NCBI GenBank assembly: GCA_001270045.2
Contig: DF970667.1
Span: forward strand, 271,975 to 335,974
Direction of reading: 5' to 3'
Length of the DNA stretch: 64,000 bases
DNA from: Bacteroidales bacterium 6E
GTDB taxonomy: Bacteria; Bacteroidota; Bacteroidia; Bacteroidales; Prolixibacteraceae
Made by a program: the position numbers and the translations under genes. The notes under the pieces were generated by a model. That model worked only from the letters and a program-made list of their open reading frames with translations. It was not told where the DNA came from and did no database searches. Positions 1 through 64,000 of the stretch are shown here, one piece after another (position 1 is the first letter of the stretch; the number at the start of each line of letters is the position of its first letter).

Positions 1-1
1 G

Positions 2-619
2 GGTATCGGTATTGGTTGGACAAGCGCCGAAAAGATCTATAATTCGCTGAACGGGGAATTAATTGACAAGCCCGGATTGATAGCCCTTTATGCGGCATTG
101 ATATCCATTGTCAGCAAGGAAGCCCTTTTCTGGTATACAAAGATAGAAGGGAAGAGGCTGAACAGCCAGGCCATGATCGCCAACGCATGGCACCATCGTT
201 CCGATGCCTTTTCGTCAATAGGAACCGCATTGGGCATATCGGGAGCCATCATGCTGGGCGAGAAATGGCGCATCCTCGACCCACTGGCAGGAGTCATCGT
301 CAGCTTCTTCATCCTGAAGGTGGCGTGGGACATTGCCAAGCCGAGCATCGATGAACTGCTTGACCGCTCTCTTCCCGAAAGCACCCAGAAGGAAATTGAA
401 CAAATCATCACCGATACGAATGGCGTCAAGAGTTTTCACGGACTGCGAACCCGCAAAATCGGCGACCATTACTCGGTCGAAATGCACATCCAGGTCGACC
501 GCCACCTGACGGTCGAGGTATCGCACCAAATGGCCACTGATATTGAGAACACCCTGCGGCGAAAATTTGGCGCCAATACACATGTGGTGGTGCACATTGA
601 GCCCTTTAAGGGTTCTTAG
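2..619 (+). CDS. Cation diffusion facilitator (CDF) metal transporter, 5'-truncated
   Basis: The reading frame is open from the first bases of the window, so the gene starts outside it. A TTG at 77 is not the start, because coding continues upstream (GIGIGWTSAEKIYNSLNGE). The visible part contains the end of the membrane domain with the HHRSDAFSS segment, whose His-x-x-x-Asp pair is the metal site of CDF transmembrane helix 5. A further hydrophobic helix follows. The last ~80 residues look like the cytoplasmic ferredoxin-like CDF C-terminal domain (VKSFHGLRTRKIGDHYSVEMH). CDF proteins export Zn2+, Co2+, Cd2+ or Fe2+ from the cytoplasm by proton exchange. The RND export genes just downstream support a role in metal resistance. 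The stop codon TAG (617-619) lies inside the first unit of a palindromic repeat array. Confidence 0.9.
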   Translation, partial: GIGIGWTSAEKIYNSLNGELIDKPGLIALYAALISIVSKEALFWYTKIEGKRLNSQAMIANAWHHRSDAFSSIGTALGISGAIMLGEKWRILDPLAGVIVSFFILKVAWDIAKPSIDELLDRSLPESTQKEIEQIITDTNGVKSFHGLRTRKIGDHYSVEMHIQVDRHLTVEVSHQMATDIENTLRRKFGANTHVVVHIEPFKGS

Positions 620-705
620 GATGACATCCTTTAAAATCGAAGAGGATGTCATCCTTTAAGATTATCGAGGATGACATCCTCTAAAATTAAAAGGGATGTC
701 ATCCT
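618..705. repeat. Palindromic 13-mer array, 4 units, 25-base period
   Basis: Four copies of the near-perfect palindrome AGGATGACATCCT lie at 618-630, 643-655, 668-680 and 693-705 (the last begins GGG). Their starts are exactly 25 bases apart. The central base alternates A, T, A, T, so neighbouring units are reverse complements and could pair as 13-bp stems with 12-base loops. The spacers are AT-rich (tttaaaatcgaag-like). The first unit overlaps the stop codon of the CDF gene. Related arrays occur at seven other places in the window. The placement suggests a role at mRNA 3' ends (termination or stabilisation), which is inference. Confidence 0.9.
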
Positions 706-752
706 CATTAAACGCAGGCCAAAAGCCCTGAACAACATAAAAAATATATGAC

Positions 753-760
753 TACCTTTG
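753..760 (+). promoter_or_regulatory. Possible Bacteroidota -7 promoter element (TACCTTTG)
   Basis: TACCTTTG matches the TAnnTTTG -7 element of Bacteroidota promoters and lies 23 bases before the ATG at 784 of the TolC-like gene. I see no convincing TTTG at the -33 position, so this is only a candidate for the promoter of the efflux operon. Confidence 0.35.
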
Positions 761-783
761 GTAGTTGTTCAACCATCCTAATC

Positions 784-2019
784 ATGAAAAAACCATTACT
801 GGCCTTGTTCCTGCTGGCAAATACGCTGCTGCAGGCACAGGACAAACCGCTCACCTTGCAGGAAGCTGTCAAATCAGGCATAAACCGTAATCCAGAGCTC
901 CGCGAGCTTTACTCCGTGCTCGACCAAAAGCGGAATGCCGCCCGACAGGAAACAGGCATTGCCGATCCCGAGGTCAGTTACTTCAGGGAAGGCATCTCCA
1001 ACGGCCCCGGCGACATCTTCGACGAACAGCGGGTCACGGTCTCCCAAACCATCGATTTTCCGCTCACCACGGCTTACCGGATAAAAGGGATCAGAGAGGA
1101 GGTCAGTGCCCTCGAAAACGAGCTGAAAGCCCGCGAGAAGATGGTCAGGGCCGAGATCAAAAGCAACTACGTGGAGGTGATCTATGCCCTCCGCCTGCAG
1201 CGGTCAAGGCAAAACCAGGTCAACATCCTCACCGACCTCCACAAGGCGGTGTCGACCAAGCTCGAACTGGGCATGGCCAGCGGTATCGACCTTGCCAGCG
1301 TGGAGCTACAGCTCCAGGAGGCCCTCAACGACCTCGACCAATCGGAATTCATTCTTCACAAGGCCAGGTATAACCTATTCTATGCCATGGGAATGCCTGT
1401 ACCCGAGCAGAAATATTCCATCACCTTCAGTGATTCACTCAGCGCTTCCGAAGTGGAGGTCGACCAGATCCTGACCCTGGCCCTGCTAGAGCAACAGCCC
1501 GAGTTCCAGTCGACCATCCATGAACTGCAGGCTGCCCGCCTTTTCCTGAAGGAAGCCAAAAGCAATGTCCTGCCCGACCTCAGGCTCAACCTCTATCGGC
1601 AGGACTATGGCTCGGGGTACGATTTCACCGGTTTTGAGGTGGGCGTGAGCATCCCCCTCTGGTATCCACTGGCCCACAAGGGGAAAATCAACGCTTCGAC
1701 GGCCAGGGTGGCAGAAGTAGGCTGGAAACAAGACCGGATCAGGCTTGAGCTGAAACGCGAACTCGAGCATGCATGGCACAACTACGACATCAGCCGCAAG
1801 ATCATCAACCGATACCGCGACACCATGAGAAGCCGCGCCACCGAACTCCAGAGGCTCAGTCTGCGTGCCTACCAGCTTGGCGAAATCGACCTTCTCATGC
1901 TTCTCAATGCCCGTCAGGTCTTCCTGAATGGCGAACAACACTACCTGGCCGCCATGCGCGACTACTATCTCCAGCTGATCGCCCTGGAGAGGTATCTGGG
2001 CCAGGACCTTGTACAATAA
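784..2019 (+). CDS. TolC-family outer membrane efflux channel of a metal RND system
   Basis: This 411-residue protein forms the outer-membrane channel of a three-part efflux pump. The start at 784 (MKKPLLALFLLANTLLQA) is chosen because it opens directly on a signal peptide. An ATG at 748 would add 12 residues ahead of it and lie upstream of a promoter-like element. The mature protein has two outer membrane efflux repeats rich in long amphipathic helices (for example NPELRELYSVLDQKRNAARQ). Motifs such as NVLPDLRLNLYRQDYG and the C-terminal GEIDLLMLLNARQ are typical of CusC/CzcC proteins. Only 17 bases separate it from the adaptor gene, so the three RND genes form an operon. Confidence 0.9.
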   Translation: MKKPLLALFLLANTLLQAQDKPLTLQEAVKSGINRNPELRELYSVLDQKRNAARQETGIADPEVSYFREGISNGPGDIFDEQRVTVSQTIDFPLTTAYRIKGIREEVSALENELKAREKMVRAEIKSNYVEVIYALRLQRSRQNQVNILTDLHKAVSTKLELGMASGIDLASVELQLQEALNDLDQSEFILHKARYNLFYAMGMPVPEQKYSITFSDSLSASEVEVDQILTLALLEQQPEFQSTIHELQAARLFLKEAKSNVLPDLRLNLYRQDYGSGYDFTGFEVGVSIPLWYPLAHKGKINASTARVAEVGWKQDRIRLELKRELEHAWHNYDISRKIINRYRDTMRSRATELQRLSLRAYQLGEIDLLMLLNARQVFLNGEQHYLAAMRDYYLQLIALERYLGQDLVQ

Positions 2020-2036
2020 CTTAAATCTCACACTAT

Positions 2037-3224
2037 ATGAAAACCAAATGGATCTTAGCTCTGATACTGGGCATATACGTCGCTTCCTGCGGCACGGGGC
2101 AAAAGTCAGAAATCCCCGCAGGAGAAGGCACAGGTGAACTTCCGCCCTCGCTGCGACAGGAATCACCCACGGGACAGATGGTGCAACTGACCGAAAAGCA
2201 AGGGGATGAACTGGCGATCGAAACCGTGATGATTCACGGCGCAAAGGCAAAATATACCCTCCAGGCGCCGGCGGTCACCTTTCCGGCACCGGCCCATTCG
2301 AGCCTGATCAGCACCCCCATCAACGGACAAATCAACCGCATTTTCAAATATGAAGGCAACATGGTACGGAAAGGCGACATTCTCTTCCAGATCCAGAGCA
2401 TCGAGTTCGGAAACCTGGTGTCGGACTACCTGCAGGCATACGCCGAGGAGCGGTTTCAGCGGAGTAAGCAGAAGAGGATCCAGCAGCTGGTTGAGGAAAC
2501 CATAAGCGCAGCCAGCGAACTCGAAAAGGCCGTATCGGAATACGAGCGGGCCTCGGCCATCCTCAGGGCTTCCTACTCAAGACTGAGGGCCATCGGCGTG
2601 TCGGACGAGGAGATCAGCCAGTTCACCAACGGGGAAACGATCACGCCCCTATTGAACGTACACGCCCCCATCAGTGGCATAGTGGAGACCGTCTTTGTGG
2701 AACTCGGGCAATCGGTGAACGCCCTTGAGGACCTCTCGAGATTGCTCGACAACAGCACGGTACTGATCAGGGGCTATGTTTCGCCCGACGACGCCCGGCA
2801 CATCCAGCGGGGCGATTCCGTGAAGGTATGGAACCAGGGACGGCAGTCGTTCCTCCCGGCCACCATCGAGTCGGTCAACCCGGGCATGGACCCCACCAAC
2901 CGGTCGGTCGTCGCCAACATCATTATCGAGACCGTCAACGGATGGCCCAAGCCTGGTGAAAACCTTCAGCTCGACGTCACCACCTCGGTCGAGGTCGACG
3001 TCATCACCATCCCGGTCGATGCCATTACCTACGACGGCAACCAGGCCGTGGTTTTCGTGAAAAAGGACCCACGGACCTACGAGAAGCGGAACGTCAACAT
3101 TGCCGAAATCCGCGACAGGCAGGTGACCGTGCAGGGAGGACTGGCCGAGGGAGAAGAGATTGCGGTATCGAAGGTATTCAGCCTGAAGGCCATTTCGAGG
3201 TACGATATCATGGCTGAAGAATAG
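2037..3224 (+). CDS. RND efflux periplasmic adaptor (membrane fusion) lipoprotein
   Basis: This 395-residue adaptor joins the inner-membrane pump to the outer-membrane channel. It starts with a lipoprotein signal, MKTKWILALILGIYVASC, with the lipidated Cys at 18. The order is the usual one: a barrel-sandwich half (NGQINRIFKYEGNMVRKGD), an alpha-helical hairpin (about residues 130-190), the second half (NVHAPISGIVETVFVELGQ), a beta-barrel (VLIRGYVSPDDA) and a membrane-proximal domain ending FSLKAISRYDIMAEE. It most resembles CusB/CzcB adaptors. I see no His- or Met-rich metal-binding extension. It ends 15 bases before the pump gene. Confidence 0.9.
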   Translation: MKTKWILALILGIYVASCGTGQKSEIPAGEGTGELPPSLRQESPTGQMVQLTEKQGDELAIETVMIHGAKAKYTLQAPAVTFPAPAHSSLISTPINGQINRIFKYEGNMVRKGDILFQIQSIEFGNLVSDYLQAYAEERFQRSKQKRIQQLVEETISAASELEKAVSEYERASAILRASYSRLRAIGVSDEEISQFTNGETITPLLNVHAPISGIVETVFVELGQSVNALEDLSRLLDNSTVLIRGYVSPDDARHIQRGDSVKVWNQGRQSFLPATIESVNPGMDPTNRSVVANIIIETVNGWPKPGENLQLDVTTSVEVDVITIPVDAITYDGNQAVVFVKKDPRTYEKRNVNIAEIRDRQVTVQGGLAEGEEIAVSKVFSLKAISRYDIMAEE

Positions 3225-3239
3225 ACTAAAACCGACATC

Positions 3240-6200
3240 ATGTTACAACAGATCATAACGTTCAGCGTTCGTCAGAAATTCGTGGCCCTGTCCCTGGTCG
3301 TCCTGATGGCCGTGGGAGGCTACTTCTCACTGATCGAACTGCCCATCAATTCACTGCCCGACGTGACACCCGTCCAGGTACTGGTGATCACCAAGGCCGG
3401 ACGCTACTCGCCCTTCGACGTCGAAAAGCTGGTGAGCTATCCGGTGGAAACCGCCATGAACGGACTTCCCGAGGTGGCACAGGTACGGTCGATCTCCCAG
3501 TTCGGGTTGTCGGCGGTCACCGTCGAGTTCAACGAAGGTACCGACATCTATTTTGCGCGACAACTGGTCAGCCAACGGCTGCAATCCATCACCAACGACC
3601 TCCCCGGCGATGTGTCGAGCCCCATGCTCGGTCCCATCTCCACCGCCCTGGGCGAAATCTACCAATACACCGTCAAGGGGGACGGTTATTCGCTCACCGA
3701 GCTGCGCGAGATCCAGGACTGGCTCATTGCACCGCAGCTGAAAACGGTGAAGGGTGTTACCGAGATCAACTCGTTCGGGGGATTCGTGAAGCAGTTTGAG
3801 GTGACGGTACTGCCCGAACAGCTCAACCTCTTCAATATCGGCATCTCCGATGTGATGGACGCCATCGCCAGCAATAACAGCGTGTCGGGGGGCAACTACC
3901 TCGAGCACAACGGCGAACAGTATATCGTAAGGGGGCTCGGACAAATCGGCAACATTGCCGACATCGAAAACATCATCGTCAAGAACGTCAATAATCGTCC
4001 TGTCTTTATCCGCGACATCGCCACCGTCAACACCGCCACCGAAATCAGGCAGGGCGGGGTCACACAGGACGGACAAGGCGAGGTGGTCACCGGTATCGTG
4101 ATGATGCTGCGTGGCGGTAACGGACGCATGGTCATCCAGAGTATCGAAGAGAAGATTGCCGCCATCAACGAAGGTCTGCCCGAGGGGGTTGTCATCGAGA
4201 AATTCTACGACCAATCCGACCTGATCAGCCGTACCACCCGTACTCTCTCGACCAACCTGGCAGAGGGTGGCATGCTGGTCATCGTGATCCTGCTTCTACT
4301 TTTGGGAGAAATTTCGGGCGCCCTCATCGTGGCCACCGTCATACCCTTCTCCATGCTGTTTGCCTTTATAGGTATGCGCGAGTTCGGGTTGGCAGCCAAC
4401 CTGATGAGTTTGGGTGCCATCGACTTCGGGATGGTCGTCGACGGCTCGGTAGTGATGGTAGAAAACATCGTCCACCGCCTCCAGAAGGACACTTCCAAAA
4501 ACAAGGGCGAAGTTATCCGCGAAGCAGCCATGCAGGTGGTACGCCCGATTTTTTTCGGGGTATTGATCATATTGATGGTTTATGTACCCATCATGACTTT
4601 TACCGGCATGGAAGGCATTCTCTACCGCCCCATGGCCATTACCGTGGCGGCAGCCGTGTTTGGCTCCCTTTTGCTGGCCCTTATCTATGTGCCGGCCATT
4701 TCCACCATCGTATTCCGGAAGGGCGTCAAGGTGCGCCGAAACTACCTCATCGAGTGGATCAAGCCCTTCTATGTCAGAAACCTGGCGGCATTCATGAACC
4801 GTAAGGCCTTCACAGTAAGTACCGCCATCGTCATCTTCGCCCTATCGCTTTGGGTGATGAGCAGGCTGGGAACCGAATTCCTGCCCGAGCTCGACGAAGG
4901 ATCTATCCTGATCGAACAGGTGCGGATGCCCTCGGTAACCCTCGACGAATCGATCGAAAATGCCAACTGGCTGGCCGCAAAGCTGATGGAAAACATCCCA
5001 GAAATCAGGACGGTGGTTCCCAAAACCGGGCGCTCCGACCTGGCCAACGACTGGATGGGAATCCACCAGACCGACGTATGGGTTGTGCTCAAGCCTGTGG
5101 ATGAGTGGCGCAAGGGACTTGAGAAGAGCGACATTGTGGCGATGATTGAACCTTATCTCCAGTCGGAGCCTGGACTGGTTTACAACTTCACACAGCCCAT
5201 CGCCATGCGCGTGGATGAATTAACCAGTGGCGTGAAGTCCGATCTGGCCATCAAGATTTACGGCGAGGACCTCGACGTTCTGGGGCAGATCGGAGAGAAC
5301 ATCTCGAAGCTGCTGCCCGGACTCGAGGGAACCGGCAATTTCTATGTCGAGCAGTCGGTGGGACAACCCTACCTGACCATTGAGATCGACAGGGCAGCCG
5401 TGGCTACATTCGGACTGAATGTAGATGATGTGCAGCACGTAATCGAGGCCGGTATCGGAGGGCAACAGGCGGGCATGTTATACGAGGGACAGCGAAGGTT
5501 CGGGATTACGGTGAGATACCCCAAAGAGATCCGCGACGAGCTATACAAGATACAGAATGTGCCCGTACACCTGCCCGGGGGAGGCACCATCCCGCTGAAG
5601 CGGGTGGCCCTGATCGAGCTGCAGGAAGGTCCGCGTGAGATTCAGCGCGAGAACGGCTGGCGCCGGCTGATCGTGGGGATCAATATCCGCGACATCGACC
5701 TGGGCACATATGCCGCCAAACTACAGGAAGTGGTGGCTACACAGGCCGAGATTCCCGCCGGATACTTTGTCGAATATGGCGGCACCTTCGAGAACCAGCA
5801 AAGGGCCATGCGGCACCTGCTATTGGTTGTTCCGCTGTCGATTTTTATCATTCTGGGGCTGCTCTACCTGAACTTCGGCAAGATGAAATATGCCATCCTG
5901 ATCCTGCTCAATCTGCCCTTTGCCCTGTCGGGAGGCGTCTTCCTGCTCTGGGTGCGGGGTATGTACCTCTCAGTATCGGCGAGCATCGGATTTGTGGCCC
6001 TGTTTGGGGTGGCAGTACTCAACGGATTGGTGCTGATCGACCACATCAACGAACTTCGGAAAACCAAGGAAGGCAAGCTCAGGGACCTGATCGTGGAAGG
6101 GTCGGCCGACAGGCTGCGGCCTGTACTCATGACCGCCCTGGTGGCCAGTCTGGGCTTTATCCCGATGGCCTTCAATACCGGTCCGGGTTCCGAGGTGCAG

Positions 6201-6320
6201 CGCCCCCTCGCCACGGTAGTGATCGGCGGCTTGATCACCTCCACATTCCTGACATTGCTGGTACTGCCGATAGTTTATCATTGGATGGAAAAGAAAAGCA
6301 AAAAGGATGTCATTCTTTAA
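3240..6320 (+). CDS. Heavy-metal RND efflux pump, CzcA/CusA family
   Basis: This 1026-residue, 12-helix inner-membrane pump drives metal ions out by proton antiport. It has the family's full length, with the N-terminal helix (MLQQIITFSVRQKF), two large periplasmic loops and the family motif SYPVETAMNGLPEV. The helix-4 motif DFGMVVDGSVVMVEN fits, from memory, the DFG-x3-DG-x4-EN pattern of the Zn/Co/Cd/Ni branch better than the Cu/Ag branch. The CDF gene upstream agrees with that. The last codons (KKDVIL, stop 6318-6320) lie inside a 13-base palindrome at 6304-6316. The end of the protein may therefore have been written by a repeat insertion. Confidence 0.93.
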   Translation: MLQQIITFSVRQKFVALSLVVLMAVGGYFSLIELPINSLPDVTPVQVLVITKAGRYSPFDVEKLVSYPVETAMNGLPEVAQVRSISQFGLSAVTVEFNEGTDIYFARQLVSQRLQSITNDLPGDVSSPMLGPISTALGEIYQYTVKGDGYSLTELREIQDWLIAPQLKTVKGVTEINSFGGFVKQFEVTVLPEQLNLFNIGISDVMDAIASNNSVSGGNYLEHNGEQYIVRGLGQIGNIADIENIIVKNVNNRPVFIRDIATVNTATEIRQGGVTQDGQGEVVTGIVMMLRGGNGRMVIQSIEEKIAAINEGLPEGVVIEKFYDQSDLISRTTRTLSTNLAEGGMLVIVILLLLLGEISGALIVATVIPFSMLFAFIGMREFGLAANLMSLGAIDFGMVVDGSVVMVENIVHRLQKDTSKNKGEVIREAAMQVVRPIFFGVLIILMVYVPIMTFTGMEGILYRPMAITVAAAVFGSLLLALIYVPAISTIVFRKGVKVRRNYLIEWIKPFYVRNLAAFMNRKAFTVSTAIVIFALSLWVMSRLGTEFLPELDEGSILIEQVRMPSVTLDESIENANWLAAKLMENIPEIRTVVPKTGRSDLANDWMGIHQTDVWVVLKPVDEWRKGLEKSDIVAMIEPYLQSEPGLVYNFTQPIAMRVDELTSGVKSDLAIKIYGEDLDVLGQIGENISKLLPGLEGTGNFYVEQSVGQPYLTIEIDRAAVATFGLNVDDVQHVIEAGIGGQQAGMLYEGQRRFGITVRYPKEIRDELYKIQNVPVHLPGGGTIPLKRVALIELQEGPREIQRENGWRRLIVGINIRDIDLGTYAAKLQEVVATQAEIPAGYFVEYGGTFENQQRAMRHLLLVVPLSIFIILGLLYLNFGKMKYAILILLNLPFALSGGVFLLWVRGMYLSVSASIGFVALFGVAVLNGLVLIDHINELRKTKEGKLRDLIVEGSADRLRPVLMTALVASLGFIPMAFNTGPGSEVQRPLATVVIGGLITSTFLTLLVLPIVYHWMEKKSKKDVIL

Positions 6321-6364
6321 AATTGAAGAGGATGACATCCTCAGATTTGGGAGGATGTCATCCT
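6304..6364. repeat. Palindromic 13-mer array, 3 units
   Basis: Units lie at 6304-6316 (AGGATGTCATTCT), 6329-6341 (AGGATGACATCCT) and 6352-6364 (AGGATGTCATCCT), with start spacings of 25 and 23 bases. The central base alternates T, A, T. The first unit overlaps the last codons of the RND pump gene. The spacer after the first unit (ttaaaattgaag) matches the spacer in the 618-705 array, so the whole 25-base unit is repeated and not only the palindrome. Confidence 0.9.
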
Positions 6365-6370
6365 TTGCGC

Positions 6371-6484
6371 AGGTCCTTCTTCCGAGATGCGGAATCAGGA
6401 TGACAGCGACGGCTATATATAAATAATTATTGGGCAGGAGGAGGTCCTTCTGATGCTGCGCATCCTCAGGATGACAGCGACGGC
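6371..6484. repeat. Pair of 43-base imperfect direct repeats
   Basis: Two 43-base blocks at 6371-6413 and 6442-6484 share identical ends: AGGTCCTTCT at the left and an 18-base right end beginning CAGGATGACAGCG. The middle 15 bases differ completely. The right end resembles, from memory, a very common bacterial intergenic repeat containing CTCAGGATGACA. No gene is present here. Confidence 0.8.
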
Positions 6485-6660
6485 ATTTATAATAAGCGAG
6501 ATCAGGCCTTAGAACGGGTCTCGTCCTATAAATGTAGCTACGGCATGTTTGGAAATTCCAATAATATTGTATCTTCCCACAGGATAAGGAGTAACTAGTG
6601 TATATGGGATCATATACCTGAATTTGAGATGCCTGATGGAACTGATTAACCTGTTGTCGT
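6485..6660 (+). promoter_or_regulatory. Leader of the first ECF sigma gene
   Basis: No gene is visible between the repeats and the sigma factor start. A weak promoter candidate is TTTG at 6548-6551, 18 bases before TATCTTCC (6570-6577), which matches TAnnTTTG poorly. An inverted repeat GTATATG-GGAT-CATATAC (6600-6617) lies about 45 bases ahead of the start codon and could be an operator or a leader hairpin. Confidence 0.3.
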
Positions 6661-7284
6661 ATGAGCCAGCTGTCGCCGTTGTCTGAATCTGATTGGGTTT
6701 TACTGGTCAGAAATGACTCGTCTGCAGCATTTCAACACCTGTTTGAAAAATACAGCCAAAAGCTATATCGGTTTTCGTATTCCTATCTCCGTTCCGAATC
6801 TGATGCCGAAGAGATTGTCCAGGAGGTTTTCCTCAAGATTTGGGAAAACAGGCAAAACCTCAAAAGCGACAAATCTTTCCATTCCTACCTGTTCACCATC
6901 GCCTTCAATGCCATCAAAAAGCGTTTCATCCACAGGCAACGGGCCGAGAAGCACAAACATGCGCTACTCGAGTGGTTCAGCCAGGAAAAGCCGTCGATTG
7001 ATTCAAGGAAAGATTTCGAATACCTTATCGAAAAGCTGGAGCTCCTTATCGACCAGCTTCCGGAGAAACGAAAACAGGTATTCCTGAAACGAAAGAAGGA
7101 AGGAAAATCGATTGCAATGATTGCCATTGAAATGGGCATCTCGCCAAAAACCGTCAAAAATCAGATCACCGAGGCCATGAATTTCCTGAAGAAATCATTT
7201 TGCGAACAGGATGATGTCTCTGCCATGCTGTTCTATTATCTGTTTCTGTCGAATCCTTCACTGCCTCCCGAACCTGACGAATAA
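6661..7284 (+). CDS. ECF RNA polymerase sigma factor, FecI-like (set 1)
   Basis: This 207-residue protein is an extracytoplasmic-function sigma factor of the type that drives SusC/SusD genes in Bacteroidota. Region 2 is visible around residues 25-65 (LYRFSYSYLRSESDAEEIV followed by FLKIWENR). Region 4 lies around 140-175, with the helix-turn-helix IEMGISPKTVKNQITEAM. It is followed after 89 bases by a FecR anti-sigma factor and then by SusC and SusD. This order indicates trans-envelope signalling: SusC senses its glycan, FecR passes the signal on, and the sigma factor is released to transcribe the transport genes. Confidence 0.93.
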   Translation: MSQLSPLSESDWVLLVRNDSSAAFQHLFEKYSQKLYRFSYSYLRSESDAEEIVQEVFLKIWENRQNLKSDKSFHSYLFTIAFNAIKKRFIHRQRAEKHKHALLEWFSQEKPSIDSRKDFEYLIEKLELLIDQLPEKRKQVFLKRKKEGKSIAMIAIEMGISPKTVKNQITEAMNFLKKSFCEQDDVSAMLFYYLFLSNPSLPPEPDE

Positions 7285-7373
7285 TAATAACCAGAAAATA
7301 TTCAAAAAAAACATTGAACAACTAATAGGACTTTTTTCTTCATGAAGATATAACGGTTGTAATTCCTGCCGAA

Positions 7374-8417
7374 ATGTTGGAAATGAAAGAAAAAGTCGAT
7401 AAAACATTGCTTCGCGATTACACCCGGGGTAAATACTCTTTGAGAGAGTTTAAAAGGATTGTAAGCTGGTTCACTGACAGCAGAAATCACCAGGCCCTCA
7501 GGAATTCCCTTGAGGAACACTGGAAAGACAACCTTAAGTCTGACGCGGCACCCGAAAAAGACCTCACCCATATTTACGAACTGCTGAAACGTGAAATGGC
7601 TGAATCGGACAAGAAAAGAATCACAAGGGAGCGCTGGCTTTGGTGGTATTCGCGAGCGGCAGCCGTGCTGCTCATCCCACTTCTGGTTTATGCAGCCTAC
7701 AGCATTTTCAGGAATCCCGCCTATAACGACACCACTGGTACGCCCATCGAGGTATTGTCGCCCCTGGGTGGCAGGACTCACTTTCAGCTGCCCGATGGCA
7801 CCAAGGTCAGCCTGAATAGCGGAACACGACTGACCTATAACTCCATGTTTGCAAAGAATCGTAAAGTGTCACTCACCGGGGAGGCATTTTTCGATGTGAC
7901 ACACGATCCTGACCATCCATTCATGGTGGAAAGCATGGGCATTGGCGTCAGGGTTCTGGGGACACGGTTCAACATTGTGGCCTTCGACAACGAAACCACT
8001 ACCGAGGTAGTGCTCGAGCAGGGCAAGGTAGAGGTGACGGGCACAAACGGGTCGCTGTTAACGACACTTTCCCCCGATGAGAAACTCACCCTCGACAGGA
8101 CCCGGAACACCTGGGAAACCAGCAATGTTGACGCCAGCAACCTGACCGCATGGAAAGACGGGGTTCTCATTTTCAGAAGCACGCCGCTGTCGGAGGTACT
8201 GACAAGGCTTGGAAGGTGGTATAATGTCCGTTTTGTCGTTCACGACAAAGAGATCGAGACTTTCCGCTACCGCGCCACGTTCAGGGAAGAACCTCTTGAA
8301 GAGGTGCTTCGCCTGATCTCCCTGACCGCACCCATCGAATATGAAATCAGCAACAGGCAAATGGGAACCGACGGTCTGTATAACGAAAAAGTCATCCACA
8401 TCAGGAAAAAGAACTAA
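7374..8417 (+). CDS. FecR-family anti-sigma factor with DUF4974 C-terminus (set 1)
   Basis: This 347-residue protein is anchored by one transmembrane helix (around residues 85-105, SRAAAVLLIPLLVYAAYSIF). The short cytoplasmic N-terminal part should hold the sigma factor. The periplasmic FecR domain is clear (LPDGTKVSLNSGTRLTY, GEAFFDVTHDPDHPF, VLGTRFNIVAF). The C-terminal DUF4974-like domain (STPLSEVLTRLGRWYNVRF) resembles the STN fold of SusC and probably contacts it. The start at 7374 (MLEMKEK) is used; 7383 is equally possible. It is co-transcribed with the sigma gene. Confidence 0.92.
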   Translation: MLEMKEKVDKTLLRDYTRGKYSLREFKRIVSWFTDSRNHQALRNSLEEHWKDNLKSDAAPEKDLTHIYELLKREMAESDKKRITRERWLWWYSRAAAVLLIPLLVYAAYSIFRNPAYNDTTGTPIEVLSPLGGRTHFQLPDGTKVSLNSGTRLTYNSMFAKNRKVSLTGEAFFDVTHDPDHPFMVESMGIGVRVLGTRFNIVAFDNETTTEVVLEQGKVEVTGTNGSLLTTLSPDEKLTLDRTRNTWETSNVDASNLTAWKDGVLIFRSTPLSEVLTRLGRWYNVRFVVHDKEIETFRYRATFREEPLEEVLRLISLTAPIEYEISNRQMGTDGLYNEKVIHIRKKN

Positions 8418-8423
8418 ACAAAA

Positions 8424-8452
8424 TCAGGAAGGTGGTACCAGCACCCTCCTGA
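8424..8452 (+). other. FecR-SusC intergenic hairpin (set 1)
   Basis: The sequence reads TCAGGA-AGGTG-gtaccag-CACC-C-TCCTGA and folds into an outer 6-bp stem and an inner stem. It lies 7 bases after the FecR stop codon and 57 bases before SusC. Hairpins of the same size sit at the same place in sets 2 and 3. No U-run follows, so it is not a canonical terminator. It may end or trim the regulator transcript. Confidence 0.6.
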
Positions 8453-8508
8453 ATATAAAATGTATATAAAAATGCAGTAACACTTTTAATCATTTCAAAC
8501 GTAAATTT

Positions 8509-11500
8509 ATGAATAAAAATCTAAAACCATGGGACGCGTACCATCGCTCCCTAAAAAAAGGACTACGTATGATCAGATGGAGTTTGTTCTTCTTATTCCT
8601 TGGAATCGTTCAGTCGTGGGCTATTGATTCCTATTCGCAGCAAACTAGGTTCTCCCTGAATTATGAAAAAGTGAAGCTGGTTGATGTCCTCAACGACATT
8701 GAAGACCAGAGTGAATTCCATTTTCTTTACAACGAGAACTATGTAGACGTAAACCAGGTTGTAGACTATAAGGGAACCAACCAGCGGATTGAGAGGGTTT
8801 TGGCAGAAGTACTTTCAGGTAAGGGCATCCAGTATGCCATTCACGATCGCCAGATCGTTCTCACGCCCCTCGAAAATCCTGCCACCACGCCTGTCGGACA
8901 GGATTCGAAGGTGGTCAGTGGCAAGGTTACCAATACCTCGGGAGAGCCTTTACCCGGCGTGACCGTCCTGGTTAAAGGGACAACAACGGGCACCATTACC
9001 GATTCAAATGGCCAGTTTGTGTTGCGGGGAATTCCCGGTAACGCCACCCTGGTATTTTCCTTTATCGGCATGAAATCGCAGGAAGCCTCCGTTGAAGGCA
9101 CCGAGGTACTCAATATCGCCCTGCAGGATGAAACCATCGGAATCGAGGAAGTCGTTGCCGTGGGTTACGGTACCATGAAAAAAAGTGACCTCACCGGATC
9201 GGTAGCTGTCCTCAAGAGCGAAGAGATCGCCTACAAGGCCACCGCTAACGCAGCACAGGCGTTGCAAGGCAAGGTGGCGGGATTGCAGGTCACCAACAGT
9301 GGTGCTCCGGGCAGCTCACCGGTGATCCGTGTAAGGGGACTCGGTTCGGTTCGTTCCGATACGGAGCCTTTATATGTTGTTGACGGCGTTTTGACCAACG
9401 ACATCACCTTCCTTAGCAACAACGACATTGAGTCGATATCGGTACTGAAAGATGCCTCCGCTTCCGCCATCTATGGCGTCAGGGCGGCCAACGGGGTCAT
9501 TATCATCACCACCAAGCGCGGAAACAAAGACCGCATCCTAGTGTCCTATTCGGGCTATGCAGGCGTGCAGGTGCCGGTCGACGTGATGGAAATGGCCAAT
9601 GCCAAGGAATATATCCAGCTGTTGAACGAAAAAGGTGAAATTGCCGCGAAGAAAACCGGCGGATCTTTTACTCCATACGATGCCTCGAAATATAACGTAT
9701 CCACCGACTGGTTCGGTGAGATCCTGCGCGATAATGCCTTTACCACCAACCACGACCTGAGTTTCTCGGGGGGCAACGAAAAGACCTTGTTTGCTACAGG
9801 CATCAACTATTTCGAGCAGGAAGGCCTCATGCTTTTCGACCTCTACAAAAGGATCAACGTAAGGGCATCGGTCGACAGCAAGGTGAGGGATTACCTGAAG
9901 ATCGGGTTCAGCCTGAACCTCTCGAACCGTAATTCGGACAACTCGCCCAATGTGGCCCATGCCGCCTATATCGCTCCCCCTGCGGTTGCCATGAAAGACA
10001 AGGCCACCGGCAATTATATGGCCATGACCGAGTTTGGCGACTATGCCAACCCGATGGTCGGACTGGTTTTTACCGATGACAAGACCAGCAGCAACCGTTT
10101 GGTGGGAAGTGGCTATGCCGAACTCTACTTCAACAAAAACCTGACGTTTAAAACGTCGTATGGTGTTGACGGAGGCTATGTGCGCGACAGGATTTATCTG
10201 CCCAAATATGAACTGGTCGGTGGAAATCCTTCCGATGAGATCGAAAGGTTACAGAGAAGGATGAGCTATTCGTTCGACTGGTACTGGGACAATACCCTAA
10301 CCTATACAGGCAAGGTGACACCCAATACCGACATGACAGCCATGCTTGGTGTGTCGGCCCAGGAACAGCAGGGATTGTTTCTGTTCGGCTCACGTCTGGG
10401 GGTTCCTCTTTTCCCGAAGAACAACACACTTTACCTCAACCTGGGCACTCCCGATTCACAGACCAACAACGACGGTGGTTCACACATCGCATCGAGCTCG
10501 TACTTCGGGCGCGTGAACATCTCTCACCTCGAAAAATATATGCTTACCGCCACAGTGCGCCGCGACGGATCATCCATCTTCCCTGAAGATAACCGTTTCG
10601 ACATATTCCCCTCCATCGGTCTGGGATGGGTACTCTCCAAAGAAGGATTCATGGCCAACCAGACAGCGTTCGAATTCCTGAAACTCAGGGCAAGCTGGGG
10701 TGAAATGGGGAATAACAAGATCCCGGAACTCACTGCTTTCGGAACAGTCGATTATGAAACGTGGAACTCGACCGAATTCGGCGGAACCATCCACCAGGGT
10801 GCATCTGCCACCTATATCGGACCCGCCAACCTGCTTTGGGAAAAAACCCAGGAGTATGACCTGGCCATCGAAGGATACATGTTCAATTCGAGGTTGACAT
10901 TCGAAATCGACTATTACAACAAAAAGACCATCGGGGCCATCTTCCCGGTAACGGTCAACAGTGCACTGGGTGCATCGAACTCTTCTTATCTCGACAACAA
11001 TGCCGATGTATTGAACAGGGGCGTGGAAATGAGCCTTGGATGGAAAAACAGCATCGGGCAGTTCAATTACAGGGTGAACGGAAACGTAGCCTTCAACCAT
11101 AACGAGGTTGTCGCCCTGAAACCGGGGACCATCGGGATTTATGGCGGATTCATGAACGTCAACTCCTCGACCTACACTACTGTCGGCCATCCTATCGGTG
11201 AATTCTACGGAAGGAAAGTGCTCGGTATCTTCCAGAACGTGAGCGAGATCCAGAACTACAAAGGCCCCGAAGGAACTCCTATCCAGCCCAATGCACAGCC
11301 CGGCGACTTTAAGTATGCCGACCAGAACGGCGACGGCGTGATCAACGATAAAGACCGCACCTTCCTGGGATCTGCCCTGCCAACCTACAATTTTGCGTTA
11401 AGTTACTATATGGAATACAAGGGGCTCGACTTCCAGGTTGACCTGTACGGACAAGGCGGTAACCATATTTACAATGCCAAACGTTTCCGCCAGATCGGCA

Positions 11501-11874
11501 ACGAGAATTACGACAAGGATTTCTATGATAACCGATGGCATGGCGAAGGGACCTCCAATACCTATCCTTCGGCCGATATGGCAAGCCAGGACAACAAGGT
11601 GGTCAACTCATGGACCATCGAGAAAGGTGATTTCTGGAGAATCCAAAACGTTCAGTTAGGATATACGCTACCATCGTCGCTGACATCACATGTCGGAATC
11701 GGACAGGTAAGATTGTACGCCAATGCCGCCAATCCAAAGACCTTCTTCAAATACAAGGGATTCACCCCTGAAATTGCGAAGACAGGTCCCGAATCTGCAA
11801 CCAGCCAGGGTGTCGACAGCTATGTTTATCCCATGTCGGCAACTTACAACTTTGGTGTAAATATCAATTTCTAA
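8509..11874 (+). CDS. SusC/RagA-type TonB-dependent outer membrane transporter (set 1)
   Basis: This 1121-residue protein imports glycan fragments or other ligands across the outer membrane using TonB energy. A hydrophobic signal (WSLFFLFLGIVQSWA) follows a basic N-terminus. The secretin/TonB short N-terminal (STN) domain, residues ~45-110, is the part that signals to FecR. A carboxypeptidase-regulatory-like domain follows (~133-210, SGEPLPGVTVLVKGTTTG). Next comes the plug with the SusC signature around ~305-335 (SISVLKDASASAIYGVRAAN), then a long beta-barrel ending in aromatic FGVNINF. The STN domain means this transporter belongs to the sigma/anti-sigma circuit upstream. SusD starts 19 bases later. 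Confidence 0.95.
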   Translation: MNKNLKPWDAYHRSLKKGLRMIRWSLFFLFLGIVQSWAIDSYSQQTRFSLNYEKVKLVDVLNDIEDQSEFHFLYNENYVDVNQVVDYKGTNQRIERVLAEVLSGKGIQYAIHDRQIVLTPLENPATTPVGQDSKVVSGKVTNTSGEPLPGVTVLVKGTTTGTITDSNGQFVLRGIPGNATLVFSFIGMKSQEASVEGTEVLNIALQDETIGIEEVVAVGYGTMKKSDLTGSVAVLKSEEIAYKATANAAQALQGKVAGLQVTNSGAPGSSPVIRVRGLGSVRSDTEPLYVVDGVLTNDITFLSNNDIESISVLKDASASAIYGVRAANGVIIITTKRGNKDRILVSYSGYAGVQVPVDVMEMANAKEYIQLLNEKGEIAAKKTGGSFTPYDASKYNVSTDWFGEILRDNAFTTNHDLSFSGGNEKTLFATGINYFEQEGLMLFDLYKRINVRASVDSKVRDYLKIGFSLNLSNRNSDNSPNVAHAAYIAPPAVAMKDKATGNYMAMTEFGDYANPMVGLVFTDDKTSSNRLVGSGYAELYFNKNLTFKTSYGVDGGYVRDRIYLPKYELVGGNPSDEIERLQRRMSYSFDWYWDNTLTYTGKVTPNTDMTAMLGVSAQEQQGLFLFGSRLGVPLFPKNNTLYLNLGTPDSQTNNDGGSHIASSSYFGRVNISHLEKYMLTATVRRDGSSIFPEDNRFDIFPSIGLGWVLSKEGFMANQTAFEFLKLRASWGEMGNNKIPELTAFGTVDYETWNSTEFGGTIHQGASATYIGPANLLWEKTQEYDLAIEGYMFNSRLTFEIDYYNKKTIGAIFPVTVNSALGASNSSYLDNNADVLNRGVEMSLGWKNSIGQFNYRVNGNVAFNHNEVVALKPGTIGIYGGFMNVNSSTYTTVGHPIGEFYGRKVLGIFQNVSEIQNYKGPEGTPIQPNAQPGDFKYADQNGDGVINDKDRTFLGSALPTYNFALSYYMEYKGLDFQVDLYGQGGNHIYNAKRFRQIGNENYDKDFYDNRWHGEGTSNTYPSADMASQDNKVVNSWTIEKGDFWRIQNVQLGYTLPSSLTSHVGIGQVRLYANAANPKTFFKYKGFTPEIAKTGPESATSQGVDSYVYPMSATYNFGVNINF

Positions 11875-11893
11875 CTATTTAAACAGAACCATC

Positions 11894-13354
11894 ATGAAAA
11901 ACAATATCATCAAAACAGTTTTGCTGGCAGTTGCAGTTTTCTTTGCTACCTCCTGCACCGAAAGCTTTCTGGACTTTGCCCCTGAGGGTAAACTTCCTGA
12001 AGCGGAGTTCTTCGTGACCGAGGCACATGCCGACCAGGCCGTGGTTGCCGCCTATGCCCATATGCGTACCTGGTCGCAGGTGGCGTTTGCGCTCTATGCC
12101 ATCCAGGAAATGCCATCCGACAACGCCCTGAAAGGGAGTGTCGTGGGTGATGCCGCTTTCCTGAACGACTATGTATATTTCAATGTCACTCCCAACGAAG
12201 GGCAGGTAAACGACTACTGGGCCTCGCGTTATAAAGGCGTGAACCTTTGTAACCAGGTGATCGGAAAGATCGACCAGACCAACACTCCCGAGGCTAAGAA
12301 AGAAAGGCTGCTGGCCGAGGTGAAGTTCCTGCGTGCCTATTACTATTTTGACCTGGTACGTGCCTTTGGCGACATCCCACTGGTGGTCTCGCTTGATGAC
12401 GCGGTTGGACAGGCATCTGTCAGGGCCCCGAAAGAGGAGGTTTATAACCAGATTGTTGCCGACCTGACCGACGCGGTCGCCGGACTTCCGGTGGCGCATG
12501 ACGCACAGAACACCGGACGTGCAACCAAAGGTGCTGCCCAGGCACTCCTGGCAAAAGTCCATCTCTATCTCGAAAACTGGGCCGAAGCCGCTTCGCTAAC
12601 TGATCAGGTGATCGCTTCCGGACAATATCAGCTGATGTCCAATTTCTGGGAAATCTTCCGTATTGCCGGCGAGAACAATGACGAATCGGTATTCGAGATC
12701 CAATGCCCGTATGATCCGGGTGACTGGAACCTCACCAACTGCCAGAATGCAGAGCCACAAGGCCCCAGGGGCGACTACGGATGGGGATTCAATGTCCCGA
12801 CTGACGACCTGGCCAATGCCTATGACGCGGCAGGAGACACTATCCGCAAGAACGCGACCATCATCTATTACGGCAAGGCCACACCCAGCGGCGATGTGAT
12901 CTCGGGCATCGGTCCGAACGAGATGGAAGGGGTCGTCATACCCCGCTATAACGGTAAGGTATACTCGACCATGCAGGAAAGGGACGAACTGGGATGGTGG
13001 TGCTCATGGGGTGCCAACGTACGTGTGCTCCGCTATGCCGAAGTATTGCTGATTAATGCCGAAGCCAAGGCCCGCAGCGGAAATGCCGGAGGCGCCGCCG
13101 CACCGCTCAATCTGGTCAGGGAAAGGGCAGGCCTTCCGGCCATTGCCAATCCGACTGTTGAACAGATCATCAACGAACGTCGCCTCGAACTCGCCATGGA
13201 AGGCGATCGCTTCTTTGACCTCGTGCGTACCGGACAAGCTGCCAGCCGACTGGCATCATTCGGGTTCAAGCCAGGCAAGAACGAGGTGTTCCCCGTTCCG
13301 CAGAACATAATTGACATGACAAACGGTACCATCACACAGAATCCGGGCTATTAA
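11894..13354 (+). CDS. SusD/RagB-type nutrient-binding outer membrane lipoprotein (set 1)
   Basis: This 486-residue surface lipoprotein caps the SusC channel and binds its ligand. The signal MKNNIIKTVLLAVAVFFATSC places the lipidated Cys at 21. The N-terminal helical part has SusD hallmarks (FLRAYYYFDLVRAFGDIPLV). The C-terminal hallmarks are RVLRYAEVLLINAEAKARSG, NERRLELAMEGDRFFDLVRTG and the closing IPQN-like block FPVPQNIIDMTNGTITQNPGY. The substrate cannot be read from the sequence. The enzymes downstream suggest an alpha-glucoside or a modified glucoside. Confidence 0.95.
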   Translation: MKNNIIKTVLLAVAVFFATSCTESFLDFAPEGKLPEAEFFVTEAHADQAVVAAYAHMRTWSQVAFALYAIQEMPSDNALKGSVVGDAAFLNDYVYFNVTPNEGQVNDYWASRYKGVNLCNQVIGKIDQTNTPEAKKERLLAEVKFLRAYYYFDLVRAFGDIPLVVSLDDAVGQASVRAPKEEVYNQIVADLTDAVAGLPVAHDAQNTGRATKGAAQALLAKVHLYLENWAEAASLTDQVIASGQYQLMSNFWEIFRIAGENNDESVFEIQCPYDPGDWNLTNCQNAEPQGPRGDYGWGFNVPTDDLANAYDAAGDTIRKNATIIYYGKATPSGDVISGIGPNEMEGVVIPRYNGKVYSTMQERDELGWWCSWGANVRVLRYAEVLLINAEAKARSGNAGGAAAPLNLVRERAGLPAIANPTVEQIINERRLELAMEGDRFFDLVRTGQAASRLASFGFKPGKNEVFPVPQNIIDMTNGTITQNPGY

Positions 13355-13362
13355 TCCCAAAA

Positions 13363-13392
13363 GACCAGGGGAAGCGCAAACTTCCCCTGGTC
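13363..13392 (+). terminator. Strong hairpin after SusD (set 1)
   Basis: GACCAGGGGAAG (13363-13374) pairs perfectly with CTTCCCCTGGTC (13381-13392) across a 6-base loop, 8 bases after the SusD stop codon. There is no U-run, so it may only partly terminate, or it may protect the SusC/SusD mRNA so that it accumulates more than the downstream enzyme message. Confidence 0.65.
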
Positions 13393-13437
13393 ATTCCGAT
13401 TCGGATACCGCCTATTTATACTAATCCAGATAAAATT

Positions 13438-14637
13438 TTGACATCAATGAAAGAAAACCACATGCCAAAAGCGGGCATCACCCGTCAGGAATTCCTGAAA
13501 CGAACTGCCCTGGCAGGTGCAGCCATGCTGATGACTTCCCTCGAAGGGTGGGCCCTATCCACTGCCGACAAAAAAATCAAGGTGGCCGTAATTGGCTGCG
13601 GCAGCGTCAGCAACAGCTACCTGCCCCAGTTATTGTCGTCGGAAATGATCGAGGTGGTCAGCCTTTGTGACATCAAATACGAAAGGGCCGTCGCACAAAA
13701 TGAACAGTATAAGGTGGGTGCCAAAACCTACCGCAACATCGACGAGGTGCTGGCTGGCGTTCCTTTCGACATGCTGGTAACCCTCACCGACATGCAGGTG
13801 CATGAAGAACTGAACAAAAAAGCCCTCCTGGCAGGAAAACACGTGTGGAGCGAAAAACCGCTCGCCAATTCCTATAAGGCAGGAAAAGCGCTGCTCGACC
13901 TTGCCAACAGCAAGAACCTCCGCCTGTGGGGTGCCCCCGCGGTGGTGAACAGTCCGCAATTCGCCTATATGAACAAGGCCCTCCGCGAAGGGAAACTGGG
14001 CATGGTATCGAGTGCCCACGGACAATACGGACATACCGGTCCGCACTGGAGTGCATTCTTTTACGAAAAAGGCGGCGGAAGCATGCCCGACCTGGGCGTA
14101 TATAACATGACCACCCTTACCGGACTGCTTGGACCGGCCCGCAGTGTGATGGCCATGCTCAGTATCGTCAAGCCCGAACGGACAGTCGACGATAAGGGGA
14201 CCATTAAGGTCGAGGTCGAGGACAATGCCCACATCCTGTTAGAACACGACAACAACGTCATCAGCCATATCATGAGTGGATTCAACTTCTTTGATCCTCA
14301 TGGACATGTTGCCTCCGACCAGATGCTGCATTCCATACAGATATATGGGGACCAGGGGAATATGCGTCTGCTGGGCTACGACTGGGAAACCAATGGTGTG
14401 GTCATGGACACAGCCGAAACAGGATCGGCACAACTGGTATCGACCGACAAGGGCGGATACCAATGGCAGGAAGGTGCACGCGTGGTTGCGGAAAGCATGG
14501 TTACAGGCATCGAGCCTAAAATCAATGTGGAACATGCATTGCACGTTCTCGAGATCATTGAAGCAGCCCATGAATCCCATAAACAGGGCAAGAAAATCAG
14601 GCTCAAATCTGATTTTCCGTTCCCTGTGATACGTTAG
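13438..14637 (+). CDS. Gfo/Idh/MocA-family oxidoreductase with export signal
   Basis: This 399-residue NAD(P)-dependent sugar oxidoreductase has its Rossmann motif VAVIGCGSVSNSY near residue 50 and the family's EKP motif (WSEKPLANSYKAGK). The N-terminus looks like a Tat signal, TRQEFLKRTALAGAAMLM, but the usual twin arginine is Arg-Gln. Export by Tat is therefore likely but less certain than for the second oxidoreductase at 18244. The C-terminal domain (GGGSMPDLGVYNMTTLTGLL) is the usual alpha/beta dimerisation and substrate-binding fold. It lies between the SusD hairpin and a 270-base structured gap, so it may be its own unit. Likely substrates are glycosides or free sugars. Confidence 0.85.
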   Translation: MTSMKENHMPKAGITRQEFLKRTALAGAAMLMTSLEGWALSTADKKIKVAVIGCGSVSNSYLPQLLSSEMIEVVSLCDIKYERAVAQNEQYKVGAKTYRNIDEVLAGVPFDMLVTLTDMQVHEELNKKALLAGKHVWSEKPLANSYKAGKALLDLANSKNLRLWGAPAVVNSPQFAYMNKALREGKLGMVSSAHGQYGHTGPHWSAFFYEKGGGSMPDLGVYNMTTLTGLLGPARSVMAMLSIVKPERTVDDKGTIKVEVEDNAHILLEHDNNVISHIMSGFNFFDPHGHVASDQMLHSIQIYGDQGNMRLLGYDWETNGVVMDTAETGSAQLVSTDKGGYQWQEGARVVAESMVTGIEPKINVEHALHVLEIIEAAHESHKQGKKIRLKSDFPFPVIR

Positions 14638-14907
14638 AGAGAGAAGGAGCATACCCGGGCATTTCTCTTTTGGTGGTCTGAAAATCCTTCCATTGTTACC
14701 GTCAAGGCAGGATTTCACCAAAAGTGTGCATGGCCGACAAATCATCGGCCATGCAGCCCGGGCGATCTCCATTTATGAAACAAATACATTGTCAAATCAT
14801 CATGACCGGGCTCACCTGCAAACGGCAGCCGGCCCTTCCTCCTTTTGAAGGCAGGAAGCGATAGAGGCCCCGACCAAGCCAGGGTAACTTGATCCAACCT
14901 ATAAATC
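14638..14907 (+). promoter_or_regulatory. Structured 270-base leader ahead of the GH31 operon
   Basis: No gene is visible here, but the stretch is full of potential RNA structure. CTTTTGGTG (14667-14675) can pair with CACCAAAAG (14716-14724), and inside that AAATCC (14682-14687) with GGATTT (14710-14715). A second hairpin, TGCATGGCCGA (14727-14737) with TCGGCCATGCA (14745-14755), is perfect over 11 bp. CCCGGGC sequences flank the group at about 14655 and 14757. It could be a terminator for the gene before it, a leader that controls the operon after it, or both. I recognise no known riboswitch class. Confidence 0.5.
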
Positions 14908-17376
14908 ATGAGGCAAATCCTATTCATTTTGATTGTAACGCTATTTTCGCAGGTCGTGGACGCACAGGTCGGACAGGCCGGGAAAGTGGAAAGCTACACA
15001 AAACTGCCCGACGGTATCCGGGGCAAGGGCAAAGGATACATCTTCGAGGTCAATGCATGGTCCGACCACATCTTCAGGGTCAGGGTCACCCAAAACAAGG
15101 ACTTTACACCCCTGGAATACGCCCTGCAGAATTCAACATCACCCGGACACAAGGCCTCGGTGGAGGACAACGGAAATGCCATCCGCATCTCTACCGGAAC
15201 CATGACCGCCATCATCCGGAAAGAGCCTTCCTTTAAAATCACCTTTGTGAATGCCGACGGCAAGGTCATCAGTCAGGACGCCGACACCTACGAATACGGG
15301 GTTACTTTCCTAGGCGATCGGGTCAGCATATACAAGACCTTGCAGGAAGGGGAACGGTTCATCGGGATGGGCGAAGCGCTCGGAAACCTCGATCGCAGAT
15401 CCACCGGAATTACGCTGGACAACACCGACAACTACAAATACGGCGACCCGCGAATTCCCATGTATGTCAGCATCCCCTTCTATATGGGGATCCACCATGG
15501 GCATATCTATGGCATGTTCATCAACAACAGCTATCGGTCGTTTTTCAACTTCGGACTCTCGACCCCGCGCTACGCTTCGATAACCATGGAGGGTGGTGAT
15601 GCCGATTACTTCTTTATGTACGATACTTCGGTCGAAAATATCATCAGACACTACACGTCGCTCACCGGACGTATGCCATTGCCACCCATCTGGAGCCTGG
15701 GCTATCACCAGAGCCGGTGTTCCTATTACCCCCAGGACCAGGTCGAATGGATTGCCGAAACCTTCAGAAGAAAGCAGATACCCATCGACGGGATCGTGCT
15801 CGATGCCGATTACCAGAAAGAATATATGCCCTTCAGGACCGACACCAACCGGTTTCCCGATATGCCCGGACTGGCCAGAAAACTGGCAGGCATGCAGATC
15901 GAACTCACGGCTTCGGTATACCCCGGAGTAAAGATTGACACAACCTACGACTCTTATAATGAGGGTCTGGAGGAAGGAATCTTCATCAAACAGGCCGACG
16001 GCAACCTCTTCGAAACCGAAATCGCCCCACTGAGCCTCTATCTTCCCGACTATACCAACCCGAAAGCCCGCGAATGGTGGATCACAAAAATGGTGTGGAT
16101 GAAAGAGAACGGCATCAATGGTTACTGGAACGACATGAACGAACCGGCGGTTGGGGGTAGCTATCTGCCCGACAACCTCCTTTTTGATTTCGATGGAAGG
16201 AAAGCATCCTCCCTCGAAGCCAAAAACGTATACGGCTTCCAAATGGCTCGCAGCAGCAATGAAGCCGCAATTCGTAATGGCGTACGTCCATTTGTCCTGA
16301 CCCGGTCAGGATTCGCTGGCGTGCAACGTTACGCCGCAGTATGGAGTGGTGACAACACCGCCAGCGATGAGGGAATCCTGAGCGGAGTGCTGCTTAATAA
16401 CCAGCTCGGACTGTCGGGCATCCCGTTCGTGGGTCCCGACTTGGGCGGATACATCGGTGACGGGAACAAAGACCTCTACCGGAGGTGGATCCAGGTGGGC
16501 ATTTTTTCACCATATGTAAGGAACCACAAGGGCTACCTGACACCGGCCAATGAGCCATGGAGTTACGGAGAGGAAAACGAGGCCATATCCAAAACCTGGA
16601 TCGGGTTGCGCTACCGGCTGATGCCCTATATCTATTCAAAATTTCATGAAGCCACCCAAACCGGGATGCCGATAGCCCGAAGCCTGGCCATCACCTGGCC
16701 TTTCGACGACAAGGTGTACGACCTGCAATACCAGTACCAGTTCCTGTTTGGCGATGCCATCCTCGTAGTTCCTCTTACCACTAAAGATAAGACAAAACAG
16801 GTGTATCTCCCCGGGGCGGAGTGGTACAACCTGTACACCGATGAAAAACTGGCCGGCAACACCGAATTGACGGTCGCATGCTCCGACTACACCATTCCGT
16901 TATACGTGAAAGCCTCCTCCATCATACCGATGCAAAGCCAGGTGCAGTCAACAAAGGAGATGCCTTCTGACACCCTGTTGGTACATGTGTATCATGGCAG
17001 CGAATCCCATTCTTTTGTCTATTATGAAGACGATGGGACCAGCTTCGAATACCTTGAAGAGAACTATTGCAAACGCAGCTACCAACTGGTTCCCGATGAA
17101 AAAACACTCAGCATCGGGGTGCAGTCGGGGAAATTCACCTCACGCTACAAACACATCATGCTGGTTTTACATGGTTTCCCTGACACGGTCGAATATCTCG
17201 CGGTCAATGGAACCAGGATGACGCTGGCAAAAGGTAGCGACCGGATCCTTGATCCATTGGAACACCTTTCCGGGATCTGGCCCGACTATTTCCGTCCGGC
17301 AACCGAGCCCATGGCTTCGGCCACCCGACACATCGTGATCCCCCATCAAATCAATGAAATAACCATCACCTGGTAA
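14908..17376 (+). CDS. GH31 alpha-glucosidase, secreted
   Basis: This 822-residue glycoside hydrolase removes terminal alpha-linked sugars, most often alpha-glucose. A Sec signal peptide (MRQILFILIVTLFSQVVDAQ) sends it to the periplasm or outer membrane. The N-terminal beta-sandwich precedes a TIM barrel that contains the GH31 nucleophile motif GYWNDMNEPAV (Asp409) and the acid/base region WSGDNTASDEG (Asp482). The substrate-pocket segment PFVGPDLGGYIGDGNKDLY is like that of ordinary alpha-glucosidases. A C-terminal beta domain of DUF5110 type ends the protein (VYYEDDGTSFEY). It heads a nine-gene run with gaps of 10-87 bases and would supply monosaccharide or trimmed glycoside to the oxidoreductases that follow. 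Confidence 0.93.
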   Translation: MRQILFILIVTLFSQVVDAQVGQAGKVESYTKLPDGIRGKGKGYIFEVNAWSDHIFRVRVTQNKDFTPLEYALQNSTSPGHKASVEDNGNAIRISTGTMTAIIRKEPSFKITFVNADGKVISQDADTYEYGVTFLGDRVSIYKTLQEGERFIGMGEALGNLDRRSTGITLDNTDNYKYGDPRIPMYVSIPFYMGIHHGHIYGMFINNSYRSFFNFGLSTPRYASITMEGGDADYFFMYDTSVENIIRHYTSLTGRMPLPPIWSLGYHQSRCSYYPQDQVEWIAETFRRKQIPIDGIVLDADYQKEYMPFRTDTNRFPDMPGLARKLAGMQIELTASVYPGVKIDTTYDSYNEGLEEGIFIKQADGNLFETEIAPLSLYLPDYTNPKAREWWITKMVWMKENGINGYWNDMNEPAVGGSYLPDNLLFDFDGRKASSLEAKNVYGFQMARSSNEAAIRNGVRPFVLTRSGFAGVQRYAAVWSGDNTASDEGILSGVLLNNQLGLSGIPFVGPDLGGYIGDGNKDLYRRWIQVGIFSPYVRNHKGYLTPANEPWSYGEENEAISKTWIGLRYRLMPYIYSKFHEATQTGMPIARSLAITWPFDDKVYDLQYQYQFLFGDAILVVPLTTKDKTKQVYLPGAEWYNLYTDEKLAGNTELTVACSDYTIPLYVKASSIIPMQSQVQSTKEMPSDTLLVHVYHGSESHSFVYYEDDGTSFEYLEENYCKRSYQLVPDEKTLSIGVQSGKFTSRYKHIMLVLHGFPDTVEYLAVNGTRMTLAKGSDRILDPLEHLSGIWPDYFRPATEPMASATRHIVIPHQINEITITW

Positions 17377-17386
17377 AACAGACATC

Positions 17387-18199
17387 ATGCGAAACAAACT
17401 GACGATATTCCTACTATTCACCCTGTTGCTGGCCGGCTGCAGTCAAAAAAGCCAGTCACCCAAGTGGAAGACAGGCATGCAGACTTACACCTTTCACCAG
17501 TTTACGCTCACCGAGTCCCTGGAGAAATCGGAAGAGCTGGGACTTCGCTATGCAGAGGCCTTCTTCTTCCAGTCGCTGGGCGCCGGATTCCCCGATTCGG
17601 CATACCTCAACTTCGACTTACCTGACGAATACCGCGAGTTGCTGAAACAGAAATTCAATGACCATGGAATCACCCTGTATGCGTTTGGGGTGGCCTTTTA
17701 CGACAGTCAGGAGGACTGGCAGCGATTCTTCAGGTTCGCCTCCGAAATGGGTGTTAAACTCGTCACGGCCGAACCTGCCGTCGACGACCTCGACCTCGTG
17801 GAAAAGCTGGCCGGACAATACCAGATCGAGGTGGCCATCCACAACCATCCCGACCCTTCGGTATATGCCAATCCTGAAGTCCTGGCCGATGCCCTCAAAG
17901 GGCGAAGCGACCTCATCGGCGTCTGTGCCGATATCGGCCACTGGAAAAGAGTTGGTGTCGATCCCCTCGAGACCCTGAAGAAATTTGAAGGACGGCTGAA
18001 GGTTATCCACCTGAAAGACCTCAACGAAAAAATGGAAGATACCGCCTGGGGTACAGGGATCCTACCTGTAGAGGAGGTCATCAGGGAACTGAAGAGGCAG
18101 AAATTCAATGGATTGATCTCGGTCGAATACGAGAACTTCAGCGGTAACCAGATGGACGACATCCGCCATAGCATTGAGTTCCTGAATTCAATCCAATAA
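17387..18199 (+). CDS. Lipoprotein sugar isomerase/epimerase-like TIM barrel
   Basis: This 270-residue protein of the AP-endonuclease-2/xylose isomerase-like fold carries a lipoprotein signal (MRNKLTIFLLFTLLLAGC, Cys18), so it works outside the cytoplasm. Metal-site motifs are present in order: Glu in the first strands (AEAFFFQS), IHNHPDPSVY, CADIGHW, VIHLKD and a closing Glu in ISVEYE. Relatives act as sugar epimerases. Some (the E. coli YcjR type) act as eliminases on 3-keto-glycosides made by Gfo/Idh/MocA enzymes. Because the next gene encodes a Tat-exported Gfo/Idh/MocA enzyme, a role in an oxidise-then-eliminate step outside the cytoplasm is a good guess but not proven. Confidence 0.8.
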   Translation: MRNKLTIFLLFTLLLAGCSQKSQSPKWKTGMQTYTFHQFTLTESLEKSEELGLRYAEAFFFQSLGAGFPDSAYLNFDLPDEYRELLKQKFNDHGITLYAFGVAFYDSQEDWQRFFRFASEMGVKLVTAEPAVDDLDLVEKLAGQYQIEVAIHNHPDPSVYANPEVLADALKGRSDLIGVCADIGHWKRVGVDPLETLKKFEGRLKVIHLKDLNEKMEDTAWGTGILPVEEVIRELKRQKFNGLISVEYENFSGNQMDDIRHSIEFLNSIQ

Positions 18200-18243
18200 A
18201 AACCATTTTGATATAACGAAACAAACCATTAATTTTCAGCAAA

Positions 18244-19761
18244 ATGAACCGGAAAATAACCAGTGATATGAACGAGATCAATCATTCGAGAAGAGATTTT
18301 TTGAGGAAAGCGTCGGTAGCCACCGCCGGCATAACGATCGTCCCCAGCTTTACGGTCAGCGGACTGGGCTACAAGGCGCCCAGCGACAAACTCAACATCG
18401 TTGGCATCGGGATTGGCGGGAAAGGACATCCTAACCTGATGGGCATGAACACCGAAAACATAGTCGGACTCTGCGATGTCGACTGGAAATATGCCGCACA
18501 ATGCTTCGAGGATTTCCCGAAGGCCAAACGTTACTGGGACTGGCGCAAGATGTTTGATGAGATGAAAGATTCTTTCGATGCCGTGATGGTCGCCACCGCC
18601 GACCATACCCATGCCGCCATTGCCGCCCATGCACTTACCCTGGGCAAGCATGTCTATTGCCAGAAGCCCCTCACCCACTCAGTATATGAATCGCGCCTGC
18701 TCACCAGGCTGGCAGCCAAATACAAAGTGGCCACCCAGATGGGGAACCAGGGCAACTCAGGCGATGGTGTCCGTCAGGTGTGCGAGTGGATTTGGAATGG
18801 AGAGATTGGTGAGGTGACCGAAGTGTATGCGTGGACTGACCGTCCGATTTGGCCGCAGGGACTACAACGTCCGGCCGCAGCGATGCCGGTACCGTCGACC
18901 CTCAACTGGGACCTGTTTGTCGGCCCGGCCCCCATGCGACCCTACCACGAAATATATACCCCCTGGAACTGGCGAGGCTGGTGGGATTTTGGCACCGGAG
19001 CGTTCGGTGACATGGCCTGCCACGTACTCGATCCCGTTTACCAGGCCCTGAAACTGGGATATCCCGAAAAGATCCACGGTAGCTCCACCCAAATGAACAT
19101 CGAAAGTGCCCCTCAGGCCGAAACCGTCGAATTTGGATTTGGTGCCCGGGAAAGGGTGAAAAACGTGAACATGCCACCCGTGAAAGTTCATTGGTACGAC
19201 GGAGGCATACTGCCCAACCGTCCTGATCTGCTTCCTGAAGGGGAAGACCTCATGGCTGACGGACTTGGCGGATGCATCTTTGTGGGAACCAAAGACACCA
19301 TGATCACCGGTTGCGGAGGATTTAACCCACGACTTCTATCAGGCAGGGTACCACAGGTAACCCCATACCTCCGAAGAATTCCGGGTGCCATCGGCTATGT
19401 CGACGGCCCACATGAGCAGGACTGGATCAGGGCTTGCAAGGAATCGCCCGAAAACAGAGTGGAAGGAACTTCCCATTTCGGATACTCGGGACCGTTCAAC
19501 GAGATGGTGCTCTTAGGTGTACTCGCTATCCGCATGCAAAGTCTGAACAAAACCCTGAAGTGGGATGCCGAAAACATGAAATTCCTGAACATCTCAGACA
19601 GTGAAGAGCTGAAAATCGTCACTTCCGACGAGTTCAAGGTAATTGACGGACACCCGCACAACAATACCAAATATGCCAGATTCAACGCTGTGGAGGCAGC
19701 ATCCGAATACGTGAAACATACCTACCATAATGGATGGACATTGCCCGACATGCCCAGATAA
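18244..19761 (+). CDS. Tat-exported Gfo/Idh/MocA-family oxidoreductase
   Basis: This 505-residue oxidoreductase has a textbook twin-arginine signal, SRRDFLRKASVATAGITIVP, at residues 15-34. It is therefore folded with its NAD(P) cofactor in the cytoplasm and then exported. The Rossmann motif (NIVGIGIGGKG) and the YCQKPLTHS motif follow. The C-terminal part has the GTGAFGDMACHVLDPVYQ segment typical of the large Bacteroidota subfamily. The start may be 18244 or 18268; both precede the Tat motif. Exported members of this family oxidise glycosides, often at C3. It sits between the TIM-barrel lipoprotein and the phosphatase-fold lipoprotein. Confidence 0.88.
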   Translation: MNRKITSDMNEINHSRRDFLRKASVATAGITIVPSFTVSGLGYKAPSDKLNIVGIGIGGKGHPNLMGMNTENIVGLCDVDWKYAAQCFEDFPKAKRYWDWRKMFDEMKDSFDAVMVATADHTHAAIAAHALTLGKHVYCQKPLTHSVYESRLLTRLAAKYKVATQMGNQGNSGDGVRQVCEWIWNGEIGEVTEVYAWTDRPIWPQGLQRPAAAMPVPSTLNWDLFVGPAPMRPYHEIYTPWNWRGWWDFGTGAFGDMACHVLDPVYQALKLGYPEKIHGSSTQMNIESAPQAETVEFGFGARERVKNVNMPPVKVHWYDGGILPNRPDLLPEGEDLMADGLGGCIFVGTKDTMITGCGGFNPRLLSGRVPQVTPYLRRIPGAIGYVDGPHEQDWIRACKESPENRVEGTSHFGYSGPFNEMVLLGVLAIRMQSLNKTLKWDAENMKFLNISDSEELKIVTSDEFKVIDGHPHNNTKYARFNAVEAASEYVKHTYHNGWTLPDMPR

Positions 19762-19778
19762 AACCAAATATTCCAACC

Positions 19779-20717
19779 ATGAAAAGCCTACTCCATATCG
19801 TATGGATAACTCTCCTGTTTTCCTGTACCCAGAATGCCGGAAAGAAGAATCCCCCCACCAGCCATGAACCCCTGCCGTTAACGGTACTGACCTACAACAT
19901 GTGGCAGGGCAGCGAGGCCGGAAACCATGACATCGGAGAGGCCCTCGAGGTCATCAAGGTATCAGGAGCCACCATCGCCGGACTCCAGGAAGCTTATACG
20001 TGGCGGGAAGATGGAAGCCATACCGACAATGGGGCCGGTCTGGCCGAAAGGCTTGGCTGGAACTATTTCAGCCAAGGCGGATCGGGTATCCTCACCCCTT
20101 ATGAGATCTGCGACACCACGATCGGCAACCGGGGTGTAAAACTCAGGATCGACGACACCCGGTACATCTGGTTTTTCAACAGCCACCTCTTTCACATGCC
20201 TTACCAGCCCTACCAGCTGGGGAACAAGGAATACGGCGATTTCCCGTTTATAACGACCGCCGAAGAAGCGATCCATTATGCCAGACTGGCCCGGTTTGCC
20301 GAAACGGAGAACTATATCCGTGAGATTGCCACCATTGAAAACGAAGGCTGGCCTGTTATCCTGACCGGTGACTTTAATGAGCCGTCGCACCTTGACTGGA
20401 CTGAAAAGGCTGTTGATGCAGGCTTGTACCCCATTCCTGTAACATGGCCAACCACCGCGGCCTATGCCGAAACAGGACTGAAAGATGCCTGGCGCGTGAA
20501 ATTCCCAGACGAGGTGCAGAAGCCGGGACATACCTGGTCGTCGATCGATTCACCAGGCGAAATCCACGACCGCATCGACTTTGTCCTTTTCAAGGGAGAA
20601 CAGCTCGAGGTCAGGGACGCTGCCACCCTTGGATCCGGTGATGGCATTTCCGATATAGCGATTGAAAATTACCCATCGGACCACCGGGCGGTCAGGATTC
20701 TCTTCCAAATGAAGTAG
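19779..20717 (+). CDS. Endonuclease/exonuclease/phosphatase-fold lipoprotein
   Basis: This 312-residue protein has the DNase I-like fold with all the key motifs: TYNMW near the start, GLQEAYTWRED, ILTGDFNEPSH (metal-binding Asp and Asn) and the closing SDHRAV with its catalytic Asp-His pair. The start at 19779 is used because it opens directly on a lipoprotein signal (MKSLLHIVWITLLFSC, Cys16). The longer frame from 19734 overlaps the preceding gene. A secreted member in a sugar operon is more likely to cleave phosphodiester or phosphate-ester groups from an outside substrate than to act on DNA. The actual substrate is unknown. Confidence 0.82.
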   Translation: MKSLLHIVWITLLFSCTQNAGKKNPPTSHEPLPLTVLTYNMWQGSEAGNHDIGEALEVIKVSGATIAGLQEAYTWREDGSHTDNGAGLAERLGWNYFSQGGSGILTPYEICDTTIGNRGVKLRIDDTRYIWFFNSHLFHMPYQPYQLGNKEYGDFPFITTAEEAIHYARLARFAETENYIREIATIENEGWPVILTGDFNEPSHLDWTEKAVDAGLYPIPVTWPTTAAYAETGLKDAWRVKFPDEVQKPGHTWSSIDSPGEIHDRIDFVLFKGEQLEVRDAATLGSGDGISDIAIENYPSDHRAVRILFQMK

Positions 20718-20804
20718 TGAACAGAAATGCAGCTGTCGCATGTATGTTCATATCCCGGACAATTATCCGGAGCCAGCCAAATAAATGATTAATACGTCAA
20801 AGCA

Positions 20805-21596
20805 ATGACTGATAAACTATTGAGCGGGAAAAACATTGTCATCATAGGCGGAACCACCGGACTGGGCTTTTCTGCCGCCCGCGCATTTTCGGGGCAGGGA
20901 GCCGGAGTAACCGTCGTCGGACGGAATCCTGAAAGTGCCCGGGAGGCCTGGAAAATACTAGGCACAAATGCTGTAGCCATGGTCGGTGATGCAGTTGATC
21001 CTAACACCGCCACGGTGGCCATACAGCGTTGCCTGGAGCGCTTTGGAAGCTTCGACGGACTTTACCATGTCGCAGGCGGAAGTGGCCGCAAAATGGGCGA
21101 CGGGCCCTTACACGAGCTGACACTCGAGGGCTGGAACAAAACCCTCGAGCTTAACCTCACCTCGCTGATGTTGTCGAACCAGGCAGCCATCAGGCAATTC
21201 CTCGACCAGGGAACTGCCGGGACAATCCTGAACATGAGTTCCGTACTGGGCTACTCCCCCTCCCCGAAATATTTCTCCACCCATGCTTACGCCGCGGCCA
21301 AGGCAGCTATCATCGGATTTACAAAATCTTTGGCCTCCTATTATGCTGCCAGCAATATCCGTCTCAACGTCATTGCCCCCGCTCTGGTCGAAACCCCCAT
21401 GGCACAAAGGGCAGCCGGTGACGAGTCGATCCTTTCGTTCATTAAGACCAAGCAACCCCTCGACGGTGGGCGCATAGGCATGGCCAGCGATTTCGATGGA
21501 CTTGCCATCTATTTCATGAGCGACCTGTCGAGGTTTACCACCGGACAGGTGATCGCGGTCGACGGGGGTTGGACAGTCAGCGAAGGCCAATTCTGA
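20805..21596 (+). CDS. Short-chain dehydrogenase/reductase (SDR)
   Basis: This 263-residue classical SDR has the cofactor motif GGTTGLGFSAARAF and the DPNTATVA-type Asp region. The catalytic Ser is in NMSSVLGYS, and the YAAAK motif holds the catalytic Tyr and Lys. C-terminal residues AVDGGWTVSEGQF are typical of the family. There is no signal peptide, so it is cytoplasmic. It probably oxidises or reduces a sugar or sugar acid formed by the exported enzymes. It precedes a ROK kinase by 22 bases. Confidence 0.88.
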   Translation: MTDKLLSGKNIVIIGGTTGLGFSAARAFSGQGAGVTVVGRNPESAREAWKILGTNAVAMVGDAVDPNTATVAIQRCLERFGSFDGLYHVAGGSGRKMGDGPLHELTLEGWNKTLELNLTSLMLSNQAAIRQFLDQGTAGTILNMSSVLGYSPSPKYFSTHAYAAAKAAIIGFTKSLASYYAASNIRLNVIAPALVETPMAQRAAGDESILSFIKTKQPLDGGRIGMASDFDGLAIYFMSDLSRFTTGQVIAVDGGWTVSEGQF

Positions 21597-21618
21597 AAAA
21601 CCTAATAACAATCATACT

Positions 21619-22518
21619 ATGTCAAACTTTACCATTGGAATCGACCTCGGGGGAACCCGCATCAAGGCGATAGCCATCGACGCGAACGGACAGGTGGTGC
21701 ACCAACACTACCAGCCAACAAATGACGGAGACGATGCCATCTGGAAGAATGCCGTGGCTACCTCCGTCATGGAAATACGCAAAAGGACAGGAAACGAGCA
21801 ATCGGTGGCAGGCATCTCTGCACCCGGATTGCCCAATGCAGACAATTCGGCAATTGCCTTTATGCCCGGACGATTGCAGGGATTGGAGAACTTCATCTGG
21901 ACCGACTTCCTGCAAACAAGGACTTTCGTACTCAATGATGCCATTTCGGCCATGCTGGCCGAAGCCCGGTTCGGAGCTGCCCAAGGCAGGAAGAACGTGG
22001 TCATGCTTACCTTGGGTACCGGTGTCGGGGGAGCCATCCTGATTGACGGCAAGCCATACCAGGGAGCATTTAACAAGGCAGGACACATCGGGCACATGGT
22101 GATTGACAGCGACAGCTATCCTGACGTGATTGGCATGCCCGGAAGCCTGGAGGAGGCCATCGGAAACTGCAGTGTCGAAAAACGGACAACAGGGCGGTAT
22201 ACCTCCACCCATCAGCTGATTGAGGCGTATGCCAAAGGAAACAGCTATGCAGCCGAGGTATGGCTCACATCGGTCAGGAAGTTGGCCATCGGGCTTGCCA
22301 CGCTCACCAATATCCTATCGCCCGAGATGATCATTCTCGGTGGAGGCATTACCGAGGCAGGCCCGCTCCTTTTCGACCCCCTCGAAGAATACATGGCAAA
22401 GTACGAATGGCGCCCCGACGGCAACAAGACCGAGATTGTCAAGGCCCGTTACGGCGACCTTGCAGGGGCAGTGGGCGCAGCCTGTTTTGCGCGCGAATCC
22501 TTTTTGGAACGGAAATAA
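21619..22518 (+). CDS. ROK-family sugar kinase-like protein lacking the zinc cysteines
   Basis: This 299-residue ROK protein has the ATP-binding motif GIDLGGTRIKAIAID, the catalytic Asp107 in VLNDAIS, the second phosphate loop LTLGTGVGGAIL and the sugar-contact segment KAGHIGHMVID. The normal zinc motif C-x-C-G-x2-G-C-x-E is replaced by DVIGMPGSLEE at 168-178, with Asp168, Ile170 and Ser175 where the three Cys residues belong. It has no N-terminal helix-turn-helix, so it is a kinase type and not a repressor. The substrate would be a hexose or a derivative. Whether it is active without the zinc site is open. Confidence 0.85.
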   Translation: MSNFTIGIDLGGTRIKAIAIDANGQVVHQHYQPTNDGDDAIWKNAVATSVMEIRKRTGNEQSVAGISAPGLPNADNSAIAFMPGRLQGLENFIWTDFLQTRTFVLNDAISAMLAEARFGAAQGRKNVVMLTLGTGVGGAILIDGKPYQGAFNKAGHIGHMVIDSDSYPDVIGMPGSLEEAIGNCSVEKRTTGRYTSTHQLIEAYAKGNSYAAEVWLTSVRKLAIGLATLTNILSPEMIILGGGITEAGPLLFDPLEEYMAKYEWRPDGNKTEIVKARYGDLAGAVGAACFARESFLERK

Positions 22519-22536
22519 AACATAACACAAAACAAC

Positions 22537-23316
22537 ATGAATATTACGGAAACTTATCTCGGGAAGTGTCTCGAAATCCAGAATACGGTGAGGGAACAAC
22601 AGGCCCAGATCAGGATTGCGGCTGGGATCTTCGCCGACACCATCCTGGCTGGCCGCATGGTGCATGTATTTGGCAGCGGCCACAGTAGGATCATGGTCGA
22701 GGAAATGTGGCCAAGGTATGGCTCTTTTCCCGGATTCAACCCCATCGTGGAGATGTCGCTCACCTTCCACAACCTGGTGGTCGGGGCTAACGGACAACGT
22801 CAGGCCATGTTCCTGGAGAATGTCCCCGGATTTGCACAGCGGATCCTTAGAAACTTCGACCTGAAAGAGGTCGATTCGGCCCTCATTATCTCGTCGAGCG
22901 GCTGCAATGTGGTCCCAATCGAAATGGCCGAGATCTTTCAACAGAACAGGATCAAGGTGGTTTCAATCATCTCCAGTAAACACTCCGATAAATCAACCAG
23001 CAAACGGGTTGACGGACTGAAACTCGGCGATTTCTCGGACCTGGTGCTCGATACGGGTGCCCCGGTGGGTGACGCAATGGTGACCGTGCCAGGTCTGGAT
23101 ACGCCAGTCGCACCTGGATCAACGGTTGGGGGAGCCCTCCTGATCAACTGCATCAAGGCCGAACTGGCAGGCATACTGACAGCCGCCGGACATCCCCCGA
23201 AGGTGCTGAGCGGGGCCGTTGTGGTCGGGGCACAGAGAGCCGAAGCGCTGTTCGAAAGTGCCTATGACGAACATGCCCACAGGCTGGCCAAACTTTATGA
23301 AAACGTCGGAAAATAA
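22537..23316 (+). CDS. SIS-domain protein (UPF0309-like sugar isomerase domain)
   Basis: This 259-residue cytoplasmic protein has a single sugar isomerase (SIS) domain. Visible motifs are the phosphosugar loop VHVFGSGHSRIMVEE and the Ser-rich strand LIISSSGCNVVP. Later segments include VSIISSKHSDKST and PGSTVGGALLINCIKAEL. SIS domains bind phosphosugars and catalyse aldose-ketose isomerisation, or act as phosphosugar sensors. Placed 18 bases after the ROK gene, it may act on the phosphosugar that the kinase makes. Confidence 0.85.
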   Translation: MNITETYLGKCLEIQNTVREQQAQIRIAAGIFADTILAGRMVHVFGSGHSRIMVEEMWPRYGSFPGFNPIVEMSLTFHNLVVGANGQRQAMFLENVPGFAQRILRNFDLKEVDSALIISSSGCNVVPIEMAEIFQQNRIKVVSIISSKHSDKSTSKRVDGLKLGDFSDLVLDTGAPVGDAMVTVPGLDTPVAPGSTVGGALLINCIKAELAGILTAAGHPPKVLSGAVVVGAQRAEALFESAYDEHAHRLAKLYENVGK

Positions 23317-23338
23317 GCAGAATCCCACAAAAATCAAG

Positions 23339-24712
23339 ATGACAGGAATCATACATCATCCTTCGGTCCCCATAGTGGCCGAAACCGACATTCTGGTGAT
23401 CGGTGCGGGCTCGTCGGGGTGCATTGCGGCCCTCGCTGCAGCCCGTGATCGTGATTACTCGGTGATGCTGGTCGAAAGGTACGGCTTCCCGGGTGGGTCA
23501 TCGACCCAAATGCTCGATACCTTTTATGGCTTTTTCACGCCCGGGACGGCTCCCGTGAAGATTGTCGGGGGACTGCCCGACCAGGTGGTCAGCGAGCTCA
23601 ACCGCACCGGCGACATCTTCCTGAGACCTAACACCTATGGGGCAGGTACAGGGGTCAATTACAATCCCGAACGGCTGAAGCTGGTCTGGGACACGCTGGT
23701 GACCCGGGCCGGAATCCGTTACCTGTTACATACCACCCTGGTGGAGGTAGTGCCAACCGCCAACGAGCGGAAGTGCTGCATATTCTGGAACAAGTCGGGC
23801 TTCTTCAAGGTGCTGGCCCTCCGAGTGATTGATGCCAGCGGTGATGCCGACTACTGCCACCAATCCGGTTATGGCTACGAACTGGCCGGCGAGAACGAAC
23901 CCGCACAGAGCATGACCACCACCTTCAGGATGTGCAATGTCGATCTGGAGAAGTTTGAGGCGGCAGGCGGCAACAAGATGATGAAGGAGAGGATGGCCGA
24001 GGCGTATGCCTCAAAAACACACCTGCTGCCACGTAAGGAAGGCTCGGCCCACGAGATGTGCCAGCCAGGCTGCATCTCGACCGTGGCAGTCAAGGTGGCC
24101 GACCTGAGGCCCTTGGATGGGCCCGATTTGACCAAAGCCGAAATGGAAGGCCGGATCCAGTCGTTCGAGTACGAAAGGTTCTTCCGAGATAAAATCCCCG
24201 GATACGAAAACTCGAAGATCATCGGGTTGTCACACCAGATTGGCATCCGCGAAACCCGCAGGGTTTATGGTGAGCATCGGTTGACGAAGGAGGAATGTCT
24301 GACAGGCGCCATTCCCGAAAACTCGGTATTCCTGTGCGGGGCACCCATAGAAGATCATCGGAAAGGCAAGGAAGGCCAGGATGAAACCTATTGGGAATAC
24401 ATCCCCGGTAACGGCATATACGGAGTACCCTACGGTACGTTGGTTCCCCGTAACAGCACCCAGTCGTGGGTTGTTGGTCGGTGTTTCTCGGCAACACATG
24501 AAGCACATGCCTCGTGCCGATCAATGGCACAGACCATGAGCATGGGACAGGCAGCCGGGGTGGCAGCCGTCCTCTCGCTGAGGCACGATTGCGATGCAAG
24601 GGAGGTCAATGTTGCCGAACTTCGTCGCACCCTGCACGACCTCGGACAAATTCTGGAAATCCCCAACCGTCAGGCCGATACCAGCCGTAACGGCTGGAAG
24701 AACAATTTTTGA
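23339..24712 (+). CDS. FAD-dependent oxidoreductase (FAD_oxidored type)
   Basis: This 457-residue flavoprotein has the dinucleotide-binding motif LVIGAGSSGCIAALAAARD at residues ~19-37 and VERYGFPGGSSTQM shortly after. A second FAD contact is in VIDASGDADYC. It ends with a helix MGQAAGVAAVLSL that caps the cofactor. The start at 23339 is chosen because upstream ATGs lie inside the SIS gene and add residues without similarity to the family. No signal is present. Members of this group are widespread in Bacteroidota sugar loci, but their reactions are largely unassigned. It lies between the SIS and phosphotriesterase-like genes. Confidence 0.85.
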   Translation: MTGIIHHPSVPIVAETDILVIGAGSSGCIAALAAARDRDYSVMLVERYGFPGGSSTQMLDTFYGFFTPGTAPVKIVGGLPDQVVSELNRTGDIFLRPNTYGAGTGVNYNPERLKLVWDTLVTRAGIRYLLHTTLVEVVPTANERKCCIFWNKSGFFKVLALRVIDASGDADYCHQSGYGYELAGENEPAQSMTTTFRMCNVDLEKFEAAGGNKMMKERMAEAYASKTHLLPRKEGSAHEMCQPGCISTVAVKVADLRPLDGPDLTKAEMEGRIQSFEYERFFRDKIPGYENSKIIGLSHQIGIRETRRVYGEHRLTKEECLTGAIPENSVFLCGAPIEDHRKGKEGQDETYWEYIPGNGIYGVPYGTLVPRNSTQSWVVGRCFSATHEAHASCRSMAQTMSMGQAAGVAAVLSLRHDCDAREVNVAELRRTLHDLGQILEIPNRQADTSRNGWKNNF

Positions 24713-24730
24713 AAATGTAATTTTTAAAAG

Positions 24731-25687
24731 ATGACCTTTGCAAGAACCGTTCTCAGTGACATCCGCCCCGAGGAAATGGGCGTTACCTATTCCCACGAGC
24801 ACATCATTATCGAGGAAGGGTTCACTACCCTTGCCAATCCCGCCTTTGTCCTGAATGACACCGACCGTGTCTCGCAGGAATTATCACAGCTATACCAGTA
24901 TGGGGGCCGTACCATGGTCGATACGATGCCTGCCGCCTGCGGACGCAACATCCTTAAGCTGGCCGAGGTATCGCAACGGTCAAAAATCCATATCATCGTA
25001 CCCACGGGCATCCATCTCGAATTATATTATCCGCCGAACCACTGGCGATACCACCTCACTGCCGACGAGATGACCGATTTGTTCATTGCCGACATCAATG
25101 AGGGCGTCGATGAACTCGATTACAACAGTCCGGTTATCAAAAGGACCCCCTACAAGGCAGGGCTTATAAAGCTGGCTACCGGAGATGAACCCATTACCGA
25201 TCACCAACGAAAAGTATTTGAAGCTGTTGTGAATGCCCACCGTGAGACTGGTGCCCCTATCCTGACCCATACCAACGGCGGGAAGCAGGCACTCGCACAA
25301 GTGGAGCTCTTCGACAAACTGGGCGCCAACCTGCACCATGTAGTCATTTCGCATGTCGACAAACACCCCGACATGGATTTTCACAGGGAATTGCTCGAGA
25401 CAGGTGTGTATGTTGAATACGACAGCCATTTCAGGTGGAAAGAATCCGGCGAAAACAGGACCTATCAGCTCCTTGAGAAGTTCCTGCCCAAATACTCAAG
25501 GCAAATTGTGGTGGGAATGGACATGGCCAAAAACACCTATTGGAAATCGTATGGCGGAAAGCCCGGCTTGATATACCTCCTCACCGATTTTATCGAGGAG
25601 TTACATCGCCGCAGTATGGATCAGCACATCGATGACTTGTTTGTCAATAATCCGCAAAAACTGTATAGTTTTATTCAGAAGAAATAA
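24731..25687 (+). CDS. Phosphotriesterase-like amidohydrolase (lactonase candidate)
   Basis: This 318-residue TIM-barrel hydrolase keeps every metal ligand of the phosphotriesterase family: His22 and His24 (YSHEH), the carboxylated Lys147 (GLIKLATG), His180 (ILTH), His208 (VISHVDKH) and Asp264 (VGMD). Many bacterial relatives hydrolyse lactones, including sugar lactones, and not organophosphates. After the oxidoreductases upstream, a lactone is a sensible substrate, though this is inference. It closes the operon that begins at 14908 and lies only 18 bases after the flavoprotein gene. No export signal is visible. Confidence 0.88.
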   Translation: MTFARTVLSDIRPEEMGVTYSHEHIIIEEGFTTLANPAFVLNDTDRVSQELSQLYQYGGRTMVDTMPAACGRNILKLAEVSQRSKIHIIVPTGIHLELYYPPNHWRYHLTADEMTDLFIADINEGVDELDYNSPVIKRTPYKAGLIKLATGDEPITDHQRKVFEAVVNAHRETGAPILTHTNGGKQALAQVELFDKLGANLHHVVISHVDKHPDMDFHRELLETGVYVEYDSHFRWKESGENRTYQLLEKFLPKYSRQIVVGMDMAKNTYWKSYGGKPGLIYLLTDFIEELHRRSMDQHIDDLFVNNPQKLYSFIQKK

Positions 25688-25700
25688 AACTATGCCGAAG

Positions 25701-25805
25701 TTATCCCTTGATCACCAGTGACTCGGGTAAAGCAACAAAGAATGTGGTGCCTTTGCCTTGCTCGCTTTCAACCGTAATCATTCCGCCATGAAGTGCAATG
25801 GCCTC
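25701..25805 (-). pseudogene. C-terminal remnant of a sensor histidine kinase
   Basis: Read on the minus strand, about 35 codons give EAIALHGGMITVESEQGKG, then TTFFVALPESLVIKG and a stop. This is the typical last strand-helix-strand of a histidine-kinase ATPase domain (LHGG, SE-GKGT-F---LP). Immediately upstream is an in-frame stop (codon at 25806-25808), and the next gene begins. The GLGL part and the rest of the kinase are gone. It is a fossil left by deletion at the junction between the plus-strand catabolic operon and the minus-strand TlpA genes. Confidence 0.75.
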
Positions 25806-25817
25806 CTATATCAAGGG

Positions 25818-27338
25818 TCATGATGCCAGCAATCCCAAAATCTTCTCTTTCATGATATTGGGTCTCAGGTGCGAGCCCTTGTCGAGGATCACCCCTTCCC
25901 GGTCGATCAGGAAATAATAGGGAATTCCCTTTATATCAAATACCTTTCTCAGGTCAGTACTTTGTTCCTGCGACAGGTAATAGTGTTGCCCGCCTATCTG
26001 GAGCTGTGACAGGCTAGCCTTCCATAATGCTTCCTCCGAATCGACACAAAGATACACAAATGCGACATCCTTGCCATCCAGTTCTTCCTTCAGTTTTTTC
26101 GAATTGGGCATCTCCGAAATGCACGGACCACACCAGGTTGCCCAGCAATCAAGGTAAATCACCTTGCCCTTATTGACGGTCAATACCGAATCGAAAAGTT
26201 GTTGGGCCGAGGTGTTCTCAAGCTTCTTCAGTAGGGCATCCGTGGCCAGCACCGGGTTCTCGATCCTAAATTTTAAATCGGTATACATCTCATTCAGAGG
26301 TTCCTTCAAAAAGGGCTCAACAATATATTGGTCGGCAAGGTGCTTATACTTTTCATACAAGCGCACGTCCGAATTTTCGAGATTTTGTGCGAAAAACTCA
26401 GTCAGGACCATCTGCCTCAGCAAGGTGTCGGGCGTATATTTGATGATCCCATATACTGTCAGCGAGTCCATGATTTCGGCCGGCCCCACATTAAATCCTT
26501 CAGGAGTAAGGTATTGCCTGTTGGCCTCCTCCTGCCAAATCTTTTTCCTGGCGTAGCCGTAGTGAAAACGATTCACAAAATTGGTCAATGCATACCCGCT
26601 AATGAGCATATCTTCTTCGACAGGCAACCTATTGAGAAGCGGGTCGAAAAAGTCGTCCTTTACATTCCATTTTCCTCTCAGTGAATCGTTCGCCATCATA
26701 TGCTCCATGGGATAAAACGACAAGGCATCGTAGTAATCTTCCTCGATGTAAGTTTTTGCCCAGATTTCGACGACTTTACCTGGTTTCACTTCTGCCATGA
26801 ATTTTTGGAACAATGCATCGATGCGCTGTTGCAAAGTATCAAGATACAGCACATACCGGTCAGCATCATATGTTTGGTTAGTAAGCCTTTTGGCATCCCA
26901 GTCGGTATAAATGGGATCCGAGAAGTACATATGCTGAAATTTGGCCGCATCCTGGTTGACCATGACCGCGTCGCCACCGAATTGGATGGTTTCAAGAACC
27001 TGGGGACGCTGGTTCGGTTGGCCGTCGAACTCGACATAGATGCTGTCGCCGGGCTCCACCAATACAAGGAAGTTCATTTTGTACAAAATCCACACATCCG
27101 TTGGCGTATAAATATTGAAAGAAGCATGAAAATGGCCTGCCGAGTCGGCCTTGACAGGAACAACAAGTTGATTTAACCCGGGACGGTTTACATACAGCGA
27201 AACCTCACGGTTGCCCGGATCACGGTTATTGACCTTGCCCGCAATGACTACTTTCTTTGGGACACTATAATCTTTGTTTTTGTCGTTGTTGCATGAAATC
27301 AGGATTGCGAAAAAGAAAAGAAGGAGCAGGTTTCTCAT
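25818..27338 (-). CDS. TlpA-like thioredoxin lipoprotein, long N-terminal region
   Basis: This 506-residue protein starts with a lipoprotein signal (MRNLLLLFFFAILISC, Cys16). It ends in a thioredoxin-fold domain with the redox motif ATWCGPC at 400-406 and the cis-Pro segment KGIPYYFLIDREG. Residues ~30-120 look like the DUF4369-type beta domain common in Bacteroidota TlpA proteins. The middle ~250 residues are helical and unassigned. It should act in the periplasm as a disulfide reductase, perhaps in protein repair or cytochrome maturation. A second TlpA-type gene lies upstream on the same strand. Confidence 0.85.
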   Translation of the reverse strand: MRNLLLLFFFAILISCNNDKNKDYSVPKKVVIAGKVNNRDPGNREVSLYVNRPGLNQLVVPVKADSAGHFHASFNIYTPTDVWILYKMNFLVLVEPGDSIYVEFDGQPNQRPQVLETIQFGGDAVMVNQDAAKFQHMYFSDPIYTDWDAKRLTNQTYDADRYVLYLDTLQQRIDALFQKFMAEVKPGKVVEIWAKTYIEEDYYDALSFYPMEHMMANDSLRGKWNVKDDFFDPLLNRLPVEEDMLISGYALTNFVNRFHYGYARKKIWQEEANRQYLTPEGFNVGPAEIMDSLTVYGIIKYTPDTLLRQMVLTEFFAQNLENSDVRLYEKYKHLADQYIVEPFLKEPLNEMYTDLKFRIENPVLATDALLKKLENTSAQQLFDSVLTVNKGKVIYLDCWATWCGPCISEMPNSKKLKEELDGKDVAFVYLCVDSEEALWKASLSQLQIGGQHYYLSQEQSTDLRKVFDIKGIPYYFLIDREGVILDKGSHLRPNIMKEKILGLLAS

Positions 27339-27487
27339 AATGGATCATATTATGTCAGTTGAATCAGGTTGTCAATGATGAGCGATAACGGTTACCCAAC
27401 TGCCAGGTCGCTGTTAACATGCGACTTCCCCCCTGCCGTTACAATCCCTCCTGATGGTTTAATATCAGGATTTTGATGTTTCGACCA

Positions 27488-27518
27488 TAAAGATATCATC
27501 TATTTTACAAAATGCAAA
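27488..27518 (-). promoter_or_regulatory. Candidate Bacteroidota promoter for the TlpA-like lipoprotein gene
   Basis: On the minus strand TTTG (27518-27515) is followed after exactly 19 bases by TATCTTTA (27495-27488), one mismatch from TAnnTTTG. It would give a leader of about 145 bases before the start codon at 27338. The rest of the 265-base gap shows nothing else that I can support. Confidence 0.45.
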
Positions 27519-27603
27519 AATATGTTGATGGGATTTGCAGGATTGCCGGGAGCAACCTTATCGAATGTTAAAGAGAGGCAAATTGGACGCAGACAGGAAT
27601 GTC

Positions 27604-28776
27604 TTATAGCTTTTCGACCTCCCAAAACCGCTCCTTCCGGGTTTGGGGAATGAGGATTAGTCCGTATTGATCTTTCAAGATTTCGACAGCCTTCCCGAAG
27701 TCGATGGTCGGAATCACAAAGTCATACTTCCGGTCATCTTTGGCATTGACGGTCACCAACTGGTCATACTGTGCTTCGATAAAATCCCTGAGGTTATCCA
27801 GGGTGGCGCCTTTGGCTTCCCACTGATCGTAACGGATGGTAGTCCCCAATCCGGCTGACATCGTAAGGTGCGTGACCAGCAGTGAGTCGTTTGTTACCTG
27901 AAGAACGTTCACGAGGGTATCCATAGTAATCTCCCTGATTTCAAATCCCAGCTCACCGGGCAGCAGATACTTCAGCATCTCCACACAATTGGCCTGAGAC
28001 GTCATCTCCTCATCCGCTTTTAGGGTAACGTCGTAGGTGGTTTTCAGGAACGCCGAATCGCCCGATATAATCCGGGAGCGGTTGATCCCGTAAAACACCT
28101 GCAACATATTTTCAAGATCCTTATTAAAAACATTGATATCGAATGGATTGAAGTGATAATACGACGAGCCGCCCATATCGAGCTGGTGCTTCTGTGCCGT
28201 GAAGGAATACACCTGCTTTTCGGAAGGTGATTCCGACTGTCCGAGCTGCACGCTTGCATGTCCAGCATCAGCCCCCAGCACCTTGTTGATGAGCTGTTGG
28301 TCGAGATGGAACGGGCTTCCCTGCCACTTTACAATCCCATTCCGGTCGATCAGGAACGTCTCGGGATAACTCGTTACCCCAAATGCCCGGATGGTCTTCA
28401 TGTCCGGATCAGAACCCACCGGATAGTACATGACCATCTTGTCGAGGAACCGGCTGATCTCGTCAGGTTTGTCGAACGTCACCGACAGGTACACCACCTC
28501 GGGGAACTGCCTGGCCAGGTGATTTAATTCGGGAATCGACGCCACACAAGGGGCACATCGCGTAAACCAGAAATCAAGGACGATGGTTCTGCCCGTCAGG
28601 TCAGCCGGGATAGGCTTCACCTGCCAATCATTAACCTGGATTTTGGGATAGATCCATTGCTCAATATCGATTCCCGGGGCTGGCTTGCCGACCAGGTTCT
28701 CCTGCGAAAAACCCGTCAGTGACAGAACAACCACCACCGCAATCAGTAAAAATTCTCTCATCAGGCTATGCTTCAT
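27604..28776 (-). CDS. TlpA-like thioredoxin fused to a DUF3738-like domain
   Basis: This ~391-residue secreted protein has an N-terminal signal (REFLLIAVVVVLSLTGFSQ). A thioredoxin domain follows, with the active site FTRCAPC at 71-77 and a cis-Pro region SYPETFLIDRNG. The C-terminal ~200 residues resemble the DUF3738 'soil-associated' domain (LPGELGFEIREITMDTL, GATLDNLRDFIE, YDFVIPTI). The ATG at 28785 is rejected because a strong promoter element ends only 5 bases ahead of it. 28776 is used here; 28761 is also possible. Thioredoxin plus DUF3738 fusions are known in Bacteroidota and Acidobacteria without an assigned function. Confidence 0.8.
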   Translation of the reverse strand: MKHSLMREFLLIAVVVVLSLTGFSQENLVGKPAPGIDIEQWIYPKIQVNDWQVKPIPADLTGRTIVLDFWFTRCAPCVASIPELNHLARQFPEVVYLSVTFDKPDEISRFLDKMVMYYPVGSDPDMKTIRAFGVTSYPETFLIDRNGIVKWQGSPFHLDQQLINKVLGADAGHASVQLGQSESPSEKQVYSFTAQKHQLDMGGSSYYHFNPFDINVFNKDLENMLQVFYGINRSRIISGDSAFLKTTYDVTLKADEEMTSQANCVEMLKYLLPGELGFEIREITMDTLVNVLQVTNDSLLVTHLTMSAGLGTTIRYDQWEAKGATLDNLRDFIEAQYDQLVTVNAKDDRKYDFVIPTIDFGKAVEILKDQYGLILIPQTRKERFWEVEKL

Positions 28777-28789
28777 TGGGTACATAATA

Positions 28790-28823
28790 CAAACTTAGTC
28801 TTAAGATAGAAAAATGGTCCAAA
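28790..28823 (-). promoter_or_regulatory. Bacteroidota promoter for the TlpA/DUF3738 gene
   Basis: On the minus strand TTTG (28823-28820) and TAAGTTTG (28797-28790) match both consensus elements perfectly, with 22 bases between them. Transcription would start near 28784, which decides against the first in-frame ATG at 28785. Confidence 0.65.
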
Positions 28824-28941
28824 GTTGACTAAATTGAAGGTAATTTTCCTCATTTAATTATGATTTCCTGTCTGACTATTGCTGATTCTTTCTTTGCATT
28901 CCATACTTTTACCCCTTATGACTAATAGACGATTGCAATAC

Positions 28942-29727
28942 ATGAAAATCCTTTTCCTGACCATTACAGCCTCTCTTCTGATCGCGTTGGGGGCCACAGC
29001 CCAGCGCATCGAAGACCCGGTGTCTCATATCGACTGGAAAAAGGTGGTGTTAGCCAACAATGCCGAATTCAATGCCGGGAAACTGGACTGGGGATCCGGC
29101 TTTTTGATACGATTCAATAACGACACGATTGCCATCACGGCCAGAGATTTTACCGGCACTACATACACCCGCGGAGAGATGCTGCTAGTCAAAGACTTCG
29201 CCCGGGAAATGAAATACTGGAACATGTACATCCCCGACCAGCCATCGCAGTATGTTGCTCTCGATACGCTGGTCATGCCCGAACGCATCGAGCGAAAGGT
29301 CTCCATCCTTATGTTCTCCGCCAATTACCTCTCATTTTCACTGAAGCACAAGAATCCCAATATCATCCCGCTTGAGCCCGACACCAGGAAGATCCCCAAC
29401 CGCGATACAGTATTCATCGTGGGGTACGACCGTGACCATAACCTTCGGATTGTAGAAGGATTCGTTGAATTGGTGCCAAACGAGAAATATGCCGAATTGG
29501 AAATCAGGATCCGGACCAATGTCTACCTTGGCGATCCCGGATTTGCAGGTGCCCCAATCGTCGACAGGCAAGGAAAGGCCATCGGGCTCACCAACCGGTC
29601 GTATTACCTCTACAAGAACAAAAAGGGAAGAATCATCAGCGACAAGAAGCCCGTCGAAGGCGGCTATTACGAATTCTTCGTGAATGGCACTACCATGCGA
29701 AGTGTGCTGGGCAAAGGCGATAAATAA
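28942..29727 (+). CDS. Secreted trypsin-fold protein, catalytic residues apparently missing
   Basis: This 261-residue protein starts with a Sec signal (MKILFLTITASLLIALGATA), which is why 28942 is used over the longer frame from 28879. It shows the outline of a chymotrypsin-like protease: GSGFLIRF (51-58), a following strand AITARDF where the catalytic His is expected, and GDPGFAGAPIVDRQGKAIGL (197-216) where the family has GNSGGP. The active-site Ser position is Ala202, and no His is near residue 68. It is probably a non-catalytic binding or scaffold protein. Two more envelope proteins follow, suggesting a shared function. Confidence 0.65.
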   Translation: MKILFLTITASLLIALGATAQRIEDPVSHIDWKKVVLANNAEFNAGKLDWGSGFLIRFNNDTIAITARDFTGTTYTRGEMLLVKDFAREMKYWNMYIPDQPSQYVALDTLVMPERIERKVSILMFSANYLSFSLKHKNPNIIPLEPDTRKIPNRDTVFIVGYDRDHNLRIVEGFVELVPNEKYAELEIRIRTNVYLGDPGFAGAPIVDRQGKAIGLTNRSYYLYKNKKGRIISDKKPVEGGYYEFFVNGTTMRSVLGKGDK

Positions 29728-29762
29728 ATCAGAAGGGAAATCCTTCTACCGCTGTACGGAAC

Positions 29763-29811
29763 AGGATGACATCTTTTCGTTGCATTCGTCTTCGGAAAAA
29801 GATGTCATCCT
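29763..29811. repeat. Palindromic 13-mer pair, 36-base spacing
   Basis: AGGATGACATCTT (29763-29775) and AAGATGTCATCCT (29799-29811) are exact reverse complements of each other. The spacer between them (ttcgttgcattcgtcttcgga) is nearly the one found at 60500-60521. The pair follows the stop codon at 29727 by 36 bases. Confidence 0.85.
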
Positions 29812-29895
29812 TTCCGGAACCCACAACCTACCCCCCACGCATCCTTTTCATAACTTCCTCCGTCTTGCCTAAAGTAACCTAGCTGAAAATCAACC

Positions 29896-31185
29896 ATGAA
29901 ACAACGGAATGCCTTGTTCCTGCTTCTGCTTCTCTTCGGATGTGAGGACCAGTTTGAAGATACCTACCGCTATTCGCACATCATCACACAGTCGAAAACC
30001 TATCCGGTGTACCTCGACACAAGCGAGATCGACACCATCCTGGTCAGAGAGAACGCCCCCCTGGAGAAGCCCTTCAAGATCCTGTCCAATTACAACCACC
30101 TTTTCGTTGGCGAGATGCTGAGAGGGGTACACGTGTACCAAAAGCAGGCGTCAGCTATCCAATACCTCTGCCTCATCGAGTGCAAATACCTGAAGGACTT
30201 CGAGCTGGCAGGCACCAGGCTTTACATGAACAACCTGGTTGACATGGTGGTGGCTGATGTGACCCATCCCTTGCAGCTGCAGGTCATCCACCGCCAGAAA
30301 AACCATTTCAACCGTTTCACCAGCTACAAAACCTCGTGGAACCTGCCCTATGTCGAAGGGAAAGGATTTATCGTCGGACACGAAACACACGAACTCACCG
30401 GGGTGGTCACCGACGAGCAGACGGAGCTTGATTTTACCACACTTGACGAGCAATATGGAAGCATCACCACCACCGACCTGCCTGAAACCTGGTTCAGCGA
30501 AGAGCCCGAAAATGATCCTCCTTACGTGGGTATGGTCAGGGTTGGCATCGAACAGATCTACACCTATGGAAAGTACAACAGTTGGTCGATTTGCTCTTAC
30601 CGTACAGGGTTTTTCAGCGTAAGGGAGGAAGACCTGTGGACTGAACCCCGAGGAGGATACGCCCCTCCTTACTATTACAGCAATGCCTTCCCAACCCAGG
30701 TCTTCATGGAGGATGAAATGATTTACATCATGGGGAAGCTCACCAACCTCAGACAGAGTTATTGCGATGTCCATATTTACAATGAAGAGTACCCGCTCTA
30801 TTATCCGCTCTACTTTCCCGATTTTGTAGCCAAAGATATTTGCTATGTGCCCAACCTGAATGCCTTCGTGGTCCTTACAGGAACTTCCTTCCACGGCGTT
30901 TTTATCAGTGGCGACAGCCAGTCGGGGTTCAAGCGCACTTACAAAGACTTTGGGGTGGCAACCAATGCAGTCGAGATTTTCAGGAAGGGCAGCTACCTGG
31001 TCACCCTTGGCGATGAGTTGTCGGTCTGGACGGTAACTTCAGATGATATCACGCTGGTGAAAACCTACCCCGAAATTTCCGGAATATGTGGCAAGGTGGA
31101 GGACTCGAAATTGATTGTGGCCAACACCCAGGGAGTGTTCCAGTACAGCATTGCCGACCTTGAAAATATCCAACCCATCCCTTAA
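29896..31185 (+). CDS. Lipoprotein, LVIVD/beta-propeller-like, function unknown
   Basis: This 429-residue protein has a lipoprotein signal (MKQRNALFLLLLLFGC, Cys16). It contains repeating beta segments such as NYNHLFVGEMLRGVHVYQ, YMNNLVDMVVADVTHPLQL and LIVANTQGVFQYSIADLE. These resemble LVIVD repeats, which build propellers on the outer surface of Bacteroidota. The blades are irregular and I count only a few with confidence. It lies between the trypsin-fold protein and a small beta-barrel, 9 bases ahead of the latter, so the last two are surely co-transcribed. Ligand and role are unknown. Confidence 0.65.
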   Translation: MKQRNALFLLLLLFGCEDQFEDTYRYSHIITQSKTYPVYLDTSEIDTILVRENAPLEKPFKILSNYNHLFVGEMLRGVHVYQKQASAIQYLCLIECKYLKDFELAGTRLYMNNLVDMVVADVTHPLQLQVIHRQKNHFNRFTSYKTSWNLPYVEGKGFIVGHETHELTGVVTDEQTELDFTTLDEQYGSITTTDLPETWFSEEPENDPPYVGMVRVGIEQIYTYGKYNSWSICSYRTGFFSVREEDLWTEPRGGYAPPYYYSNAFPTQVFMEDEMIYIMGKLTNLRQSYCDVHIYNEEYPLYYPLYFPDFVAKDICYVPNLNAFVVLTGTSFHGVFISGDSQSGFKRTYKDFGVATNAVEIFRKGSYLVTLGDELSVWTVTSDDITLVKTYPEISGICGKVEDSKLIVANTQGVFQYSIADLENIQPIP

Positions 31186-31194
31186 CCGAATCCC

Positions 31195-31932
31195 ATGAAA
31201 AAGATATCCATCACCATACTGGCAATTATCTTAGCAGCAGCAGGTTTCGCCCAAATCACCGGGGAAAATAAACCCGACACTATGGGGAAGGAAACCCTGA
31301 CACTCATTGGTAAACGGAAGTCCAGCGGATTTTACGGCACCATGCAAATCAACCTGCTCATGGGGAACCACCAGTATGCGGAACGCTTCGTGCCTTATAA
31401 AGGGTATTCCTTATCATCGTCGATGCTCCCGGGCTATATTGTTCCGTCTGTCAATACCCGCTTTTCGGTCAGCCCTTCCTTCATGTTGAGCGGCGGCTTC
31501 CGTTTTAATAAACATTGGGCTGCAGGAGCCGGAGCGGGAATCGAGATTTTCGACCATAACCTTTACCCACTGTTTGCCGAACTGAAGTATACCTTCTGGG
31601 ACAACAGGATCTCGCCCTATGTGGCCTTGAAAGGTGGATATGCCTTCAAAGATTTCAAGGCGAAGTATCATGAAGAGCTTTGGCTGAACTGGCAGCCCTA
31701 CTACCTCAGCGATGCCACCCTGCGCAATTTCGGAGGGATGATGCTCCATCCCGAAATTGGGGTAAAAGTGCCCTTATACGACTACTGCGACCTGCTGTTT
31801 TCGGCAGCCTACCGCTACCAGGAAAAGAAATCAGTGGCCCGAAGGGAGCTCCCATCCAACCAGTACGACGAATGGGAACACATTGAAAAACTCAATAAGC
31901 TTTCCTTTGGGGTGGCTATCATGTTCAGGTAA
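31195..31932 (+). CDS. Small outer membrane beta-barrel protein, function unknown
   Basis: This 245-residue protein has a Sec signal (MKKISITILAIILAAAGFAQ) and alternating amphipathic strands rich in Tyr, Phe and Gly (for example NKHWAAGAGAGIEIF and YVALKGGYAFKDF). It ends in a strand closing with aromatic-basic residues (FGVAIMFR), as expected of an outer-membrane barrel of about 8-10 strands. I cannot place it in a named family. Its stop codon TAA (31930-31932) overlaps the first unit of a palindromic repeat array. Confidence 0.65.
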   Translation: MKKISITILAIILAAAGFAQITGENKPDTMGKETLTLIGKRKSSGFYGTMQINLLMGNHQYAERFVPYKGYSLSSSMLPGYIVPSVNTRFSVSPSFMLSGGFRFNKHWAAGAGAGIEIFDHNLYPLFAELKYTFWDNRISPYVALKGGYAFKDFKAKYHEELWLNWQPYYLSDATLRNFGGMMLHPEIGVKVPLYDYCDLLFSAAYRYQEKKSVARRELPSNQYDEWEHIEKLNKLSFGVAIMFR

Positions 31933-32002
31933 GATGACATCTTTTTGTTGCAAAAAGATGTCATCTTTTCGTTGCATTCATCTACCTAAAAGATGACATC
32001 TC
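31931..32002. repeat. Palindromic 13-mer array, 3 units
   Basis: Units lie at 31931-31943 (AAGATGACATCTT), 31955-31967 (AAGATGTCATCTT) and 31990-32002 (AAGATGACATCTC), with start spacings of 24 and 35 bases. A half unit (cgacatctt) follows near 32009. The first unit begins inside the stop codon of the barrel gene. The rest of the gap up to 32167 shows no gene or clear promoter. Confidence 0.88.
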
Positions 32003-32167
32003 ATTATCGACATCTTAAATTAATTTATCGAGGTCTGGCCGCAGGTCGGACCTCTCCCTATATCCCCCTTTTCAAATTGTTTTCATATATTCGACCCTGA
32101 TTTCGAACAGTGTCTTTTATCATACATATAGATGAAAACAACTACCATCTTCAAATAACTCCGATAA

Positions 32168-34399
32168 ATGAAACAAATAATTCCTGCATTTTTGCTTGCA
32201 CTGCTGACGGGCTGTTCGCAACCGAATGGGCTGATTATGGAAACGGCCTCAACCATGGCCATCACTGCTACCGATACCCGCGATTCCATCCTGTTGAAGG
32301 CGGCGCATGTGGTTCCGACCCCCAACCAGCTGGAGGCGCTCAAACGTGAATTCATCGCTTTTGTCCACTTTGGACCCAATACCTTTACCCGGATGGAATG
32401 GGGAACAGGCATGGAAGACCCCGCGATTTTCGACCTCAGGGAATTGGATACCGACCAATGGTGCGAGGCCATGAAGGCTGCCGGAATGAAAAAAGTCATT
32501 TTTACGGCCAAGCACCACGACGGGTTCTGCCTGTGGCAAAGCCGCTATACCGATCATGGCATCATGTCGACACCTTTCAGGGACGGCCAGGGCGATGTCA
32601 TGAAGGATCTCTCGGAATCATGCGAAAAGTACGGACTGAAGCTGGGTGTCTACCTCTCCCCTGCCGACTTGTTCCAGATCGAGAATCCCGAAGGATTGTA
32701 CGGCAACCTGAGCCAGAAGACAGAGCGGATCATCCCCCGACCGGTTGAAGGTCGTCCGTTTGCGAACAAAACCACGTTTACTTTCACTGTCGACGATTAC
32801 AACGAATATTTCCTGAACCAGCTGTTTGAGCTGCTCACCGAGTATGGCCCGGTGCACGAAGTCTGGTTCGACGGGGCCCATCCAAAACGTAAGGGCGGAC
32901 AAACCTACGACTACGAAGCCTGGAAGGAGCTGATCCATACGCTGGCGCCTGAAGCCGTCATTTTTGGCCGTGAGGATATCCGCTGGTGCGGAAACGAGGC
33001 CGGACGGACCCGCGATACAGAGTGGAACGTCATACCGTATACCTCACATCCCGACACGGGATCGCCTTCGGTGAACATGCAGGCCGAGATATTGGGAAGC
33101 ATTGACCAGTTGTCCGAAGCCAAATTCCTGCATTACATGCCCGCCGAAACCAATACCTCCATCCGTGAAAGCTGGTTCTATCGCGACGACTCCACCCAGA
33201 AGGTGCGCAGCGCCGACGATGTGTTCGACATTTACGAACGGACGGTTGGTGGTAACTCCATCTTCCTGCTCAACATCCCGCCAAATCGCGAAGGCCGCTT
33301 TTCCGTCGAGGATGTCATGGTCCTGGAGGAGGTCGGGAAACGCATCGGCGAAACATATGGCACCAATCTACTGAAAGGGGCAAAAGGCCCCCGCAAGGTA
33401 CTTGATGATAATACTGACACCCATGAATTGCTTACAGGTGAGGACCAGTCCATTGAAATCACCCTGGGCTCTGAGGTGGAAGCCAACCGCTTTGTCATAC
33501 AGGAAGCCATAGCCACCCACAGTGAACGTATCGAAAAACATGCGTTGGATGCCTGGATCGATAACCAGTGGCAGGAGGTCGTAACAGCCACAAATGTGGG
33601 ATATAAGCGGATCTTGCGTTTCCCTACCGTGACCACGTCAAAATTCAGGCTACGGATTTTGGAATCGCGCATGGCACCGGCCATAGCCACCGTTTCGGCC
33701 CATTATTACGAGAACCGTCCACCGCAACTGGCTTTAGCGCGCAGCATTGAAGGCATGCTGACCATTGAGCCGAAAAAGCATGATTTCGGCTGGAAATCGC
33801 ACGGCGTGGATGTTTCCGGGAATCTCAACAAAGACCTCGAAATTCGTTATTCGCTGGATGGAAGTGAACCATCCCAGACTTCAAGCTTGTATTCAGGTCC
33901 TTTCCTGCATGAATCCGGTCAGGTAAAAGCCCGTTCGTTTACCAGGGGACTGTCGGGCAGCATTGCCGAGAAGGTCTTCGGCATGGTCAAAAAAGACTGG
34001 AACCTGATGGGTGCCGACCGCGAAGGGGAAGGGCATGGCGGAACGATGGCTTTCGACGAGAACCCAAAAACCTATTGGCTTTCCAAAGGAAATGGCCCTC
34101 ACTACCTTTCTGTCGATCTGGGACAGAGTGCCAGTCTCAAGGGATTTGTCTATACACCACCCACTGCCCATGCGGAAGGCTTGATTGAGGAAGGGGTGAT
34201 CAAGACCAGTGCCGACGGCAGGAATTGGGAAACCCTGGAGTCATTCAGGTTCGGGAACCTGATCAATGATCCCACCCCCCGGACCCATTATTTCAGCGCG
34301 CCTGCAAAGGCCCGTTTCATCCGTGTCGAATCGCGCGTCATCGCCGGTGGCATGTCGGGCGCCGCCATCGCCGAAATTGACTTCCTGACCGAAAGATGA
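32168..34399 (+). CDS. GH29 alpha-L-fucosidase lipoprotein with C-terminal discoidin domain
   Basis: This 743-residue enzyme cleaves terminal alpha-L-fucose. A lipoprotein signal (MKQIIPAFLLALLTGC, Cys16) suggests it is held on the cell envelope. The GH29 barrel is clear: FVHFGPNTFTRMEWG, VIFTAKHHDGFCLWQS and the nucleophile motif HEVWFDGAHP with Asp235. After the catalytic part there is a chitobiase-like beta domain (SLDGSEPSQTSSLYSG) and a C-terminal F5/8 type C (CBM32-like) domain (DGRNWETLESF, RFIRVESRVIAGGMSG). The stop codon lies inside a degenerate palindromic repeat. The GH123-type gene follows on the same strand. Confidence 0.92.
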   Translation: MKQIIPAFLLALLTGCSQPNGLIMETASTMAITATDTRDSILLKAAHVVPTPNQLEALKREFIAFVHFGPNTFTRMEWGTGMEDPAIFDLRELDTDQWCEAMKAAGMKKVIFTAKHHDGFCLWQSRYTDHGIMSTPFRDGQGDVMKDLSESCEKYGLKLGVYLSPADLFQIENPEGLYGNLSQKTERIIPRPVEGRPFANKTTFTFTVDDYNEYFLNQLFELLTEYGPVHEVWFDGAHPKRKGGQTYDYEAWKELIHTLAPEAVIFGREDIRWCGNEAGRTRDTEWNVIPYTSHPDTGSPSVNMQAEILGSIDQLSEAKFLHYMPAETNTSIRESWFYRDDSTQKVRSADDVFDIYERTVGGNSIFLLNIPPNREGRFSVEDVMVLEEVGKRIGETYGTNLLKGAKGPRKVLDDNTDTHELLTGEDQSIEITLGSEVEANRFVIQEAIATHSERIEKHALDAWIDNQWQEVVTATNVGYKRILRFPTVTTSKFRLRILESRMAPAIATVSAHYYENRPPQLALARSIEGMLTIEPKKHDFGWKSHGVDVSGNLNKDLEIRYSLDGSEPSQTSSLYSGPFLHESGQVKARSFTRGLSGSIAEKVFGMVKKDWNLMGADREGEGHGGTMAFDENPKTYWLSKGNGPHYLSVDLGQSASLKGFVYTPPTAHAEGLIEEGVIKTSADGRNWETLESFRFGNLINDPTPRTHYFSAPAKARFIRVESRVIAGGMSGAAIAEIDFLTER

Positions 34400-34582
34400 C
34401 CTCTTCTTCGGAAAAAAGATGACATCTTCTCGATGCAAAGGATGATGTCTTTTCGTTGACAGACTCATTGGAAAAGATTTCATCCTTTTTTAAATTTATT
34501 CGTAATTTTAACTCACTGCCCCGCATCCACGATCCATATCGTGAGCTATGTGAGGCACCATGAAACGTGAGGATGTAATCCT
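34393..34582. repeat. Degenerate palindromic 13-mer array plus one separate unit
   Basis: Recognisable units are 34393-34405 (AAGATGACCTCTT), 34416-34428 (AAGATGACATCTT), 34439-34451 (AGGATGATGTCTT) and 34474-34486 (AAGATTTCATCCT). The last two are 35 bases apart and the spacer again contains ttcgttg. A further unit, AGGATGTAATCCT, stands alone at 34570-34582. It lies between an in-frame ATG at 34560 and the true start of the next gene. The first unit covers the stop codon of the fucosidase gene. Confidence 0.75.
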
Positions 34583-34598
34583 CCAAAAACTAAACACC

Positions 34599-36878
34599 AT
34601 GCTTCCAAAGAAACAAATCCTCCTTGTAGTGACACTTTTGCTGGCCATCGGAATCCGGGGATTCGCCCAGGAAAACGCCAGGGTCGACCCATATCACCGC
34701 GAGCCGGGCGGATTTGGCTATCTGCTCGAAAACAATGACCAGTGTGCCGTCTGGTGGGCCGAAGGGGCCTATAAAGTCATGCACGACGCGCCCATCCCGG
34801 AGCAGGAGGGAGATACCGTCAGGATTTGGTCGGCACGAAATGAGTACGAATCGTTTCTTCTGGTCATCAGACCCAATCGGAAACTCGAGAATGTCAGGGT
34901 ATCAGTATCTCCGTTAACCAGTGACGATGGCTCGACGATCCCATCCGACCATAGCATCATTCGAAAGGTCGGTTACGTGAAAGTGACCAAGCCAACCGAT
35001 GGCTATGGCTTCACGGGCTGGTGGCCCGACCCGCTGCCTCTGGCCAAAGGTCCGGAGACCCTGCCAGGCGGCGAAAACCAACCCTATTGGGTGACTGTCA
35101 AAACCCCGGCTGGAGTGTCGCCGGGAACGTTTCACGGCACAGTGACCATCAGCGCCGAAGGATGGAGCACAACCCTTCCCATTCTGCTGAATGTATGGAA
35201 TTTCGCCCTGCCCGAAGTGACATCCATGCGCTCGGGTTTTGGATTAAACATGGAAACGGTCAATGAATATCACCAATTGACGGATCCTGACGATTCGAAA
35301 GAAGTGTTTGACCTCTACATGCAGGAGTTCAGGAACTATAAAATCGCTCCTTACGACCCCTTTGAATTTGCGCCAATCAGGGAAACCGTTTCGGGAATAT
35401 CCTGGCGTGGCGGGTTTTTCGACAGTGCCGAAAAGCATGCAGGCAAGTATGCTTATAAGGTCACGGACGAAAGCCGAAGTGAAGACCCATTTGCCGAATC
35501 GGATTTCATGGAGGTTGGCTTCGGCCCGCATGAGCTGTCATGGTGGACAAAAACGCAGGCCAGGGAGCAGCAGTTCTGTGTAAAGGTAGCTTGCTACAAT
35601 GCTGAAAAGGAGCTGTTGATCTTTGAAAACAGGATGGAGGTATTTACCGGCGATGCCGGCTGGAAAGCTTATTCCCTCCCCCTGGGCACGTTGTCCGATG
35701 AAATCCGTTTCCTGAAGGTTTTCCTTTATCCGGCCTTTCATTCCTATACAGGCGAGCACATAGGTACAAGCTGGTTCGATGACCTGAAACTGGAAGATGG
35801 CGAAAAGAGAAACCTTTTGCCAGCCGGAAATTTTGAAGTCGACCCCGACAATATCAACATCGACCTCGATTTTACGGAGTTTGACAAGGCCGGGGAGCGG
35901 TACCTCGACGGCTTTGGCTTCAATGCATTCCGTCTGGCCCTTAAAGGAATGGGGCATGGAACTTATTACGACCGTTCTCCGGGTGTTTTTGAAGGATTTG
36001 AACAGGGGACCGTGGAATATGAAAAACTCATGCAGCGTTACCTGGGACAAATCCAGCGGCATCTTGAAGAAAAAGGATGGCTGGGCAAAGAGTATATCTA
36101 TTGGTTCGACGAACCTGATGTCAAGGATTACCCTTTTGTGCGTGAGGGAAACGAGATGATCAAGAAGCATGCCCCCAAACTGACGACTTTCCTCACCGAA
36201 CATGTGGCCGGACAAGACATTTCGGATGTTACCGACATCAGTTGCACAATCTGGAACAAGCTTGACCATGAAAAGGCGCGAAAGCTGAATGAGCGCGGAT
36301 TGGAATACTGGACCTACCTCTGCTGCTGGCCCAAGTCTCCATGGATTTCAGAGTTTATCGACCACGATGCCGTTAACCTGAGAATGTGGATCTGGGCGTC
36401 ATGGAAATTCCAGTTTAAGGGAATCCTGATCTGGTCGACCAACTACTGGAACTCACAATCGGCTTCGCCCAGAGACTATCTCCAAAATCCATGGCAAGAA
36501 CCTATGTCATTTGTGACAGGATATGGCTGGCCACAAGGGAAGCAAACCATCTGGGGAAATGGCGACGGACGCTTTTTCTATCCGCCAAACAAGGAACCCA
36601 ACATCAAAAGCAAACCATGGATGGAAGGACCTGTACCATCGCTGCGCCTTGAAATCCTGCGCGATGGCCTCGAAGACTACGAATACCTGGTCTTATTGAA
36701 AAAGGGAATTGAACAGGCCAGCGGAAAAAAGAAGGAACTGGCCAAAGAAGCCGGGCAACTGCTTGAACTACCTGCCGGACTCATTACCGATGAGAAAACG
36801 TATTCCAAAAACCCGAAAGATCTTTTGGAATATCGCCAAAGGCTGGCCCGTTACATCGAATTGCTTCAGGTCCATTGA
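34599..36878 (+). CDS. GH123-like glycoside hydrolase (DUF4091), secreted
   Basis: This 759-residue secreted protein starts at 34599, where a signal peptide opens (MLPKKQILLVVTLLLAIGI). An ATG at 34560 would add residues encoded by a repeat unit and is rejected. An N-terminal Ig-like region (GVSPGTFHGTVTISAEGW) is followed by a catalytic barrel with the adjacent Asp504-Glu505 pair in IYWFDEPDVKDY, as in GH123 beta-N-acetylgalactosaminidases, which use substrate-assisted catalysis. The hallmark LRLEILRDGLEDYEYLVLL of DUF4091 lies near the C-terminus. An insert at about 245-410 may be an extra beta-sandwich domain. Substrate is probably an N-acetylhexosamine-capped glycan. Confidence 0.85.
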   Translation: MLPKKQILLVVTLLLAIGIRGFAQENARVDPYHREPGGFGYLLENNDQCAVWWAEGAYKVMHDAPIPEQEGDTVRIWSARNEYESFLLVIRPNRKLENVRVSVSPLTSDDGSTIPSDHSIIRKVGYVKVTKPTDGYGFTGWWPDPLPLAKGPETLPGGENQPYWVTVKTPAGVSPGTFHGTVTISAEGWSTTLPILLNVWNFALPEVTSMRSGFGLNMETVNEYHQLTDPDDSKEVFDLYMQEFRNYKIAPYDPFEFAPIRETVSGISWRGGFFDSAEKHAGKYAYKVTDESRSEDPFAESDFMEVGFGPHELSWWTKTQAREQQFCVKVACYNAEKELLIFENRMEVFTGDAGWKAYSLPLGTLSDEIRFLKVFLYPAFHSYTGEHIGTSWFDDLKLEDGEKRNLLPAGNFEVDPDNINIDLDFTEFDKAGERYLDGFGFNAFRLALKGMGHGTYYDRSPGVFEGFEQGTVEYEKLMQRYLGQIQRHLEEKGWLGKEYIYWFDEPDVKDYPFVREGNEMIKKHAPKLTTFLTEHVAGQDISDVTDISCTIWNKLDHEKARKLNERGLEYWTYLCCWPKSPWISEFIDHDAVNLRMWIWASWKFQFKGILIWSTNYWNSQSASPRDYLQNPWQEPMSFVTGYGWPQGKQTIWGNGDGRFFYPPNKEPNIKSKPWMEGPVPSLRLEILRDGLEDYEYLVLLKKGIEQASGKKKELAKEAGQLLELPAGLITDEKTYSKNPKDLLEYRQRLARYIELLQVH

Positions 36879-36933
36879 TTAAACACCTCGATTGTAAAAT
36901 CTTCGGATTTGAGGGAATTTCAGGTGGCATAAC

Positions 36934-36972
36934 AAATGGCGGGTTCAGGCTGCGGGCCTGATCCCGCCATTT
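36934..36972. terminator. Bidirectional terminator hairpin between convergent genes
   Basis: AAATGGCGGG (36934-36943) pairs perfectly with CCCGCCATTT (36963-36972). An inner stem TCAGGC/GCCTGA (36945-36950 with 36956-36961) closes on a 5-base loop. It sits 56 bases after the GH123-like gene and 26 bases from the stop of the GH140 gene that converges on it. Confidence 0.7.
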
Positions 36973-36997
36973 ACTTCCAACCGATGGATATAAAACC

Positions 36998-38371
36998 TTA
37001 CATCATCCCATCAAAATCAACCCGAAAATCCTCGGCCACCAATACCAGGAGGAAATCACTCCCCCAGCCCTTCGACCAGGGCGTAAATTCCCGGGACTGG
37101 GCAGTCTCATATTCGCCGGCAGGCTTGACCTTGCCGCTACGCGGATTAAACCACCAGGCCCTGATTCTCTTTGCATCCATTATCGACAAGTCAATCTTTA
37201 CCGGATTCCCCAGCGGGGTATAGGCCACCGCAAATTTCCCGTCGGCTCCCATGGCACATAATGTATAGGATTCATTTTCGGGATTGTTGCTTACGATCAA
37301 ATCCTGCCGAAGGCTCATCTTTTGCCATGGCAGTTTCGCGAAGATCTGCCGCATATAACCCATTTGCGTTGAGCCCGGAAGTTGCAATGCCGCCTGCCAG
37401 CCCGTCCGTGCCTGGATGACCGGATCCCGGCCGATCTCGTACATTTGCCAGATATCATTGCATCCATAGGTGTATCCGGCTGCCCCGGCAATCATGCTCC
37501 AATAGGCCGACACCCGCGCATCGGCATCATCGAGCCAGCCATAGAGCTTGTCTTCCCAAAACCGGTCGGGTATGTTTTCATACCTGGCTTCGCCGTTTAT
37601 GATGGGACGCCTGGTCGATGCCTTCTTCCCGTTAATCACGTACGAATATTCCCTGGCAGTCCGGCTATGGCCACTTTGGTACATATCCAGGTCAAGCCAC
37701 GGGTCATCCTTCAGGAAATCAGTGGCCAGCTTTGCGCCAACCGGGTGGTAAGTGATCAGGTGTTTGTCGTCAACCTCCCTGATGCCTTGCGCCATGGCCC
37801 TGATAACAGCATAATGCGTTTCATTTTCCAACGCCCGATCGCCGCCAAGAATCCACACCAGGTTGTTATACTTCATATACCTCTGGGCCAACAACTTGCC
37901 GTAGGCCTTCGCATTCTCGGGGGTGAAAATCTCGGGACCAGTGCCCCATTTTCTGTTGAACTTATCGCCCCACGTGGGCAGCAGTCCAATGTAAAGTCCC
38001 AGCTTATCCGCCTTCTTCAAAACGTAATCAACATGCTGAAAGTATTTGTCGTTCAACCGGGTAGGGTCATTGCCCACGAGCGGCTTTTCGCCATACGCAT
38101 TGGGCGTATTCAGCCCATCAAGCTCAGCCAGCACGACGGTTTGAATCACCGTATATCCCTTATTGGCCCTGTCGGTCAGGTATTGGTCCACTTCCTCCCG
38201 GTTGAGGCGGTGGATCATTTCCCAGGCGGTATCGCCCAGCCAGAAGAACGGCTCATCGTCTCCGGTCACAATATACTGGCTATCGCTTCCCACCTTCAGC
38301 AAAGGCAGTTTCTGCCCATAATTCAACTGGGATATCAGGAGTGTGACAAAAATGGCAAGAATGTATTTCAT
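36998..38371 (-). CDS. GH140-like apiosidase (DUF4038), secreted
   Basis: This 457-residue protein has a Sec signal (MKYILAIFVTLLISQLNYG) and the DUF4038 barrel of family GH140, whose founding member releases apiose from rhamnogalacturonan II side chains. Typical segments are PFFWLGDTAWEMIHRLNREE, LGLYIGLLPTWGDKFNRKWG, LVWILGGDRALENETH and PIINGEARYENIP. The Asp in GGDR and the Glu in NGEARYE are the likely catalytic pair. The C-terminal ~90 residues are a small beta domain (RIRAWWFNPRSGKV). DUF4038 proteins with other specificities exist, so apiose is only the best-known option. It is the last gene of the minus-strand enzyme run. Confidence 0.85.
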   Translation of the reverse strand: MKYILAIFVTLLISQLNYGQKLPLLKVGSDSQYIVTGDDEPFFWLGDTAWEMIHRLNREEVDQYLTDRANKGYTVIQTVVLAELDGLNTPNAYGEKPLVGNDPTRLNDKYFQHVDYVLKKADKLGLYIGLLPTWGDKFNRKWGTGPEIFTPENAKAYGKLLAQRYMKYNNLVWILGGDRALENETHYAVIRAMAQGIREVDDKHLITYHPVGAKLATDFLKDDPWLDLDMYQSGHSRTAREYSYVINGKKASTRRPIINGEARYENIPDRFWEDKLYGWLDDADARVSAYWSMIAGAAGYTYGCNDIWQMYEIGRDPVIQARTGWQAALQLPGSTQMGYMRQIFAKLPWQKMSLRQDLIVSNNPENESYTLCAMGADGKFAVAYTPLGNPVKIDLSIMDAKRIRAWWFNPRSGKVKPAGEYETAQSREFTPWSKGWGSDFLLVLVAEDFRVDFDGMM

Positions 38372-38960
38372 CGCTTCTCTGTTTTTTCAGGTTTGGTAAC
38401 TTGGTTTATGTATTTAAAACTGCAGAAATCCTCAATTATTGTCATTTAAGGCATGATTTATTGCTCCTGTAGGGAGGATGACATCCTTCGTGTAGCGAAT
38501 CGGGATGTCAGGCAAGCAGAAAAAGGTGCGGGGAACCGTGATGCGCGTTACGGGGTCCTGCGGTGGACGGCTTCGCCATAAAATGAATGATTGTATGAAC
38601 TGACAGCAATCAAAACCCTGTAAGGGTTCGTTTCGATCCCGGACGCGCCAGCGAGCGGGAGGCACAATTGTAAACGAAGGCATCCCCCAAACACCACCCT
38701 CAGAGGTTTTGCAATTGCCGCCCCGAAAGCCTTCGAGGGGCAACCTGCAAAACTAATTTGTGGAATGCAGGAAAGGGCATGCCCTTTCCCTACAATCCAT
38801 TTTCCAATGGATGACTATGGCCATCTGTGATATCCATTATGAACAAGCCCGCAGGCAAATCCGTGTAAATTTGTGTAAATCCGTGGGCAACCCAGGCATG
38901 CCGTAAGGCGTGCCTCTAATCCATCTGTGTTAATCTGTGGCACCTGTGGTGCAACCGGTT
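38372..38960. other. 589-base gene-free gap carrying dispersed repeats
   Basis: I see no gene here; short open frames are made of repeat sequence. From left to right the gap holds a single palindromic 13-mer (38475-38487, AGGATGACATCCT), a G-rich stretch near 38525, and a ~200-base dispersed element (38614-38813). It also holds a hairpin AGGCATGCC-gtaa-GGCGTGCCT (38894-38915). Between about 38866 and 38945 are several copies of an aatccgtgtaaat / atctgtgttaatctgtgg phrase, which is common between genes in many bacteria. Confidence 0.8.
38614..38813. repeat. Dispersed intergenic element, copy 1 (most complete)
   Basis: The first 48 bases (38614-38661) are identical to 63944-63991. They start AACCCTGTAAGGGTT, itself an inverted repeat, and end GCGAGCGGGAG. 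The remaining ~153 bases (38661-38813) match 40660-40811, including an identical 46-base core at 38715-38760. The core is followed by a perfect 20-base palindrome, GGAAAGGGCATGCCCTTTCC (38770-38789). No open frame is conserved among the copies, so it is a non-coding, possibly mobilisable element. Confidence 0.85.
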
Positions 38961-40433
38961 TTACTCCGCAAAGAACGTGGTCACCGACCCTTTGGGTGCC
39001 TCGTAGATCATGGTGCCATCCTTCACATCGAAGGTGCCAATTTCCTGATAGAGGTTAGTTTCGTCTTCGGTGGTCCTGTAGGCCCTGAACTTTTGGGCCC
39101 GGGTGCCGGAAATCGTTATCACCACCGTCTTGTCTTTCTGACTGTTCATGTTGGTGACCACAAAGGCATCCCGGTTTTGGGTATTTCCCTTACCGAATGC
39201 CATCACCGGAATCTCCGTATCCATCGACAGGGTGCGGCATACCTCCATTCCCGGCTGTCCGGCCCTGGCAATCTGCTTGTAGAAATAGTATCCCCGGCGA
39301 ACGACATAACTTCCGTCTTCGTTCACCGTAAAGGCCGAACCCGGATTGGGATCGCCTCCCACCCATTGCACAGGACGCTGGATTCCAGCCCATGGAATGA
39401 TACCGTTCACCCTTGCCGAGTAAATGTTGTCGTGCATCTCCTTGATGTTTTTGGTGTCCATCCTGCTCCAGCTGGTTGAGGTCACCCAGGCGTGTAATCC
39501 GGGCTTCCTGCTCCTGATCAGCTCGGTCCCCATGCTGTTGTGGTCGCCAAACCAACGGTTGTCGTAGGTGCCCACAAAGAAGCCGTGCGAGGTGATCAAC
39601 GCAAGCGATTCCAATGCTCCCGGGTCATCGGCCAGGGCATCGGCATATCCCCAGTATGAGAAACGGAACCAGTTGGTCGTTTCACCCGGGGTGACGCCCA
39701 CCGACTTCAAACCAGCCTCATCGAGCTTCCGGCGCGTAAGCTTCACCATTTCCGCGACCAGTTCGGGCCTCCAGAAGAGGTTATAATCGTGACCATGTCC
39801 GATGTTCTGATCCTTGCCGTCGAGGGGCCACCGTTCCCAATCCTCGCCCTCGTTATGCAACGAAACATAGTTGACAGGGAACTTCTCCTTTTCGCGAAGG
39901 AACTTCACCCAGCTCACCAGGTAGTCGGCCAGGTCACCATTGTGGGCAGGGTCGAGGTCGCGGCCACGGATCTTCCTTTGCAGGGTCATATACGCAGGCG
40001 GTCCATACAAGGTGGTGATGATGCTTAGGTCGGCACCCCTTTCACGGGTCTTTGCCAGTCCTCGCCTCACAAACTCCCGCATGTTCCGGGTGGTCGTTTC
40101 GTGATCGTAAGGCCCTCCCTGTACAGACTGGTGAAAAGGGTCGTAAAATATTTTCACCAGACCGACCTTCAGGCCTTCTTCCCCAAAAACCATGTCGATG
40201 ATCTCCTCCTTCTCCTTCCCACTGAGCAGGCTAAACCCGCCATACTCCTGCCTGAACTCATTGTAATCAGGCGTCTGCGCGGTTTCCACATAATTAAAGC
40301 CAAAGCCGTCCCACGTCCTGATCTCCCTGTCGAAGAACACCTTCACCGAAGCGCCCTCAAGCACAGGATACTGGGCAGGCGAAGTCAAGGCTGAAATAGC
40401 CAGTAGTGCAAGAATAAAAAATGGTCGTTTCAT
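38961..40433 (-). CDS. GH30-like glycoside hydrolase, usual nucleophile missing
   Basis: This 490-residue secreted protein (signal MKRPFFILALLAISALTSPA) has a clan GH-A barrel most like GH30. Segments include EIRTWDGFGFNYVE, VNYVSLHNEGEDW with acid/base Glu195, and a C-terminal beta domain (DAFVVTNMNSQKDKTVVI). At the expected nucleophile position, where GH30 has W-x-T/S-E-x-S, this protein has WVTSTSW (316-322), with Ser319 in place of Glu. It may use another residue, belong to an unassigned group, or only bind glycan. It lies between the GH140 and GH2 genes. Confidence 0.75.
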   Translation of the reverse strand: MKRPFFILALLAISALTSPAQYPVLEGASVKVFFDREIRTWDGFGFNYVETAQTPDYNEFRQEYGGFSLLSGKEKEEIIDMVFGEEGLKVGLVKIFYDPFHQSVQGGPYDHETTTRNMREFVRRGLAKTRERGADLSIITTLYGPPAYMTLQRKIRGRDLDPAHNGDLADYLVSWVKFLREKEKFPVNYVSLHNEGEDWERWPLDGKDQNIGHGHDYNLFWRPELVAEMVKLTRRKLDEAGLKSVGVTPGETTNWFRFSYWGYADALADDPGALESLALITSHGFFVGTYDNRWFGDHNSMGTELIRSRKPGLHAWVTSTSWSRMDTKNIKEMHDNIYSARVNGIIPWAGIQRPVQWVGGDPNPGSAFTVNEDGSYVVRRGYYFYKQIARAGQPGMEVCRTLSMDTEIPVMAFGKGNTQNRDAFVVTNMNSQKDKTVVITISGTRAQKFRAYRTTEDETNLYQEIGTFDVKDGTMIYEAPKGSVTTFFAE

Positions 40434-40589
40434 GTCAGGTTTACCAGGTTGATGTACAGTTTACAGAAGGCTTTCCAGGTGCGTATCTCCCAGGGCGAAC
40501 CCGCATTCCTCCAGAAATCCTTGCATCAAAATTATGAAAAATCAGTTTAGGTTGGATGGGATGAATCTTCTCATTGCGTCCCCGTTGGC

Positions 40590-40637
40590 AGGATGACATC
40601 TTTTCGTTGAAGTCGTCAACGGGAAAGATGTCATCCT
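40590..40637. repeat. Palindromic 13-mer pair, 35-base spacing
   Basis: AGGATGACATCTT (40590-40602) and AAGATGTCATCCT (40625-40637) are exact reverse complements 35 bases apart. The spacer ttcgttgaagtcgtcaacggg is related to the one at 29776-29798. Confidence 0.85.
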
Positions 40638-40659
40638 CTACGGGCGTAATCTGACGGAA

Positions 40660-40811
40660 GGCACGATTGTAAAAAAAGGCAACCCATACACCTCCCTACG
40701 AGGTTTTCAGTTTGCCGCCCCGAAAGCCTTCGAGGGGCAACCTGCAAAACTAATTTGCGAAATCCCAGGAAAGGGCATACCTTTCCCTACGAATTCATTT
40801 TCCAATGGATG
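40660..40811. repeat. Dispersed intergenic element, copy 2
   Basis: It matches 38661-38813 over about 152 bases, with an identical 46-base block at 40712-40757. The palindrome has decayed to GGAAAGGGCATACCTTTCC (40768-40786) but can still form a 7-bp stem. The left 48-base module present in copies 1 and 3 is absent here, so the element is modular. Confidence 0.85.
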
Positions 40812-40904
40812 TCTGTGTTTATCTGTGGTGAATAAATTCGATGGCATTTCGCGTCAATCCGTGAAAAAAAACGCTGCGGGTATTACGTAAATACGCCCAA
40901 ATTG

Positions 40905-40933
40905 GCAGAGACGCCCAATTTGGGCGTCTCTGC
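40905..40933 (-). terminator. Perfect 14-bp hairpin after the GH2 gene
   Basis: GCAGAGACGCCCAA pairs exactly with TTGGGCGTCTCTGC around a single central base. It lies 28 bases past the GH2 stop codon on the minus strand and is the likely terminator of that gene. A partial second copy of one arm (acgcccaaattgg) stands at 40893-40905. Confidence 0.7.
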
Positions 40934-40961
40934 GATTCAGTGTGATATTTTTTTTAGATTC

Positions 40962-43900
40962 TCAGAAAGAATAAACCTCGATGGCCGAAATGGTAAACGC
41001 TGTTGGGGCATCGGCCTTATCAATGCCACTGACGCTTTGCCCGCTGACACCCCCTGAACTGAGCCGGCCGGACATGCCTACCGCCGGGGCTTCCTTCAGC
41101 AAACCGGTTGGGGTAATCCTCACATACCGTCCTTTGGCCTGCGCGGGCAGGACAATATTGGTCATGATTGAACCCGACTTGCTGTTGTCATACTCGGCAA
41201 CCACCGTGTAATCCGTGTTGTTGTCGCTGACCTCAACCTTCACATGGTCGGGACGGCCACGCAAATTGTTCATACGGTTCCACCTGAGCATGATTCTGTC
41301 GAAACCCTGCACGGACTCCAGGTCCACCACAAACGATCCTTCCTCTGGGGTGAGGGTCGCAAAGGAATGCATGTCGGAGTCGATAAAGGTCTTGCCATTC
41401 GATGCCTGTAAAAGTCCGTTTTCGGTTACGGTGGTGATATTGGCGGGATTGGTACCCCCGATAACCGTTTTCCCCCTTGCCAGGTTTTTTGTACCGTCAA
41501 CGGGTATACCACCGTAAATGTTGGTCGCGGCGCGATTGTCGGCCCCCTTGATTACGTTGTTGTAACAACTGACGGTCACAAAAGCGTCACCCTTCAAATC
41601 CGATTTGCTGTACGAAATTTCAATGTCACGGACCTCGCCCGGGAACAGCGTAAAGAGATTGTCACCATAAAAGACCGGAGCCACCAGCATTTTCCTGTCA
41701 CTGCCGGTGTATGCCTTCAACTCAACCGCGTAGGCGATTGAACCGGAAGGGTTCTCGACCCTGTAGGTCAAAACGTTCTTGTTGTCAACGCTCTTTTTGC
41801 CTGCGGAAGAGAGTTTCAGTTCCACTTCGGGGAGATGGTTCAGCTGCGTCAGGTCGCCCACCTGGAAGGTACCCGACCTGTTCCACGCGTGGCTGGCCCG
41901 GGCTACGTCGTTCCGCATTGGCACGGCGTATGAGTTGATGCTGAGCACCTTGCCTGCCGCATCTTTCAACTCCAGACGGATAAAATATACATCCGATGTG
42001 GGTTTGGTCAACGAAGCCTGGATAGCCTCATTGTCCCAAAGATCGGTGACACCATAGGCATCCGTGATTTTTCCGTAATATTCGATTTTGTAGGGTTCAT
42101 GGTCGCCCGACTGGTTTTTCACCAATCCGACGGTCTTGGCGCCTTTTCGGTTAATTCCCGACACGGGATATTCAACCGGGGCCGATGCACCGTCAGACCC
42201 AATATTGATCGTTTTCTCCAGCGGATTGCCGATCAGGTTCCCATCGATGTCATATACCGACATGGTGGCGATGGCGCCGGGGTATTCGGAAAACGTATTG
42301 TTGACCACATGAACGGATTTCTGGAATACGTTATACATGATATGGACAGGCTCATTCCCTTTTCTTGCGCCGAAGGTAGTCCCATTGGGATTCAGGTAAT
42401 AATCAAACTGGTTCCAGAACATGATCGGCCATGCGTTGTTCAGCATCCAGTTGATAAAGCCGCTGGTGTTCCTGAAACGGTTAACGTTGAGGGCCTCAAA
42501 TTGCGCCCTTTGCAGCTCGTACTGGAATACCTGTGCCCGGGTGACAAACTCATCGAAAGTGGCCGAGGGTCCGTATGAACCGTCAATAAACAGCGTATGC
42601 TGGCCCAAATTGTTGAAGCTCCCCCTGCTGGTGTGGTAATTCCACACATTGTAATTTTCCGATGCATTATAAGGCCACAGATTGGCTTCAGGAAGCATCC
42701 GCCTCATGGTTTCCTGCACGGGAATGCTACCACCTCCCCCGCCTTCGGAAATGAATCCGTACATGCCCTTAGGTTCCGCATAGAACCAGGTGGGCGACTG
42801 GCTGTCGTAGCTGGCATCCATGTGCATCCCACCCGTAATCCCGGTCAGGGTGGCCACCTTGGCCGATCCGTTGTTGCAATTCACGCCCATGTCGAGCCAC
42901 CTGAGTTCAGACTGTATCTCAAGGTATTTCTGTTCCACATTCTGGCCATTGACTCCCTGGCGGACAATGCTTGGCGGCTCATCGCTGCCATTGAACCACA
43001 GGAACATCGAGGCGTATTTCCTGGCATTGCGAAGCTGGGCATACAGTGACTCGAAAGCCACAAAGCGCTCGGCTTTTGAGTATTCGCCCGGACTTTGCCA
43101 GCGGTCGCAACAGCACCAGCCCGTCATGAGCATGATGCCGTTCTCGTCCATGAGTTCGAGCAAATGGTTGTCGAAGAACTTGCCTTCGTCGCGGATCATG
43201 TTCATACCCATGTATTTCACATAGTCCACCACCGCCTCGTTGGCCCGTTGGTCGTGACGCAGGAGCAGGTCGGTCGGACAATAACCTCCCCCTTTGAGAA
43301 GCACCGGCCTGTGGTTCACGTAAATCTGGAGCATGTTCGACAAGTGGTTGGTGGCGATGGTATCGTTATAGTTATTGGCATAGGGCGACACATTCACCTC
43401 GGCGGTCACCTCTCGGATCCCGAAACGATGGTGCAGCCGGTCGCTCACCACCCCGTCGGTCGAAAATTCATAGTCGACCGTATACAGCGGCTGGTCGCCC
43501 GAAAGGTGTGGCCACCAAAGCCTGGGATTGGCAAGATTCAGCTCGGGATGGTCACTCGCAAACAAGGCAATCTCATGGTTATAGGCATCAGCCGGAACCT
43601 CGACCCCCTCTTTGGTAACGGTGGCCACGATGGTTCCATCGGGGTCCTTGATGACCGCCTTCAGGGTGCCCTTATCTCCCGACGAGGTGAAATTGCTTGC
43701 ATCCACAAACAGGTTCAGTTGCGCACCCGTGTGGTCCTTGCTAACTTTGGAAGAAACCGCCGGATTGGCCAACCGGGTGTTCCCCGAAATTTGCACAAAG
43801 ACATCGCCGGTCAGGCCCATCATGGCATCGGCTGGCTGGGGGTTCCAATCCACCCAATAGTAGGTCAGGTCGTCGCGATACACGGGTTTCGTGACCTTCA

Positions 43901-44603
43901 CCTTGATATTGTTCGTGGCACTGCCCGTTTTTACCAGATCGGTGATATCAATGTCATACGTACGCATCGACCCGATAAACTGCGACTTATAGGTTTCGAA
44001 GTCCGTCACCCCTTTCAGGCTGCCGGCAGCCTCCGATTCATTATCGGCCACGGAATCGTCGGGGTTTATCATTGTAGGACCGTTACGGAGATAATCCTCG
44101 TCGGTAATGTTATTATACTTATTGACGACCTTTGTACCGTTAACGTAAATGTCACCCGAATAGCTTATACCCTTAAATGTCAGCGTTATCCGTTTTCCGG
44201 CCGCACTTTGGGGAAGCTTGAAATCGGTGCTGTACCACCATTGATGGTCAAAGTCCTCAGCGGGTATTCTCGACAGGTTATCGCCGAAGTATTCGTTTTT
44301 CACGCCGTCGTTATCAGGCTCGAACAAGTCGTCGTAAATGCCATTGTCGACGAGGTTCCCCAGGACCGTCCCGGGCACGATAGCGTCAATCCACGCCGAT
44401 GTGGGGTATTCAGTGCCGGCCACCGTTTCATCGGCATCGGTCACGGCCAGGGCCATTAACCCGGGGGTTACTGCCGTTGTTGACGGGGCAATCCTCCATT
44501 CCGTCAATTGCTGACTGGTTGATTCCTCCTTGCTTGCGCAACCAGAGATAAACATGGCTGACAATAAAATGGCCATACTGCTGGTGATTTTACATTTGGT
44601 CAT
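40962..44603 (-). CDS. GH2 exo-beta-D-glucosaminidase-type hydrolase lipoprotein
   Basis: This 1213-residue lipoprotein (MTKCKITSSMAILLSAMFISGC, Cys22) has the GH2 order. A jelly-roll sugar-binding domain comes first (~60-270, DHQWWYSTDFKLP, ISYSGDIYVNG), then immunoglobulin-like domains and a barrel from ~410. The catalytic residues fit the exo-glucosaminidase branch: acid/base Asp541 in LWFNGSDEPP and nucleophile Glu620 in GMYGFISEGGGG. That branch replaces the usual NE motif of other GH2 enzymes. The last ~150 residues form an F5/8 type C (discoidin) domain (DRIMLRWNRMNNLRGRPDHV). Substrate would be a terminal beta-glucosamine or mannose. It is transcribed after the alkaline phosphatase gene. 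Confidence 0.88.
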   Translation of the reverse strand: MTKCKITSSMAILLSAMFISGCASKEESTSQQLTEWRIAPSTTAVTPGLMALAVTDADETVAGTEYPTSAWIDAIVPGTVLGNLVDNGIYDDLFEPDNDGVKNEYFGDNLSRIPAEDFDHQWWYSTDFKLPQSAAGKRITLTFKGISYSGDIYVNGTKVVNKYNNITDEDYLRNGPTMINPDDSVADNESEAAGSLKGVTDFETYKSQFIGSMRTYDIDITDLVKTGSATNNIKVKVTKPVYRDDLTYYWVDWNPQPADAMMGLTGDVFVQISGNTRLANPAVSSKVSKDHTGAQLNLFVDASNFTSSGDKGTLKAVIKDPDGTIVATVTKEGVEVPADAYNHEIALFASDHPELNLANPRLWWPHLSGDQPLYTVDYEFSTDGVVSDRLHHRFGIREVTAEVNVSPYANNYNDTIATNHLSNMLQIYVNHRPVLLKGGGYCPTDLLLRHDQRANEAVVDYVKYMGMNMIRDEGKFFDNHLLELMDENGIMLMTGWCCCDRWQSPGEYSKAERFVAFESLYAQLRNARKYASMFLWFNGSDEPPSIVRQGVNGQNVEQKYLEIQSELRWLDMGVNCNNGSAKVATLTGITGGMHMDASYDSQSPTWFYAEPKGMYGFISEGGGGGSIPVQETMRRMLPEANLWPYNASENYNVWNYHTSRGSFNNLGQHTLFIDGSYGPSATFDEFVTRAQVFQYELQRAQFEALNVNRFRNTSGFINWMLNNAWPIMFWNQFDYYLNPNGTTFGARKGNEPVHIMYNVFQKSVHVVNNTFSEYPGAIATMSVYDIDGNLIGNPLEKTINIGSDGASAPVEYPVSGINRKGAKTVGLVKNQSGDHEPYKIEYYGKITDAYGVTDLWDNEAIQASLTKPTSDVYFIRLELKDAAGKVLSINSYAVPMRNDVARASHAWNRSGTFQVGDLTQLNHLPEVELKLSSAGKKSVDNKNVLTYRVENPSGSIAYAVELKAYTGSDRKMLVAPVFYGDNLFTLFPGEVRDIEISYSKSDLKGDAFVTVSCYNNVIKGADNRAATNIYGGIPVDGTKNLARGKTVIGGTNPANITTVTENGLLQASNGKTFIDSDMHSFATLTPEEGSFVVDLESVQGFDRIMLRWNRMNNLRGRPDHVKVEVSDNNTDYTVVAEYDNSKSGSIMTNIVLPAQAKGRYVRITPTGLLKEAPAVGMSGRLSSGGVSGQSVSGIDKADAPTAFTISAIEVYSF

Positions 44604-44669
44604 AGGTATTGGTTTATGATTTATATTTTTTCAAACCTCGTGAGATCGAAATAATGCCCTGAATTTACA

Positions 44670-46073
44670 TCAGAAATCTGCCACTTCCAATATTTTTTGT
44701 GAGAGCTGGGTATTATCCATTAAATGGTTAAATGATTCGGACCCAGCCCCTATAGCAAAAACAGGCACAAATCCGGCGGAATGACCGGTACTCATCCAGC
44801 CCACGTTGGCTTTTCTGTTCAGGATCCTGGTCGCGGCAACGCTGATTTTCTCATCTTTTTGATAAAGCGTCTCCACTTTCGAAGCATCTCCATCCACAAA
44901 GGTAGTTTTATACGCTTCACGAATTTGTTCCTCCTCGGCCGGTGTCAGTGTGACCTTATCCCAAAAGCCCATGGCTTCGGTAAGCAAAGATTTGATGTCT
45001 TCCCATGAAACCTTGTTGTTCTTCTGTTCCCTTAACTGGACAATTCTCGATGACAATGCCATTTGCGACATTTTCTGGTGCTGAAGAACCTGCAGGTTTA
45101 ACCGGCTGCTTCCCGCTCCCAATACCATCCCTCCGGTTTCATGGTCGGCAGTGACGATAATCAAGGTCTCCTCAGGGTATTTCCTGTAAAAATCATAAGC
45201 AATTTTAACCGATTCATCCATGTCGAGAACTTCGGCAAAAGTAGTTGCCGCATCATTGGCATGGCATGCCACATCAATTGTACCGCCTTCAATCATGAGA
45301 AAAAATCCCTTATCATTATTGCGACTGAGGTGTTCAACAGCGGCTTCAGACAGCTGGGCCAGGGTTAAATCGGATTCTTGACGGTCGATGGCATAAATAA
45401 GGTCCAACAGTTTGCGCTCTTTTTTCTCCATCACGATTATTCTGTCGGCATCAGCTGATTTCTCCTTGTATTCGTCAAAACCATAAGCCAAAACATAACC
45501 TTCTTCTTCCATTTGTCTGTAAACATTATGCCCCAAAGAACCATCAGAGCGGGTTTCAGGCTTTGTAAATGTTGCACCCCCGAAGAAATCAAACCTTGAA
45601 GAATATGCATTGATTGCAATTTCGTATTGCATGTTTCGTTTCGGCTGATGTGCATAAAATGCGGAAGGCGTGGCATCATCAAGACCGCAACTCGTCACTA
45701 TACCAACCTTCTTCCCGGCATTTCTTGCCTTTACGGCGATGCTGTAAACAGGATTGAATAAGGTACTGTCCAGTCCAACGGTTCCATTCTTTGTTTTTGA
45801 CCCCGTTGCAATGGCAGTCCCTGCGGCAGCAGAATCGGTCACCCCGTTGGAGGCCGAATGGGTACGAAGCAGGCCTGCATTCGGGAACTGTGTGAAAAGC
45901 AAAGGTCTGAATCCAATCTCCCCTTCCAATTCAGCCAAATACATTTCAGTCCCGGTTATCTGATTCAAGCCCATTCCATCACCTATTATTAAAAATACAT
46001 ATTTAGCCTGTCCCTGAGCAATCAACGACAAAAAGACAACCAGTATAGTGAGAAACAGAAATTTATTTTTCAT
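44670..46073 (-). CDS. Secreted alkaline phosphatase
   Basis: This 467-residue enzyme removes phosphate from monoesters in the periplasm. The start at 46073 (MKNKFLFLTILVVFLSLIAQ) opens on a Sec signal; the frame to 46136 has no such feature. The zinc/magnesium site motif IIGDGMG has Asp32. The catalytic Ser81 is in GVTDSAAAGTA, and metal ligands occur in VTADHETGG and STGHSAG. It lies in a SusC/SusD enzyme run and not beside phosphate-uptake genes, so it may strip phosphate from a phosphorylated glycan. It is notably more AT-rich than the left half of the window. Confidence 0.92.
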   Translation of the reverse strand: MKNKFLFLTILVVFLSLIAQGQAKYVFLIIGDGMGLNQITGTEMYLAELEGEIGFRPLLFTQFPNAGLLRTHSASNGVTDSAAAGTAIATGSKTKNGTVGLDSTLFNPVYSIAVKARNAGKKVGIVTSCGLDDATPSAFYAHQPKRNMQYEIAINAYSSRFDFFGGATFTKPETRSDGSLGHNVYRQMEEEGYVLAYGFDEYKEKSADADRIIVMEKKERKLLDLIYAIDRQESDLTLAQLSEAAVEHLSRNNDKGFFLMIEGGTIDVACHANDAATTFAEVLDMDESVKIAYDFYRKYPEETLIIVTADHETGGMVLGAGSSRLNLQVLQHQKMSQMALSSRIVQLREQKNNKVSWEDIKSLLTEAMGFWDKVTLTPAEEEQIREAYKTTFVDGDASKVETLYQKDEKISVAATRILNRKANVGWMSTGHSAGFVPVFAIGAGSESFNHLMDNTQLSQKILEVADF

Positions 46074-46147
46074 AACTGAAAGATTAGAATGAATTAAATT
46101 ATTGATAATGATATAAATAATATTGCCACAAGGCAATCCATTTCCAA

Positions 46148-46186
46148 AAGTGGTAGTATAAAAAGTAACTTTTTATACTACCACTT
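46148..46186 (-). terminator. Perfect 18-bp hairpin after SusD (set 2)
   Basis: AAGTGGTAGTATAAAAAG (46148-46165) pairs exactly with its complement (46169-46186) around the loop TAA. It lies 24 bases past the SusD stop and ahead of the phosphatase start on the same strand. No long U-run follows, so it may be a leaky terminator or a 3' stabiliser of the SusC/SusD message. Confidence 0.65.
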
Positions 46187-46209
46187 GGTTAAAGAACACT
46201 TTTTAAATA

Positions 46210-47889
46210 CTACAAACCGGTAAATTCCACATCAGAGGTACCCCAGCCTGCGTTTTGCTTCAAGACATCGTTTGAAAGCAAAATCTGTGATTGAGGTATG
46301 GGCCAGAAACCGCGGGTTGCCCGGTAGCGAGCTCCAAAACCAATCTGATGGGTAATTTCTGAGTCCAAATTGGTGGTTTTCACAGGAATACCAAGTTGTG
46401 CATCCAAAAGAGCTTCGGCATCACCCCATCTCCTGATATCGTTGTAGCGTGTATTTTCAAAGCAAAGCTCGAATCGACGCTCCTGCTTAAGGGCAGTCAA
46501 AGAGTAGCTGACCGGTGCCAACCCCGCACGGCTGCGTACCCTGTTGATCCCCGTGGCGGTTTCAGTCAGCTCCGAATGCATCAGCAAGACATCGGCAAAA
46601 CGTATGTGCACCAAATCCTGGGTAAACGCCCCGGTAGAAGTCGCTGACGAAACAGATAGACCATACATGGGAACATTATAGGAGTGTTGGTAAACACCTT
46701 CTGCAGTTTTAGCTGCAATACCCATATATTTCTTTTGCCAGAATCCGGTTTCTTCTGCCTGATTATCGCCGCCCCAATGATAAATGCCGGGATATTCATC
46801 GGCATGCCAAATGGAGGCCAAAAGTCGCATATCGGTTGGCTCGAGCTGTTTCCATTGTTCAACCATGACCGGACTGACTGGTCCACCCCCATATCCCCTG
46901 GTAAACGGGAACGGGAAATAGGTTTCCCCATGGGGGCGACGTACCGTGAATGCCAGGCATAATCCATTTCTAAAACTTGAACTAGTCCCGGCACCTTTAG
47001 TCGCAAAAACAACTTCCTTGTTACTTTCACCTTCCCATCTCAGGCCCTGGCCTTTGGTGTAATGATAGTGTTCAACCGTATACTGGTTTGTATATGGCCA
47101 CAGATTCCTGTAATCCGATACCAGGTCGTGACCGCTATTTGCAATTAAGTCTTCGAGCCATGAAACGACCTGGGCCTTGGTAATGGTTCCACCTCCAGCT
47201 ACCGGCATTTCGCTCTTGTTGTAAAACCCCGTGTAAAAAAGAAACATACGGGCCATGATCGACTGGGCTGCCCATTTGGTAACCCGCCCCTTTTCAACTG
47301 AAGTGTAAGGGTCGCCCGGCAACCTTTCAATAGCCGTTTTCAGGTCGAAGGCAGCCTGGGCATACACATCATCCACAGGAGCCTGGGGTTCATTGCCAGA
47401 GAGAGATTCGGTCAACAACGGCACATTTTCGAAAAACTGCACCAGGGTGAAATAATAGTAACCTCGAAAGAAATGAACCTCACCGTAGGCTGTATTCTTT
47501 TGTTTGTCGTTGGCCCACGGAATAGTTTCAAATTTCTCGAGTGCCACATTCGCACGGAATATTCCCTGGTAACGGTTCTGCCAATAGCCAAGCGTAAGGT
47601 CAGGGCCGAAATTCAATAATTTACTGATGGCTTGCCAGTTAAAATTATCGGTTCCACCACCGCCGAACCGTTCGTCGGAAGCCAGTTCGTTAAAGAAAAA
47701 GGCTGCCTTGCCATAATCACTTATTTCTTCGTTGAGCGTATTGTATACACCCACAATCAGCTGGTTTGCTTCATCAACAGTCAGGGGAAAACTGTTATCA
47801 TCCTGTTTGGTGAAATTTTTGGTATCCATGAAATCCTCACAAGCCAGGAATACCAACCCCATTGCCATTATCATCAATATTTTTTTCAT
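46210..47889 (-). CDS. SusD/RagB-type nutrient-binding lipoprotein (set 2)
   Basis: This ~559-residue surface lipoprotein has a lipobox in MKKILMIMAMGLVFLAC (Cys17 from the start at 47889; a start 9 bases earlier is possible). SusD features include HFFRGYYYFTLVQFFENVPL, IRFADVLLMHSELTETATG, ERRFELCFENTRYNDIRRWG and the closing IPQSQILLSNDVLKQNAGWG. It follows SusC by a dozen bases or fewer. Its length is larger than in set 1, with longer loops around 270-400. The ligand is unknown; the downstream phosphatase and GH2 suggest an amino-sugar or phosphorylated glycan. Confidence 0.93.
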   Translation of the reverse strand: MKKILMIMAMGLVFLACEDFMDTKNFTKQDDNSFPLTVDEANQLIVGVYNTLNEEISDYGKAAFFFNELASDERFGGGGTDNFNWQAISKLLNFGPDLTLGYWQNRYQGIFRANVALEKFETIPWANDKQKNTAYGEVHFFRGYYYFTLVQFFENVPLLTESLSGNEPQAPVDDVYAQAAFDLKTAIERLPGDPYTSVEKGRVTKWAAQSIMARMFLFYTGFYNKSEMPVAGGGTITKAQVVSWLEDLIANSGHDLVSDYRNLWPYTNQYTVEHYHYTKGQGLRWEGESNKEVVFATKGAGTSSSFRNGLCLAFTVRRPHGETYFPFPFTRGYGGGPVSPVMVEQWKQLEPTDMRLLASIWHADEYPGIYHWGGDNQAEETGFWQKKYMGIAAKTAEGVYQHSYNVPMYGLSVSSATSTGAFTQDLVHIRFADVLLMHSELTETATGINRVRSRAGLAPVSYSLTALKQERRFELCFENTRYNDIRRWGDAEALLDAQLGIPVKTTNLDSEITHQIGFGARYRATRGFWPIPQSQILLSNDVLKQNAGWGTSDVEFTGL

Positions 47890-47901
47890 ACCTCGCATAA
47901 A

Positions 47902-50900
47902 TTAAAATTCAACATTAAGCCCGATTAGGAAAGTCTTTGCACTCGGGTAATATCCAATATCTATCCCTGAGTCCCAGCTTTCTTCTCCGTAACCGACTTC
48001 AGGATCCAATCCTGAATATCCGGTAATGGTGAAAAAGTTCTGTGCCGACATGTAGAGTTGGATTTGTGAGAATTTCAGGGCAGGCAATAATGGTGCGAAA
48101 TCATATCCCAATGTGATGTTCTGTATTTTTACATAATCTGCATTCTCAATATACAAGTCAGATATGTAATTACGGTTTGGATGGGGATTAAAGGTCAGCC
48201 TCGGCACCTTGTTCGTTGATCCGGGACCAGTCCAGCGGTCATAAGCATCGAGGGTAAAGTTCTCTTCCGGACGGTCAGCCCAACGACGGTAAGTCTTAAT
48301 AACCTGATGTCCAAAAGCTCCGGTAGTGGTGACTCCCAAATTAAAGCCTTTATAATATGCATTAAAGCTTAATCCCGTGGTGAAATCCGGATTCGGATTT
48401 CCAATCATGGTCTTATCCAGGTTGTCGATTTTTTTGTCATCATTCCTGTCAACAAAAATGACATCACCGGGTTGTGCATTGCTCAATTTGGCCTGGGTGG
48501 CATCCACTTCCTGCTGGGTTTGGAAAATTCCGGCTGTTTCATAGCCATAGAAGTAACCAATCGGAAAACCCACCTGGACACGGTTGATAAGATCGGTGGT
48601 AGCCATCAATACACCTGACTCGCCATTGATGATCCCTTCGGTGTTGGCGATATGGGTTACTTCGTTCTTATTGTAAGTGGCATTGAAATTTACATTATAC
48701 CTGAAATCCCTGCTTTTGTTGTCATTCCAGTTTAATCCCAGTTCAACACCCGTGTTTTTGATACTACCACCATTGATATACGGTGCACCCGTCCCTATCG
48801 ATGCCAGTATCGGTGCCTGAACCAGCCAGTCCTTGGTCGTCTTCTTATACCAGTCAAGTGCAACCGATAAACGACGGCTCAGGAACTGGGCATCCAGACC
48901 AATGTTCAACTGTTCGGAGGTTTCCCACTTAATGTTGGGATTAGGTATTACATCCTTATAGGCACCGGTTGTCCTGACGGTTTTTGTATCCCCGAAATAA
49001 TAGTGTTTATTCTGGCTGAAGGTACCCACATATTGGAAGTTACTGACACGGTTATTTCCGTTTTGCCCCCAGCTGGCCCTGAGTTTCAAATACTCGAGAA
49101 CTGACGAGGCAGATTCCATAAACGATTCATTTGAGACAATCCAGCCTGCTGATACGGATGGGAAATAACCCCATCTGTTACCCCTTGCGAAAGTAGATGA
49201 ACCGTCAGCACGCATGATCACGGTTGCCAGGTATTTTTCACTGAAGTTGTAATTGACACGACCGAAGAATGATTGCATCATCAACAATTCATAAGGCGCG
49301 CCGCTAACCGTTGTATTCACCGTTGTTGCCGCCGTATTCGACAGCCATGCATAATCCCACAATCCGGGGAAAGAGGAAGTACGGTTGTTGGCGCTCATGG
49401 TTTGTCCCATCCCTGATTTTTCGAGCGAAGTACCCAACAGAAAATCCACATTGTGGTCACTGTCGAAGATTGTCGAATAACTGACAGTGTTTTCCCAGGT
49501 CCAGCCATGTTGAGAATTTGCGGCTTGACGCACATTGTCAATCAACCGGATATCGGAAGCGACATTAATTGTTGGCTGATATGACCGACCGGCACCCGAA
49601 CGAAAATCATACCCAAACATGCTTTTATATACCAGGTTCTTGATTGGCTGGACTTCCATAAAAGCGTTGAACCTCAAGTTAAATCCTTTGGATAAATCAT
49701 TTCCACGGACATATACCATAGTGGCGATCGGGTTTCCTGCCGGACCATAATGGTTCCATTTGTCGGCCACCTTATCGGCTTCAAGATACAATCCTCCCTG
49801 ACTGTTGTACATTGGCAACAATGGAGTGACAGTCAACATGTTACGAATATCGTTTGAGTACTGGTCACCAATACCAATGCCTTGATTTTCACGATAGCTG
49901 AATGAAAGGTTTTCGCCAATCTTTAACACTTCCAGATCACCTTTCCTGATTGCCACGTGTGAGGAATTAACCCGCACGGTATATCTTTCGTCTTTCAGTG
50001 GAACAGGGTTGCCTAACACACCTTCCTGCTTTGAATAACTTGCGCCCATAGTGAAACGCGAATTACTGTTTCCGCCTGAAGCATTGATGGCATGGTTTTG
50101 TATAGGTGCATTGGCATTAATCGATTCCTCGAACCAATTGGAACCGGTCCAAGTTCCATTCATGATTGACTGATATTGAGCCGGTATCCTTTCTGCCCAG
50201 TTGTATGGGGTCAGGCCACTGCCAATTCGCGATTCGTCGTTCAGCTCCATATACTGTTTGGCATTGGCCAATTCCGGTTTCTTCTGTACATTCTGGAAAC
50301 CGACATAACCATTGTATGACAGTACGGTTTTACCTTCACCACCCTGACGTGTCGTAACAAGAATAACCCCGTTGGCGGCACGTGAACCGTAAATTGCAGC
50401 CGATGCGGCATCTTTTAACACGTCAATGGACTGAATGTCGGATGGATTGATATTCGAGATGTTACCGCCTGGTACTCCATCAATTACATACAAGGGATTG
50501 TATGAGTTTATGGTACCCATACCACGAATCACGACATTGTAACCCGATCCCGGCATTCCTGAGTTTTGCGAAATGCTTACGCCCGGCAGATGGCCTTGCA
50601 AAGCATTCAAAACATCGGTCCTGTTTTGGTTCACCACGGTTTCTCCGCTCAAATGGGCCGTGGCACCGGTTATAACCGCCTTTTTCATGGTTCCATACCC
50701 TACGGCCACAACCTCTTCAATTCCGATGGTCTCTTCGGCCATACTGACATTGATACTCGTACGGTCGCCAACAACCACCTCCTGCGCCCTCATCCCAACA
50801 AATGTAAATAACAGGGTGGCATTTGGCGGCAGGTTGCTGATTGAATAGGTGCCGTCGGTATTTGTGATGGTACCGTTCGTTGTTCCCTTAATGACAACGG

Positions 50901-51366
50901 TTACCCCTGGAAGAGGTGCCCCGTTCCGGTCGGTAACCCTGCCGGTAACCTGCCCTTGCTGCAGCAATGCAGCTTGCTCATTATACTCCTCGCTGCCGGG
51001 TTGGGCAGTGGTAAGGACGATTTGCCTGTTCATCACCAGGCGGTTGACATTGGTGCCGGCAAACAACTCACTCAGGATGTCTTCAACCTTCTGTTGCCTG
51101 ACTTCTATATCCACCTTGCGTTCCACATCCACCAGCTTCTGGTTAAACAGGAAATAGAATTCGGTTTTTTCCTCGATTTCCCCCAGGACATCAATTACCC
51201 GGGCGTCTTTCAGGTTTAGCGAAAGACGGGTAACCTGGGAGTAACTGTCGAGCGCCCACGATTGGACTGCCATCACAAAAATAAAGAATACACTTAAACG
51301 CATAATTCTCCAGGTTTTAGTTAAGCACGGAAAAGGCTCCGTGTGCCAAATCCATTTTTTTTTCAT
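47902..51366 (-). CDS. SusC/RagA-type TonB-dependent transporter (set 2)
   Basis: This 1154-residue outer membrane transporter has, in order, a signal (RLSVFFIFVMAVQSWA) and an STN signalling domain (~50-115, ARVIDVLGEIEEKTEFYFLF). A carboxypeptidase-regulatory-like domain follows (~145-220, NGAPLPGVTVVIKGTTNG). The plug carries the SusC signature SIDVLKDAASAAIYGSRAAN, and the barrel ends TFLIGLNVEF. The STN domain ties it to the FecR and sigma genes upstream. It shares its domain layout with sets 1 and 3 but is clearly a different paralogue. Confidence 0.95.
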   Translation of the reverse strand: MKKKWIWHTEPFPCLTKTWRIMRLSVFFIFVMAVQSWALDSYSQVTRLSLNLKDARVIDVLGEIEEKTEFYFLFNQKLVDVERKVDIEVRQQKVEDILSELFAGTNVNRLVMNRQIVLTTAQPGSEEYNEQAALLQQGQVTGRVTDRNGAPLPGVTVVIKGTTNGTITNTDGTYSISNLPPNATLLFTFVGMRAQEVVVGDRTSINVSMAEETIGIEEVVAVGYGTMKKAVITGATAHLSGETVVNQNRTDVLNALQGHLPGVSISQNSGMPGSGYNVVIRGMGTINSYNPLYVIDGVPGGNISNINPSDIQSIDVLKDAASAAIYGSRAANGVILVTTRQGGEGKTVLSYNGYVGFQNVQKKPELANAKQYMELNDESRIGSGLTPYNWAERIPAQYQSIMNGTWTGSNWFEESINANAPIQNHAINASGGNSNSRFTMGASYSKQEGVLGNPVPLKDERYTVRVNSSHVAIRKGDLEVLKIGENLSFSYRENQGIGIGDQYSNDIRNMLTVTPLLPMYNSQGGLYLEADKVADKWNHYGPAGNPIATMVYVRGNDLSKGFNLRFNAFMEVQPIKNLVYKSMFGYDFRSGAGRSYQPTINVASDIRLIDNVRQAANSQHGWTWENTVSYSTIFDSDHNVDFLLGTSLEKSGMGQTMSANNRTSSFPGLWDYAWLSNTAATTVNTTVSGAPYELLMMQSFFGRVNYNFSEKYLATVIMRADGSSTFARGNRWGYFPSVSAGWIVSNESFMESASSVLEYLKLRASWGQNGNNRVSNFQYVGTFSQNKHYYFGDTKTVRTTGAYKDVIPNPNIKWETSEQLNIGLDAQFLSRRLSVALDWYKKTTKDWLVQAPILASIGTGAPYINGGSIKNTGVELGLNWNDNKSRDFRYNVNFNATYNKNEVTHIANTEGIINGESGVLMATTDLINRVQVGFPIGYFYGYETAGIFQTQQEVDATQAKLSNAQPGDVIFVDRNDDKKIDNLDKTMIGNPNPDFTTGLSFNAYYKGFNLGVTTTGAFGHQVIKTYRRWADRPEENFTLDAYDRWTGPGSTNKVPRLTFNPHPNRNYISDLYIENADYVKIQNITLGYDFAPLLPALKFSQIQLYMSAQNFFTITGYSGLDPEVGYGEESWDSGIDIGYYPSAKTFLIGLNVEF

Positions 51367-51419
51367 AATTTTGACACATTAAGTAGTTAAACAATTTATT
51401 GATCTTTAGCAGCTTAGTT

Positions 51420-51450
51420 AACAGGAGAGTGGTACGAACACTTTCCTGTT
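51420..51450 (-). other. FecR-SusC intergenic hairpin (set 2)
   Basis: On the minus strand AACAGGAAAGTG-ttcgtac-CACTCTCCTGTT folds with a 7-bp outer stem and a 4-bp inner stem. It starts right after the FecR stop codon and ends about 50 bases before the SusC start, the same position as in sets 1 and 3. No U-run follows it. Confidence 0.6.
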
Positions 51451-51451
51451 T

Positions 51452-52498
51452 TTATTTGAACTGATTGATTTTCTTAGGATTAATGGCAATAATGATCCTT
51501 CTCTTCGAAAATTGCCCGTCAGTGGTTGCTTCCCGTTTTTCTTCCCTGTAGGTGATCGGCGTGGTAAATGCCAGCAGCTTCAGCACCTCATCGAGCGGTT
51601 CGTCCACAAAAGTGGCATAAAAGGTATAATCTTCGAGACTTTTATCCTCCAGCACGATTTCGGCATTGTACCAACGGCTCAACCTTTGGGCAACCTGTTT
51701 CATGTCCTCATCCCTGAATACCAGTTTCCCTTCGGTCCAACTGGTGTATTGTGATGCAATAACCGTGCTCTTGACCTTTTTGCCGGTCTCCATATCAATC
51801 CTTAACTTCTCGTTGGGAAGCAGTTGCGTTATAAACTCCCCGTTATGGCCTGAAATATCAACTTTTCCGGATTGAAGAATTACTTCCTCGGTGCTTTCCG
51901 ATGAATAGGATATTACATTAAAAGTGGTTCCAAGCACTTCAATATGGAGGTTTCCTGAACTTACCACAAATGGCATTTCTTCGTTGTGTACCACATCAAA
52001 ATAGGCTTCACCCTTGAGGGTAACCTTTCTGGCTTTATTAAAAGTGACCGGGTAAGTAAGGGTCGAACCGTTGTTAAGAAAACCGGTGGTCCCGTCGGGC
52101 AATACAAACTTGGTCCTGACTCCCATCGGACACTGTATCTCGGCATACGCTTCGGTTAAAACAGGTTGCTCAGGCTGAAAATACATATAGGCCAAAAATG
52201 AAAGAATCAGGGGAATGACAAGAATGGCTGCAATACGCTGGAAAGTGCGGATAAAACTGAATTTGCGTTTTTCCTTGTTCTCCTCCAGCCTGATTTGGTG
52301 CTGCAGCTTGTCGAGAAGATGGTCCACCGCATTATCAGGAAGCCGGGTGCTGTCAAATTCCTTCCAGTGCGACAGCATCAGCTCCCTGAATTCGCGGTCA
52401 TCTTCCGCTGAAACTAACCTCTCTCTGATCACTAAATAATCCTTCCGGGAATATTTCCCTTCGAAGAATCGTTTTAATATATTTATGTCAATTGTCAT
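51452..52498 (-). CDS. FecR-family anti-sigma factor (set 2)
   Basis: This ~348-residue protein has one transmembrane helix (about residues 80-100, FQRIAAILVIPLILSFLAYM) and a periplasmic FecR domain (VLPDGTTGFLNNGSTLTYPV, GEAYFDVVHNEEMPF, VLGTTFNVISYS). The DUF4974-like end is also present (DMKQVAQRLSRWYNAEIVL). The start at 52498 (MTIDINILKRFFEGKYS) is preferred; an ATG 24 bases earlier is possible. It should restrain the sigma factor encoded 139 bases upstream until the SusC partner binds ligand. Confidence 0.92.
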   Translation of the reverse strand: MTIDINILKRFFEGKYSRKDYLVIRERLVSAEDDREFRELMLSHWKEFDSTRLPDNAVDHLLDKLQHQIRLEENKEKRKFSFIRTFQRIAAILVIPLILSFLAYMYFQPEQPVLTEAYAEIQCPMGVRTKFVLPDGTTGFLNNGSTLTYPVTFNKARKVTLKGEAYFDVVHNEEMPFVVSSGNLHIEVLGTTFNVISYSSESTEEVILQSGKVDISGHNGEFITQLLPNEKLRIDMETGKKVKSTVIASQYTSWTEGKLVFRDEDMKQVAQRLSRWYNAEIVLEDKSLEDYTFYATFVDEPLDEVLKLLAFTTPITYREEKREATTDGQFSKRRIIIAINPKKINQFK

Positions 52499-52637
52499 TC
52501 TTTCCTTATTCCGTATATTCAATCTGTATCTTATAATATATAGTGATGGGAAATGAAAAACCCCCAGCCGGAAATGAATATATTTTAAAAAAAAGTGAAT
52601 CCTGACCTGGAGAGTGGCAAGGCAGAGGGGGCAGGGA

Positions 52638-53276
52638 CTAAACCCGATCCAGTTGGGGCAATTCTGATGGAATGTGCAATGAATCCTCTTTTACAAACAG
52701 CACAAAAAACAACAATCCGGCAATACTTTCCTGATCCATTCCGGCATGGATGTTCTTCAGCGCTTCGGTAATGTGGTTTTCAACCGTTTTGGGCGAGATA
52801 TCAAGCCGGGCGGCAATTTCGGCCACCGACAATCCTTCCATTTTCCGAAGGATGATCACCTCTCTTTGCCGTCCGGGAAGTTGTTGGATCAGCTTTTTGA
52901 CCAGTTCAAGCAACGACTGGTAGTTGGTGCGTACATCCATTTCTTCAGTAAATGTGAGGACTTCAGAGGCAACATCATGCAGATATTTCTGTTCCTGGGT
53001 GGCCTTCCTGAACCTCTCGGCAATCTGCCGGTAGGCAATCTTAAACAGGTAAGCACCAAAAGAAAGCTCGGGATTTAAAGAGGCACGGTTTTGCCATATT
53101 TTCATAAAAACCTCCTGCACCACCTCCTCGGCATCGGTTTTTGATTTCAGGTAACCCAGCGAAAAATAGTACAACCGTTTGCCATAAAACCGGAACAATT
53201 CATCAAAGGCCAGCGCATTGCCGCTTTTTAATTCAGCAACCCATCGGGTTTCCAGCATGCGGCCATTTTGATTCAT
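52638..53276 (-). CDS. ECF RNA polymerase sigma factor (set 2)
   Basis: This 212-residue sigma factor shows region 2 (LYYFSLGYLKSKTDAEEVV, then FMKIWQNR) and region 4 with the helix-turn-helix IAARLDISPKTVENHITEAL. It probably controls SusC/SusD set 2 and the enzymes after it. The C-terminal ~30 residues (GLLFFVLFVKEDSLH) are hydrophobic, as in many Bacteroidota FecI-like sigma factors. The 141-base gap upstream holds the terminator of set 3 and an extra small hairpin, GCGATGC/GCATCGC near 53320-53341. Confidence 0.93.
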   Translation of the reverse strand: MNQNGRMLETRWVAELKSGNALAFDELFRFYGKRLYYFSLGYLKSKTDAEEVVQEVFMKIWQNRASLNPELSFGAYLFKIAYRQIAERFRKATQEQKYLHDVASEVLTFTEEMDVRTNYQSLLELVKKLIQQLPGRQREVIILRKMEGLSVAEIAARLDISPKTVENHITEALKNIHAGMDQESIAGLLFFVLFVKEDSLHIPSELPQLDRV

Positions 53277-53365
53277 TCCGATCTACGTTTGACAAGTAAA
53301 ATAAGGGAAAAAAAACAGGCGATGCAATTTTTCGCATCGCAATTTATCGCACCGCTGCTTTAAAG

Positions 53366-53403
53366 CAAAAAATAACTCCCGGCCATTTTATGCACCGGGA
53401 GTT
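53366..53403 (-). terminator. Rho-independent terminator of SusC/SusD set 3
   Basis: On the minus strand AACTCCCGG pairs with CCGGGAGTT (53403-53374, 9 bp, 12-base loop), followed by ATTTTTTG. It starts 14 bases after the SusD stop codon. This is the clearest classical terminator in the window. Confidence 0.85.
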
Positions 53404-53417
53404 AAACCATTTATCTA

Positions 53418-55085
53418 TTACCACCCTGGATTCTGGGGCATCGGTTTTGTGATGTTGGCATCAATCACAGATTGAGGTATTGGATAGATCGTGTCTCTTG
53501 CCGTAACATGGGCCCCGCCATTTCCATTATGTGCTTTTGTCCTTTCCACAAACTTTTTGGTGCGTAACAGGGTCCAGCGACGATGTTCCTCCATGACCAG
53601 CTCCCGCGATCTCTCATCAAGTATGAAATCGATGTTCAGATGGGCAGCCGTTATATCCGAGGCATTTGAACGACGGCGTATTACGTTGATCGTATTAACG
53701 GCATCATCAATCCTTCCAAGATAATATTCGGCTTCGGCCTTGATCAGGTAGGTTTCGGCAAGGCGCAGATAAACAAAGTCGGTATAACTCCAATTTTCAT
53801 TCATGTTTGTCGGGTCGGTCCCCTGGAACTTTCTCGAGAATGGCCAGTTTGATCTTGCCCGGGCCGTAAAGGTGATGTCGCGGCTCCAATCAAGCCAGAG
53901 GGTATCACCATATTGTCTTCCGGGAGGCAGCAGATCAGCCGGATAAGGGGCATTGGTCTGGGCATCCCCAAGGATAAAGAATTTTCGGATGGCATACTCC
54001 GAGAAGCGGTCGTCTTGCGGTTCATAAAGATCCAGTGCCCATTTGGTCATCGAAGTACGGGCATATCCCAAACCACCCCTATCCAGGGTATGTTGCAAAG
54101 GCCTTACCCCTCCAACCGAAATGTTCCAGAACCGGCTCGAATGGACTCGCCTGACTAAACTTCCGCCGCCACCGGTAATCCTGAGGCCAAACTGGAAAAC
54201 CCACAGGGCTTCGCTGTTCCCTTCCTCACGGTTGGTATTACCATCCTGAAACATATCCATGAAGGCAACACCGGGCTTGCCGGCACTATTGCCATATCGC
54301 TCTGTTATGAGCTTATAGGCAGGATTTGTAATGACTTTATTGGCATACAATAAGGCATTGTTATAGTCTTTCATGGCCAGATACATTTCTGCCAGATAAT
54401 GCTGGACGGCGCCTTTGGTAATCCTTCCTCTCAGCGATGGCTCTACACCCACGTGGGCCTCGGCAAACTCCAGGTCATCGATGATTTGCTGCATAACCTG
54501 AACCTTGGGTGTTCTTTCCCAGTCGGTCCTGACGGTTGATCCGCTCGATTCCTCCAATGACAAAGGAACATCTCCCCAACCGTAGGTAAGATGTCGGTAT
54601 GCCCAACCCCTGATGGCCCGTGCCTCGGCAATCACCCGATTCTTGTTTTCTTCAGGACTTCCTGATCCACCCGACCAGTCGACACCCTCAAGTTCAGCCC
54701 TGTTAATGATGGTATTGGCTGCATTGATCACATTGTAGAGCCAAATAAAAACTTCTTGGATATCTTCATTCTGCGGATTATTCTGGTCTCCCCAGTATTC
54801 GGCAATCAAAGCCATCCCATCGGTCCAGTGGTTGGTAACGGCGTTGTCGGTACCATAGAAAAAGAGTGCTCCCATTAACTGATGGCTCCCAATGCCCGGT
54901 TCCTTCTCCCTCCTCACCTGTGCGTACAAACCATTTAAGCCTGCCTCAAATCCGGTAAGGGTTGTATAAAGTGTTTCTGCCGTAATGATATGCGGAGGTT
55001 TTTCATCCAAAAGGTCCATATCACATGAACCCATAGTCATTAACATGAATAATATGATGGTCGTGTTGAATATCTTCTTTTTCAT
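53418..55085 (-). CDS. SusD/RagB-type nutrient-binding lipoprotein (set 3)
   Basis: This 555-residue lipoprotein begins at 55085 with MKKKIFNTTIILFMLMTMGSC (Cys21); an upstream ATG adds only six residues. SusD hallmarks are ARAIRGWAYRHLTYGWGDVP, DFVYLRLAETYLIKAEAEYY, DERSRELVMEEHRRWTLLRT and the closing IPQSVIDANITKPMPQNPGW. It lies 30 bases after SusC and is followed by a classical terminator. No enzyme gene is attached directly to this pair. Confidence 0.94.
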   Translation of the reverse strand: MKKKIFNTTIILFMLMTMGSCDMDLLDEKPPHIITAETLYTTLTGFEAGLNGLYAQVRREKEPGIGSHQLMGALFFYGTDNAVTNHWTDGMALIAEYWGDQNNPQNEDIQEVFIWLYNVINAANTIINRAELEGVDWSGGSGSPEENKNRVIAEARAIRGWAYRHLTYGWGDVPLSLEESSGSTVRTDWERTPKVQVMQQIIDDLEFAEAHVGVEPSLRGRITKGAVQHYLAEMYLAMKDYNNALLYANKVITNPAYKLITERYGNSAGKPGVAFMDMFQDGNTNREEGNSEALWVFQFGLRITGGGGSLVRRVHSSRFWNISVGGVRPLQHTLDRGGLGYARTSMTKWALDLYEPQDDRFSEYAIRKFFILGDAQTNAPYPADLLPPGRQYGDTLWLDWSRDITFTARARSNWPFSRKFQGTDPTNMNENWSYTDFVYLRLAETYLIKAEAEYYLGRIDDAVNTINVIRRRSNASDITAAHLNIDFILDERSRELVMEEHRRWTLLRTKKFVERTKAHNGNGGAHVTARDTIYPIPQSVIDANITKPMPQNPGW

Positions 55086-55115
55086 AATGCTTAAATTTTT
55101 CACGATGAATAATCA

Positions 55116-58100
55116 TTAAAATCCCAGATTTAACCCAAATACAAACTCGCGCTGCAACGGAGCCTGCCTCTGACTGCTCAGCTCAGGATCCAAACCGCGC
55201 CACTCCGTAAAAGTCATTAAATTCCTGCCAGTTACATAAAGTCTCAGTCTGTCGAGCTTTAGATTATCCAGCATGGTTTGCGGGAGGTCATAGGATAAGG
55301 AAATATCCTTTACCCGCACAAAACTGGCATTTTCGTACATAACGCCCTGGATTCCGGCCATCCATTCGGCATTGAGATGGTTCACGATCCATTCATTCGT
55401 GGGATTTTCGGGAGTCCACCAGTTCTTTTTGATGGTGTTCAGTCTCACGTCGGCCCATACATAATCCGACATCAGCGGATTTTCCTTGGTAACACCGTGC
55501 ACGCCATGGACAAAGATATCGAGCTTGAAATTCCCGTATGAAAATGAATTGGTCAAACCCCACAAAACCTTAGGGTCTTCCTGACCAATAATCTGACGGT
55601 CAATGGCGTCCAATTTGCCATCCGTGTTCACGTCCTGCAATTTCATAAATCCTGGCTGTGATCCCCACTTTGCTGCAGCTTCTGCCTCACTTTCCTGCCA
55701 GGTCCCTTCCCAGAGAAAATCATAATTGACTCTGATGGGTTTGCCAATAAACCATGCATTGGCGACATCATCAATTTCGTTCCCCTGCTCATCGAGTTCG
55801 CCATATAGCGAAACAATCTTGTTTTGCCCGAACGAGAAATTCACCGATGTATTCCACCGGAAATCATTCTTTACAATATTTCGGGAGTTAATTGACACTT
55901 CAACCCCTGAATTCTGCGTCTCGCCAATGTTCTGGGTGATGGATGTTATGCCGTGAACGGGCGAAATGCTTCTGTTAAGTAGCAAATCATAGGTATTGGT
56001 CCTGTATATATTTAAATCGCCGGTAATCCTGCTTTCCAACAGGGCGAAATCCATACCAGCATTCAGGGTTTTTGACGATTCCCAGCCAAGGTTCTCCTGA
56101 CCCAAACGGCTGGGGATATAACCTGCCTGGGTCTGTTTGTTGGCAACCATATTATATTCACTCAATCTCGAGATTGACTCATAAGAACCTACGGCCTGGT
56201 TTCCGTTCAATCCATACGACAATCGAAGTTTCAGGTCATTGACGATATCGGCCAGAGGGAAAAAGTCTTCCCTGGCAATATTCCAGCCAAGTGCAATGGA
56301 TGGAAAAATACCCCACTTGGTATCCGCTCCAAATCCCGAGAAACCATCCCGTCTGCCGGTGAGCGTAACCAAATAGCGGCTATCGTAACCATAGTTCAAA
56401 CGCAACATTTGCGACATCAGCACATTTTCGGTGAACGAAAATCCGGGAGTCACCAATTCAGCCTGCGCAGCGGAGTACCATTTCAAAAAATCGTGCGGAA
56501 AGCCTTTAGCGGTCAACGAATTGGCGGTCGACTTATTCTTCTCATAACTATACAATCCGGTCAGGAATATGTTATGTGCCCCAAAATCCCGGTTATAGGT
56601 GAGGATATTCTCGATAACGACATTGCTGTTTTGCGAACGATTTGTCTGCGCACTTCCCCGTGCTTCCAAACCATCCTTTGTGTCACGTCCCATATAGGTT
56701 GCGGTATCAGAAAACCTGGCCCTTACACCCGAGTTTATCCGGTAGCTCAAACCTTGCAGAAACGGGAAATCCACAATTGCGTAATTGTTGGTCACAACCT
56801 GATAGGATTCATCGATGTTGTCAAACAACAGGGGCTGCAAGGGATTCCAGAAATAGGTATCTTCCTCCCATATGTAGATTACCTGGCTGCCGTCTTCCTC
56901 AAACGCCCTGGTTAGCGGGTTCATGCGCGATAAATAGGAAAGGTCAGGTCCCGATCCGGACCTGTCATCGAACGACAATTGTGTCCGGGTACCAAGTGTA
57001 AACCAACCGGCAATTTTTGTATCCACATTGATCCTGCCCGTAACCCTCTGATAATCATCATTGAGCATTAATCCCTTCACATCCAGCAGGTTGCCGGCAA
57101 TGTAATAGCTTGTATTGTTGAAGCCTCCCGAAACTGAAAGACTGTGTTGCTGGCCATTGCCGGTGCGGGTGCCCAGTTTTGTCCAGTCGACCCATTCACC
57201 CGATTCATAGATCCTTTTCTCCGATGCGGTCATGGCCCCGGCGAAACGTTTCATCTTGAAATCGTAGAACTCGGCGCCATCCAGATATTCAGGGTAATTT
57301 GCATAATTCTGGACAGAATAATAACCATCATACGAAATCTTGGGTGCCAGATTGGTACCAGCCTTGGTCGTGATCAATATGACGCCGTTTGACCCACGCG
57401 AACCATAAATGGCAGCGGCCGACGCATCTTTCAGGATTTCGATCGACTGTACGTCATTGGGGTTGATATCACGGATAGCCCCTCCATAGGGAATTCCATC
57501 CATAACTATCAGGGGGGTGTTGTCGGCCAGAATCGAGTTCCTTCCCCTGATCATGATGGACTCAGATGGAGAGGCTCCCGATGAGGATTGCTGGATCATG
57601 ATACCGGGAACCGAACCCTGGATGGCCTGCGCTATGTTGAGGTTAGGGACCATTTCAAGCCTCTCCTTGTTCAGTGAGGCCACAGTTCCCGTAATGTCAC
57701 TTTTCTTCTGGGTTCCATATCCAACCACGATCACTTCGTCGACCCCGAAAGATTCTTCCTCAAGTACCACCTCAAAGGTACTGCGACCCTCAATGGGTAA
57801 CTCCTGTTTCTTCATCCCCACGAACGAAACCTCGAGGGTTGCGGCATCAACAGGCACTTCCAGCCTGAACCTTCCCGAATTGTCAGTCACCGTACCAATG
57901 GTCGTACCTTTCACGATTACGGCCACACCCGGCATGGGCTGGTTCTTTGAATCCCTGACCAAACCCGATACTTCCTTTCTCTGCGGCTGTTGCATCTCTA
58001 CAACCGACTTTTCTTCCGTGACCGAAGGCTTTATGGGCTCAATCTCAGGAGACTTTGCAATGACAATCTGCCTGTCGCGGACGGTATAACTGTTATCCGT

Positions 58101-58409
58101 TCCTTCAAACAACAAGCTCAATACCTCCTCAATCGATTTCCCCGAAATTGAGATATTGACCCTCCTGTTGAGATCAACGTGCTGGTCCTGGTAGAAAAAT
58201 ATAAATTCACTCTGATCCTCAATAGCCGTCATCACTTCCTTCACCGTGGCATTATTCATCTCAAGCTTTAACCTGACGTTTTGTGAATAGGTGTTCGAAC
58301 TGAAAGCCACCGCCGAACCAATCAAGAGAAAGAGAAGAGTCAGTCGCATAACAAGCAATGTTTTACGGAGATACATGTAGGTATCCCCTGAAAGTTGTTT
58401 TTTTTTCAT
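55116..58409 (-). CDS. SusC/RagA-type TonB-dependent transporter (set 3)
   Basis: This 1097-residue transporter starts at 58409 (MKKKQLSGDTYMYLRKTLL); the longer frame reads through an AT-rich leader and is unlikely. After a signal (LTLLFLLIGSAVAFSSNTYS) comes an STN domain (ATVKEVMTAIEDQSEFIFFY). A carboxypeptidase-regulatory-like domain follows (NQPMPGVAVIVKGTTIGTV). The plug carries SIEILKDASAAAIYGSRGSN, and the barrel ends REFVFGLNLGF. As in the other sets, the STN domain indicates signalling through the FecR protein encoded upstream. Confidence 0.95.
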   Translation of the reverse strand: MKKKQLSGDTYMYLRKTLLVMRLTLLFLLIGSAVAFSSNTYSQNVRLKLEMNNATVKEVMTAIEDQSEFIFFYQDQHVDLNRRVNISISGKSIEEVLSLLFEGTDNSYTVRDRQIVIAKSPEIEPIKPSVTEEKSVVEMQQPQRKEVSGLVRDSKNQPMPGVAVIVKGTTIGTVTDNSGRFRLEVPVDAATLEVSFVGMKKQELPIEGRSTFEVVLEEESFGVDEVIVVGYGTQKKSDITGTVASLNKERLEMVPNLNIAQAIQGSVPGIMIQQSSSGASPSESIMIRGRNSILADNTPLIVMDGIPYGGAIRDINPNDVQSIEILKDASAAAIYGSRGSNGVILITTKAGTNLAPKISYDGYYSVQNYANYPEYLDGAEFYDFKMKRFAGAMTASEKRIYESGEWVDWTKLGTRTGNGQQHSLSVSGGFNNTSYYIAGNLLDVKGLMLNDDYQRVTGRINVDTKIAGWFTLGTRTQLSFDDRSGSGPDLSYLSRMNPLTRAFEEDGSQVIYIWEEDTYFWNPLQPLLFDNIDESYQVVTNNYAIVDFPFLQGLSYRINSGVRARFSDTATYMGRDTKDGLEARGSAQTNRSQNSNVVIENILTYNRDFGAHNIFLTGLYSYEKNKSTANSLTAKGFPHDFLKWYSAAQAELVTPGFSFTENVLMSQMLRLNYGYDSRYLVTLTGRRDGFSGFGADTKWGIFPSIALGWNIAREDFFPLADIVNDLKLRLSYGLNGNQAVGSYESISRLSEYNMVANKQTQAGYIPSRLGQENLGWESSKTLNAGMDFALLESRITGDLNIYRTNTYDLLLNRSISPVHGITSITQNIGETQNSGVEVSINSRNIVKNDFRWNTSVNFSFGQNKIVSLYGELDEQGNEIDDVANAWFIGKPIRVNYDFLWEGTWQESEAEAAAKWGSQPGFMKLQDVNTDGKLDAIDRQIIGQEDPKVLWGLTNSFSYGNFKLDIFVHGVHGVTKENPLMSDYVWADVRLNTIKKNWWTPENPTNEWIVNHLNAEWMAGIQGVMYENASFVRVKDISLSYDLPQTMLDNLKLDRLRLYVTGRNLMTFTEWRGLDPELSSQRQAPLQREFVFGLNLGF

Positions 58410-58451
58410 AGTTTTGTTTGATTTTTTTATTAATGTATTTAATTGAAAATC

Positions 58452-58485
58452 AAACCGGGGTCTGTTTGGTCGCACATCCCGGTTT
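58452..58485 (-). other. FecR-SusC intergenic hairpin (set 3)
   Basis: On the minus strand AAACCGGG-atgtgcgaccaaacagac-CCCGGTTT forms an 8-bp stem in the 114-base gap between FecR and SusC. Its place matches the hairpins of sets 1 and 2, and the loop again contains GTG and ACCA. Confidence 0.55.
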
Positions 58486-58523
58486 CTTTATTTCCATGCG
58501 CTTAGGTCTGAATCATAGGCACG

Positions 58524-59699
58524 TCATTTTATGTTATACAATCCATTTTCAATCTGATCATATTTGATCGATGCCGAAAACGAAATTCTTTCCAAAACCT
58601 CATTTATGTTTTCAGCCAGATCAAGTTTCCCCGAGAATGTAATTTGTTTCAATTCCCTTTCAGTCACGATTTTCACGTCGTAATATCTTTCCAATTGCCT
58701 GAAAATTTCCAGGATAGGCTTCTGGTCAAAAATCAGGTAACCCTCAACCCACGAGGTGTATAGGTTTATATCGACACGTTCCTTGGTGAAACGTTCATTC
58801 GTTCGGTCAAACACGATTCGCTCGCCTGGCAGCAATTCGATCCCCTTCGAAAATCTCGCATTGCTCTGGACGCTAACGCTTCCCGCAACCAGTACTGTCT
58901 GTGTCTGTTGATCGTCTTTGTACGATTTCACGTTGAAGCGCGTCCCGAAAACCTTGACACGCATATCGGTGGTGATGACATTAAAAGGTCTTTGCGGATC
59001 GGTTTTGACGTCAAAAAATGCCTCACCCGTAAGCTGGACTTCCCTTGTGTGCCCGTCCATTTTTTCGGGATACAACAACATACTGCCCGAGTTTAACCAT
59101 ATTCGGGTACCATCGGCCAGTTCTATTTGCATGCGCTTGCCATAAGGAACAATCACCTGGGTTACACCCTGGTTCTTTCTGCCCGCCTTTTTATTTTCTA
59201 AAGTAATGGCTTCATCATTGACCAGAGTCTCACCGGTTGGGGTCTGTTTAATGGTGGCCTCTTCCTGGTCAAGCATTTTCACGGTCCCGTCCGACAGGAT
59301 GACCTTTCCCACTTCCTCCGTGGCATCATATGGAATTTCGAGGTCCACACCCTGATCCATGCCCATAAAGTAATAGGCCAATCCTCCCAGCGAGATTACC
59401 AGCAAAAGAACTGCCGCTGCCTTTATAAAACCAAACATTGCCCGGCGTTTAGCCGATTGCCTGATCTTGTCGGGCGACATCCGGTCCAACTGTTCACGGG
59501 TGATGGAAGGCTCCAGTGGGGTGAAACATTTCAGGATGGTTTTCGCCTCCATAATCTGGTCCCCTTTTTCCGGATGGCTGTCCATGAATTCCTTCCAGAA
59601 CCGTTCAAGTTCATCGTCAGGGTGGAATATCCATCTTGAAAAGGATGGATCAAGCGCGAAATCCTCGGTTGTAAAATCTATATAGTGTTTAAAATCCAT
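58524..59699 (-). CDS. FecR-family anti-sigma factor (set 3)
   Basis: This ~391-residue anti-sigma factor has one transmembrane helix (FIKAAAVLLLVISLGGLAYY, about residues 90-110). Its FecR domain (LADGTRIWLNSGSMLLYPEK, GEAFFDVKTDPQRPF, VFGTRFNVKSY) and DUF4974-like end (KPILEIFRQLERYYDVKIV) follow. It differs from the other two in a longer linker that carries a second short motif, VILSDGTVKMLDQEEATIK. The start at 59699 (MDFKHYIDF) is preferred over 59723. It sits 50 bases after the sigma gene. Confidence 0.92.
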   Translation of the reverse strand: MDFKHYIDFTTEDFALDPSFSRWIFHPDDELERFWKEFMDSHPEKGDQIMEAKTILKCFTPLEPSITREQLDRMSPDKIRQSAKRRAMFGFIKAAAVLLLVISLGGLAYYFMGMDQGVDLEIPYDATEEVGKVILSDGTVKMLDQEEATIKQTPTGETLVNDEAITLENKKAGRKNQGVTQVIVPYGKRMQIELADGTRIWLNSGSMLLYPEKMDGHTREVQLTGEAFFDVKTDPQRPFNVITTDMRVKVFGTRFNVKSYKDDQQTQTVLVAGSVSVQSNARFSKGIELLPGERIVFDRTNERFTKERVDINLYTSWVEGYLIFDQKPILEIFRQLERYYDVKIVTERELKQITFSGKLDLAENINEVLERISFSASIKYDQIENGLYNIK

Positions 59700-59749
59700 G
59701 TGCTCCTTTTTAGTAATAAGCACACCGAAATGAAAACATCATCAAAATT

Positions 59750-60364
59750 TCAGATGTTTTTTATCATGAATCTCAAAAAAAGTAGGATGGAGTCGGATTT
59801 GTTTGATTTCAGGATAATTTTCAACGATTTGATGGCGGTATAAATCAGGTTTCGGCAGGCTTCAACACTGATGTTCATAATATCCGCAATCTCTTCGTAT
59901 GCCAGGTCTTTGGCGAACCTGAGATAAATCGCTTCCTTTTGGCGGTTTGTCAGGCTCTTCAGTGCATTTCTGACCATGGCAAGCTTCTCCGACTCGATCT
60001 CATCCACAATGATGTCATGTTCGATTGAAAAAGTCATGTTGAATGCCATTTCCCCGGGGTCGCCGGTAGCATCATGGTGCTTGTCTTTCTGCAGCCGTTT
60101 CAGTAGAATTCTCTTGAATGATTTCAGCAGGTAGAAAAGGATGTTGTCGGTATTGCCCAGATTGTGCCGGAGCTTGATCAGGGTGGAAAACAAATCCTGA
60201 ATGGAATCTTCTATAACGGTCACGTCCGACGTAAACTTTACACCGTATTGATAGAGCTTGGGGGCATACTCTTCGTAAATGAATGATAATGAACGATCAT
60301 CGCCCATTCTAAACGATGACCAAATATCCATATCATTCGTTTCCGGTTTAGCCATGTAATACAA
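59750..60364 (-). CDS. ECF RNA polymerase sigma factor (set 3)
   Basis: This ~204-residue sigma factor is divergent from the other two. Region 2 is LYQYGVKFTSDVTVIEDSI and region 4 has the helix-turn-helix IADIMNISVEACRNLIYTAI. The start may be 60364 or 60355. The promoter at 60381-60412 leaves a leader of about 10 to 19 bases, which favours 60355. It should activate SusC/SusD set 3. Confidence 0.92.
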   Translation of the reverse strand: MYYMAKPETNDMDIWSSFRMGDDRSLSFIYEEYAPKLYQYGVKFTSDVTVIEDSIQDLFSTLIKLRHNLGNTDNILFYLLKSFKRILLKRLQKDKHHDATGDPGEMAFNMTFSIEHDIIVDEIESEKLAMVRNALKSLTNRQKEAIYLRFAKDLAYEEIADIMNISVEACRNLIYTAIKSLKIILKSNKSDSILLFLRFMIKNI

Positions 60365-60380
60365 CCATTCAAATCGCTAA

Positions 60381-60412
60381 CAATTTTACGAATTCAGTAC
60401 GTGAAAAGCAAA
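60381..60412 (-). promoter_or_regulatory. Bacteroidota promoter for ECF sigma set 3
   Basis: On the minus strand TTTG (60412-60409) is followed after 20 bases by TAAAATTG (60388-60381), one mismatch from TAnnTTTG. Transcription would begin near 60374, just ahead of the sigma factor start. Confidence 0.55.
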
Positions 60413-60486
60413 CAATCCTTTTGGGGAGGGAAAAAAGGTGCGAGGCCCACGAAAGCTTTCGGGGCGGGGTGCGGGTTGCGGCAGGT

Positions 60487-60569
60487 AAGATGTCATCTTC
60501 TCGTTGCATCTGTCTTCGGAAAAGATGTCATCTTCTCGTTGCATCTGTCATCGGAAAAGATGACATCTT
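60487..60569. repeat. Palindromic 13-mer array, 3 units, 35-base period
   Basis: Units lie at 60487-60499, 60522-60534 (both AAGATGTCATCTT) and 60557-60569 (AAGATGACATCTT), starting exactly 35 bases apart. The two spacers differ by one base and contain ctcgttgcatctgtc. The third unit runs into the stop codon (minus strand, 60569-60571) of the GH92 gene, so again the array begins at a gene's 3' end. Confidence 0.92.
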
Positions 60570-63500
60570 TACTGCGGGGGCAAGCCGATACCCCACTTTT
60601 CGTTGGGTTCGGGGCCCATTTCGAGGACCAGCGATCCGCCCTTCAGCAGTTCCGATGCCGGAAACCAGAAGGTATCCAGCGGTTGGCCGTTCAGGGTGGC
60701 GCTTTGTATGTACTTGTTGTTTTGGGTGGCACCTTTGGCCTCAATCACGAACTCACTGCCCCTGCCATACCGCTCGCCCAGGTCTATCCTGATTTTCCGG
60801 TACATCGGGCTTCCCAGTTCATAAATGGGTTCAGCGCTGCAACCGCCATCCATCTGGAACAATCCAATGGCGGCCATCACAAACCAGGCGCTCATCTGTC
60901 CCTGGTCTTCGTCGCCCAGGTAGGCATTGGCCTCGCCATAGCCATAGTAGCGGTCAATGATCGACCTGCTCCATTTCTGGGTAAGCCACGGACGGTTGGC
61001 CCAGTTGAACAGGAACGCGAAGTGCATCGACTGCTGGTTTCCCTGTACCACCGGGAAATCCCAGTACTGGTCATTGGGGGCATTGTAACGCCATGGCTCA
61101 CTTTGGGTGAAACCCCAGTCGAGGCGTTCAACAAAGGGATCTTCACCCATGATCGAAATCAGTCCGGGAATATCCTGCGGGACGAAATAGCTCAGCTGCC
61201 AGGCGTTGCCTTCCACGTACTGGTGGTTGGCGCCCGATCGGAAAGGATCGAAACCTTCCACGAAGCGGCCATTGCTTTCGCGCATGTGTGCATATCCGTT
61301 TTCGGGATTGATGGCATTCTTCCACCAGTTGCCCCGTTCCGAAAATATCTTGTACTCGGTTTCCTTGCCGAGCGATTTTGCAAACTGCCCCACGGTCCAG
61401 TCATCGTACGAATACTCGAGGGTGTTGGAGAACCGTCCCATGTCCGACGGCACATAACGGTAAGTCATGTAACTGACAAGGTCGCGGTTCCCGGCAAAAC
61501 CTCCGGCCACATGGGTGGCGGGGGTGGTCTGCATCTTCACCATGGCCTTGAGCCCCTTGTCGGTGTCGAAGTCGCGGATACCCATCTGGTAGGCCCCTAC
61601 CATCAGCGGAATCTCATGCTCGGCAACCATCACGGGGATGTATTTCATGCCGGCCGGACCTTTGGCCAGCCAGCCATCGGCATCGTACATGCCCAGCTGT
61701 GAATGGACCCAGCGCGATGACCATTCGGGAGTCACCAGGTTCCAGAACTGGTTCAGGTTCCAGAAGGTGTTCCAGAAGGCGTCGCAACCCAGCGCCACGT
61801 GGTCGGGGTTGTCGAACTTCTGAAGTTCCCTGCCGGCCGACATCCACTCTCCGTTCACGTCGCTCCAGGTGTTCCGGCACATCGACCGGTACATGTTTGA
61901 ATAGAAACGTTCCTTCTCCATCCGGTCGTCGGTGGCAATGTCAATGCGCGACAGGATATCGTTCCATACCCTTTTCTGGTTTGCCACGGTAGCCTCGAAA
62001 TCCCAGCCGAATGGCTCCGCAATCTCCTTTTCCAGGTTTTCGGCGGCATTGGCCACGCTCACCAGCGAAATGCCGGTCCGGGCTTTCACCACAGTGGCTT
62101 GTCTGGTGTCAAACTCGACCCAAATTCCGGCCTCTTTCAGGTCCTTGCCCTGCAACTGCGAGGCAGCAAGCTTTTCGGTATCCTTCCACACGCCTGCATT
62201 TTTGATGGGGCGGTCAAACTCAACCACAAAATGGACCGTATATTCCTGGTCGGCGTCGTTGCTCCACACATGCGGACGGGGAGAAATCTGGTGAGAAATC
62301 CCTTCGATGCGGTAATCGCTGACCTTTTTGACATCTACATGGGGAAGCAGGTAATCATACTCGGCCTCCACATGCAGGTCAATCATCACCCGGCCATCCC
62401 TGTCCTGTGGAAAGGTGAAGCGGAATATCCCACAACGGGTGGTGGCGGTCATTTCGGCCAATATCTCGGTATCGGTCATAAAGACCTTGTAATAGCCCAG
62501 CGGGGCCTCTTCCGACAGCTTGTCGATGCGTGAGCGGTAGCCCGAGTCGGGGTCAAACTGGTCACCCACCGAAGTCTGCAACGGTCCGTTGGTCGGCATG
62601 ATTCCCAGTCCGGCCATGGTCCATTCGTGGATATGGCTGAAGGTTCCAACGGTTTCGAAGGTAGGCTGGTACCCGGCCTGCCAGCCGCGGATCTGGTTGT
62701 CCGGACTGATTTTCACCATGCTCATGGGCATCCATGGACCTGGTGCAATCATCCAGCGCGAATGGGCCGACCCCATTTTTGTATCCACATAATCGGCCGG
62801 TGTTGCCAGCGGCATCTTGCCCCGCTGCACCTCACCCTGCGCCACGGTGATCCCGTCGGCCAGTATCTTGTAACGGCTCTTGCGGTTCCTTTCAACGGCA
62901 GGCATCGGGACTTCATACTGATAGCGCCTTTTCCCTTCGGCCACGGTCGTAAAGACTTTCCTGTTGTCGAGGAGCACTTCCAGTTTGGGTTCACCGCCCA
63001 AAGCCTCCAAGTCGACAATCAATGGCTGGATCCTTTTGCCATCAGCCATGGTTTCATAATCCGCGCTTTTCACCTCGCGCATGAATATCTTGTCATCGGT
63101 CCTGAGCTGCACAGGCTTGTCGGCCTCGAGCCTTACAGCGTCGAAAACAAACCACGAACCCTCCAAAATGCTTAACACGATCTCGTTACCTCCAGTCCGC
63201 AGCACGTCAGGCTCAATCACCACCTCCAGCTGCCTGCTTTTCATGTCACCGGTTTTCCCGTTGATCGATTCGCCCGAAGTCCCTTTCAGGTTAAACTTGC
63301 TGCTTTGCCGGTTATTGATGGTCACCTTCAGCAGCGAACGATCCGGATTGCAGTCGAGCATGTCAACCACCAGCTTCAACCGGGTTCCGGGTTCCAGACG
63401 GGCAATGTTGAACAAGATATTGTTCTGGTGCGTCCTCCATCCCGAGGTCGACCAAGTGCCACCCCAGGTGTCATCCGGTCCGGGCAGCACATACGGGAAA

Positions 63501-63706
63501 TCCTTTTTTGCATCCGATTTCCCGATGATAAAGTGTCCGTCCTCGTACCCGAAGTCATTGGCCAGAAACTCCTTGTAGCCATCCGGTCCCAAAGCCAGGT
63601 CGGCCGCCGAATTGTCGGTATTGCCAATTGACCACACCGTTGTCGTCTGGCCCTGCGCCAGCAGCTTCAGGTTGATGATCAGCAAGATTGTCAGTAGTTT
63701 ACGCAT
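60569..63706 (-). CDS. GH92 alpha-mannosidase with N-terminal carbohydrate-binding-like domain
   Basis: This 1045-residue secreted enzyme (signal MRKLLTILLIINLKLLAQGQ) is a calcium-dependent exo-alpha-mannosidase of family GH92. The family signature is YLGDEDQGQMSAWFVMAAIG, whose Asp residues include the catalytic base. Other family segments are YVDTKMGSAHSRWMIAPGPW, TFSHIHEWTMAGLGIMPTNG, GCDAFWNTFWNLNQFWNLVT and VEGNAWQLSYFVPQD. Residues ~20-200 form an extra beta-sandwich (for example PYVLPGPDDTWGG) that resembles the third domain of PL4 lyases and is unusual for GH92. It lies upstream of set 3 on the same strand and would trim alpha-mannose from N-glycans or mannans. Confidence 0.9.
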   Translation of the reverse strand: MRKLLTILLIINLKLLAQGQTTTVWSIGNTDNSAADLALGPDGYKEFLANDFGYEDGHFIIGKSDAKKDFPYVLPGPDDTWGGTWSTSGWRTHQNNILFNIARLEPGTRLKLVVDMLDCNPDRSLLKVTINNRQSSKFNLKGTSGESINGKTGDMKSRQLEVVIEPDVLRTGGNEIVLSILEGSWFVFDAVRLEADKPVQLRTDDKIFMREVKSADYETMADGKRIQPLIVDLEALGGEPKLEVLLDNRKVFTTVAEGKRRYQYEVPMPAVERNRKSRYKILADGITVAQGEVQRGKMPLATPADYVDTKMGSAHSRWMIAPGPWMPMSMVKISPDNQIRGWQAGYQPTFETVGTFSHIHEWTMAGLGIMPTNGPLQTSVGDQFDPDSGYRSRIDKLSEEAPLGYYKVFMTDTEILAEMTATTRCGIFRFTFPQDRDGRVMIDLHVEAEYDYLLPHVDVKKVSDYRIEGISHQISPRPHVWSNDADQEYTVHFVVEFDRPIKNAGVWKDTEKLAASQLQGKDLKEAGIWVEFDTRQATVVKARTGISLVSVANAAENLEKEIAEPFGWDFEATVANQKRVWNDILSRIDIATDDRMEKERFYSNMYRSMCRNTWSDVNGEWMSAGRELQKFDNPDHVALGCDAFWNTFWNLNQFWNLVTPEWSSRWVHSQLGMYDADGWLAKGPAGMKYIPVMVAEHEIPLMVGAYQMGIRDFDTDKGLKAMVKMQTTPATHVAGGFAGNRDLVSYMTYRYVPSDMGRFSNTLEYSYDDWTVGQFAKSLGKETEYKIFSERGNWWKNAINPENGYAHMRESNGRFVEGFDPFRSGANHQYVEGNAWQLSYFVPQDIPGLISIMGEDPFVERLDWGFTQSEPWRYNAPNDQYWDFPVVQGNQQSMHFAFLFNWANRPWLTQKWSRSIIDRYYGYGEANAYLGDEDQGQMSAWFVMAAIGLFQMDGGCSAEPIYELGSPMYRKIRIDLGERYGRGSEFVIEAKGATQNNKYIQSATLNGQPLDTFWFPASELLKGGSLVLEMGPEPNEKWGIGLPPQ

Positions 63707-63867
63707 GGTTGTTGAAGTTCTTTCATAGAATCACCCAAAAATAGGGAAATCGGCCCAATGGCCGTGCGGGGTGTGAAAAAAAGGTGCGGGGAGGCGGGGT
63801 GTGAAAAAAGGTGCGAGTTGCGAGTTGCGGGGTCCTTCGGCAGGAACATTTTCCAACCCCATCGGGG

Positions 63868-63991
63868 TGGCACGATTGTAGAAAAAGGGCAACCCCACCC
63901 CCCTATGAGGGTATTCAGGTCGTCGTAGACGTTGCCCGAAACCAACCCTGTAAGGGTTCGTTTCGATCCCGGACGCGCCAGCGAGCGGGAG
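63868..63991. repeat. Dispersed intergenic element, copy 3 (rearranged)
   Basis: Here the 'ggcacgattgta' module (from 63868, as at 38661 and 40660) comes before the 48-base module (63944-63991), which is identical to 38614-38661. The order is reversed compared with copy 1. The rest of the 294-base stretch after the GH92 start holds G-rich simple repeats (ggtgcggggaggcgggg, gtgcgagttgcgag) and no gene. Confidence 0.8.
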
Positions 63992-64000
63992 CGGCATAGG

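What the first reader, a model, noticed from the sequence alone, without database searches (positions are those of the whole stretch)
618..60569. Palindromic 13-mer arrays with fixed 25- or 35-base periods, scattered between genes
The unit AGGATGACATCCT / AAGATGACATCTT (and complements) occurs in arrays at 618, 6304, 29763, 31931, 34393, 40590 and 60487, plus a single copy at 38475. Two sub-families have different spacers: an AT-rich one with a 25-base period and a 'ttcgttgcat..gtcttcgg' one with a 35-base period. In most arrays neighbouring units alternate in orientation (central A then T), so each pair forms a 13-bp hairpin. I know of no described family with this sequence. It may be a REP-like element, a terminator cassette or binding sites for a dimeric protein.
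Basis: partly seen in the sequence, partly recalled or inferred. Interest (0 to 1): 0.75.

Follow-up and report, generated by a model that had tools for sequence, protein, structure and literature searches.

The report
REP-like hairpin arrays at gene ends
This Bacteroidota genome carries a few hundred copies of a short near-palindrome, arranged so that neighbouring copies fold into long hairpins just after genes; it looks like an undescribed family of the common REP-type gene-end repeats, probably a transcript-end hairpin, and not a new kind of system.

Summary
GATGWCATC occurs 18 times in the window against 0.8 expected and 324 times in the genome; it is the commonest of 512 odd 9-base palindrome classes in a 756-kb sample. 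The units form arrays of 2 to 14. Periods are not strictly 25 and 35: they cluster at 18, 23-27 and 34-38. Nor is simple alternation the rule: the outermost units are complementary in 53 of 59 arrays, A-type first in 48, so arrays fold into long stems (40 of 42 strand folds with z below -2). The stem pairs next to the core change on both sides together. 17 of 20 arrays lie within 60 nt of an ORF 3' end (5.6 expected); an 18th follows a tRNA gene. In Prolixibacteraceae relatives the stem has the anatomy of a bidirectional intrinsic terminator; in this genome the T-tail is short. Best reading: an undescribed REP-like family of gene-end hairpins, spread by copying and tandem duplication. It is not filed under GTAG or CGTC REPs, whose defining features failed. 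Binding sites of a dimeric protein are not supported.

The parts
618..705 (.). array of 4 units (A,T,A,T; period 25) directly after the stop codon of ORF 77-619 (cation efflux family)
   Evidence: fold z -10.1
6304..6364 (.). array of 3 units (T with one mismatch, A, T; spacing 25, 23) overlapping the 3' end of ORF 3240-6320 (AcrB-type pump); last codons and stop lie in the repeat
29763..29811 (.). 2-unit hairpin (A..T, spacing 36, common CGTTGCATTCGTCTTCGG loop) after ORF 28879-29727
31931..32002 (.). 3-unit array (A,T,A; spacing 24, 35) abutting the stop codon of ORF 31195-31932
34393..34487 (.). array of one exact and three altered units, overlapping the stop codon of ORF 32168-34399; folds better than shuffles only when the altered units are included (z -3.6 and -4.3)
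38475..38487 (.). single unit AGGATGACATCCT, small hairpin (z -2.1), in a stretch of other short repeats
40590..40637 (.). 2-unit hairpin (A..T, spacing 35); not close to an ORF 3' end by the ORF rule used (327 nt)
60487..60569 (.). 3-unit array (T,T,A; spacing 35, 35) abutting the stop codon of the minus-strand ORF 60569-63706

Best explanation
A lineage-specific family of REP-like extragenic palindromes. The working unit is a hairpin made by two copies of a 9-base near-palindrome (GATGACATC and its complement GATGTCATC) plus about two more pairs outside and two to four inside. Because the unit is nearly its own complement, any copy can pair with any other, and arrays grow by tandem duplication and still fold, often as nested stems. 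Shown here: the arrays, their predicted folding, matched changes next to the core, the 3'-end position, copies with a shared loop on many contigs, and differences between two species at matching places. Inferred: that the hairpin acts in the transcript as a 3'-end signal. In relatives with A/T tails it should work as a bidirectional intrinsic terminator; in this genome, with short T-tails, it more probably protects 3' ends or terminates weakly. How copies move is not known.
For: Position: 17 of 20 intergenic arrays within 60 nt of an ORF 3' end, 14 within 20 nt; 2000 random intergenic placements gave 5.6 and 2.2 on average, at most 13 and 8. One of the other three starts 15 nt after the end of a tRNA-Ser gene. 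Folding: 40 of 42 strand folds z below -2, mean -6.4; 11 of 60 control 3' flanks drawn from 234. Complementary ends: 53 of 59 arrays and 28 of 30 loci of relatives. Matched changes at pairs not used for selection: first outer pair G-C 41, A-U 10, unpaired 0 of 51; first inner pair U-A 36, C-G 11, U-G 1, unpaired 2 of 50; relatives likewise. A C:G version of the centre exists. Terminator anatomy in relatives: T 0.47-0.93 at positions 2-9 outward, about 0.3 further out. Spread: the common loop recurs in hairpins from 27 sources, the window and 26 fetched stretches. Between G000 and G135: kept at C7:150181, 14 exact units against 4 at C5:39315, no exact unit in G000 at two matching places.
Against: In the window's genome T-tails are short: T 0.85, 0.47, 0.69, 0.34 at positions 2-5, then background, so ordinary intrinsic termination is doubtful here. 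A-first arrays outnumber T-first 48 to 5 though both fold alike, which points to founder copies and not to function. Covariation is limited to the pairs next to the core: pairs further out are often unpaired (16 and 29 of 51) and one inner pair is unpaired in 24 of 51; the number of pairs with two-sided change (6) and of pair types (17) equal the shuffles (379 and 304 of 500 reach them), while 16 of the 47 two-sided cells sit at the centre pair, which the selection required to match. No transcript data.
Confidence: 0.62

Rival explanations
1. Binding sites for a dimeric double-strand DNA-binding protein (nucleoid or chromosome-organising factor, or regulator): each 9-bp pseudo-palindrome binds one dimer.
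For: The 9-base core is a near-perfect dyad and letters beside it vary; 25 and 35 spacings differ by about one helical turn.
Against: A dyad site has no need for complementary ends, yet 53 of 59 arrays have them; 18-nt arrays do not share the helical phase of 25 and 35; lone units are few (15 singles in 756 kb, against about 9 by scaling 0.77 per 64 kb); the centre also occurs as C:G in matched pairs. The exact core is partly a product of the search.
Confidence: 0.1
2. A mobile REP family moved by the genome's tyrosine transposase (RAYT), as in REPtrons.
For: G000 has one Y1_Tnp gene, flanked by arrays of another, GTAG-containing hairpin (30 core matches upstream, 4 downstream); at C9:12.5-13.8 kb such hairpins and the C:G version of this one alternate in a tandem.
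Against: No GATGWCATC within the 3.3-kb locus of that gene nor in five of the other nine Y1_Tnp loci of the genus, the five that I scanned; G137, G138 and G139 have Y1_Tnp matches and no arrays, G135 has arrays and no match, though it is only 66% complete.
Confidence: 0.1
3. Inert selfish or slippage-generated repeats that pile up at gene ends only because nothing is disrupted there.
For: Exact tandem steps (three of 27 nt at C1:410942; 14 units at C5:39315); copy number differs strongly within the genus; A-first bias.
Against: Matched changes next to the core; 3'-end hugging beyond random intergenic placement; an array kept in both species at one place, 60 of 63 letters, in surroundings about 83% identical.
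Confidence: 0.13
4. A DNA uptake signal that also serves as terminator stem, as in Neisseria and Pasteurellaceae.
For: Same geometry: complementary close copies of a short fixed motif form terminators, with a bias for one configuration (PMC1852404, passages only).
Against: 324 copies in 4.4 Mb, where that paper gives generally 1000 or more; 57 of 75 copies in 756 kb lie between ORFs; the motif is palindromic, and pairs are absent from five of seven genomes of the genus.
Confidence: 0.03

Closest known systems
Repetitive extragenic palindromes in general (REP/BIME)
   Same: short palindromes, over 100 copies, extragenic, close to 3' ends, sometimes supplying stop codons, paired or clustered units that fold into larger hairpins (PMC3733652, passages only)
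   Different: the unit is itself nearly self-complementary with a swappable centre; no conserved unpaired tag; arrays up to 14 units with several spacer classes
CGTC/TGTC-tagged REPs (Di Nocera et al. 2013, PMC3733652, passages and outline only)
   Same: TGTC followed by a stem that starts with AT occurs in each A/T unit (TGTCATC); 3'-end position; no linked transposase
   Different: TGTC is inside the paired stem and is lost in the C:G version; loops mostly longer than 4-5 nt; no CCA tail; clusters common instead of rare
Intrinsic terminators, incl. uptake-signal terminators of Neisseria and Haemophilus (PMC1852404, passages only)
   Same: shared stem sequence in many 3'-end hairpins; A/T tails in relatives such as Draconibacterium, Maribellus and Prolixibacter
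   Different: short T-tail in the window's genome; tandem arrays
TGTCATCCTGAGTGAAACGAAGGACCTC repeats in the same genome
   Same: share TGTCATCCT, and GAGGTCCT with one spacer type
   Different: different stem and loop; no such near-palindromic units

Membership tests
Repetitive extragenic palindrome (untagged REP-like) | many copies, extragenic, palindromic, folds | tested here: met
Repetitive extragenic palindrome (untagged REP-like) | located next to gene 3' ends | tested here: met
   17 of 20 within 60 nt
CGTC-tagged REP | terminal unpaired CGTC/TGTC/CCTC tag | tested here: not met
   TGTC lies within the stem; absent from GATGCCATC/GATGGCATC hairpins
CGTC-tagged REP | stem 8-9 bp, loop 4-5 nt, CCA tail, clusters rare | tested here: not met
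   longer stems and, in the 25- and 35-nt types, longer loops; 29 of 59 arrays have 3 or more units
CGTC-tagged REP | stem starts with complementary AT | tested here: met
   ATC..GAT in all 51 aligned (fixed by the search)
CGTC-tagged REP | no transposase linked | tested here: met
   (six of ten Y1_Tnp loci of the genus looked at)
GTAG REP / REPtron | GTAG tag and linkage to a RAYT gene | tested here: not met
   no GTAG tag on the element; RAYT locus has other repeats
Intrinsic terminator (relatives) | hairpin at gene end followed by T-rich tail | tested here: met
Intrinsic terminator (window's genome) | hairpin at gene end followed by T-rich tail | tested here: inconclusive
   hairpin met; T excess only at positions 2-5
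Intrinsic terminator | RNA 3' ends at the element | not testable with these tools
   no transcript data
DNA uptake signal | about 1000 or more copies, also within genes | tested here: not met
   324 copies; 18 of 75 overlap ORFs in 756 kb
Rfam families | match at gathering score | tested here: not met
   0 matches in the window

The most novel reading that the evidence does not exclude
The 9-base core is a recognition signal shared across Bacteroidota lineages (Prolixibacteraceae, Carboxylicivirga of the Marinilabiliaceae, and Chryseosolibacter of the Cytophagales): a protein reads the near-palindromic hairpin, as a transcript-end factor or as a DNA signal, so that terminators in these lineages carry an address and not only a shape. 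Few lineages show it (3 of 392 genomes of a phylum sample with the stricter pattern, own genome included and one of them another repeat), which would make it a clade-specific termination or uptake code.
Probability: 0.07. Interest if true: 0.7.

Novelty: new member of a known kind. Interest (0 to 1): 0.33.

Why it matters
It adds what looks like an undescribed REP-like family in Prolixibacteraceae and shows one stem sequence in two states: single hairpins with terminator tails in relatives and amplified arrays in this genus. That makes a concrete case for how terminator hairpins can turn into dispersed repeats, or the reverse. It also shows stop codons and last codons supplied by a repeat, and that ORF rules can place small ORFs over such arrays.

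Tried and rejected
Literature: no paper with GATGACATC plus Bacteroidetes or with GGATGWCATCC in a relevant setting (4 and 9 papers listed, titles and abstract starts only); none for the GAGCTTGTCGAAGGA repeat; nothing that ties Prolixibacteraceae to palindromic repeats in the 8 listed of 41 papers. One search listed PMC3733652 and the RepRanger paper PMC12306157 (abstract and outline only); two searches listed PMC3733652 and PMC6006769 (listing only); one search listed PMC1852404. Other papers may describe the family; most subscription journals are not held.

Rfam: no match in the window. RAYT as mover: unsupported. DNA uptake signal: rejected on copy number and place. CRISPR: no tool was run; the repeated part is short and the 35-nt spacers recur.

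Ortholog comparison with same-genus genomes by two window proteins: the 743-aa protein had no close match (best 44%); the pump had one at 92% in G139, whose locus holds no unit, but the DNA beyond the gene is unrelated, so this is not an exact empty site. Six G135 loci were compared with the stretches held of G000: besides the three cases told, L224 meets DNA of like length and low similarity, perhaps a decayed copy; L220 meets a shorter, poorly alignable stretch; L219 meets a rearranged place without units; L225 had no clear partner.

Rows dropped before counts: in the 756-kb sample 23 multi-unit clusters (units with up to one mismatch), of which 2 in coding DNA with a mismatched partner (132777, 159383) were left out as chance; 357229 lies at the start of a longest-rule ORF and was folded (21 arrays) but not position-tested (20 arrays). 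For the alignment 61 hairpins of spacing 34-37 with complementary centres were found and 51 aligned; of the 10 left out 7 had an ambiguous orientation by my rule and 3 an unrelated loop. The 134 relative pairs were chosen for complementary centres, those also for AGG..CCT flanks. Of the 59 arrays of exact units, 19 lie in the 756 kb; the others come from stretches chosen because they hold arrays. The ORF caller is a longest-ORF rule, not a gene finder.
Full report
What was checked. The unit GATGWCATC lies at all the stated places; 18 exact copies in 64 kb against 0.77 expected by shuffling. The window is C2:271975-335974 of a 4.44-Mb genome, G000. Genome-wide there are 156 + 168 copies of GATGACATC on the two strands and 74 of GGATGWCATCC, with none for the reversed control. 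In 756 kb (C1:1-420000, C2:1-335974) GATGWCATC is the most frequent of all 512 classes of odd 9-base palindromes, 75 against 44 for the next; 57 of the 75 lie between ORFs.

Who it is. The array at G135:C73:168259, with its flanks, is letter for letter that of a record titled Prolixibacteraceae bacterium UBA5740 (L097 and L222), and contig lengths tie other family members to Draconibacterium, Maribellus and Prolixibacter; the first two are Prolixibacteraceae in the NCBI taxonomy. So the window belongs to a genus of Prolixibacteraceae (Bacteroidota). Close pairs of units occur in 36 of 140 genomes of the family, own genome included, with no control hit in any; within the genus G000 has 99 pairs, G135 9, and the five others none. 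In a phylum sample a stricter pattern hit 3 of 392 genomes, own included, and one of these (G375) is a different repeat.

Anatomy. In 59 arrays of exact units in G000 the unit number is 2 in 30, 3 in 14, 4 in 10, 5 in 2, 6 in 2 and 14 in 1; the 119 spacings cluster at 18 (17), 23-27 (21) and 34-38 (77), with 4 at 19-21. Genome-wide, close pairs (not only adjacent ones) are A..T 67, T..A 16 and same-way 44. The outermost units are complementary in 53 of 59 (binomial p 9e-11), so arrays such as AATT fold as nested stems. 40 of 42 strand folds of 21 arrays have z below -2, mean -6.4, against 11 of 60 control gene ends drawn from 234; the array that failed, at window 34393, folds once its altered units are included (z -3.6 and -4.3).

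Folding is under some constraint. In 51 aligned hairpins, most with the common loop, the first outer pair is G-C in 41 and A-U in 10 with none unpaired, and the first inner pair U-A in 36, C-G in 11, U-G in 1 with 2 unpaired; 47 cells change on both sides against 16.8 in shuffles. Of these 47, 16 are at the centre (A-U 35, C-G 9, U-A 7), where complementarity was a condition of selection. Against: pairs further out are often unpaired, one inner pair is unpaired in 24 of 51, and the counts of two-sided pairs and of pair types do not exceed the shuffles. In relatives the pairs next to the core are also better matched than shuffles.

Place. Of 20 intergenic arrays in the 756 kb, 17 are within 60 nt and 14 within 20 nt of an ORF 3' end (expected 5.6 and 2.2); the others are the one counted as divergent (C1:304627), which starts 15 nt after a tRNA-Ser gene, C1:356578 (169 nt) and C2:312566, window 40592 (327 nt). 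In the window five arrays abut or overlap a stop codon (ORFs 77-619, 3240-6320, 31195-31932, 32168-34399, 60569-63706). The pump gene 3240-6320 ends within the repeat, while its 92% identical relative in G139 ends otherwise and its locus holds no unit.

Relatives show the terminator form. 28 of 30 relative loci have complementary pairs, a good part of them with AAAAGG..CCTTTT-like flanks. Read outward, T makes up 0.47-0.93 of positions 2-9 and about 0.3 beyond (29 loci, both ends); in G000 the T excess is confined to positions 2-5 (118 ends). So the same stem looks like a fair bidirectional intrinsic terminator in relatives and a doubtful one here.

Origin. Hairpins from 27 sources share the loop, and a four-unit 18-nt array recurs at C7 twice, at C22 in longer form, and in part at C6. 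Between G000 and G135 one array is kept in place (60 of 63 letters; surroundings 83%); one has 14 exact units in G000 and 4 in G135; at two further places G135 has an array and G000 no exact unit, one of them possibly holding a decayed copy. This is the behaviour of REP-like repeats. The genome's only Y1_Tnp gene sits among arrays of another hairpin, AACCCCGTAGGGGTGACACGATTGT, and not among these units; at C9 such hairpins and a C:G version of this one alternate in one tandem, the only hint of a link.

Classification. It works like a REP/BIME and, in relatives, like an intrinsic terminator. It is not filed under the GTAG or CGTC super-families of Di Nocera and others, since tag, loop, tail and clustering tests fail, though TGTCAT within the unit and the 3'-end place recall CGTC/TGTC repeats (passages only). 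That paper itself expects further untagged families. Novelty is therefore that of a new family of a known kind.

Noticed in passing
L031:1-3345 (G000:C10:34678-38022): The only Y1_Tnp (RAYT-like) gene found in the genome lies among tandem copies (25/27-nt steps) of AACCCCGTAGGGGTGACACGATTGT, about 30 core matches before and 4 after it: it looks like a REPtron with GTAG-containing hairpins in a Bacteroidota.
   Followed up: partly
L238:2080-3290 (G000:C9): About 160-nt higher-order tandem in which a C:G-centred version of the hairpin (GATGCCATC..GATGGCATC) alternates with GTAG/GTAA-containing hairpins.
   Followed up: partly
L226:2316-2787 (G000:C5:39315-39786): A 14-unit array with composite steps; the matching place of G135 has 4 exact units.
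   Followed up: partly
window 6395-6475 and elsewhere in G000: TGTCATCCTGAGTGAAACGAAGGACCTC-type repeats adjoin the 6304 array; 22 matches of TGTCATCCTGA in 756 kb, not all of them this repeat. They share GAGGTCCT with one spacer type.
   Followed up: partly
window 38614-38661 and 63944-63991: Two identical 48-nt copies 25 kb apart, and 108-nt copies (81%) at 38686 and 40683, near the single unit and the 40590 array.
   Followed up: no
L079 and L136: Tandem arrays AGGATGTCATCCTGAGCTTGTCGA (24-nt period) in other genomes also create AGGATGTCATCCT at each junction.
   Followed up: no
L238:941-1033: SAM-I/IV riboswitch match (51.3 bits, gathering 41.1).
   Followed up: no
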